The notes under the pieces are model-generated. The model ran no database searches, was not told the origin of the DNA, and saw only the letters and a list, made by a program, of their open reading frames with translations. A stretch of 28,242 nucleotides of DNA, taken from positions 1 through 28,242 of the IMG/VR virus record IMGVR_UViG_3300050821_004850. The stretch is one strand, 5' to 3'. Both the position numbers and the translations under genes were made by a program. This document shows, piece by piece, positions 1-28,242 of the stretch. This stretch comes from a virus. The first letter of the stretch is position 1, and each line of letters starts with the position of its first letter.

Positions 1-36
1 GGGGCCTCGGAATGCCCTTCGGCCCCGCGCACCTTT

Positions 37-450
37 ATGTGGAACCCCATGGCCCTTACCCGAGACGAATTGAAGGCGAAGCGGCTGCAGGCGCAGGCCG
101 TGGTCGGAAGCCAGATGCAAGCCACGGCCGACATGTACGATCGCGTTATCACAGCCGGCAACCTAGTGGCAGCCGCTCGCGACCTCGCCGAGCAGGCGCA
201 CCTCGCCGACCTGAACGCGCAAATCGCCGATCTCAAGGAAATGGCCGAAGATCTGGCAGGGTTCAGTCAAGCGGTCCCTACGACTGGCGCAGCGCCCGCG
301 CCCGCTACCACAGCCGTAAAGCCCTCACAATTCGTATCTGACGCTCTGGCAGTCCTGAACGCAGCCCAGCCCAGCCCGCGGGCGGATGCATGGGCAAAGG
401 GCGACGCATACGCGGGGACGCGCCTGGAGCCGACTACGCCGCAAACTTGA
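37..450 (+). CDS. Hypothetical protein, helical/coiled-coil, possibly 5'-truncated
   Basis: I do not recognise this 137-residue protein. The first two thirds are alanine-, leucine- and charge-rich with heptad-like spacing (for example AEQAHLADLNAQIADLKEMA), suggesting a helical or coiled-coil segment. A Pro/Ala/Thr-rich linker follows, then a short tail. The reading frame is open back to base 1, so the start is uncertain: ATG at 37 and ATG at 49 (giving MALTRDELK) are both possible and neither has a clear ribosome binding site. The true gene may begin outside the window. It is the only plus-strand gene left of 12.4 kb and its last 17 bases overlap the end of the convergent endolysin gene. It may be the last gene of a rightward operon (for example a head module) entering from the left; that is inference. 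Confidence 0.6.
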   Translation: MWNPMALTRDELKAKRLQAQAVVGSQMQATADMYDRVITAGNLVAAARDLAEQAHLADLNAQIADLKEMAEDLAGFSQAVPTTGAAPAPATTAVKPSQFVSDALAVLNAAQPSPRADAWAKGDAYAGTRLEPTTPQT

Positions 451-1048
451 TCGTCGGGTCGATCGCCACCATCGTCAACAGCAAGCCGGCGCAGCCTAGC
501 TGCATATCGACAACACGCTGCCCTTTGTGCGGACCGGACGGGTAGGCATCTTCAATCGGTCCGTGGTCAACCAAGACCTTGCCACCCGGCCCCGTGGGCG
601 GGTCATAGATAGAAGTCCCCGACCACACGTACGGAGAAGGGCGACCCGCGTAGGCGTACTTCAGGCCGTTGTATTCTTCAAGCTGTGTCAGCGTCCCGCC
701 TATGCTCCAGTCCGCGTTGTGCGCAGCGAACGGCGGGCAGTGCACCAAGGCATCAACCGCGCCGTCTTCCCATGAAACGAAAGGACCACGGCCGGCGGGA
801 ACGTGAACCGAAACATGGTGGAGCGGATCTCCTTGACCAAGTTGCGTGTTCCAATTCTGATCCGCCTCACGTTCGTGAATAACGGCAACGACGGCCCACG
901 GAACCCCGGTCCTGGTCTGAACCGGCAAGTAGCGAACCTTGGCCGCCACCAGGCGCTTCGCCACGCCTGAGAAATCGCGCGTCAACTTGGCGCTCTTCCA
1001 CCGCGCCGCATTTGCTGTTCTCAATGCTACTAGGGCTTGATCGGTCAT
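434..1048 (-). CDS. Endolysin, phage lysozyme-like peptidoglycan hydrolase
   Basis: This 204-residue protein fits the phage lysozyme-like endolysins that carry an internal IHERE-type motif. I see VIHERE at residues 57-61 (H58, E59, E61; E59 is my guess for the catalytic acid), then LGQGDP, VSVHVPAGRGPF, the NADWSIGGTL region, YNGLKYAY, and PSPYVWSGT. The C-terminal QLGCAGLL is also typical of the family as I remember it. It should cleave cell-wall glycan at the end of infection. It lacks an obvious N-terminal signal peptide, so a holin or similar would be needed for release. Its ATG overlaps the TGA of the spike gene (TGATG), so it is translationally coupled and is the last gene of the leftward late operon. 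The likeliest membrane partners are far upstream at 9380-10060, not adjacent. Confidence 0.82.
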   Translation of the reverse strand: MTDQALVALRTANAARWKSAKLTRDFSGVAKRLVAAKVRYLPVQTRTGVPWAVVAVIHEREADQNWNTQLGQGDPLHHVSVHVPAGRGPFVSWEDGAVDALVHCPPFAAHNADWSIGGTLTQLEEYNGLKYAYAGRPSPYVWSGTSIYDPPTGPGGKVLVDHGPIEDAYPSGPHKGQRVVDMQLGCAGLLLTMVAIDPTIKFAA

Positions 1049-2481
1049 CAGTTATTCCCCGCCGCAGTACAGCCTGCGCCATTGCTAAGGTGCGAGCTGT
1101 ACTGACTGACTGCGTTCCCAACGACAGTACAGCCGGAACCGCCGGTAAGTATGCCGTTAGCCGTCACACTTCCTGCCTGATCGGAAATGCTGTTACCATT
1201 AATAGCGTAGCTGAGGCCGGCGTTGATTTGAATGCCGCCTGCACCACTGTAAGTACGGATCACGTTGCTATTCACAGTGAAGTCTTGCAACCAATTATTA
1301 AAACCGGCAGCTTGAAATATCCCTACACAATTGGTCCCGGTGTTGCACCGAATGGTGTTGCCGTTGATTGTGTGGTTAATGGCTGCGCCCGTACTCACGC
1401 TCGTGTTGTAGTATATCCCTGCGGTTTGCGCATTGTCCAACTGATTGCCCTGCAACAGCAAACCCGTTGCGGCACCCGATGGAATATTTAGCTGAAATTG
1501 AATGTCGTACTGATAAGTCGCTATATTGTTCGTACTGACATCCGTACCGCCGACATTAAGTAAGTACAATCCATACAGACCGGTACCGCCGACGCCGATT
1601 AAGTTGTTGTGCGTAACCACGTTGCCACCCGTATCCGGAGTGGCTGTGTCGTCTATTTCTATGCCGATCGCGCTGGTGCTGGTGGTCAGTACCCAATTGT
1701 TTTGTACGTATGCTTGCACCAAATTTTGAAAGTGCATCCCGAAAGCACCGCACTGGCTTATTACGATGTTGCGAAACGCAGAACCGAATGCGGTCGCTTG
1801 CGTTGCATTCTGCACACCTAAGCAGGCCGATGTACTCGTGGTCGTACATGATATGGAAAAATCATGCAGATTGTAATACACCGCCGTGGCGCCGAACGCG
1901 AAACCGAAGTTTCCTAAAAACGTGATCCGCGACGAAGCGCCAACTCCTTGAATGATTAGGGAGCCAAACAATCCAGAACCATCAGTTATGTTAGCATTTA
2001 GAACGCAGTTGGCCGCTGGCAATTGAAGAGGGACGCCAAGCGCAAATGCTGCGTTCAATGCATTTTGAAATGCCACTTCATCATGGGTCGAGCCGTCGCA
2101 CAATGCGCCGTACGTAAGTGGGCTGATGTACGTAACGGTTACAGGAGGACAAGTAAAACCAGTTCCGACCGTCCATCCTAAACCTACACAAGTAGACGCC
2201 GGCAGCGGGAGGTCAGTAGGTGTGCCCGAACCAATCGCGCCTTTGACCGTATTCGCAGGCGCAGGGGCGAGACCGGAATTCGGCAGCACCTGAAATGAAG
2301 GGTCAGAAACAGAACCATTGCTAACGAACGGCAAGCCTACGATGCCGGGCGCCGCATTTCCGTAGCCCGTAACACCAATACCGCGGCCGATCGGTACCGT
2401 ATGATTGGGTACCTGATACTGTGCGTACGCAGGCGTTACCGCAATGAAAATGGAAAGAAAAACGGCAAGTAGCTTATTCAT
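1048..2481 (-). CDS. Exported right-handed beta-helix protein, putative tail spike
   Basis: A 477-residue protein starting at the ATG that overlaps the upstream TGA (ATGA); an ATG 15 bases further upstream is less likely. The N-terminus is a textbook Sec signal peptide (MNKLLAVFLSIFIAVTPAYA, then Q21). Residues about 124-165 contain LTYGALCDGSTHDEVAF followed by an alanine helix and a LQLPAANCVL strand. This is the entry motif of pectate-lyase-like beta-helix proteins common in phage spikes. The rest is rich in short N/G/T/V rungs (NNLIG, NNIAT, GNQLD, NGNTIR, NSNVIR) consistent with a parallel beta-helix. Several closely spaced cysteines (for example CTTTSTSACLG, CNTGTNC) could form disulfides outside the cytoplasm. 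No catalytic residues can be assigned. Its place after an adaptor paralogue and before the endolysin supports a receptor-binding or depolymerase role. The signal peptide is unusual for a virion protein. Confidence 0.78.
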   Translation of the reverse strand: MNKLLAVFLSIFIAVTPAYAQYQVPNHTVPIGRGIGVTGYGNAAPGIVGLPFVSNGSVSDPSFQVLPNSGLAPAPANTVKGAIGSGTPTDLPLPASTCVGLGWTVGTGFTCPPVTVTYISPLTYGALCDGSTHDEVAFQNALNAAFALGVPLQLPAANCVLNANITDGSGLFGSLIIQGVGASSRITFLGNFGFAFGATAVYYNLHDFSISCTTTSTSACLGVQNATQATAFGSAFRNIVISQCGAFGMHFQNLVQAYVQNNWVLTTSTSAIGIEIDDTATPDTGGNVVTHNNLIGVGGTGLYGLYLLNVGGTDVSTNNIATYQYDIQFQLNIPSGAATGLLLQGNQLDNAQTAGIYYNTSVSTGAAINHTINGNTIRCNTGTNCVGIFQAAGFNNWLQDFTVNSNVIRTYSGAGGIQINAGLSYAINGNSISDQAGSVTANGILTGGSGCTVVGNAVSQYSSHLSNGAGCTAAGNN

Positions 2482-3083
2482 GGTGCGATAACCCATCCAT
2501 TAAGATCGACCGAGGGGTACAGAGTAACGCCTGCCGGCTGATCAGGCGTGGATAGCAACTCCCACGATGGTTGCTGCATGATTGAGTTGCCGCCCGAGGG
2601 CGTCAAGGTGATGGCGTGACTGACTACGGCACTTGACCAATCCACGATTTGCAACGGCTTACCTGACTGCGCAAGAACAGTGGGAAGTAACAATGTGGTA
2701 GCCGCGGGCGCTACGCGTTCGATAGCTACCAACGACGTAAGCGCGGAAACAGTATTAAGCGCAGCCGGTGCGGATTGAAAAGAATACGGAGGCGGCGACG
2801 CTAGCTGATCCCACAACGCGGGTGTTGCAATTTGGTACTGACCCGCTAAAGTATTCCATATGTACAATGTCCCTTCGGCTACCCACGACGGTTGCGATGG
2901 CTTAAACCACACAGTTGTCGGCTGGTTCACCGTTGGCGCCGTTTGCCCTACGTACAAATTGATGAAACCAGCCCGGGCAAGTGCGGCTATAACCCAATCC
3001 AGCCCCGGCATGCTAAGCACGCTTTCGCCGCCGGCCACGTTTCGAAGCAGCGCAATAAAATCACTTGTCGGGGTGTAGCTCAT
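2478..3083 (-). CDS. Tail-fibre adaptor-like protein, copy 3
   Basis: A 201-residue protein whose first ~75 residues match the N-termini of the genes at 4687-5286 and 5286-6428. Shared features are MSYTPTSDFIALLRN, MPGLDWVIAALARAG, INLYVGQTAP, PSWVAEGTLYIWN, and an ALWDQL-like end. Downstream it diverges into a Ser/Ala/Val-rich beta segment with ITLTPSGGNSIM, similar in position to ISVTPSAGQTQM in the copy at 4687. I infer a conserved tail-docking or assembly domain followed by a variable beta domain. It is followed directly by the exported beta-helix spike (ATGA overlap), while two bases separate it from the exported fibre upstream. No signal peptide is present. Function is not established; an alternative is an assembly chaperone for the following fibre. 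Confidence 0.75.
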   Translation of the reverse strand: MSYTPTSDFIALLRNVAGGESVLSMPGLDWVIAALARAGFINLYVGQTAPTVNQPTTVWFKPSQPSWVAEGTLYIWNTLAGQYQIATPALWDQLASPPPYSFQSAPAALNTVSALTSLVAIERVAPAATTLLLPTVLAQSGKPLQIVDWSSAVVSHAITLTPSGGNSIMQQPSWELLSTPDQPAGVTLYPSVDLNGWVIAP

Positions 3084-3085
3084 AA

Positions 3086-4687
3086 CTAAAGTTCCGAACT
3101 AGCGTCAATCCAGCCGGACGCAGTGTTGAATTGCATCATTGCTGCATTTCCAGCCACCAATGTTGCGCCGGCAGCGGCTCCAGATTGAGTTGCCAGTTGA
3201 TTAACGCTGTTACCTGTAAAGTTCAGCGCACTGACATTTGTAGCCGCGGCTGCGGTAGCATTCCACACTTCTAAATGCGACAGACTAGATACTAATGAAG
3301 CTGGCGTCACTCGCATCTGCGTTGGAAGAACAGCGAGTACGCCAAAAAATTGAGTGGCGCCCCAAACCTGCATCATCCCGATTACATCGGTTGCGCTGCT
3401 GGCGTTTCTGCGAAAATAGTACCGTTGACAAAATACCGTTTCAGCAGCAACCGCCCTCAATTCTGGAGCCGGTGGAAGCGCATTAATACCGGTAGCGAGG
3501 CCTGGAGTAGCACGAATATCAGCCGCGTCGATCCAGCACGCTTGCGCAGCCGTAAGGGGCGTATTGCAGTCAAAAGTAACTTGGTAACCCTGTGTTGCAT
3601 TCGCAGAAACGGTGAACGTGTAACTCTCCGTGCACCACGTATTTGTCGCGCACGCCGTCAGGTTGGTAGCCGCTAGATCAGCCGTGACTGTGGTGAAGTT
3701 GTCAGAAGCGCTGGCGTAGCCTGTCGATACCTTCGGTGTGACAGAGCCGCCGCTGGACTGTCTGTACTGAAATTGAACTGTTACGATTTGGCCCGCCATT
3801 GGCGCAGCCACGTAGCTTTCAATGCGTTGGCTAAATGTTGTGTCGGTGTTGCTCGTGATGCCGACGCACTTTAGCGAAAATAGCGGACCGCCATTTCCGA
3901 CATCCTGCGCGCATGTAGCCTGCGCTCCAGTCTGAACAACACACCAACCGTCAGCCGTTGAAAGGCATGGCTTGGCTAAGCTCGCGGCAGTCGCTAAAGA
4001 AGACGTACCGCGCTGCCAGACAACCATCCCGCCATTGCGAAATTTATTGACGTAGCCGCCCGCTCCATTGACGAACACAGTACACGCCGTAGTGCATGTT
4101 GATCCGGATGAAAACGAAACCCCCGAGCCCGCAGTGATCGCAGTAACAGTGCCGGTGCCGGAAACCGTCGCCCATGATGGTACGCCGGCCGAAGTTTCTT
4201 CGAGAACCTGTATTCCGGAATTGTTGCCCGCAAGAGTGACCCACGTCGTACCGTTCCAGTAGATTACATCGCCCGCACGCGTAGGAACCGGCCCTACCAT
4301 GCCACCGGAGGTATTCATACCGAGCCCCAGCGACGTGGCAACGCCCGCTCCGAGGCCCGTAATACTGGCAACCGCAGGCGTACACGGTACCGCAGACGCC
4401 GCCGTAATCAGCCCCTTGGCGTTCGTTGTGAAGCTCACACATTGCGTTGCCGAACCGAACGAACCGACATTACTGTTGACGCCCGCAAGCGTGAGAACCG
4501 AACCGCCTAACGAGCTGGTGACATCGCCCGTAAACGCAGGAAGTATGTTCGCCGCGGCGCCTGCACGCGTATTCGCCGCCGTCCCGCCTTTTGCGATTGA
4601 CAGTGGCGACGTACCCGGATTGACTTGAGCTAAGGCCGGCGCCGTGAACGCCAGTAGCAAAGCGAGAATATAACAAAGCTTTTTCAT
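3086..4687 (-). CDS. Exported tail-fibre protein
   Basis: A 533-residue protein with a clear Sec signal peptide (MKKLCYILALLLAFTAPALA, then Q21). It continues with tail-fibre type sequence: SIAKGGTAANTRAGAAANIL, FTGDVTSSLGG, CVSFTTNAKGLITAAS, VIYWNGTTW. The second half begins VNKFRNGGMVVWQRG and contains a predicted beta-sandwich with many cysteines (GWCVVQTGAQATC, CATNTWCTES, DCNTPLTAAQACW), then FCQRYYFRRNASS and a C-terminal beta region. Sequences like these occur in phage fibre tips that bind carbohydrate. ATG overlaps the upstream adaptor's TGA (TGATG), so the pair is co-translated. The signal peptide and paired cysteines suggest folding in the periplasm before assembly or a role outside the virion; that is inference. 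No enzymatic motif seen. Confidence 0.8.
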   Translation of the reverse strand: MKKLCYILALLLAFTAPALAQVNPGTSPLSIAKGGTAANTRAGAAANILPAFTGDVTSSLGGSVLTLAGVNSNVGSFGSATQCVSFTTNAKGLITAASAVPCTPAVASITGLGAGVATSLGLGMNTSGGMVGPVPTRAGDVIYWNGTTWVTLAGNNSGIQVLEETSAGVPSWATVSGTGTVTAITAGSGVSFSSGSTCTTACTVFVNGAGGYVNKFRNGGMVVWQRGTSSLATAASLAKPCLSTADGWCVVQTGAQATCAQDVGNGGPLFSLKCVGITSNTDTTFSQRIESYVAAPMAGQIVTVQFQYRQSSGGSVTPKVSTGYASASDNFTTVTADLAATNLTACATNTWCTESYTFTVSANATQGYQVTFDCNTPLTAAQACWIDAADIRATPGLATGINALPPAPELRAVAAETVFCQRYYFRRNASSATDVIGMMQVWGATQFFGVLAVLPTQMRVTPASLVSSLSHLEVWNATAAAATNVSALNFTGNSVNQLATQSGAAAGATLVAGNAAMMQFNTASGWIDASSEL

Positions 4688-5286
4688 CAGTAGGCTCCAG
4701 AACCGTCGGGCAGCGGCGTAAGCGTAATATTTCCGCCGTTACTGTCAATGAGGTACGTATAATTCAGTACCGACATTTGCGTTTGGCCAGCGGATGGTGT
4801 GACACTGATGTTGTTCGCCAGCGCGCCGACGCCGCCATCAACAATGGTTAGTTTTTTCGTACGTGCAGCCCAGTTGACATTTACCGTGAACGGAGCCGCC
4901 ACGCCCGCTTTTATCAGTATCACGTCATCTGCGGGCTGCGCGACGTACGATCCGGTACCGAATGCATTTATGGTCACGTAGTTCAACACGGTCGCACCGC
5001 TTGAACTTATGATTTGGTTCCACAGTACAGGCGTGGCAGGTACGTACGCGGAGCCGTTCCATAAAAATAGAGCACCTTCTGCAGCCCACGAAGGTACGCT
5101 CGGCTGAAACCACGCAGTAACCGCCTGATTAGTTACTGGCGCAGTTTGCCCTACGTACAGATTAATCAACCCGGCACGCGCGAGCGCGACTACAACCCAA
5201 TCAAGCCCCGGCATGCGATCGGTACGTATTCCGCCACTCGTTTGCCGCAGCAACGATAAGAAATCGGTTGTAGGGCTGAATGACAT
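4687..5286 (-). CDS. Tail-fibre adaptor-like protein, copy 2
   Basis: A 199-residue protein starting at the ATG that overlaps the TAA of the upstream fibre gene (TAATG); an upstream in-frame ATG eight codons earlier is less likely because it lies inside that gene. Residues 1-75 (MSFSPTTDFLSLLRQ, MPGLDWVVVALARAG, INLYVGQTAP, PSWAAEGALFLWN) are paralogous to the genes at 2478-3083 and 5286-6428. The nucleotide sequence around 5141-5170 is close to that at 2941-2970, consistent with a duplication. The C-terminal half contains KLTIVDGG, NISVTPSAGQTQM and ITLTPLPDGSG, a beta-rich region that in phage tail proteins often forms a small sandwich domain. It precedes an exported fibre with TGATG coupling, forming an adaptor plus fibre pair. 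Confidence 0.76.
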   Translation of the reverse strand: MSFSPTTDFLSLLRQTSGGIRTDRMPGLDWVVVALARAGLINLYVGQTAPVTNQAVTAWFQPSVPSWAAEGALFLWNGSAYVPATPVLWNQIISSSGATVLNYVTINAFGTGSYVAQPADDVILIKAGVAAPFTVNVNWAARTKKLTIVDGGVGALANNISVTPSAGQTQMSVLNYTYLIDSNGGNITLTPLPDGSGAY

Positions 5287-6428
5287 TAGTTTTTGCTCGC
5301 AATAATGCAATCTACGTACGAAAGCGCTAAGCTGATCGAGTGAGTGTGCGCGCCGCCGCCGCCTTGACTGTCCGTGATGCCAGGATTGCCGTATTCGGGG
5401 GGTACGGTGCTAGAAAGACCAGAAGCGGCCGAAAAACCGCTGGCATTAATAACAGAGCCGTGCGTGTGTGGCGGGATCTGCGCCAGCGTCAACGTCGTGT
5501 TACCGACTGCAGTCTGTGCAAACACTGTACTGAACGCGGTACCCGGCGTCGTACCGACCGCACCAGACACGACACGCAAACCGTAGTCATTGAGCAGCGT
5601 TTGTTTCGTCCACCCCACGGGCGCGGCTGTCTGCTGAAATAGCATCACGGTGCCCGATGGAAACACAGACGGTGCATTCGAAAATGACGGGTTAGCGCCT
5701 GCGCCGTTTGTTGTCAAAACTTGACCAGCCGCACCTGGCGGGAGCGCTTGCCATGCAGCAGCGGCGCGATAGAAAACACTGCCTTGTACGCCGCCAACGA
5801 TGGCATCGAGCAACGCTGATAACCCCTCCCATGACGGGACGCCACCTGCAGGCGTTAGAACTGCGTTCGTCGCGCCAATGCCGAGCGCCTGCCACAACGC
5901 CGGGCCGCGGTAAATCAGTTGGCCTTCCGTCGCGCCGAACGTGTTATCAAGCGACATGCTCGTAAGTACGTCAGCCGTACCCGGTATCGGATTGGCAGGC
6001 CACGCACCGGCAGCCTTCGGCCCGTAGATGCCGTTCGGCGCATCCGTACGCACCGCAAAATCGCCGTTATTACCGATCGTGTTAATCGGCGGCCCACCAA
6101 CCGAAGTCCACCAAGAAGTGCCGTTTTGTCCGGCCGACGCCTGCAATAGATCCAAGAACAGCGCGGCCGTGGCCGGCGCATACGCACCTAAAGCCGGGTT
6201 CCAAAGCTGCAACACGCCTTCGGCGGACCAACTCGGAACGGCGGCTTGTAGCCATGCCGTGGTCGATTGATTTGCAACAGGTGCGGTCGCGGAAACCGAA
6301 AGCGTAAATAGTCCAGCGCGCGCGAGCGCAGCAACGACGATATCCAGCCCAGGCGCTTCGAGCTTCGAAACCTGCCCAGCGATATTACGCCAAAGCCCGA
6401 TAAAATCTGTTGCGGGGGCGTACGTCAT
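5286..6428 (-). CDS. Tail fibre with collar-like HxH tip; adaptor copy 1
   Basis: A 380-residue protein. Residues 1-90 are the same N-terminal module as in the two shorter paralogues (TDFIGLWRN, PGLDIVVAALARAG, PSWSAEGVLQLWN). Residues about 110-150 carry IGNNGDFAVRTDAPNGIYGPKAAGAWP, recalling a segment of the two proteins encoded just upstream (6425-7482). Two fibre-type repeats follow (NAVLTPAGGVPSWEG, GQVLTTNGAGANPSF). The C-terminal region starts PSGTVMLFQQTAAPVGWTKQ and contains PPHTHG (about 319) and GAHTHSISL (about 361), ending in YVDCIIASKN. This is the tail-collar/fibre-tip layout in which HxH pairs can coordinate metal. It likely binds the host surface. It is joined by ATGA overlap to the gene before and TAATG to the gene after, and has no signal peptide, unlike the other two fibres. 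Confidence 0.83.
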   Translation of the reverse strand: MTYAPATDFIGLWRNIAGQVSKLEAPGLDIVVAALARAGLFTLSVSATAPVANQSTTAWLQAAVPSWSAEGVLQLWNPALGAYAPATAALFLDLLQASAGQNGTSWWTSVGGPPINTIGNNGDFAVRTDAPNGIYGPKAAGAWPANPIPGTADVLTSMSLDNTFGATEGQLIYRGPALWQALGIGATNAVLTPAGGVPSWEGLSALLDAIVGGVQGSVFYRAAAAWQALPPGAAGQVLTTNGAGANPSFSNAPSVFPSGTVMLFQQTAAPVGWTKQTLLNDYGLRVVSGAVGTTPGTAFSTVFAQTAVGNTTLTLAQIPPHTHGSVINASGFSAASGLSSTVPPEYGNPGITDSQGGGGAHTHSISLALSYVDCIIASKN

Positions 6429-6853
6429 ATTTCGTGCGCGTCCTCTGCTGTGTACAGAGGATCAAGGATGACAGGCACGGCAACCGGCGAAGTCGGCCAC
6501 GCGCCTGCGGCCTTCGGCCCGAAGATCGTCGGCTGCAGGCCATAGTTCGGGTAGCCACCCCAAAGTAGGCAATAGTCGCCATTGATGCCGATATCGTTCG
6601 TCGGCGGATACGAACTGAACCATTTCAATTGCGCTTGGTAAGTCACGGGGACCAAAAATAAATAATGCCCCCACGGGCTGGGGTCGTTCGTCACACGCTT
6701 ATTGTACAGAAACCATGTCTGTACGTCCAGATACAGATCGCCCACGACGCCGGCCTCTGGCGTAGGCGGGCCGAAGCCACGCAAAACCGAGCCGAATTGC
6801 TTCGCTTGCGCGAAGATGCCACCTTGCAAACTTCCCTGGTCAAAGCCACTCAC
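6425..6853 (-). CDS. Tail-associated protein, short paralogue of the upstream gene
   Basis: A 142-residue protein beginning at a GTG that overlaps the TGA of the gene before (GTGA). Its first ~115 residues are highly similar to those of the 210-residue neighbour: FDQGSLQGGIFAQAKQFGS, VLRGFGPPTPEAGVVGD, LYLDVQTWFLYNKR, PWGHYLFL, NDIGINGDYCLLWGG, GPKAAGAWP, and the tail VILDPLYTAEDAHEI. The ~70-residue insert of the longer copy is missing, so the two share both ends. The segment NGDYCLLWGG...IFGPKAAGAWP matches phage fibre segments used for attachment. Function is unknown; a baseplate or fibre-connector role is inferred from position. Confidence 0.75.
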   Translation of the reverse strand: MSGFDQGSLQGGIFAQAKQFGSVLRGFGPPTPEAGVVGDLYLDVQTWFLYNKRVTNDPSPWGHYLFLVPVTYQAQLKWFSSYPPTNDIGINGDYCLLWGGYPNYGLQPTIFGPKAAGAWPTSPVAVPVILDPLYTAEDAHEI

Positions 6854-7482
6854 AGCGCGTGCTGATCCTCCGCTGTGTATTCCGGATTGAGCACGACAGG
6901 TACGGCCGCCGGCCCCGACTGCAAACCAATCTGCGATACCGGATCGCCCGCGTTTGCGGTTACCGGAACGGCAAGAATGTACTCATTGAGCAACCCGACA
7001 ACGATAAGCTGCGTTGACGAACTGTCCGGAAGCGACGGGCCTTCACCCGATAAACCAACTTGCAGCACCGTGCCGGCGCCTGCAGCCGCAATTGGCACTG
7101 TCAAGCCCGCGTCGCCACTCTCAGGCCACGCGCTCGTCTGCTTTGGCCCGTAGATCGAAGGCTGCAAGCCGTAGTTGCTCCAGCCGCCCCAAAGCAGGCA
7201 GTAGTCCCCCGCAATGCCGATGTCGTTCGTTGGGGCGTATGAGCTGAACCACTTGAGCGCCGTTCGGTACGGAGCAGGCAGCAAAAACAGGTAGTGCCCC
7301 CACGGGTCCGTGTCGCTGGACGACCGCTTATTGTAGAGAAACCACGTCTGTACGTCCAGATACACGTCGCCGACGACACCCGCTTCAGGCGCGGGAGGGC
7401 CAAAGCCACGCAAAATCGAGCCGAATTGCTTCGCCTGCGCAAAGACGCCGTGCTGTAGCGTGCCCTGGTCAAATCCAGCCAT
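6850..7482 (-). CDS. Tail-associated protein, long paralogue
   Basis: A 210-residue protein, ATG overlapping the upstream TAA (TAATG). It shares N-terminal (FDQGTLQHGVFAQAKQFGS, LRGFGPPAPEAGVVGD, VYLDVQTWFLYNKR) and C-terminal (VVLNPEYTAEDQHAL) sequence with the gene at 6425-6853. Between them it has an extra ~70-residue segment (LTVPIAAAGAGTVLQVGL, QLIVVGLLNEYILAVPVTA) that looks like a small beta domain. Nucleotide similarity to the next gene is visible around 7330-7380 versus 6700-6750, pointing to tandem duplication followed by insertion or deletion. I do not recognise a named family. Location at the start of the fibre module suggests a structural role. Confidence 0.75.
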   Translation of the reverse strand: MAGFDQGTLQHGVFAQAKQFGSILRGFGPPAPEAGVVGDVYLDVQTWFLYNKRSSSDTDPWGHYLFLLPAPYRTALKWFSSYAPTNDIGIAGDYCLLWGGWSNYGLQPSIYGPKQTSAWPESGDAGLTVPIAAAGAGTVLQVGLSGEGPSLPDSSSTQLIVVGLLNEYILAVPVTANAGDPVSQIGLQSGPAAVPVVLNPEYTAEDQHAL

Positions 7483-7898
7483 TACGTGACGGCACCGCTT
7501 TCACCGGTCCTAGAAATCTGCAACGCCAGCGCAACCCCCGTACCATCACCGTTGTTGATGTTCACGACACGCAAGCGAACCCAGCCGGCGCGGTGCGCAC
7601 GGCGGTCGGTCGCAACGACAAGGTTCTGCCATTGATCAATCGGCCATGCCTCCGCGTCCCCCTCTCCGCCGAACATCTTCATTTCGAGCAGGACTTGCAC
7701 TTCAGCCGCAACGGCTGACTTGGTGACGACACTTTGCGCAACGCTGCCAAACACAATAGACGCGCGGCAGATGTTGACTGCAATGCAATCTCCTTTATTT
7801 ATGGGAAGCCAGCCGGTAGCGCCGCCGATGAAATCGACATAACAAAAATCGTACTGACGGTTGATGGCTTTAGCCGTGCCGCCGGGCCTGTAGAACAT
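7482..7898 (-). CDS. Hypothetical protein of the tail module
   Basis: A 138-residue protein I cannot name. It is mixed alpha/beta by eye, with strands such as YDFCYVDFIGGATGWLPI and WVRLRVVNINNGDGTGVALALQIS, and no signal peptide or membrane segment. The start ATG has AGAGG four to five bases upstream and lies one base from the stop of the preceding gene. Because it leads the tail-fibre run and all genes after it are joined by overlapping stop/start codons, I infer a minor structural or tail-completion protein. Confidence 0.68.
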   Translation of the reverse strand: MFYRPGGTAKAINRQYDFCYVDFIGGATGWLPINKGDCIAVNICRASIVFGSVAQSVVTKSAVAAEVQVLLEMKMFGGEGDAEAWPIDQWQNLVVATDRRAHRAGWVRLRVVNINNGDGTGVALALQISRTGESGAVT

Positions 7899-7899
7899 G

Positions 7900-8082
7900 C
7901 TACCTCTTCTTGGAAGCGAACTTCCCTTTCGACGACATGCCGCAGCTCTTGGGCGCCGGCCAGCCCGGCATCGTCGCCGTGATCGGGTTGCGCTTCTTCA
8001 TGCCGAACTTGCGCGCGGCCGTCATCAGCGGCTTCTTGAGCCGTTCCTCGATGGCTGTGCCCTTGGCTCCTGGCGTGCTCAC
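7900..8082 (-). CDS. Small basic hypothetical protein
   Basis: A 60-residue, strongly basic protein starting at a GTG that overlaps the upstream TGA (GTGA). It is rich in Lys/Arg (RLKKPLMTAARKFGMKKR near the middle, KGKFASKKR at the end) with a Pro-rich centre. No family recognised. Net charge suggests nucleic-acid or membrane-surface contact, but nothing in the sequence proves it. The coupling to both neighbours supports it being real. Confidence 0.6.
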   Translation of the reverse strand: MSTPGAKGTAIEERLKKPLMTAARKFGMKKRNPITATMPGWPAPKSCGMSSKGKFASKKR

Positions 8083-8432
8083 GGCTTCTTACCGCCTTTG
8101 CGGAACCCAGAACCCTTGCCGCCCTTCGTATTGAAGGCCTTGGACGGGCTCCCAGTCGCCGTACCCATGCCAAGCCGGAAGCCGCTCGGATGGCCGCTGT
8201 AGGTCACACCGCCGCTGCCGTCGCCTTCCCCGTGCCCGTGCGTAGCCTTGGCGAGCCGGCGGTTGCCGGTGCTGATATCCGCAGCCGCGCCGGGATATCG
8301 CTTCAGCGGTCCCGCAGGCACCGCAGGGCGGCCTCCAAACGTCGTTGCCGGCGGCCCAAACTCGTTGGGCACCATGTCATTGTCGCCGGTTAGGTTGAAA
8401 CCCGTTTTGTGTCCGCAAAAGCGAGTGCTCAC
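8079..8432 (-). CDS. Gly/Lys-rich hypothetical protein
   Basis: A 117-residue protein with a GTG start overlapping the previous stop (GTGA). The sequence is low in hydrophobic residues and rich in Gly, Pro, Lys and Arg, with a TKGGKGSGFRKGGKKP tail and a HGHGEGDGSGG stretch, so it is probably largely disordered. No recognised domain. It is the second of three adjacent small basic proteins (7900-8620), a grouping seen in phage late regions; whether these are packaged in the virion is unknown. Confidence 0.62.
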   Translation of the reverse strand: MSTRFCGHKTGFNLTGDNDMVPNEFGPPATTFGGRPAVPAGPLKRYPGAAADISTGNRRLAKATHGHGEGDGSGGVTYSGHPSGFRLGMGTATGSPSKAFNTKGGKGSGFRKGGKKP

Positions 8433-8620
8433 TTTTTCCTGCCTTTCTTCGGCGTCTGTTTCTCAATGCGCGGCAGGGTAGCCGCGAGCATCAAAGCCTG
8501 CCCCGGGCGCAGCATCCCGGCCCGCTCCATCCGCCGCGCAACGAAATACGTCGCGGGGCTGATCTCGACGTAGTTGCCGGGAACGCCAACCTTCGCTTTG
8601 CTGGGCAGGCCGTAGCTCAT
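8429..8620 (-). CDS. Small basic hypothetical protein
   Basis: A 63-residue protein beginning ATG three bases after the stop of the gene before. It contains VPGNYVEISPATYFVARRM, then GMLRPGQALMLAATLPRIE and a Lys-rich tail KQTPKKGRKK. I think similar short proteins are found in other phage late regions but I cannot name a family. It overlaps the next gene by GTGA, implying coupling. Confidence 0.62.
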   Translation of the reverse strand: MSYGLPSKAKVGVPGNYVEISPATYFVARRMERAGMLRPGQALMLAATLPRIEKQTPKKGRKK

Positions 8621-8623
8621 TTA

Positions 8624-8974
8624 CTACGGCGCTCCGCCGCCAAATTCGCTCGCAGGCCGCGGTGCGAACGGATCGCGCTTGATTTCGTCCTGAAGTGGAG
8701 CCGGCGACGCGTTCCATTCGATCTCGTGCCCAGGCTGCTCGCGCGCAATCTGCGCCGCCAGCGGCTCGTCACGCTTCTCCAGCTCGGCCTTCTTCTGCTC
8801 AAGTTGTTCTACCTGAGCGCGCGCGTCCGGGTGCCTCGCTGCGTCGGCCAGCCGGCCCCGCGCTGCGCCCACGATATCGGCGAGGTGCTTGTTCACGATA
8901 GCGGCGCGGAGGTCGGCTTCCAGCTTGCCAAGTTCGTCGTGTGACTTGACCAGCACTTCTGCGATTGTGGGCAT
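8624..8974 (-). CDS. Hypothetical protein with central coiled coil
   Basis: A 116-residue protein. The ATG at 8974 (MPTIAEVLV) is preferred to an upstream TTG at 8992 because AGAGGA lies nine bases before it. Residues about 10-85 are helical with heptad-like leucines and charges (SHDELGKLEADLRAA, EQLEQKKAELEKRDEP). The last 35 residues are Pro-rich. A scaffold or tail-linked role is possible, but no family is recognised. Confidence 0.66.
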   Translation of the reverse strand: MPTIAEVLVKSHDELGKLEADLRAAIVNKHLADIVGAARGRLADAARHPDARAQVEQLEQKKAELEKRDEPLAAQIAREQPGHEIEWNASPAPLQDEIKRDPFAPRPASEFGGGAP

Positions 8975-9034
8975 GGGTTCAGATCCTCTCAAAATCGTGA
9001 TGCGGCCCCAAGGTATCAGGAACCGCGTTCGACG

Positions 9035-9175
9035 TCACTTCTTTTTCTTGCCCCGCTTCTTGGCGTAAGCAATTGCGACGGCCTGCTTTTGCGGTTTGCC
9101 GGCCTTCATTTCCGCCTTGACGTTGGACGAGAACCCCGCTCGCGACTTGGCGGCTTTACCGGATTTCAACGGCAT
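9035..9175 (-). CDS. Small Lys-rich phage protein (MPLKSGK type)
   Basis: A 46-residue protein starting MPLKSGKAAKSRAGF and containing NVKAEMKAGKPQKQAVAIAY before a Lys-rich tail. This pattern, with PLKSGK at the start and KPQKQAVAIA near the end, matches a small conserved family seen in many phages and bacteria (I believe DUF6496, from memory). GAGGA eight bases upstream of the ATG is a strong ribosome binding site. Function of the family is unknown. It sits between the 122-residue-frame coiled-coil gene and a small acidic protein gene. Confidence 0.78.
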   Translation of the reverse strand: MPLKSGKAAKSRAGFSSNVKAEMKAGKPQKQAVAIAYAKKRGKKKK

Positions 9176-9186
9176 CGTTTGTTCCT

Positions 9187-9378
9187 CTATCGTTGCGGAA
9201 AAGCGCCCTCACTGTACCACCACCGGTACTCGCCTTGTTTGTACTTATCCGGCGCACACAGCTCATTGACGTAAATATCTTCCGGCTGCCCGTCTTCGTC
9301 ACGTTGAAAATGAGCTTTAATCAGCCCGTTATTCCTCTCGACACTCATACAAAGATATCTTTTGCGAGGCGGGGCCAT
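9187..9378 (-). CDS. Hypothetical small protein
   Basis: A 63-residue protein with several aromatic residues near its end (EYRWWYSEGAFPQR) and a mixed charged core (HFQRDEDGQPEDIYVNEL). The start could be ATG 9378 or the internal ATG at 9348 (MSVERNNG); neither has a strong ribosome binding site. The upstream stop is one base away from 9378, which favours the longer form. No family recognised. Confidence 0.55.
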   Translation of the reverse strand: MAPPRKRYLCMSVERNNGLIKAHFQRDEDGQPEDIYVNELCAPDKYKQGEYRWWYSEGAFPQR

Positions 9379-9379
9379 G

Positions 9380-9838
9380 TCAGTGCGGAGCCGCGATCGA
9401 GGAAGTCATGATCCGCTGGCGCAGGCTGTCCACTTCGGTACGCAACGTTTTCACTTCGTCCAAAATTGTTGGAGCACCATCATCAAGCCTGGCAGCCCGT
9501 GCTTTCAAGTCTGCTATCTCCGCGCTCTGTCCGGCCCGCTCTTTATGCAGCTCCGCGCTTGCATCGGCCTCGGCTTGTACTTTCGCGATATCCGACCGCA
9601 ACCACTCCAGTTCCTTACCGACAACAAGCTTGTATTGGTCGTTGGTCTGGATCGACGTGTAGAGCTGCGCAAGTTGGTCTCTGTCTTTCTCACGCCCTGC
9701 CTCAAGCCGGTCGATCCGTACCTGCATCGGCGAGATAATCACGGTGTACATGCTACCGCCCGTGATCACGATCGCACTTATGGCGCCAACCATCGTCTGC
9801 ACCCACCCGCCGTTAGTAGATGCAGACGCGGCAACCAT
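9380..9838 (-). CDS. Membrane-anchored coiled-coil protein, possible spanin- or holin-like
   Basis: A 152-residue protein with one membrane span at about residues 13-36 (MVGAISAIVITGGSMYTVII) followed by a long charged helix with heptad character (RIDRLEAGREKDRDQL, EIADLKARAARLDD, LDEVKTLRTEVDSLRQR). An N-terminal anchor plus long periplasmic coiled coil is the layout of inner-membrane spanins, but no lipoprotein partner gene (lipobox) is visible, so I call it only spanin-like. It directly abuts the gene at 9839-10060 (stop next to start), another membrane protein, and the two probably act together. Family membership is not certain. Confidence 0.6.
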   Translation of the reverse strand: MVAASASTNGGWVQTMVGAISAIVITGGSMYTVIISPMQVRIDRLEAGREKDRDQLAQLYTSIQTNDQYKLVVGKELEWLRSDIAKVQAEADASAELHKERAGQSAEIADLKARAARLDDGAPTILDEVKTLRTEVDSLRQRIMTSSIAAPH

Positions 9839-10060
9839 TTAACCCCCGCTTCGATACCCCATCCGCGCCAACGCGACCGATATCGTTTCGAACCGCCCCA
9901 AATTCTCTTCGTGCCGCTTCTGGTCTTCCTTCTCGTGCTTGCCGAGCATCGCCGCTTGGGCGTGCTCAACCTTCCGGAATTGCCCTGACAGCCACCATGC
10001 AAGCGCTGCTACCGCCGCAGGCCCGCCGGCCCCGAAGGCGTACTTCATAACTTCGTCCAT
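9839..10060 (-). CDS. Small membrane protein, holin candidate
   Basis: A 73-residue protein with one hydrophobic segment (residues about 10-27, GAGGPAAVAALAWWLSGQF) followed by a charged helix (KVEHAQAAMLGKHEKEDQKRH). AAAGG eight bases before the ATG is a good ribosome binding site. Size and topology fit a single-span holin, and it is paired with a coiled-coil membrane protein immediately downstream, but the endolysin is 9 kb away, so the holin call is an inference and not a family match. Confidence 0.58.
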   Translation of the reverse strand: MDEVMKYAFGAGGPAAVAALAWWLSGQFRKVEHAQAAMLGKHEKEDQKRHEENLGRFETISVALARMGYRSGG

Positions 10061-10072
10061 CTTGAAAGCCTT

Positions 10073-10372
10073 TCATCCTAAAAATCGTGTCCTCGCTGCC
10101 GCAATACGCTCGGCTACCTCTCCGTTCGCCTTCACAACCTCGTTGCGAAAACTCTCCACAGCCGCGCCGGTCTGCCGCGACATCTGCGCATTTTCGATCA
10201 ACAGCAGCGGCAGGAAGCCGTCAACGCAGCCGTAGCGATCGACGATAGCGCCAGTCTGTGGATCTTGGCCCTTGATGCTGACGAACTTCGGGCAGTCGCA
10301 TTTTGACACGATATCGCGGCACGAGCGCTTGAAAGCCGTGGCCGGGCACTTGATTTTATGGTCCGGCAGCAT
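10073..10372 (-). CDS. Conserved phage protein with cysteine cluster
   Basis: A 99-residue protein with cysteines at 9, 18, 25, 27 and 49 (KCPATAFKRSC, KCDCPKF, YGCVDGF). The second half is helical and begins LPLLLIENAQMSRQTGAAVE. I recall this combination in several proteobacterial phage genomes as an unnamed family. The C-X8-C-X6-C-X-C spacing could bind a metal, but no known zinc-finger signature fits exactly. The ATG overlaps the upstream TGA (TGATG). Confidence 0.7.
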   Translation of the reverse strand: MLPDHKIKCPATAFKRSCRDIVSKCDCPKFVSIKGQDPQTGAIVDRYGCVDGFLPLLLIENAQMSRQTGAAVESFRNEVVKANGEVAERIAAARTRFLG

Positions 10373-10668
10373 CAGCGCCGCCCTACATTGACTTTCTCGA
10401 TTGTAGCGGTGAACACAGTGACCGCGTTCAGCACAATACGATACTGACCGGCAGGCAGCGTGTACAGCGAGTAAGCAGCTACGCTAATAACTGCGGAGAC
10501 CGGCGCAACCGTGGTGCCGTCCGGCATCAGCTTGAATAACTGCACAGACGTGCCCGTTAACGTCGCAATCGTCAGCCCGTAGTCGCCTGCGTCCAAAGTG
10601 AAATCCGCAGGCGTGGCCGCGATGGCTGCCCAGTACTGATAGCTCTTTGGCTGAGTTACGAGCGCCAT
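10372..10668 (-). CDS. Hypothetical beta-rich protein
   Basis: A 98-residue protein beginning at an ATG directly after the stop of the gene before. Strand-like segments alternate (DYGLTIATLTGTSVQLFKLM, AGQYRIVLNAVTVFTATI), suggesting a small beta-sandwich as found in phage decoration or head-fibre proteins. No family is recognised and the assignment is by composition and context only. Confidence 0.62.
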   Translation of the reverse strand: MALVTQPKSYQYWAAIAATPADFTLDAGDYGLTIATLTGTSVQLFKLMPDGTTVAPVSAVISVAAYSLYTLPAGQYRIVLNAVTVFTATIEKVNVGRR

Positions 10669-10956
10669 TTACTGCTTCATCCAAGTGCCTGCCGACGAGC
10701 ACACCACCATGGCCGTAACGGTACCGCCGCCGGCCGCTACCGTGTTGTAGACCGGGGTGGCGGCAGCGTCCGTAACGACGCGAAGGATGCCGATATGCGA
10801 CACGTCGCACGTGGGTAGTTGCGCCACCGTGGACGCGAGAAGCTGCGTTCCGCCCGCGCCGTTTGTAGACGGAATGCCGAACTTTGAAGTTTGGGCCGCC
10901 GCCGCGCCCGCCAAGCTCGCGAGAACGATGGCAAGAGTTACAAGAAGTGCCCGCAT
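10669..10956 (-). CDS. Small exported hypothetical protein
   Basis: A 95-residue protein. The ATG at 10956 lies one base after the upstream stop and gives an ideal signal peptide (MRALLVTLAIVLASLAGAAA, then AQ). The longer frame beginning at a TTG adds a charged stretch before it and is less likely. The mature part has two well-separated cysteines (LPTCDVSH and MVVCSSAG) and a beta-like pattern ending in GTWMKQ. No family recognised. Exported small proteins at this position may act in the periplasm or on the virion. Confidence 0.65.
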   Translation of the reverse strand: MRALLVTLAIVLASLAGAAAAQTSKFGIPSTNGAGGTQLLASTVAQLPTCDVSHIGILRVVTDAAATPVYNTVAAGGGTVTAMVVCSSAGTWMKQ

Positions 10957-10957
10957 A

Positions 10958-11500
10958 TCAATGCGCTCCGATCGGAAACGCAAGCACCGCGGCGCCCGGT
11001 CCGTTGGCCGCGTAGCCGCAAATGCGTGCTTGCGTGTACATCGGCAAATCCGACAACGAGTTGCCCGCCTGCAAGCCGATGTTCGGAGTGGGAAGCCCTG
11101 CGCTGAACGCCGGACACGCCACGCCCCACGAAACCACGGCCGCGGTAACCGTCATCGCAGCCGAAAGCGTGATACCCGTGGTCCCGTTGAACGCGGCCAC
11201 CGTCGTGCCCGACGTGATGCCGGCGCCGGAAATGATGCAGCCGACACATGGCGGGTTGGCAGCGGCACTGGCCGTGAGTGTCAGGGCCGTGGTGCCTGGT
11301 GCGGTGCCCGTACCGCTGCCCTGCGACGTGAACAACCACGCGTTGCCGAGCAGAACACGCATTTCCAGAGGGCCGTTGCCGAAATCGACAATCGAGTTGG
11401 CAAAGATCGGCACCGGCTGTTGCACGACGACTTGCGCCGCCGCGACTTCGGGAAGCGCGACGCCGACCAGCATGGCCATCGCGAGCAGAAATTTCTTCAT
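10958..11500 (-). CDS. Exported hypothetical protein
   Basis: A 180-residue protein with a Sec signal peptide (MKKFLLAMAMLVGVALPEVA, then AAQ) and AAGGA nine bases before the ATG. The mature chain contains VPIFANSIVDFGNGPLEMRV, a Thr/Ala/Gly-rich repeat-like stretch (TTALTLTASAAA, GTTVAAFNGTTGITLSAAMT) and a PPCVGC motif plus further cysteines (GVACPAF, ARICGYA). This looks like a beta-structured surface or virion-associated protein, but it is not a family I know. It lies between a putative structural gene and another exported protein. Confidence 0.68.
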   Translation of the reverse strand: MKKFLLAMAMLVGVALPEVAAAQVVVQQPVPIFANSIVDFGNGPLEMRVLLGNAWLFTSQGSGTGTAPGTTALTLTASAAANPPCVGCIISGAGITSGTTVAAFNGTTGITLSAAMTVTAAVVSWGVACPAFSAGLPTPNIGLQAGNSLSDLPMYTQARICGYAANGPGAAVLAFPIGAH

Positions 11501-11538
11501 GGTGTCTCTTCCTTTTGAAACTGTTGCGTTGCTCGCAA

Positions 11539-12270
11539 TTAGTCGGCGCCGAGCCCGGCGTTGCCCTTGTAGTGCCGCGTGCGGTTGAACGTCACATGAG
11601 CGACGAAGCCCGGCGAAGTCGGATCGTTGCCGATCTGGTGACCCGAGCTGAGCACGCGAAGCGGCAACGTTGACGTGCTCGCAAGTGCGGGGTTGAGCGA
11701 CACACCCGAAATGCCGAAGCGCGTGGCTTGGAAGCCGGCGTTCGCTTGTAGATCAGCGCCGTCGTTGAGCAGCAAGTTGAACGCGGTGCCGGGGACGGTG
11801 GGGACCGTGATGTCCATTTCCACGTCCGGGTCCGTCTCGACGTAGACCCATGCCTGCGTGCTGGCCGGGATGTACTGGAAGCCGTTTTTCGCCATGTACA
11901 GCGAAATCGGACCAAAACCGACAACAACGCCGGCAATGATCGAAGTCGTGTCGGCCGGAACCCATCGCGAAATGTTCGGTGCGATCGAGGCGTTACCGAG
12001 CTGCGAACCGCCCGCGTTGCCGATCACAACCTGTGCAGCGGACGGCGGCCCAATGTTTGGGATGATGTCGCTGGCACCCTGCGTACCGATGCTGGCCGAC
12101 GCAAACACCACGATATCACCGCGGAAGATCGCTGCGGCGTTGGCCGCCGGCACCGCGAAAAGGCGTACCGAAGCATGGAACGGATCGCCACCGCCGAGAA
12201 CCGTAGGCACCAAACCAGAATAATGCCGGAAGCCGCCCCCGAGGACGGGTTGGTTGACAATTTGGACCAC
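11539..12270 (-). CDS. Putative virion structural protein
   Basis: A 243-residue protein. I place the start at GTG 12270 (VVQIVNQPVLGGGFRHYSG) because GGGAGG lies exactly seven bases upstream; the longer frame opens with a TTG that overlaps that same Shine-Dalgarno sequence. The chain is beta-rich and hydrophobic with GDIVVFASASIGTQGAS, PADTTSIIAGVVVGFGPISL, STQAWVYVETDPDVEMDITV and LLLNDGADLQANAGF, resembling head or tail decoration-type phage proteins. I cannot name the family. It is the first gene of the leftward segment left of the plus-strand island and is probably abundant given its strong ribosome binding site. Confidence 0.66.
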   Translation of the reverse strand: MVQIVNQPVLGGGFRHYSGLVPTVLGGGDPFHASVRLFAVPAANAAAIFRGDIVVFASASIGTQGASDIIPNIGPPSAAQVVIGNAGGSQLGNASIAPNISRWVPADTTSIIAGVVVGFGPISLYMAKNGFQYIPASTQAWVYVETDPDVEMDITVPTVPGTAFNLLLNDGADLQANAGFQATRFGISGVSLNPALASTSTLPLRVLSSGHQIGNDPTSPGFVAHVTFNRTRHYKGNAGLGAD

Positions 12271-12285
12271 GAGTGGGCCTCCCAA

Positions 12286-12407
12286 GTTGAAACGATGCGA
12301 AACGCTATCACGTTAAAGTGTATGACAACAAGAGCTTGTTTTACGGGGCTTGACTGTAAGACAAAACGGTGTATGACAAGCGCGGGTAGACATGGGGGCT
12401 TACGTAC
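12286..12407. promoter_or_regulatory. Divergent intergenic region with direct repeats and palindrome
   Basis: Between the structural gene (minus) and the small plus-strand genes. It holds two copies of GTGTATGACAA (12318-12328 and 12369-12379, 51 bases apart) and a palindrome AACAAG-AG-CTTGTT at 12327-12340 that overlaps the end of the first copy. These look like operator or activator sites for divergent promoters. No gene is visible in it. Confidence 0.55.
12350..12377 (+). promoter_or_regulatory. Sigma70-like promoter of the plus-strand island
   Basis: TTGACT (12350-12355) and TATGAC (12372-12377) are separated by 16 bases. The -10 box lies inside the second copy of the GTGTATGACAA repeat, about 30 bases before the first plus-strand ATG. 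Assigned by eye; not tested. Confidence 0.5.
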
Positions 12408-12551
12408 ATGAGCGTGATTTTCGGGCTGATCCTGGCTATGATGGCCCACCCGCAGCACGTCGCGGTGCGGCGTTTCGATACGGCGTACGACGCAACTTCG
12501 TATCCGGTGCCGCATACGCTCGCCGTCCCGGTTTCGCTGTACACCACTTAA
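12408..12551 (+). CDS. Tiny protein with hydrophobic N-terminus
   Basis: A 47-residue protein starting MSVIFGLILAMMAHPQHVAV, then FDTAYDATSYPVPHT and a beta-like tail. The N-terminal hydrophobic stretch is short for a membrane anchor but could be a signal-like segment. The start has only a weak G-rich ribosome binding site. It is the first open frame after the candidate promoter at 12350 and ends eight bases before the next plus-strand gene, so the two are probably in one transcript. Confidence 0.5.
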   Translation: MSVIFGLILAMMAHPQHVAVRRFDTAYDATSYPVPHTLAVPVSLYTT

Positions 12552-12559
12552 GGAAAGTC

Positions 12560-12919
12560 ATGAGCCGACTCGATTACATGGTGGCTTACGATCTCGCGAT
12601 CCAGCTCGTGAAGAAAGCCGGCTTCGTCTTGGATCACGTCGCGATGCAATCGGAGACTTGCTACTATCGCCATCCTTCCGTGAAGAAGGGTCGTTTGCTA
12701 CGCGTATCGACGCACCGAGGGAAAAGACGCATCGGCCACAATGGCGTCGTTTCCAAGGTTACATGCGGTCGAAAAGATATGCACCTGAATCCTACATCGG
12801 TAGAAAATCAGGTCATCCACGCTATCGGCCGATATTTCCTGACCGAACCAAAGACTTCAGAATACCGCGGCAAGCGCGGTACTTGGGAGAATAATGATTT
12901 AACCCTAATGAGTTGTTAA
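12560..12919 (+). CDS. Hypothetical basic protein of the plus-strand island
   Basis: A 119-residue basic protein starting at the ATG preceded five bases upstream by AAGGA (MSRLDYMVAYDLAIQLVKK). A helical N-terminus is followed by a more basic region, KKGRLLRVSTHRGKRRIG, and a C-terminal stretch VENQVIHAIGRYFLTEPKT. A longer open frame back to 12392 exists but lacks a ribosome binding site. No domain is recognised; basic charge would suit nucleic-acid binding. It lies on the opposite strand to the surrounding late genes, which is typical of an independently expressed accessory gene. Confidence 0.65.
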   Translation: MSRLDYMVAYDLAIQLVKKAGFVLDHVAMQSETCYYRHPSVKKGRLLRVSTHRGKRRIGHNGVVSKVTCGRKDMHLNPTSVENQVIHAIGRYFLTEPKTSEYRGKRGTWENNDLTLMSC

Positions 12920-12933
12920 AGAAAGGCGTACAT

Positions 12934-13128
12934 ATGGCCTTCCCTTGGGAACCAAGCCCAGTGCAGCAAGCAATTTTAAACAGCGACGAAATTCCGGCTT
13001 GCATCCGACGCGACGGAAACAACCGTGCGCCGTTCATGGACTTTCTAAGTGCACTGCACGTCAGTCCCGCAAAAGATCCTCCAACGAAGCCCCCTGCATC
13101 GGCTCCGCCTTCGGCAGCCACGAATTAG
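12934..13128 (+). CDS. Small protein with N-terminal FPWE motif
   Basis: A 64-residue protein starting MAFPWEPSPVQQ, with AAAGG seven bases before the ATG. The body has SDEIPACIRRDGNNRAPFMD and a Pro/Ala/Ser-rich tail, so it is likely partly disordered. The FPWEP start is shared with the protein at 25809 (FPWEPVPVSE), although the two are otherwise unrelated. Its last 68 bases overlap the end of the convergent minus-strand gene at 13061-13369. No family recognised. Confidence 0.6.
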   Translation: MAFPWEPSPVQQAILNSDEIPACIRRDGNNRAPFMDFLSALHVSPAKDPPTKPPASAPPSAATN

Positions 13129-13369
13129 CCTCCCGACGCATCGCAGCCCTAACTACGCCGGTCACGCCGCTGTCGCGCGCACGCTCGAAAAGCAAGATCT
13201 CGCCTTCCGCAAGCGCCTTGTCCACGTCAGGGTCGTCCTTGATCGCGGCCCACTCAATGCCGGCGGCGCGCAACGCCAGCTCGCGGGGCACGCCTTCACT
13301 CAGGCGCTGCAAGAGCAGTTCTCGCGGCGTCTGAGGTTCTTTCTTTCCTGGGAAGGTCCACGGGAACAT
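13061..13369 (-). CDS. Hypothetical helical protein with FPW start
   Basis: A 102-residue protein. The ATG at 13369 overlaps the TGA of the gene before (TGATG) and gives MFPWTFPGKKEPQTPRELLL. It is then mostly helical and acidic/basic (RLSEGVPRELALRAAG, KALAEGEILLFERARDSG). An upstream frame to 13408 has no support. The FPW start is echoed by other small proteins in the window. The helix at residues about 20-45 could be a DNA-binding or protein-interaction element, but I do not recognise a family. Confidence 0.66.
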   Translation of the reverse strand: MFPWTFPGKKEPQTPRELLLQRLSEGVPRELALRAAGIEWAAIKDDPDVDKALAEGEILLFERARDSGVTGVVRAAMRREANSWLPKAEPMQGASLEDLLRD

Positions 13370-13614
13370 CAGGCCTTCTTGGCTTGACCGATCTGGTAGG
13401 GCATCCATTCACAGAAAAAACCCTGCGGTACCGGATCTTCTTCCTGCCGCATAGTGATCGACGTGCGCGGCACCGGGTTGCCGTTCGGGTCAAATACGAT
13501 CAGGTTGACCAAACGCGGGCCGTGAACATACGTCACCATGGCCGCACATGGTTGGTCCTTCATGCTTCCGCCCGGCCGGTACCATACTACGCGGCCAACT
13601 GTCGGTTCAATCAT
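13369..13614 (-). CDS. Conserved small phage protein (WYRPGG type)
   Basis: An 81-residue protein with VVWYRPGGSMKDQPCAAM near its start, then VTYVHGPRLVNLIVFDPNG and a C-terminal PQGFFCEWMPYQIGQ. I recall this layout as a small conserved unnamed family in proteobacterial phages. The pattern of alternating hydrophobics suggests a small beta-barrel. ATG overlaps the upstream TGA (ATGA) and the stop overlaps the next ATG (TGATG). Confidence 0.72.
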   Translation of the reverse strand: MIEPTVGRVVWYRPGGSMKDQPCAAMVTYVHGPRLVNLIVFDPNGNPVPRTSITMRQEEDPVPQGFFCEWMPYQIGQAKKA

Positions 13615-13868
13615 TTTGTCCTCTTTAAGGTTACTCGGTTGGTTTGCGGGTCGTACTCATAATCGCGTGCGAGACGCCCGCTTGTCTTCGTCGCACGGTC
13701 GATTGCGCGTCCTGCCGGCCCCAGCATTTCGCGGTGCAGGCCTTCGGCAGTCAGGCGTTCCGAGTTCTGCTCTACGTGACCGCGTTCACGCAAAATTGAC
13801 AACGCCATGTCGCGATTGCCGCCGAGCTGCTCGGTGAGCCGGTCGATAAGGGGCTGGTGCTGCGTCAT
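13611..13868 (-). CDS. Hypothetical protein
   Basis: An 85-residue protein starting MTQHQPLIDRLTEQLGG at the ATG that overlaps the TGA of the 1322-residue gene (ATGA). It is helical through NRDMALSILRERGHVEQ and ends in a basic beta-like tail (YDPQTNRVTLKRTK). A longer frame reaching to 14120 lies wholly inside the large gene and is rejected. No family is known to me. Tight coupling suggests a partner or chaperone of the large virion protein; this is inference. Confidence 0.66.
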   Translation of the reverse strand: MTQHQPLIDRLTEQLGGNRDMALSILRERGHVEQNSERLTAEGLHREMLGPAGRAIDRATKTSGRLARDYEYDPQTNRVTLKRTK

Positions 13869-16800
13869 TGCATCGTTGCGCCACGTTGCGCGGCCGTCTG
13901 CGCGGCCTGCGGCAACCCTGATTTGACTTCGTTCGCCAAGAAATCCTTGAACATCACCGCCTTGCCGAGTACGCGCGCATTCATGTAGCCCTGCACGAGC
14001 TTGTACAGGCGTTGACCGCCGACAAGCGCGCTGATCATGCCCACCGTAGGTACGCCGTGCAGATTGGCCGCGACTTCGCCGGCAATCACTGGCCCCATCA
14101 GCGCCGCCTCCGACTTCCAATCGCCTTTGGCGCCGGCTTTCATCGCGTTGAACGCACGAAGCGCGGACGGATCGCCCTTGGCAAACTCGGTAAAATTCTT
14201 TTGCAGTTCGCGCGCGGCCGGCGTATTGCCCTGCGCCAGCACGCTCTGCATCTTGCCGTAATTCATGCCCTGCGTAGCATTCATGACTTTGGCGTACCGC
14301 TGATCGAGGTTTTGCAGATTTTCAATGATCTTCGCGCCGCGTTCCGGCCCGAACACGTACGCCGCAGCCGCCTTTTGTTGATTGCGTACGCCCTGAAACA
14401 ACCCGTCCATGGCATCCGCGCTCGGTTTATCCGCATTTTGCAGGAACGAAAGACGCTTCTGGATCAGCTCCGAACCCGCGTCTTGAAGCTGCTTCCACTT
14501 CTCGCCCCAATCCTTTGCTGGCGCCTTAACCAGCATTTCGGCGTGCTCGGCCTCGGGGCGGAACTGCTCAGGTACCTTGCCCGTAGGATTGTCAGCCGTA
14601 CGCAACTGCGCCGTAGGACCGTCCGGGATGGCCTGGTTAGGCTTCACCGCTCCGACACCGGTATCGGCGACCTGCGTACGCAAATCGTTATAGCCCGCCG
14701 ATACTGCGCGCCTCTCGGAAGCCGCGCCTTTCATCACCTGCGCTTCGCCCGATGGCACGCCAGCCTTGGCTTGCTCGTACGCGTGCACCATATCGTCAGG
14801 GTTCTGGCCGTGATCCTTGATCGCCGCAGTAGCGTCATCGGCTGCTTGCTTTGCAGCCTCATACTTCGGATTGGCGCCGGCATCACCCGGTAACTTTGGC
14901 GGCTCGCTTGCCATCGTCGCGCGCGCCTCCGCCAGCTTACCCGCACTCGCCGACAGATCGGCTTGTGCGCCCGTCGTGTAGCGAGACAACGCCTTGTAGG
15001 CCGCCGAGCCGCCCATTGACACGAAACGACCAAGCGCCTCGCCCCCAAGCGCGTAGCCGGCGCCTTCGGCCGCCGAGCCCGCGATGTCCGATGCATCGCC
15101 GCCTTGCAACGCCGTCGCGCCCGCGTTCACGGCTGCCACGCCCCCGACGCGCGCCGCAGCGCCGAGCACAGGGCTAGCTTCCGGCGCGATGCCCAGCACG
15201 GCGCCGAGCGCGGCCTGCTTCGTGATCTTCGCCGGATCTTGCTCGCGGCCTTGCATGTAGTCCTTGAATGCCTGACCAGCCGCTCCGCCGGCTCCGCCGC
15301 CCGCCATTCCACCAAAGGGACCGCCCGCAAGCATCCCGCCCAGCGTTCCCGCTGTGCTCGCGATTGCGGGCGCGTTGCTGACGACAGGCCCCGCGGCGCG
15401 TTCCGCTGGCGTCGCAACGTGGTCCCCCGCGGGCGTGGTGCGGCCGGTCCACGGCGCGGCCCCGACATCAGGCAGTGTTGCTGTCCTATCTGGCGCCGAC
15501 GAGCTCGGAGCGCCTTTACCCATTTCCGCCTGATATCGCTGCAGCACCGTCGCCGCAGTCGGCCGCCCCTTGAAAAACATCGGATTATTGCGCGCCGCTG
15601 CTTCGCCCACGATCGAGCGCGCATCAGCGTTCGGATCTGCATGCAACAACGCAGCCGCCCCCGTGGCACCGAGATTATGCGCCACGTAGAGATTGGCATC
15701 GTTGACGGGCAGCCCCGCGCTTTGCAGCGATGCAGCATTGGCGGCCGTGAATTTCTCCATCGCCTGCGTTTGCTGCTGCGGCGTGGCATCCTTTGCGCGT
15801 GCCGGCGCGCCTGGCGGCTTATTGGCTGCCCACGTGCTGTCAATCATCTGAAACGCGCCGGATGCGCTGGAGCCCGGCGTCGTGGCAGTCCACGGGTTCT
15901 TACTGCCGCCGCTCTCGATCCGCTGGGTGCTCGTCAGATAAGCCGGTGTTACGCCTGGGGGCGGCGTGAAGCTGACCGGCTGCCCGGCGATCGTAACCGG
16001 CGCGGGAGGCGAGCCCCCGCCTGCCGGACCGGAACCCGCTGGGGAGGTAGAGGCCGGGCCTGCAGGCGGAGTGCCCTGGGATGGCACGCCCGGCGCGATG
16101 CTAGCTTGCTGTACAGGCGTTTGCAAGGGCTGCGCACCCGGCAATTGCGCGGTCGTCGCTGTCCCCGGCGGTACGTTGGTTGCGCCGGCACCAGGGCGTT
16201 GAGCGCCGAGCTGCAGCACGCCGTCGCCGCCACCAATTGCCTGATGATTTGGCATCATGCGCGTAACTTGGGCGTCGTGGCCGCGCTCGATTGCGTCGTC
16301 AATCTCGCCGTTCTCGCCTTTGCCGTAGCCAAATACGCTGGCGTCAAAGCCCAGCGCTCCAGCCCGTTCCGCGGTGCGGCCGATGCGACTGCCCACCGTC
16401 TGATCGTTGTAGGCTTTGAGCGTGTCGAGTACCTGGCGTTGCTGGTTTTGCGTCAACTGCGTTAAATACGGCTTGACTTTCTCCGGATCTGCGCCGCCGG
16501 ACAGTGCATTGATGCCGCCCGCGTAGTTCGCGGCGATGGTATCCAGTAAACTTTGCGTGTACGCGCGTTTTCCGCTCTCGATCTTCAACAGTCCTGCGGT
16601 AGCGCCGCCACCGCCACCGCGCAACATGGATGCAAGCCCCTCGGCGATGCCTTGCTGTACATTCGGATTGGTATTCAACGGGTTTTTGGCGTCGGGCGGG
16701 ATTGGGTTGCCCTTGCTATCCGTCGTAGCGAGCTGGTACGTGCGCGCAAAAGCGCGGTTTTTCTCGATTTCCGGCTTGGTCACCTCAACGGCAGCTTCGT

Positions 16801-17833
16801 CGCGCATCGCTTTGCGCTGCTCATCCGTGCCGAGCGTGAAATCCTGCCCCAATTTACGCGGGTCAGCCATGCCGTTGACGACAAGCCCGCGCGTGCCCGA
16901 TGCGCCGTTACGCGACCATGTGCCGTTCGTGACTTGATCGCCGTAGGCCGTCGTTACGCGGCCTTTGTACGTGTTGGCCTCCTTCTCTTCCATTGGCTGG
17001 TAAGTATTGCGGTCCTCCAACTTTTGCCGCAGCGTATCGATGCCGATGCGCGCTTCGCGCAGTGCCTGGCCTTCGCGTGCCTTGGCCGCGTTGAACTGAT
17101 TGAAATCATCGGGCACCTTCATGCCCATGCCTTCGAGTTGCGATAGCGTACCATCCTGGCGCAGCGACTTGATTGCGGCCGTGTACTCGCCCTGGTTCGT
17201 CATATTCGACAACTTATCGAAAGCGAATTGCGCGTTCGTCAGGTGGCCGGCCGCGGCCTCGTGCACCTGATCTTGAATGGCTTCGGCCGATTTTGGATCG
17301 ACGGCTTGCAGGCCCTTGAACACTTGCAGGTTGCCCTGCAGCGCCTTGGACTGCGCCACCGCAACGCGATCAGCCTGCGTCGCTTCGTCCGGCACCTCGC
17401 CGGGATCTAGTCCCAGCGTCGCAGCCTGCGTGCGGTTGGCCTGCATGTCCGCTTTTTGCTGCCGGATCTTCTGCAATTGCTCGGTTGCCGCCGGCACGAA
17501 GTTGCGCGCGGCCTGCACGCCCTCGGGGTTGAAAAATTGCAGGATGGGATTGCTCGCTACGGCGTTGGCGCGCGCGACGCGCTGCTGCAGCAGATCAGCC
17601 GTTTGATCGAGCGCTGACGCTTGCGGGTCCGGCGGCTTATAGTTGGCCCCGCCAAAGCCCGCGCCGATACCGGACCCGAAGATGCCGCCTTGAGGGGCGG
17701 AAGGTGCCGGCTGCGGTGCAGGTGCGTCAGGAACAGCCGGCGGGGGCGCCAAACTCAATGCGCTTCCGAAGTCCGTATTGCCGCCGGCCATCGTTCCAGG
17801 GGGCGTGCTACCGCCGAATGCGCTGTCATCCAT
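13865..17833 (-). CDS. Very large virion protein with lytic transglycosylase domain
   Basis: A 1322-residue protein, with AGGAG eight bases before the ATG. In order: a Pro/Gly-rich N-terminus (1-70), a long helical region with many Gln/Lys/Ala residues (about 75-540), a Pro-rich linker (about 545-625), then a soluble lytic transglycosylase-like domain at about 628-770. The signature is TSTQRIESGGSKNPW with E640 as the catalytic glutamate, GAFQMIDSTW, and YVAHNLGATGAAALLH. A Gly/Ala-rich hydrophobic segment (about 820-945) could insert in a membrane, and the last ~350 residues are helical and charged. Internal virion proteins of podoviruses such as T7 gp16 combine a wall-cutting domain with large helical regions that help DNA enter the cell. 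I infer a similar ejection role for this protein. Tape-measure protein with a lysozyme domain is the main alternative. Confidence 0.82.
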   Translation of the reverse strand: MDDSAFGGSTPPGTMAGGNTDFGSALSLAPPPAVPDAPAPQPAPSAPQGGIFGSGIGAGFGGANYKPPDPQASALDQTADLLQQRVARANAVASNPILQFFNPEGVQAARNFVPAATEQLQKIRQQKADMQANRTQAATLGLDPGEVPDEATQADRVAVAQSKALQGNLQVFKGLQAVDPKSAEAIQDQVHEAAAGHLTNAQFAFDKLSNMTNQGEYTAAIKSLRQDGTLSQLEGMGMKVPDDFNQFNAAKAREGQALREARIGIDTLRQKLEDRNTYQPMEEKEANTYKGRVTTAYGDQVTNGTWSRNGASGTRGLVVNGMADPRKLGQDFTLGTDEQRKAMRDEAAVEVTKPEIEKNRAFARTYQLATTDSKGNPIPPDAKNPLNTNPNVQQGIAEGLASMLRGGGGGATAGLLKIESGKRAYTQSLLDTIAANYAGGINALSGGADPEKVKPYLTQLTQNQQRQVLDTLKAYNDQTVGSRIGRTAERAGALGFDASVFGYGKGENGEIDDAIERGHDAQVTRMMPNHQAIGGGDGVLQLGAQRPGAGATNVPPGTATTAQLPGAQPLQTPVQQASIAPGVPSQGTPPAGPASTSPAGSGPAGGGSPPAPVTIAGQPVSFTPPPGVTPAYLTSTQRIESGGSKNPWTATTPGSSASGAFQMIDSTWAANKPPGAPARAKDATPQQQTQAMEKFTAANAASLQSAGLPVNDANLYVAHNLGATGAAALLHADPNADARSIVGEAAARNNPMFFKGRPTAATVLQRYQAEMGKGAPSSSAPDRTATLPDVGAAPWTGRTTPAGDHVATPAERAAGPVVSNAPAIASTAGTLGGMLAGGPFGGMAGGGAGGAAGQAFKDYMQGREQDPAKITKQAALGAVLGIAPEASPVLGAAARVGGVAAVNAGATALQGGDASDIAGSAAEGAGYALGGEALGRFVSMGGSAAYKALSRYTTGAQADLSASAGKLAEARATMASEPPKLPGDAGANPKYEAAKQAADDATAAIKDHGQNPDDMVHAYEQAKAGVPSGEAQVMKGAASERRAVSAGYNDLRTQVADTGVGAVKPNQAIPDGPTAQLRTADNPTGKVPEQFRPEAEHAEMLVKAPAKDWGEKWKQLQDAGSELIQKRLSFLQNADKPSADAMDGLFQGVRNQQKAAAAYVFGPERGAKIIENLQNLDQRYAKVMNATQGMNYGKMQSVLAQGNTPAARELQKNFTEFAKGDPSALRAFNAMKAGAKGDWKSEAALMGPVIAGEVAANLHGVPTVGMISALVGGQRLYKLVQGYMNARVLGKAVMFKDFLANEVKSGLPQAAQTAAQRGATMQ

Positions 17834-17884
17834 AATGCCGGCTCCTATTCGGAACCGAGGTTAGCACGTCAGACGGCAACTTGG

Positions 17885-17992
17885 CTAGGTAGGCTGCGGC
17901 GCCACGCCAGTAACGAGCAGGATGACGGCGATAATCACAACGACCGCCAATCCTGCCCAGATCGCGTAATCTCGTTTTTGATCAGGCGTCAT
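17885..17992 (-). CDS. 35-residue single-span membrane peptide
   Basis: MTPDQKRDYAIWAGL followed by a long hydrophobic run (AVVVIIAVILLVTGVA) and PQPT. It is predicted to be a single-pass membrane peptide. It lies three bases after the stop of the 59-residue membrane protein gene. No family recognised. It could be a small regulator or lysis-timing peptide, but position gives no proof. Confidence 0.55.
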   Translation of the reverse strand: MTPDQKRDYAIWAGLAVVVIIAVILLVTGVAPQPT

Positions 17993-17995
17993 GGC

Positions 17996-18175
17996 TCAGC
18001 GCCCACCTTGCAGAATAAAGCCGAAGTCGTGCCACCCGAGCAAGAACAGCAAAAACCATAAAAATATGCTGGTCAAATACGGGCCGCGCGTACCGCCCCA
18101 ACCCCACCAGCCGACGCCCGCGTACGCAAGCAACCACATGATCATGAGGATCCAAAATAGCAGGCCGATCGGCAT
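17996..18175 (-). CDS. Small membrane protein with two hydrophobic segments
   Basis: A 59-residue protein starting MPIGLLFWILMIMWLLAYAG, with GGAGGA seven bases before the ATG, so this start is preferred over an upstream frame of 32 extra residues. Two hydrophobic stretches (residues about 4-20 and 33-48) flank a Trp/Gly-rich turn (GWWGWGG). Such short Trp-rich two-span proteins occur in many phage genomes without known function. It lies 50 bases from the stop of the preceding gene at 18229. Confidence 0.68.
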   Translation of the reverse strand: MPIGLLFWILMIMWLLAYAGVGWWGWGGTRGPYLTSIFLWFLLFLLGWHDFGFILQGGR

Positions 18176-18228
18176 GGCGCAGTCCTCCAATGAACCACGG
18201 TAAACGCTGGGGTAAGACAAAGGTTCCG

Positions 18229-18453
18229 CTAACCGAGCAAGAGAGCACGCAGCTCGCGCCGGTATCGCCACAACCGCTTTGGAATGCGTAGCGGAATAAC
18301 TGGCATCTTCCCTAGCAGCAACGCACCGTTTCGGTACGCCTTGGCACGTTCATGCTTGAACTGCCTGCGCCACCGTTGACAGAAATTCACAGCACGGCCA
18401 CGCATCTTGGGTTGCTTGTGCGCCATCCGTCGCTGTCGTGTTGCTGGTGTCAT
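18229..18453 (-). CDS. Small, very basic hypothetical protein
   Basis: A 74-residue protein that starts MTPATRQRRMAHKQPKMRGR at the ATG overlapping the previous gene's TGA (ATGA). It contains roughly 20 Arg/Lys residues, with CQRWRRQFKHERAKAYRNG and a RIPKRLWRYRRELRALLL tail. A nucleic-acid-binding role is plausible from the charge. An upstream open frame to 18513 is less likely because it would overlap that neighbour fully. Confidence 0.6.
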   Translation of the reverse strand: MTPATRQRRMAHKQPKMRGRAVNFCQRWRRQFKHERAKAYRNGALLLGKMPVIPLRIPKRLWRYRRELRALLLG

Positions 18454-18578
18454 TTGCTGATGCGACCGATTGCGAAGCCAAGCACGCCCACTCCGAACAA
18501 GAAGAAACCGCAAGCCAGCAAATCGAGAGCGGTATCTAGCCGCTCGAAGGCCAGCATGCCGCCGCCGAAATCGTTCAC
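18450..18578 (-). CDS. 42-residue membrane peptide
   Basis: Starts at a GTG that overlaps the upstream TGA (GTGA) and ends in a TGA overlapping the next ATG (ATGA). The sequence opens MNDFGGGMLAFERLDTAL and then has one hydrophobic stretch (LLACGFFLFGVGVLGFAIG) followed by RISK. Its position in a chain of overlapped small genes and its coherent single-span character support it being real. Function unknown. Confidence 0.55.
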   Translation of the reverse strand: MNDFGGGMLAFERLDTALDLLACGFFLFGVGVLGFAIGRISK

Positions 18579-18787
18579 GGCTCTTCCTTCGAGCAGCGCT
18601 TGATCCAGTCCGATCGCGCGGGCTCGTTGGCCGGTGCCAGCTTGATGCAGTCCCGCGCGAAGTCGGCGCGCGTGTACGGCTGCTGTTGGGGCGCAGGGTC
18701 GGCGATGCGACCCATTCCGCTCATATTTTGCGCAAAGGCCGGCGTGGCGTGCGTCAAGATCAGGGCAAAGGCAACGGCGTAGCGCAT
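18575..18787 (-). CDS. Small exported protein
   Basis: A 70-residue protein with a clear signal peptide (MRYAVAFALILTHATPAFA, then Q20) and AGGAG seven bases before the ATG. The mature part is polar, begins QNMSGMGRIADPAPQQQ, and has a CIKLAPANEPARSDWIKRC segment that could form a disulfide. I cannot name a family. It is one of five proteins in the window with an A|Q signal cleavage site. Periplasmic action, for example in superinfection exclusion, is possible but unproved. Confidence 0.65.
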   Translation of the reverse strand: MRYAVAFALILTHATPAFAQNMSGMGRIADPAPQQQPYTRADFARDCIKLAPANEPARSDWIKRCSKEEP

Positions 18788-18811
18788 GCGAGGGCTCCTA
18801 AGTTCATGAGT

Positions 18812-18830
18812 GGCCGGGCTTTCCCCGGCC
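18812..18830 (-). repeat. GC-rich hairpin between small genes
   Basis: A perfect inverted repeat, GGCCGGG and CCCGGCC around a GAAAG loop when read on the minus strand. It lies in the 48-base gap between the stop of the 50-residue gene at 18836 and the ATG at 18787. No run of T follows on either strand, so it is not a standard intrinsic terminator. It may influence translation or mRNA processing. Confidence 0.5.
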
Positions 18831-18835
18831 TGGTC

Positions 18836-18988
18836 TCATGTTGGTTTCTCCGTCAAGGCTTCTCGTACTGCTTCAAGCGTCGTATCATAGCTGTCATACG
18901 CTGCCGGCGCGGGTTCGTCAATAGTGCGTTCGTGGTGCTGGTGCGCCCGGCGGCGTGCGCGCAAGTCTTTTGACGATAAGGCGATCAT
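18836..18988 (-). CDS. 50-residue hypothetical protein
   Basis: A small polar protein starting MIALSSKDLRARRRAHQHH and continuing ERTIDEPAPAAYDSYDTTLE. Its ATG overlaps the TGA of the upstream gene (ATGA), which supports translation. No family or motif is recognised. It is followed by a hairpin and then the exported protein gene. Confidence 0.5.
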   Translation of the reverse strand: MIALSSKDLRARRRAHQHHERTIDEPAPAAYDSYDTTLEAVREALTEKPT

Positions 18989-19221
18989 ATCGTCCACTCA
19001 GGACGCTGGTAATGCAAATAAGCAGTTACAGGATCAACACGCCTTCCCATTTTCACACGCACAACAGGCTTGAAGTCCTCAATGCGACGCTTCCATCGCT
19101 CGGCGTACCCAGCAAGACGTAAAGTAGCACCGTCCTCACTGATGAAAGTTACTACGTGATCAACTAGCCCGCCCTTGGCATAGCGTACACGCGCCCCCGG
19201 AACGATGTACGGATTAGTCAT
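18985..19221 (-). CDS. Small beta-rich hypothetical protein
   Basis: A 78-residue protein with MTNPYIVPGARVRYAKGG, VVTFISEDGATLRL, KPVVRVKMGRRVDPVTAYL and a short aromatic end (HYQRPEWTI). The alternating pattern suggests a small SH3-like beta-barrel such as those with GxxVRY starts, which often bind nucleic acid; that is by resemblance only. Its ATG follows a GGGGTGA box six bases upstream; its stop overlaps the next ATG. Confidence 0.6.
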   Translation of the reverse strand: MTNPYIVPGARVRYAKGGLVDHVVTFISEDGATLRLAGYAERWKRRIEDFKPVVRVKMGRRVDPVTAYLHYQRPEWTI

Positions 19222-19227
19222 GGCTAA

Positions 19228-19407
19228 TCACCCCGTCTCCCGTTTCGATCTCTTCAGGCACTCAATAACCCGTAAAACCGAATTGTACGCCTGCTGGATT
19301 TCAAGCCCCGCGGTCTCGTCCGCAGTCAAATCAAGCTGACCTAAGAACCATCTGGTGCGCTCTAATTCTACTATCACAAATTCTTGTTTCGGGTTGATAA
19401 CGCTCAT
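19228..19407 (-). CDS. 59-residue helical hypothetical protein
   Basis: Starts at the ATG overlapping the TGA of the 66-residue gene (ATGA), with GGAG eight bases upstream. A longer frame extends to 19500 but lacks support. The sequence (MSVINPKQEFVIVELERTRW, GLEIQQAYNSVLRVIECLKR) is a short strand followed by two charged helices. No family recognised. Confidence 0.57.
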   Translation of the reverse strand: MSVINPKQEFVIVELERTRWFLGQLDLTADETAGLEIQQAYNSVLRVIECLKRSKRETG

Positions 19408-19604
19408 AGCCCAGGCTCCGTGCTCTTGCTCCAGTGCATCCAGGCCGTCGAGTTGACGCTGTAGAAGAAACGCTGCGGCGAGCCGTTCCACGTGATCCAC
19501 ACGCCCTGCGGCGTGGTTTCGACGACATCGGCAATCGAGCCTGGCGCCATAGGGTTCTCAACAGTATCGCCGGCTTTGAGCGCGGCAAACTCTTTGATGT
19601 TCAT
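19404..19604 (-). CDS. Small protein with MNIKEFAA start, copy B
   Basis: A 66-residue protein whose first eight residues (MNIKEFAA) are identical to those of the gene immediately upstream although the codons differ. The remainder (LKAGDTVENPMAPGS, VVETTPQGVWITWNGSPQRF) looks like a small beta-barrel. GAGG six bases before the ATG is a fair ribosome binding site and the ATG overlaps the previous TGA. No named family. Confidence 0.6.
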   Translation of the reverse strand: MNIKEFAALKAGDTVENPMAPGSIADVVETTPQGVWITWNGSPQRFFYSVNSTAWMHWSKSTEPGL

Positions 19605-19816
19605 AATCCGCCTCTAGGAACTGAAAAAGTAATTGTGTTGCCTTTGATTTCAAAACCGTCGAGCGCGTGCAGCGAGCCCATAAAACAAATTTCAACACCG
19701 CCGCCGGCTGTCTTCGGACGCCGACTCTGAGTATCCGCTACGCGCGCGGGCATAAAATGCAGCCCCGCGCCAATGCAGGCCGCAGCAGTGATGGCAGCAA
19801 ATTCCTTGATATTCAT
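19601..19816 (-). CDS. Small protein with MNIKEFAA start, copy A
   Basis: A 71-residue protein beginning MNIKEFAAITAAACIGAG. A mildly hydrophobic stretch (ITAAACIGAGLHFM) is followed by a basic linker and a beta-like end (FEIKGNTITFSVPRGGL). AGGTG a few bases before the ATG and overlap with the previous TGA (ATGA) support the start. The shared octapeptide with the following gene suggests either ancestral duplication of the N-terminus or a shared short motif. Confidence 0.58.
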   Translation of the reverse strand: MNIKEFAAITAAACIGAGLHFMPARVADTQSRRPKTAGGGVEICFMGSLHALDGFEIKGNTITFSVPRGGL

Positions 19817-19893
19817 AATTCACCTGCCAATGCCAGCGCAACAAACAGCGCCATGTTGAGAATTACCCACAACTCGAAAAGGTGCCAAATCAC
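19813..19893 (-). CDS. 26-residue membrane peptide
   Basis: A GTG start overlaps the TGA of the previous gene (GTGA) and the TGA overlaps the next ATG (ATGA). The peptide begins MIWHLFELWVILNM and is hydrophobic almost throughout, ending LAGEL. Its size is near the lower limit for a gene. The exact coupling on both sides and full hydrophobic character argue for translation, but homology cannot be judged. Confidence 0.45.
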   Translation of the reverse strand: MIWHLFELWVILNMALFVALALAGEL

Positions 19894-20033
19894 AGCTCGT
19901 CGGCCAGCAAATCAAGAATGCCCAAGATGACACCCACTACCACGATATTACTAGGACTATCTTGGGCGAGCTGCTGCAATCGGCGCCGCAACCGCTCGAT
20001 ACGCTCGCGCTTGGAACGCTGTTGCTCGGTCAT
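19890..20033 (-). CDS. 47-residue protein: basic helix plus hydrophobic tail
   Basis: MTEQQRSKRERIERLRRRLQ followed by QLAQDSPSN, then a hydrophobic segment (IVVVGVILGILDLLADEL). The first half is an Arg-rich amphipathic helix and the second may anchor in a membrane. ATG overlaps the upstream TGA (ATGA). No family recognised. Confidence 0.52.
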   Translation of the reverse strand: MTEQQRSKRERIERLRRRLQQLAQDSPSNIVVVGVILGILDLLADEL

Positions 20034-20197
20034 GACAGGCTCGGATTGAGCATGCATTGCACGGCCCACACGCGATCGAGGGCTACGAGAAACTTCGCCT
20101 CGTACAGCGAAACAAATTTACTGTAGCGACGCGCCCACCTGAGATCACCCTGAGCGCAAAGCAACGCCATACGTGCTTCGAATAAAAGCTGTTCCAT
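20030..20197 (-). CDS. 55-residue hypothetical protein
   Basis: MEQLLFEARMALLCAQGDLR, then RWARRYSKFVSLYEAKFLVAL and a short tail. It is predicted to be helical. The ATG lies two bases after the upstream stop and the stop overlaps the next start. The sequence has a mix of Leu, Arg and aromatic residues normal for a folded small protein, but the family is unknown. Confidence 0.55.
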   Translation of the reverse strand: MEQLLFEARMALLCAQGDLRWARRYSKFVSLYEAKFLVALDRVWAVQCMLNPSLS

Positions 20198-20199
20198 TT

Positions 20200-20517
20200 T
20201 CACTTCCCCTTCTTCGCCGAGCAGCGCAACGTGTACACGTCGCTAACCGTAATGTACGGCGCAATCAGATCTCCATGGCCGGCGTCGCGGAGCTTCTTGA
20301 TGCTGAGGCTTTCGCGCTCGCTGAGCGACATCGTGGCATCGAACAGCGCACCTTCGCGGAACTCGGCGCGGCCGGTTTCCTGCAGCGCCTTCTTAATCGC
20401 GTCAAGTTTGGCTTCGATCGCAGCGGCCTGCGCCTTCAAGGCGCCGTACGCGTCAACCATGTCGCCGATGTTGAACAGCGCGCCGGCTACGATCTCGGTT
20501 GTGGGGATGTGTTGCAT
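20200..20517 (-). CDS. Helical early protein with leader box
   Basis: A 105-residue protein starting MQHIPTTEIVAGALFNIGDM. Residues about 25-50 form a charged helix (ALKAQAAAIEAKLDAIKKAL), followed by a strand-like region (RAEFREGALFDATMSLSERE) and LIAPYITVSDVYTLRCSAKK. This order, with a coiled coil then a small beta region, resembles phage Gp157-type proteins in outline only. The ATG follows GCTGGAGAGC (20530-20521), so it shares the early leader. An ORF start five codons upstream would lie inside that box and is rejected. Confidence 0.65.
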   Translation of the reverse strand: MQHIPTTEIVAGALFNIGDMVDAYGALKAQAAAIEAKLDAIKKALQETGRAEFREGALFDATMSLSERESLSIKKLRDAGHGDLIAPYITVSDVYTLRCSAKKGK

Positions 20518-20520
20518 ATT

Positions 20521-20576
20521 GCTCTCCAGCAAGGTTGTGTGAGATTGTCAGTACAGAAGAAATTAAGAGGTGTCAA
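20521..20576 (-). promoter_or_regulatory. Leader box and candidate promoter of the 20517 gene
   Basis: The box GCTGGAGAGC (20530-20521) sits three bases before the ATG at 20517. A TTGACA (20576-20571) and a weak TACTGA (20553-20548) with a 17-base spacer lie upstream. The -35 box overlaps the end of the preceding gene. The promoter is plausible, not proven. Confidence 0.5.
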
Positions 20577-20776
20577 GCGTGAAATTCAACACCCCTATTT
20601 GTTTCTTGCAGGTGACCCAAACGAGCCAAGCTATCAAGCGTAGTGCCGTCCATCTTATAAATCGAAATCATTTCTGACCGGAACGCGACCCAATCGCACG
20701 GAAATGCGCCCAGCGCTGCATGCAAAGCTTGCAAGGTAACAAAGGTCTTCTTGGTGCTTTCAAGTTGCTTGGTCAT
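20573..20776 (-). CDS. Small early protein starting MTKQ
   Basis: A 67-residue protein, MTKQLESTKKTFVTLQAL, AFPCDWVAFRSEMISIYKM, GTTLDSLARLGHLQET. The central part could be a short winged-helix-like fold, but I do not recognise a family. The leader CGCTGGAGAGCACAAA and the start ATGACCAAGCAAC nearly match those of the divergent gene at 21645, so the two genes share both translational leader and first four residues. Confidence 0.62.
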   Translation of the reverse strand: MTKQLESTKKTFVTLQALHAALGAFPCDWVAFRSEMISIYKMDGTTLDSLARLGHLQETNRGVEFHA

Positions 20777-20781
20777 TTTGT

Positions 20782-20834
20782 GCTCTCCAGCGGTTAACTT
20801 GTATCTTACATAGCACGTCGTACGTACGTGTCAA
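20782..20834 (-). promoter_or_regulatory. Extended -10 promoter with leader box
   Basis: Read on the minus strand: TTGACA (20834-20829), a 16-base spacer, TGC (20815-20813) directly before TATGTA (20812-20807), then 21 bases from the -10 to the GCTGGAGAGC box (20791-20782) and ATG at 20776. The same TGCTATGTA and the same 21-base distance occur at 26609 on the plus strand. Confidence 0.62.
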
Positions 20835-21271
20835 GCCCTCTTTTCAATTTTCTTCGAATAGCGCCAAGCCGTATCCGTGTCCATACGGAGCAACCATGCC
20901 AGCTTGCCGATCTCGTACTTGTCGCAGATTGCGTCCCAATGAGCCACGGCAGCCCGCCCGTTGATCGGCGAAGCAGCGATGGCAATCCGTAGCGCGCTGT
21001 CCGCCGGCTCCCTGGCAGCCGCCAGAACGCGTTCCTTCCGCTTCGTGCGCTCGAAGTCCGTACGAGCTAGCCGCCCGATCATGATCAGGTCGTCGATGAC
21101 GCTCGCAAGCAGCCCGCCACAAAGCTCCGCGAGATCCATCGGCAATCCGGCTTGCCTGCATTGCGTCGTAAGCACAGCCGATTGCAGACGTACGAGCGGC
21201 CTTATCCGCTCAGCGTGCGTGCTGGCCGTCTCTACTGCGACCTGGGGGAGCCGTGTTGCTGGAAGGTTCAT
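20831..21271 (-). CDS. Hypothetical protein with possible C-terminal HTH
   Basis: A 146-residue helical protein. The C-terminal ~30 residues (DKYEIGKLAWLLRMDTDTAW, then RYSKKIEKRA) have the spacing of a helix-turn-helix: a helix, a turn at MDTD, and a basic recognition-like helix. The rest is helical with RTDFERTKRKERVLAAA. It lies beside a palindrome-rich control region and is the first gene of the leftward operon, which suits a local regulator. The ribosome binding site is weak. Family membership is not recognised, so the regulator role is inference. Confidence 0.6.
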   Translation of the reverse strand: MNLPATRLPQVAVETASTHAERIRPLVRLQSAVLTTQCRQAGLPMDLAELCGGLLASVIDDLIMIGRLARTDFERTKRKERVLAAAREPADSALRIAIAASPINGRAAVAHWDAICDKYEIGKLAWLLRMDTDTAWRYSKKIEKRA

Positions 21272-21405
21272 GGTATCCGTTTGGTCCCTAGGTATACATT
21301 AGTAACCTACCCGTCTCCCAAACGTAGCAGGCCTCCACCTTGTCAGGCAAGCCCGAGCGTAGCGCTGTAGGGCGGCCTCTTCTTGAGTGTGAAACACGTG
21401 AGGCC

Positions 21406-21420
21406 TACTCCGTAGGAGTA
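21406..21420. promoter_or_regulatory. Palindrome TACTCC-GTA-GGAGTA
   Basis: Perfect six-base arms around a three-base centre. Location in the control region suggests an operator; no protein is identified. Confidence 0.45.
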
Positions 21421-21437
21421 CTAACTTCAATAGGATG

Positions 21438-21548
21438 TCCTTTAATGGGCAATCCTTAGTACGGTCCCATAAGGCATTTATTGAATACATAACGGATACT
21501 TAGGATCTATTAGATACTTAGAAATCTCCCTTAATGGGTCGTCCTTAG
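21438..21548 (+). repeat. Imperfect 22-base direct repeat
   Basis: TCCTTTAATGGGCAATCCTTAG (split here as TCCTTTAATGGG at 21438 and CAATCCTTAG ending 21459) is repeated with a few changes at 21527-21548 (TCCCTTAATGGG, TCGTCCTTAG). The copies are 89 bases apart. GATACTTAG is also present twice between them (21495-21503, 21513-21521). Probable repeated protein-binding sites. Confidence 0.6.
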
Positions 21549-21560
21549 GGATTATCCCTA
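21546..21560. promoter_or_regulatory. Palindrome TAGGGAT-T-ATCCCTA
   Basis: A perfect 15-base palindrome (seven-base arms, one-base centre) that overlaps the right end of the second direct repeat. It lies about 30 bases upstream of the candidate -35 at 21587. A strong operator candidate. Confidence 0.55.
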
Positions 21561-21586
21561 GAATGTCCATTGAAACATTTCGTGAC

Positions 21587-21614
21587 TTGACGGCTCCTTA
21601 AGGATCAGTCACTA
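21587..21614 (+). promoter_or_regulatory. Candidate rightward early promoter with operator in spacer
   Basis: TTGACG (21587-21592) with a possible weak -10 (TCACTA 21609-21614 or CACTAA 21610-21615). The perfect palindrome TCCTTAAGGA (21595-21604) sits between the boxes, a typical place for repression. The -35 lies 43 bases before the leader box at 21630, the same distance as at the leftward 20834 promoter. The poor -10 suggests an activator or a different sigma factor. Confidence 0.45.
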
Positions 21615-21629
21615 AGGATGCACACAAAC

Positions 21630-21639
21630 GCTGGAGAGC
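21630..21639 (+). promoter_or_regulatory. Early leader box GCTGGAGAGC
   Basis: Includes the Shine-Dalgarno GGAGAG before ATG 21645. The same ten bases occur before the genes at 20517, 20776 (minus) and 26646 (plus). Confidence 0.65.
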
Positions 21640-21644
21640 AGAAG

Positions 21645-22523
21645 ATGACCAAGCAACCCGCCGATCTCAATGACAGCCTCGACGACCTTCTGGACGCGCC
21701 GGTCGGCGAAGTTCGCACGGCCATCCACGCTCCCGTTGATTATGCGCCCAAGGATTTTTCGGAACCATGCTCGAAGTGCCGTGGTACCGGCCGCTTTGTT
21801 AGCTATTCAGGCCGTACGCTGGGCCCCTGTTTCGCCTGCAAAGGCGCCGGCAAACACACCTTCAAGACTTCGTCAGAAGCCCGCGCCAAGGCGCGTACGT
21901 CGAAAGCCGACCGGAAAGCGCAAGAGGCTCTTGAGTGGGCGGAGCAGCACGCAGCCGAAATGGCATGGGTCAATAATGCTGCGGCCCGCGGCTTCGAGTT
22001 CGCTGTGTCGCTGCGGGCCGCTCTGACGCAATACCACAGCCTCACGGATGGGCAGCTCGCCGCTGTTCAGAAGCTCATGGCTCGCGACGCCGAGAGGGCT
22101 GCGGAACGCGCTGCGGCTGCCCCTGTCGTCGAGACGGCCGGCGTTGACCGTCTCAAAGCTGCTTTTGATTTCGCGATTTCCAAGGCCGCCGAGAAGGGCC
22201 GCGGCTTTCGCAATCCGCGCATCACGATCGGCGGTGTTGTCATCAACCCGGCCGGCGCAAACTCCAAGAACCCGGGCGCGCTTTACGTTAAGTCCGGCGG
22301 CGAATACCTTGGCAAGATCGCATCGGGCCGGTTTTTCGCTGCCCGCGAATGCACCCCGGAACAAGAGAAGAAGATCTTGGCTTTCGTCGCCGACCCGAAG
22401 GCCGCTGCCAAGGCGTACGGGCAAGAAACCGGCGTCTGCTGCATTTGCAACGCCACCCTGACGAACAAGGAAAGCATCGAAGCCGGCATCGGCCCGATCT
22501 GCGGTTCTAGGTTTGGATGGTGA
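21645..22523 (+). CDS. Phage zinc-finger protein with DUF6011-like C-terminus
   Basis: A 292-residue protein. The ATG at 21645 is chosen because GCTGGAGAGC lies six bases upstream; a longer frame at 21618 starts before it. Residues 42-70 contain two DnaJ-type CxxCxGxG units (C42/C45 with CSKCRGTG, C62/C65 with CFACKGAG). After a charged helical middle comes RITIGGVVINPAGANSKNPG, LYVKSGGEYLGKIASGRF, and a C-terminal zinc-binding region (VCCICNATLT, then ESIEAGIGPICGSRFGW). The final segment fits the DUF6011 pattern as I remember it. Families with this layout are common in phage early regions and probably bind DNA or RNA, but a precise role is unknown. It opens the rightward operon. Confidence 0.75.
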   Translation: MTKQPADLNDSLDDLLDAPVGEVRTAIHAPVDYAPKDFSEPCSKCRGTGRFVSYSGRTLGPCFACKGAGKHTFKTSSEARAKARTSKADRKAQEALEWAEQHAAEMAWVNNAAARGFEFAVSLRAALTQYHSLTDGQLAAVQKLMARDAERAAERAAAAPVVETAGVDRLKAAFDFAISKAAEKGRGFRNPRITIGGVVINPAGANSKNPGALYVKSGGEYLGKIASGRFFAARECTPEQEKKILAFVADPKAAAKAYGQETGVCCICNATLTNKESIEAGIGPICGSRFGW

Positions 22524-22524
22524 C

Positions 22525-22677
22525 ATGCACCAGGCAATAGGCCTCGGCCTTCTGATCTACCTCATCGCGTTCGCATTCGGCGAGCGCACGGCGCGAACCG
22601 TAGTCGGTATCGCGCTTGTAATTGGAGCGCTGGCGTTCGCGTACGTCATGTTCCGCATTGTGGAAGGAACGATATAA
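22525..22677 (+). CDS. 50-residue membrane protein
   Basis: Starts one base after the previous stop and ends in TAATG with the next gene. It opens MHQAIGLGLLIYLIAFAFGE, has a short basic loop (RTARTV), then a second hydrophobic run (GIALVIGALAFAYVMF). Two short membrane spans are likely. Function unknown. Confidence 0.6.
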   Translation: MHQAIGLGLLIYLIAFAFGERTARTVVGIALVIGALAFAYVMFRIVEGTI

Positions 22678-23162
22678 TGCATTCACGAGACGCGTGGGAA
22701 AAATGCGGTAGCGGCCCGCAGACCATCAAAGGTAAGACATACAGAAGCCTGACCGAGTTCAAACGGCCGTGCTCCACTTGCGGCGAGCCGTTCTCCATCT
22801 TCGTGACCAACAAAATCGCAAGTGGCCACGCCGATAGCAACAGCTTCGGCCTGAAGAATTGCGAACGCCATCGGCAGAACAAATCAATTGCGGACAACGA
22901 GGAACTTGAGCGCCTGCGCGAATGGGAAGAGGTATTTCACCGCGCGCTCAGGCTCGTGCAGAAGAAACTCGGCCCTCACGCAACGATGTCCAAGATGGAC
23001 GAGCATATCGCATTGCTGATCAAGGCGACTGACGAGGTTTTCGCCGAAGCTACTAGGATGCGTGCTGAGCTTGCGAAGTATGAGCTGCAACCGGCTATGG
23101 TAGAGGCACAAAAGGTAACCGCTATGAATGGTGCCTTGCCAAACAAAATGCCTTGGGAGTAA
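22677..23162 (+). CDS. Zinc-ribbon-like helical protein ending in MPWE
   Basis: A 161-residue protein. Residues 32-35 are CSTC and 62-65 are CERH (spacing CxxC-26-CxxH), a likely zinc site. The middle and C-terminal half are helical (EELERLREWEEVFHRALRLV, EVFAEATRMRAELAKYEL). The last four residues are MPWE (NKMPWE before the stop), identical to the end of the primase-helicase encoded next. ATG overlaps the upstream stop. Family not recognised; probably a replication- or transcription-associated early protein. Confidence 0.67.
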   Translation: MHSRDAWEKCGSGPQTIKGKTYRSLTEFKRPCSTCGEPFSIFVTNKIASGHADSNSFGLKNCERHRQNKSIADNEELERLREWEEVFHRALRLVQKKLGPHATMSKMDEHIALLIKATDEVFAEATRMRAELAKYELQPAMVEAQKVTAMNGALPNKMPWE

Positions 23163-23167
23163 ATAAA

Positions 23168-23201
23168 AGTCCCGACGCAGGGCTCAATCTGCGCCGGGAC
23201 T
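23168..23201 (-). terminator. Hairpin with T-tail on minus strand, within plus-strand operon
   Basis: AGTCCCG and CGGGACT form the base of a stem, with five more pairs (CGCAG/CTGCG) after one mismatch and an eight-base loop. Read on the minus strand the stem is followed by TTTTATTTA, an intrinsic-terminator signature; on the plus strand no T run follows. It lies between the MPWE-ended gene and the primase gene. As a plus-strand mRNA hairpin it could instead be a processing or attenuation site. Confidence 0.55.
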
Positions 23202-23230
23202 GATAGGCTACACTCTCGATCGGGACGAGA

Positions 23231-25324
23231 ATGCTGTTCATAGATAGCCAAGAAAAGCTGCGGCTGCAAGATGCAGGTACGCAATCATTTCCTGCCACAA
23301 TTCAAGCTTTTTGGAACGCCGCAGTACAGCGCGGCTTGTTTCCGCTGTCTATCGCACGGGGCTCGAAGGCTCCCATAGGAGAAGGTTGGAATGCGTGGAC
23401 CTCACCGATCCCCCATCCAGGAACAGGCAGTGTTGGGCTGCGGTGCGGCGATGGGGGCCTTACTGCTTTTGACGTGGACGCTAGCAGTACTCACGCATCA
23501 GAGCGATTGCTTTCTGCTTTTCGTAGTGTGCTGGGCAGCAGCGTACCTGTGCGTTGGGGGCGCCGCCCTCGTTTCCTTATTCCTTTTTACCTGACCGACG
23601 CACCCGTACAAGGGCGTACGTTCACGTTTCCTGATGGTGACAAGCTCCAGCTCATGGGCGGACAATTCGTCGCCTTCGGCCCGCATAAAGACACTGGAGA
23701 AAACTATGCCTGGGAGAATTGGGACGCAGAATGGCCCCGTCTATCAGTTTCACAACTTCAGCATGTCCTTACAGAAGTACCTGCTAGGGCTGGCACCTCC
23801 CTCCGATTTAGCGCCGACCATGAGACCGCCAGCCCCGACGAACTCGCAGAGGCGGTTCCGCAAACACAAGACGAATGGCAAGCCGGCAGAGACGCCGCCT
23901 GCCGATACCTCGGACTGCTCAAACAAGAGCTAACCGGCAAGCACGAGGGCCGCGGATCCACGATCTTCAGCATCGTCGGCGTACTGAAGTTCGCCGAGCT
24001 GCACGGGATATGCACGCGCGACGAGATCGAAACCGCAATCATTGAAGCCGGCCACCATCTTGACGAAGGGCTAGGCGGCCGTACGCTTCGCGAAGAAATC
24101 GAGCGTCACAACGACTTGCCGGTGTTGCGCGGCAACTTGATCATGGGCGCCATCATCGCGCGCCGAACGATGTTGCGGGGGCTAAGTGATGCACAAACCC
24201 TGCCGATGCTGGTTTCACGTACGGGCTTTGAGATATCGCTGGAGGATAGCACAGATGAATTACCGTGGTTACTATACCAGCGTATCCTATGCGGCGAGGT
24301 CCATTTTTTTACAGGGCATAGTGGTGCCGGAAAGTCTACCGTCGTCAGTGACGTGGCTGTACATCTTCTCACCGGGCGCCCATGGCTCGATAGTGATGTT
24401 GAACGTACCAACGGTCATGTTTTGTGGGTTGCCGCTGAAGACGATTACAGCACAGAACGACGCGTAAGGTACCTGCTAAAGCAGGAACCAAATGCACGCG
24501 AGCTGGCGGATCGCTTCCATCTGATCCGCGGCGTAGCCGAACCGCTGGCGTTCGAGCTCCAATGCATTGCGCAAGTCCAGGCCATGGCTGCCATGGGCAA
24601 GCGCGTGGATCTGATCGTGGTGGACACGTGGGGCGCCTCGGGGCTGTGTTTTGCCGATAACGATACCGAAAAAGTCCTCAAGGCCATGTTCGTCTTGAAA
24701 AACATCGCCAAACGTACAGGCGCCGCCGAGATCGTGACGGATCATTTGCCGCTCGGCAATGAGGACGCATGGCAGAAGGGCAACGGCGCCAAATCAGGCC
24801 AAGCCGGGTTTCTGTACCGCGTCACCGCCGGCAAGGAAGATCAGGTATCGATCGATTGCGGCAAGGCGCGCGGCGCCCCGAAGGCGCGAAGCTATGCCGG
24901 CAAGATCGTGTCCGAGAACTACGGGCAGGATAGCAAGGGGCGTACAACGACTGTGAACGTGTTCAAGCGTCAGGCGCCGAAGGAACAGCGCGAGCAGAGT
25001 GCAGTGATGCACTTGGCCGCGGCCCTGCCTGGCGCCGTAACCGGCGGCATGAACGCCCTTCGTGACGGCCAGATCGTATCTTTCGACAGCGTAGCCGGTG
25101 AGATCGGCCACAGCGTCAAGGGCGAGAAGCCTGAATACGTCGTCAATCGCGACGCTGCGCAAAGAATGTTCGATAAAGACGGCTTGAAACTCTTGATTGA
25201 CACGGGACACTTACGTACACTGCATGGGCAGCCGTTCCTGTTCGTGTTTGCGCCCGGTGGCGTAGCAAAACCGGAATTGCTGATGCCTTGGGCTTTTATG
25301 GGAGTGAAGATGCCATGGGAATGA
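23231..25324 (+). CDS. Bifunctional primase-polymerase and RecA-like helicase
   Basis: A 697-residue protein. The N-terminal primase-polymerase domain has LFPLSIARGSKAPIG, TAFDVDASS with the acidic D81/D83 pair, RWGRRPRFLIPF in place of the usual GGxH segment, and GGQFVAFGPHKDTGENYAW (about 143-161). The C-terminal P-loop domain has Walker A GHSGAGKST (362-370, K368), VLWVAAEDD (Walker A' region), and Walker B VDLIVVDTW (D465). The fold is that of RepA/hexameric replicative helicases (AAA_25). Such fusions prime and unwind DNA for phage replication. The substitution near the third prim-pol motif is seen in phage subfamilies, so activity is likely intact. The last residues, LMPWAFMGVKMPWE, carry the repeated PWE motif. 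ATG lies ~70 bases after the hairpin; the next gene overlaps its stop. Confidence 0.86.
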   Translation: MLFIDSQEKLRLQDAGTQSFPATIQAFWNAAVQRGLFPLSIARGSKAPIGEGWNAWTSPIPHPGTGSVGLRCGDGGLTAFDVDASSTHASERLLSAFRSVLGSSVPVRWGRRPRFLIPFYLTDAPVQGRTFTFPDGDKLQLMGGQFVAFGPHKDTGENYAWENWDAEWPRLSVSQLQHVLTEVPARAGTSLRFSADHETASPDELAEAVPQTQDEWQAGRDAACRYLGLLKQELTGKHEGRGSTIFSIVGVLKFAELHGICTRDEIETAIIEAGHHLDEGLGGRTLREEIERHNDLPVLRGNLIMGAIIARRTMLRGLSDAQTLPMLVSRTGFEISLEDSTDELPWLLYQRILCGEVHFFTGHSGAGKSTVVSDVAVHLLTGRPWLDSDVERTNGHVLWVAAEDDYSTERRVRYLLKQEPNARELADRFHLIRGVAEPLAFELQCIAQVQAMAAMGKRVDLIVVDTWGASGLCFADNDTEKVLKAMFVLKNIAKRTGAAEIVTDHLPLGNEDAWQKGNGAKSGQAGFLYRVTAGKEDQVSIDCGKARGAPKARSYAGKIVSENYGQDSKGRTTTVNVFKRQAPKEQREQSAVMHLAAALPGAVTGGMNALRDGQIVSFDSVAGEIGHSVKGEKPEYVVNRDAAQRMFDKDGLKLLIDTGHLRTLHGQPFLFVFAPGGVAKPELLMPWAFMGVKMPWE

Positions 25325-25497
25325 ACACGCCAGAAACTATTAGCAAATTGTTGCGCGCTATCGCAGGCGGCGTCGATGCAAAGGAAAATAACCATGACGT
25401 TATTTTTCTAGCGGCTGCTCGCATAATTGAAGAGCACGAACGCGATGTACAGCATCTTAAGCAACTCTTGAACGGCTATAAAGCTTTGTTAAAATGA
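25321..25497 (+). CDS. 58-residue helical protein
   Basis: Starts at the ATG overlapping the primase stop (ATGA), giving MNTPETISKLLRAIAGGV, then HDVIFLAAARIIEEHERDVQ and a Lys-rich end. Entirely helical by pattern. An upstream in-frame ATG at 25288 lies inside the primase gene and is rejected. No family recognised. Confidence 0.6.
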   Translation: MNTPETISKLLRAIAGGVDAKENNHDVIFLAAARIIEEHERDVQHLKQLLNGYKALLK

Positions 25498-25646
25498 CTG
25501 AATGGAACGGAGTTTGCGCATGCGGCAAAACAACGATGGATGGCGTACGCTGTAAGTACGGTGCTACGCATCAGCCGCTCTTGCGCATGCCGTGGGAGTC
25601 GCCAAAACGAGAACTTGAGAAGGAGAAATCTCCGTGGGAAAGTTAG
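25494..25646 (+). CDS. 50-residue protein with Cys motif and two PWE motifs
   Basis: The ATG overlaps the previous stop (ATGA). The sequence begins MTEWNGVCACGKTTMDGVRC with C8, C10 and C20, and then H26, a possible small zinc site. RMPWES (32-36) and SPWES (46-50) follow, the second being the very end of the protein. Its last 13 bases overlap the start of the next gene. This is the densest occurrence of PWE in the window. No known family. Confidence 0.6.
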   Translation: MTEWNGVCACGKTTMDGVRCKYGATHQPLLRMPWESPKRELEKEKSPWES

Positions 25647-25816
25647 AAGATCTCGCGCAGCGCAGTTTCAAGATGTTAGGATGCGCAGAAGGATATTTCG
25701 CCGCAGCAGCTTACAAAGAACAGCACGAGCCGCCCTATAAGAAAGGGAAGGCGTATCAAGAGTTTGTAGCTATCAGAGACTTGCTGGCTGACTTAGAACG
25801 CGTAGTCCGTGGCTAA
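25634..25816 (+). CDS. 60-residue helical protein
   Basis: GTG start at 25634 with AGGAG eight bases before it. Sequence begins MGKLEDLAQRSFKMLGCAEG, then FAAAAYKEQHEPPYKKGK, and a helix with LLADLERVV. It overlaps its neighbours on both sides by 13 and 8 bases. No family recognised. Confidence 0.57.
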   Translation: MGKLEDLAQRSFKMLGCAEGYFAAAAYKEQHEPPYKKGKAYQEFVAIRDLLADLERVVRG

Positions 25817-26126
25817 CGAGCTAACCACTAGGTTTCCGTGGGAGCCTGTACCTGTCTCTGAAACCGTGGCGCTGCTGCAACGTGACTTCGCGTACGCCGT
25901 ACGAATGACCGCCGTTGTCGTGCATTCGAACCGGCCAGAGCTTCAAATCTGCGTGAACACGGCGCGGGGCCAGATCGTACCGCGCGGTGAGTGCAGGTTT
26001 ACGGACGGCAGCACGATCGAATTACACGATATCGGCATGCCACAAGTTGGCTGTTCTGAAATGTCAGTACGCGAGCTTATGGACCATGTTTGGAACGTGG
26101 CGCGAGACTTGGGGCTGGAGTTGTGA
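25809..26126 (+). CDS. 105-residue protein with FPWE motif near start
   Basis: GTG start overlapping the previous gene by eight bases. It begins MANELTTRFPWEPVPVSETV (FPWE at residues 9-12), followed by a helix (LLQRDFAYAVRMTAVVV), a beta region (LQICVNTARGQIVPRGE, FTDGSTIELHDIGMPQ) and a C-terminal helix (SVRELMDHVWNVARDLGLEL). The motif start is shared with the otherwise different protein at 12934. No family recognised; GTGA overlap with the next gene. Confidence 0.63.
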   Translation: MANELTTRFPWEPVPVSETVALLQRDFAYAVRMTAVVVHSNRPELQICVNTARGQIVPRGECRFTDGSTIELHDIGMPQVGCSEMSVRELMDHVWNVARDLGLEL

Positions 26127-26578
26127 GGATACTGGACATGTCGGGCGGCAACAGAGCGGTGCGGTTTGACAAAACAAATCGTGATACGGTGTACGTCGAT
26201 TTGCGAGCTTCCGTGGAACCTAATGTCTGTGCAGATACGCGCATGTTGCCTTTTGCTGCCGGCGTTTTTGGGCTAGTATTATTTGATCCGCCACACAAAA
26301 ACAACGCGGTAAACGGCAACATGGTTCGTAGCTACGGCCACCATACGCACGCCGAGATACGAAAAGTAATAGAAGGATCAGCTATTGAAGCACATCGAGT
26401 TAGCCGTACAGACGCACTTATGGCGTTGAAATGGAATGAGCATTCGATCAAACTAACTACTGTGCTAGAGCTGCTGCGGCCCTCATGGGAGCCGCTATTT
26501 GGTCATGGCGTCTCGCACCAACAAAAAGGTACTTCATGGGTTATGTTACTTCGGCAGTCATGGCCCTGGGAGTTGTAA
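26123..26578 (+). CDS. Phage DNA/SAM-dependent methyltransferase-like protein
   Basis: A 151-residue protein starting at the GTG overlapping the previous TGA (GTGA). It opens with a SAM-binding motif (MRILDMSGGNRAVRF), then VYVDLRA, the acidic and ADTRMLPFAAG segment, and LVLFDPPH (D55-P-P-H58), the catalytic motif of amino-methyltransferases. The second half, ALKWNEHSIKLTTVLELL, PLFGHGVSHQQKGTSWVMLL, matches a compact phage family often annotated as a SAM-dependent methyltransferase. Target is unknown (DNA adenine or another substrate). It ends SWPWEL, another PWE occurrence. A longer frame to 26090 is rejected in favour of this coupled start. Confidence 0.74.
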   Translation: MRILDMSGGNRAVRFDKTNRDTVYVDLRASVEPNVCADTRMLPFAAGVFGLVLFDPPHKNNAVNGNMVRSYGHHTHAEIRKVIEGSAIEAHRVSRTDALMALKWNEHSIKLTTVLELLRPSWEPLFGHGVSHQQKGTSWVMLLRQSWPWEL

Positions 26579-26608
26579 TAATTCGTGATTAGGCGTACTC
26601 ACAAATCG

Positions 26609-26642
26609 TGCTATGTACGTACATCAACAACCGCTGGAGAGC
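26609..26642 (+). promoter_or_regulatory. Extended -10 promoter and early leader box
   Basis: TGC TATGTA (26609-26617) is 21 bases before GCTGGAGAGC (26633-26642), then ATG at 26646. The arrangement equals that on the minus strand at 20782-20815. No good -35 is seen here. Confidence 0.55.
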
Positions 26643-26645
26643 GCC

Positions 26646-26795
26646 ATGTCCCTAACCAAATCCCAACTTTTCGCCCACGCCCACGCAATCACCCGCATGA
26701 AGAATGCCGCGTACTTCGGCGGGTATCAGAAGGCCTTCGCCTTGGTGTTGCGCCAGTGCTGTGCCGAGAAGCTGGTCTACGGGTGGAACGTCTGA
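26646..26795 (+). CDS. 49-residue helical protein
   Basis: MSLTKSQLFAHAHAITRMKN, then AYFGGYQKAFALVLRQC. It resembles short phage proteins with the pattern KSxIFxxAHxIAR...YxxAFAxAL, which are common but uncharacterised. It starts after a GGAGAG Shine-Dalgarno within the leader box. TGATG overlap with the next gene. An upstream frame to 26613 lies before this ribosome binding site. Confidence 0.66.
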   Translation: MSLTKSQLFAHAHAITRMKNAAYFGGYQKAFALVLRQCCAEKLVYGWNV

Positions 26796-27112
26796 TGACC
26801 ATTGACATTCCTAAACGCAACCGAAACGTCAAAAGACTCCTCCAAGAGACCTATCTGCTTCGAGCACCCAATGCCTCGGCGCCATTGTGCCCCGACGTTA
26901 AGATCAGCGTTCGGGCTGGTAATGGAACCGCATACCATTGGATCATGATCGAGTTCAGCAAGCGCGTCCCTCTGCCGCCCGGAATGAGCCACAACCGTAT
27001 CGAGGAGGCGATCACCGATCTTATTATCGGCGCCGGCATCCACGTCAGCACCTTTGCCAGCGACGGCGATTATGTCGGTAAGTGCGTCAGTGTTCGGGTG
27101 CCGCACCAATGA
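26795..27112 (+). CDS. 105-residue hypothetical protein
   Basis: Starts MTIDIPKRNRNVKRLLQETY at the ATG of a TGATG overlap. Then DVKISVRAGNGTAYHWIMIE, SHNRIEEAITDLIIGAG and YVGKCVSVRVPHQ give an alpha/beta layout that resembles small phage proteins with unknown function. A longer frame beginning at 26585 is another reading of the upstream gene. No family assigned. Confidence 0.65.
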   Translation: MTIDIPKRNRNVKRLLQETYLLRAPNASAPLCPDVKISVRAGNGTAYHWIMIEFSKRVPLPPGMSHNRIEEAITDLIIGAGIHVSTFASDGDYVGKCVSVRVPHQ

Positions 27113-27237
27113 CCGTTTGGGTCTACTTCCACGGTGACGGCTCCGTCACCATTTTCGCAACCGAACTTGCGGCGCTCCGCTGGTTTTCCGTGTACGATCC
27201 GGAAGGCGTCGCCTTCGAACATAAGGTGGTATCGTGA
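27109..27237 (+). CDS. 42-residue hypothetical protein
   Basis: ATG overlaps the previous stop (ATGA). MTVWVYFHGDGSVTIFATEL, then FSVYDPEGVAFEHKVVS, a small beta/alpha peptide with two aromatic pairs. Coupled to the membrane peptide gene by a GTGA overlap. No family known. Confidence 0.53.
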   Translation: MTVWVYFHGDGSVTIFATELAALRWFSVYDPEGVAFEHKVVS

Positions 27238-27305
27238 CCCTCGATCTCAAGATTTCCTTGGCGCTAGCATTCGTCGGCGCCTTCGTTGTGGTATGCCTTC
27301 TGTGA
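27234..27305 (+). CDS. 23-residue membrane peptide
   Basis: GTG start overlapping the previous stop (GTGA), and its TGA overlaps the next GTG. The peptide begins MTLDLKISLALAFVG and is hydrophobic to the end. It is very short, so translation is inferred only from the coupling and the uniform hydrophobic character. Confidence 0.42.
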   Translation: MTLDLKISLALAFVGAFVVVCLL

Positions 27306-27634
27306 GCTGGTTTCCCTGGGCGCAGGCCCCCGCGCGATCGAACATGACGACCGGCGAACTTATCGATTGGCTGCGCTACCGCGCAATTGACTTCGGCATG
27401 CCGCCGCAGTTTATCGATGCGGTTGACGCGCTCGACGTGACCGACAAGGATGCCGAGATCGAAAAGCTCGGCGATGAATTGACGGATATGGAAAAGGTTC
27501 GTGACGACCTGTACGAGGAACTTGAAAGCCTCGTAAACTCACTTGACGAAAATCTTGACCCGGATAAGTCACCGCCAGAAATAGAGCGCACTTTAGGGTT
27601 TGCGCGCAAAGCGCTGGAGCGCCACAGAAAGTGA
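27302..27634 (+). CDS. Acidic coiled-coil-like protein with FPW near start
   Basis: A 110-residue protein. A GTG overlapping the membrane peptide's stop (GTGA) gives MSWFPWAQAPARSNMTTGEL; alternatives are ATG at 27293 or 27344. FPW at residues 4-6 repeats the motif seen in other small proteins. The body has LRYRAIDFGMPPQFIDAVDA and a long acidic helix (DAEIEKLGDELTDMEKVRDD, LYEELESLVNSLDE). No family recognised. The gene is followed with GTGA overlap by the helicase, suggesting a replication-associated helper. Confidence 0.62.
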   Translation: MSWFPWAQAPARSNMTTGELIDWLRYRAIDFGMPPQFIDAVDALDVTDKDAEIEKLGDELTDMEKVRDDLYEELESLVNSLDENLDPDKSPPEIERTLGFARKALERHRK

Positions 27635-28242
27635 CCTTCGTCCCTAGACCGCACCAAATCGAAGGCGTACAGGCGCTAATTGCGCATGACGGCCGATTTT
27701 CGGCTGCTGAAGTCGCAGGCGGCTGCGGCAAGAGCGCCATGTACGGCATGCTCGCTTTCCACTACAGCCAGTTCGGCCGTGTACTGATCGTGGCGCACAA
27801 TAAAGAACTAGTTGGGCACAATGCGAAGGCCTGCCGCGATTTGGGCCTAAGTCCTGGTATCTGCTCGTCATCGATCAGTACGAACGCGTTCGCTCGCATC
27901 ACAGTCGGTACGATCGGAACGATCCTAAACCGAGCGCATTTGTTTCGTGACGTAGTGGCTATCCTGGTAGACGAAGTTCATAGGGTGCCGCCTGCGAAGT
28001 CATCGCAATACCGGAAACTGTTTGACAAAATCCCGCATGCGAAGGTGCACGGCCTAACTGCCACGCCATTTCGATCAGATGGGACTGGCGATCTTGTCAA
28101 GACATTCGGCCCCGTGATATTCCGCTATTCCTTCATGGATGGGCTGCGAGACGGCTACGTGAAGCCCATCGTTCCCGTCGATGCCGGCGAAGACGAGACG
28201 ATTGATGTTGAGGGGCTGAAGACGACAGCCGGCGATTTCGAT
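27631..28242 (+). CDS. DEAD/DEAH-type helicase, partial
   Basis: Starts at a GTG overlapping the previous TGA and runs off the window with 204 residues and no stop. It has a RPHQIEGVQA Q-motif-like start, Walker A AGGCGKSA (29-36), the DEVH box (D114-H117), and TATP (143-146) with FRSDG after it. These are motifs I, II and III of superfamily 2 helicases. Only the first RecA-like domain is visible; later motifs lie outside. Probable role in replication, recombination or repair. A restriction-type helicase is the alternative, but phage early genes of this type usually serve replication. Confidence 0.8.
   Translation, partial: MTFVPRPHQIEGVQALIAHDGRFSAAEVAGGCGKSAMYGMLAFHYSQFGRVLIVAHNKELVGHNAKACRDLGLSPGICSSSISTNAFARITVGTIGTILNRAHLFRDVVAILVDEVHRVPPAKSSQYRKLFDKIPHAKVHGLTATPFRSDGTGDLVKTFGPVIFRYSFMDGLRDGYVKPIVPVDAGEDETIDVEGLKTTAGDFD

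Follow-up and report, generated by a model that had tools for sequence, protein, structure and literature searches.

Proteins of a tailed phage and of its relatives carry, at their extreme ends, a motif made of a hydrophobic residue (φ) and Pro-Trp, usually followed by Glu or Gln. This terminal motif is real and more widespread than the first-pass annotation of the DNA had stated. It is probably a short linear motif that would dock phage proteins, most of them acting on DNA, on one coevolving receptor associated with phage DNA. The motif is apparently undescribed: as the first-pass annotation had supposed, no description of PWE or MPWE in phages was found in the open literature, subscription papers being mostly outside this coverage. 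The stretch of DNA analysed, hereafter the window, is a 28,242-base IMG/VR virus record. DNA comparison revealed no annotated isolate close to the phage, and a search for the host through relatives in bacterial genomes gave one remote match and did not find the host. All eight instances listed at the outset are present in the sequence as described:

12934 to 13128, plus strand: small protein, N-terminal MAFPWEPSPV (MAFPWE), motif at 12940-12951; homologous N-termini in families F107, F247 and F337.
13061 to 13369, minus strand: F17, helical HTH-like protein of 102 aa, N-terminal MFPWTFP (MFPW), motif at 13358-13366; Pro-Trp in 17/19 orthologues.
22677 to 23162, plus strand: F3, cysteine-containing protein, C-terminal NKMPWE (KMPWE), motif at 23148-23159; motif in 25/25 members.
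23231 to 25324, plus strand: F4, primase/helicase, C-terminal KMPWE at 25310-25321 and an upstream LLMPW, with MPW at 25283-25291.
25494 to 25646, plus strand: F55, Cys-containing protein of 50 aa with two copies, MPWE at 25587-25598 and C-terminal SPWES at 25629-25643.
25809 to 26126, plus strand: F5, 105-aa protein, N-terminal RFPWEP, motif at 25833-25844; Pro and Trp invariant in 23/23 orthologues.
26138 to 26578, plus strand: F71, DNA methyltransferase, C-terminal QSWPWEL (WPWEL), motif at 26561-26572; motif in 4/4 members.
27302 to 27634, plus strand: F60, N-terminal SWFPWAQ, motif at 27311-27319; the GTG start overlaps the stop of a short upstream frame.

The gene at 12934 was missed by the trained gene finder, and its homologues share the N-terminal pattern (MMPWEKSPV... 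in F107, also F247 and F337). The F71 gene had been listed with a start at 26123, for which 26138 may be an alternative. The helicase-primase F4 (gene end 25324) has the C-terminal sequence LLMPWAFMGVKMPWE, which holds the second motif copy, the C-terminal part of F55 (gene end 25646) reads LLRMPWES...EKSPWES, and the N-terminal motif sequence of F5 (gene 25809) is MANELTTRFPWEPVPV. Relatives of F60 keep the motif as MSAVSWFPWVQ (L002), MAWLPWAE (G011) and MMFPWVK (G022). The window also encodes, at 20831-21139 on the minus strand, F6, a highly conserved protein of 100-150 aa that is present in 23/24 records, is divergent from the adjoining replication operon, has no PHROG match and looks like a regulator.

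Relatives of the helicase-primase (27 proteins, 65-94% identical) were fetched, along with the complete or partial records that encode most of them. Genes were called with a trained finder, and the distance of Pro-Trp from either end was tallied over 24 records with 1648 genes. Four genes of the window have Pro-Trp within the last 6 residues, against 0.26 expected by shuffling (maximum 2 in 200 shuffles), in keeping with the original impression that so many terminal copies are unlikely by chance. Across the 24 records, C-terminal Pro-Trp followed by 1, 2 or 3 residues occurs 34, 29 and 20 times, against 2.3 expected for each, and N-terminal residues 3 and 4 account for 26 and 14 occurrences; the excess is limited to the last ~4 and the first ~5 residues. 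By protein family, φ-PW stands at an end in 29/580 families versus 7 in shuffled proteins (maximum 10), and the count that the first-pass annotation had proposed as a check thus lies far above shuffles. Six further relatives repeat the pattern; they overlap with seven genomes fetched later, in which the C-terminal positions give 4/8/6/3 occurrences against 0.74 expected for each. Pro-Trp is also present in 50/50 readable large-terminase N-termini of the clade, newly found and re-found. In the control phages PTXU04, QDWS535, ct2G2228 and CRP-901, the genes with terminal Pro-Trp number 0, 1, 1 and 3, respectively. Chance or composition as an explanation was rejected by the shuffles, by comparison with other dipeptides and by the further genomes. 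Basic dipeptides are likewise enriched at protein ends, as expected, and are separate from the Pro-Trp motif. A peak of Pro-Trp at C-terminal position 6 arises because F24, a structural-region protein (e.g. L042:6934-7389), has a conserved PPWxxVKxV near its end, an element distinct from the terminal motif that mimics it in the counts. The 98,428-base contig L022 is almost twice as long as its very similar 51.9-kb relative L007 and is possibly a concatemer or a misassembly.

Orthologues in related phages retain the motif, and Pro-Trp is essentially invariant at the C-terminus of the helicase-primase, at the N-terminus of the large terminase (TerL) and in F5. The helicase alignment has Trp near the C-terminal end in 18/18 sequences with variable flanks; exceptions are the helicase of G055, which ends in PKWG, and that of L003, which retains MPW only, 7 residues from the end. 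Pro-Trp is found in 15/15 aligned TerL proteins, with tandem copies in some, and in 23/23 F5 proteins, again with variable flanks. In F17 the 17 of 19 orthologues with Pro-Trp near the N-terminus were counted after start correction, the motif being lost in G013 and G021. Matches of the clade TerL to isolate terminases begin only at residue 35-36, and terminases only 31-34% identical to it are without N-terminal Pro-Trp, so that the TerL tag is taken to be an addition of this clade. Tandem or two-ended copies occur in TerL, F36, F55 and F107. The helicase tail (residues 677-693) is predicted as coil with a pLDDT <50; the model as a whole has a mean pLDDT of 66.8 and is of modest quality. A fixed Pro-Trp with variable flanks and, in the helicase, a low-confidence coil tail match the general definition of a short linear motif, in which a handful of residues are fixed within a disordered, otherwise variable segment.

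At the nucleotide level, the motif draws on each of the four Pro codons and on either Glu codon, Gln, Asp and other residues also occur at the Glu position, and flanks and codons differ between carrier families. Together with the fixed Pro-Trp, this bears out the early reading from the codons: the sequence comparison shows selection on the protein and not on the DNA. On the opposite reading, CCNTGGGAR(TGA) would provide the following gene with its start codon or a ribosome-binding sequence, the peptide being a by-product. The next predicted start does often overlap the motif codons in F4, F36 and F55 (offset -9 or -12), and Pro codon use at the motif differs from background. However, the gene after F3, whose members all have the motif, mostly lies 50-80 bases on (~70 in the window, where a terminator-like inverted repeat stands 3' of F3, between the two genes). 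N-terminal copies are moreover unable to play such a role, and neither the use of every Pro codon nor the replacement of Glu fits a nucleotide signal. As the main cause, a DNA-level signal was rejected on codon use and next-gene spacing, and we hold it to be very improbable. Hardly any credence can be given to an accidental count or to protein ends copied between genes by recombination without selection. Small adjacent genes with similar ends, such as F36 and F55, could swap them, but the same two residues are fixed in families with different flanks and codons, and the enrichment replicates in further genomes.

The carriers comprise the helicase-primase F4, the large terminase F34 (recognized by homology to known terminases and to T4 gp17), the HTH-like F17, the ParB-like F57, methyltransferases and small proteins (F3, F5, F36, F55, F60 and F107), some with the motif at both ends. 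Among DNA methyltransferase candidates 13/15 have the motif, spread over four of five families, and a C5-methyltransferase-like protein also carries it, in two copies. Fold searches with F17 gave weak matches only, to TerS, and this protein is possibly the small terminase. The motif is absent from PolA (F7), the Enc34/T7-type SSB (F8), the exonuclease (F1) and the SNF2-type helicase (F10), as well as from the recognized virion proteins of the clade. Identifiable carriers show a bias to DNA enzymes; for several of the small ones no connection with DNA is known. No evidence came up for the suggested anti-host factor; the carriers that can be identified are for the most part DNA enzymes of the phage.

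If the motif is a docking element, the φ-Pro-Trp-(Glu/Gln) tip, displayed on flexible tails at the N- or C-terminus of numerous unrelated proteins, would attach its carriers to one common receptor, presumably a single molecule. This receptor would sit on phage DNA, and enzymes would thereby be concentrated on replicating or packaging-ready genomes. The residue before Pro-Trp points in this direction. It varies from phage to phage (Phe, Met, Tyr, Gly and others), and unrelated proteins encoded by one genome agree in it in 161/354 pairs, against 101.6±6.8 in permutations. A tree-aware simulation with families evolving independently gives 104.4±16.3 and reaches 161 in 1/1000 runs; few independent changes lie behind the covariation because the clade has strong phylogenetic structure. 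Such concordance across unrelated families suggests one coevolving receptor, and a common partner of the carriers is well supported by inference.

As to the receptor, we would guess first at a replication factor of the phage (its SSB or F9, with PolA possible) and next at a host replication protein. Ranking of candidates by distance correlation placed F9 and the SSB among the leading proteins in most runs, but some structural proteins scored equally, so that the ranking does not discriminate; the SSB and its neighbour F9 are weak leads as a hub. The SSB (F8; L042:15440-16351 and 21 others) has a long Gly/Pro-rich tail that mostly terminates in an aromatic residue, Pro and Arg, and Asp and Glu are absent from the last 30 residues in 22/22 proteins. 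Its tip switches between Phe and Trp at three places in the tree, where the helicase tip mostly leaves Phe/Met; this parallel is a tendency, recognized in hindsight and based on few independent events. F9 (L063:7081-7548) is clade-specific, and its gene is flanked by those of the SNF2 helicase and the exonuclease. It was found by profile in all 22 records covering its region and has no match among annotated phages. Its middle part is rich in Pro and probably disordered (APxPLxPP...FNP), and its C-terminal domain is conserved. A tentative arrangement, possible rather than probable, is an inverted hub in which the SSB would have lost its acidic hub tail, client φ-Pro-Trp tips would dock at an SSB/F9/polymerase module, and methylation and packaging would join the same DNA factory.

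The C-terminal tip of SSB consists of an acidic run followed by Ile-Pro-Phe-COOH. Like the phage motif it places φ-Pro-aromatic at a protein end, and it serves DNA transactions. Unlike this tip, the phage motif is carried by the clients and has N-terminal copies (n=73). The acidic run is missing (Asp+Glu 11.4% versus 9.8% background, Lys+Arg 17.1%, Lys being the commonest residue at -1), and Trp is the last residue in only 5/83 C-terminal copies. The bacterial beta-clamp-binding motif, with the consensus QφxLF (PMC11139829), is also a terminal or loop short linear motif that tethers many DNA enzymes by their N- or C-termini to one hub. Defined as Qφx[L/M][F/L] or Qφx[L/M]x[F/L], it does not describe the phage tips: Gln lies ≤5 residues before the motif in 13/83 C-terminal copies, about background, and there is no Leu-Phe. 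Replacement of the final Phe by Trp is reported to weaken clamp binding (PMC11139829). The first-pass annotation had proposed docking on a shared partner, for example in the style of an SSB or clamp tip; docking and the shared partner are favoured by conservation, the predicted coil tail and covariation, whereas the style is contradicted by these defining features.

In T7 the C-terminal tails of gp4 and gp2.5 contact the DNA polymerase (PMC8472574, PMC5686142). The clade likewise has PolA and a T7-type SSB, and its helicase-primase bears the motif on the C-terminal tail that in T7 couples to the replisome. However, the T7 tails are strongly acidic and the motif tails are not, proteins outside the replisome carry the phage tip, and an acidic tail such as that of SSBs of the T7 type (PMC5686142) is missing from the clade's SSBs. 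T4 gp43, gp55 and gp33 have short, conserved and interchangeable C-terminal clamp-binding motifs directed to one DNA-bound hub (PMC2988020). Here too several unrelated proteins of one phage share a short terminal motif after a divergent linker; the T4 motifs work internally as well, are hydrophobic and acidic instead of φ-Pro-Trp-Glu, have fewer carriers, and their hub, gp45, is known (PMC2988020). T4 TerL is reported to interact with the SSB gp32 and with gp55, which provides a precedent for a link between packaging and replication (PMC9026906).

Outside the clade, KMPWE followed by a stop has at least 119 matches in viral contigs, against 23 for the scrambled KWPME-stop, and is thus at least five times commoner; frames of ≥60 residues are closed by it in 110/119 cases and by the control in 0/23. 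Most matches belong to a gp4-like primase-helicase of marine phages (at least 85 contigs, L088-L206, e.g. L088:3533-5242), which is unrelated to F4 and akin to enzymes of Bacteroidota phages; other KMPWE-ended proteins appear, in our reading of their sequences, SSB-like or nuclease-like. In the eight KMPWE-only genomes examined, a single protein per genome bears the tail, which argues against the same multi-protein system, and in the three examined genomes with the marine helicase it is the only tagged protein. Outside the clade, KMPWE would then reflect convergence or else a tip of this kind put to simpler use. PolA is absent from 10 searched marine records with the gp4-like primase-helicase, so the host polymerase is probably used there. 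A double tip, FPWEKMPWE, ends a ~130-aa HEMVH metallopeptidase-like protein in L137, L101 and nine other marine contigs, and in L182 and L197 a possibly SSB-like protein that contains very long stretches of poly-Glu has the C-terminus KKMPWE.

These marine enzymes bear on whether the tips dock on a host replication or repair protein (e.g. clamp, polymerase or SSB-associated protein) hijacked by the phage. That the same KMPWE closes an unrelated helicase in so many contigs, the ten searched ones being without PolA, speaks for a host receptor, as does the absence of a phage-encoded bacterial-type beta clamp from 18 records searched with PF02768. On the other hand, the lone tagged helicase of the three marine genomes may be convergent, and the published clamp consensus is not that of the motif; we regard a host receptor as possible though rather unlikely. 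Short terminal tips, at either end and on unrelated proteins, might also be expected of a signal for protein stability or processing (a degron, an anti-degron or a protease tag), and a coevolving protease could still produce covariation. Yet bacterial degrons are usually specific for one end, the identifiable carriers lean towards DNA enzymes, and tandem copies occur, which makes such a signal improbable.

Docking on a receptor associated with phage DNA, if true, would represent an undescribed docking code inside a phage. Sequence alone would then reveal which uncharacterized proteins join the phage DNA machinery, and a function could be assigned to many small phage proteins. The receptor question would be directly testable with a four-residue peptide, and the motif would offer an entry point to the coupling of replication, DNA methylation and packaging.
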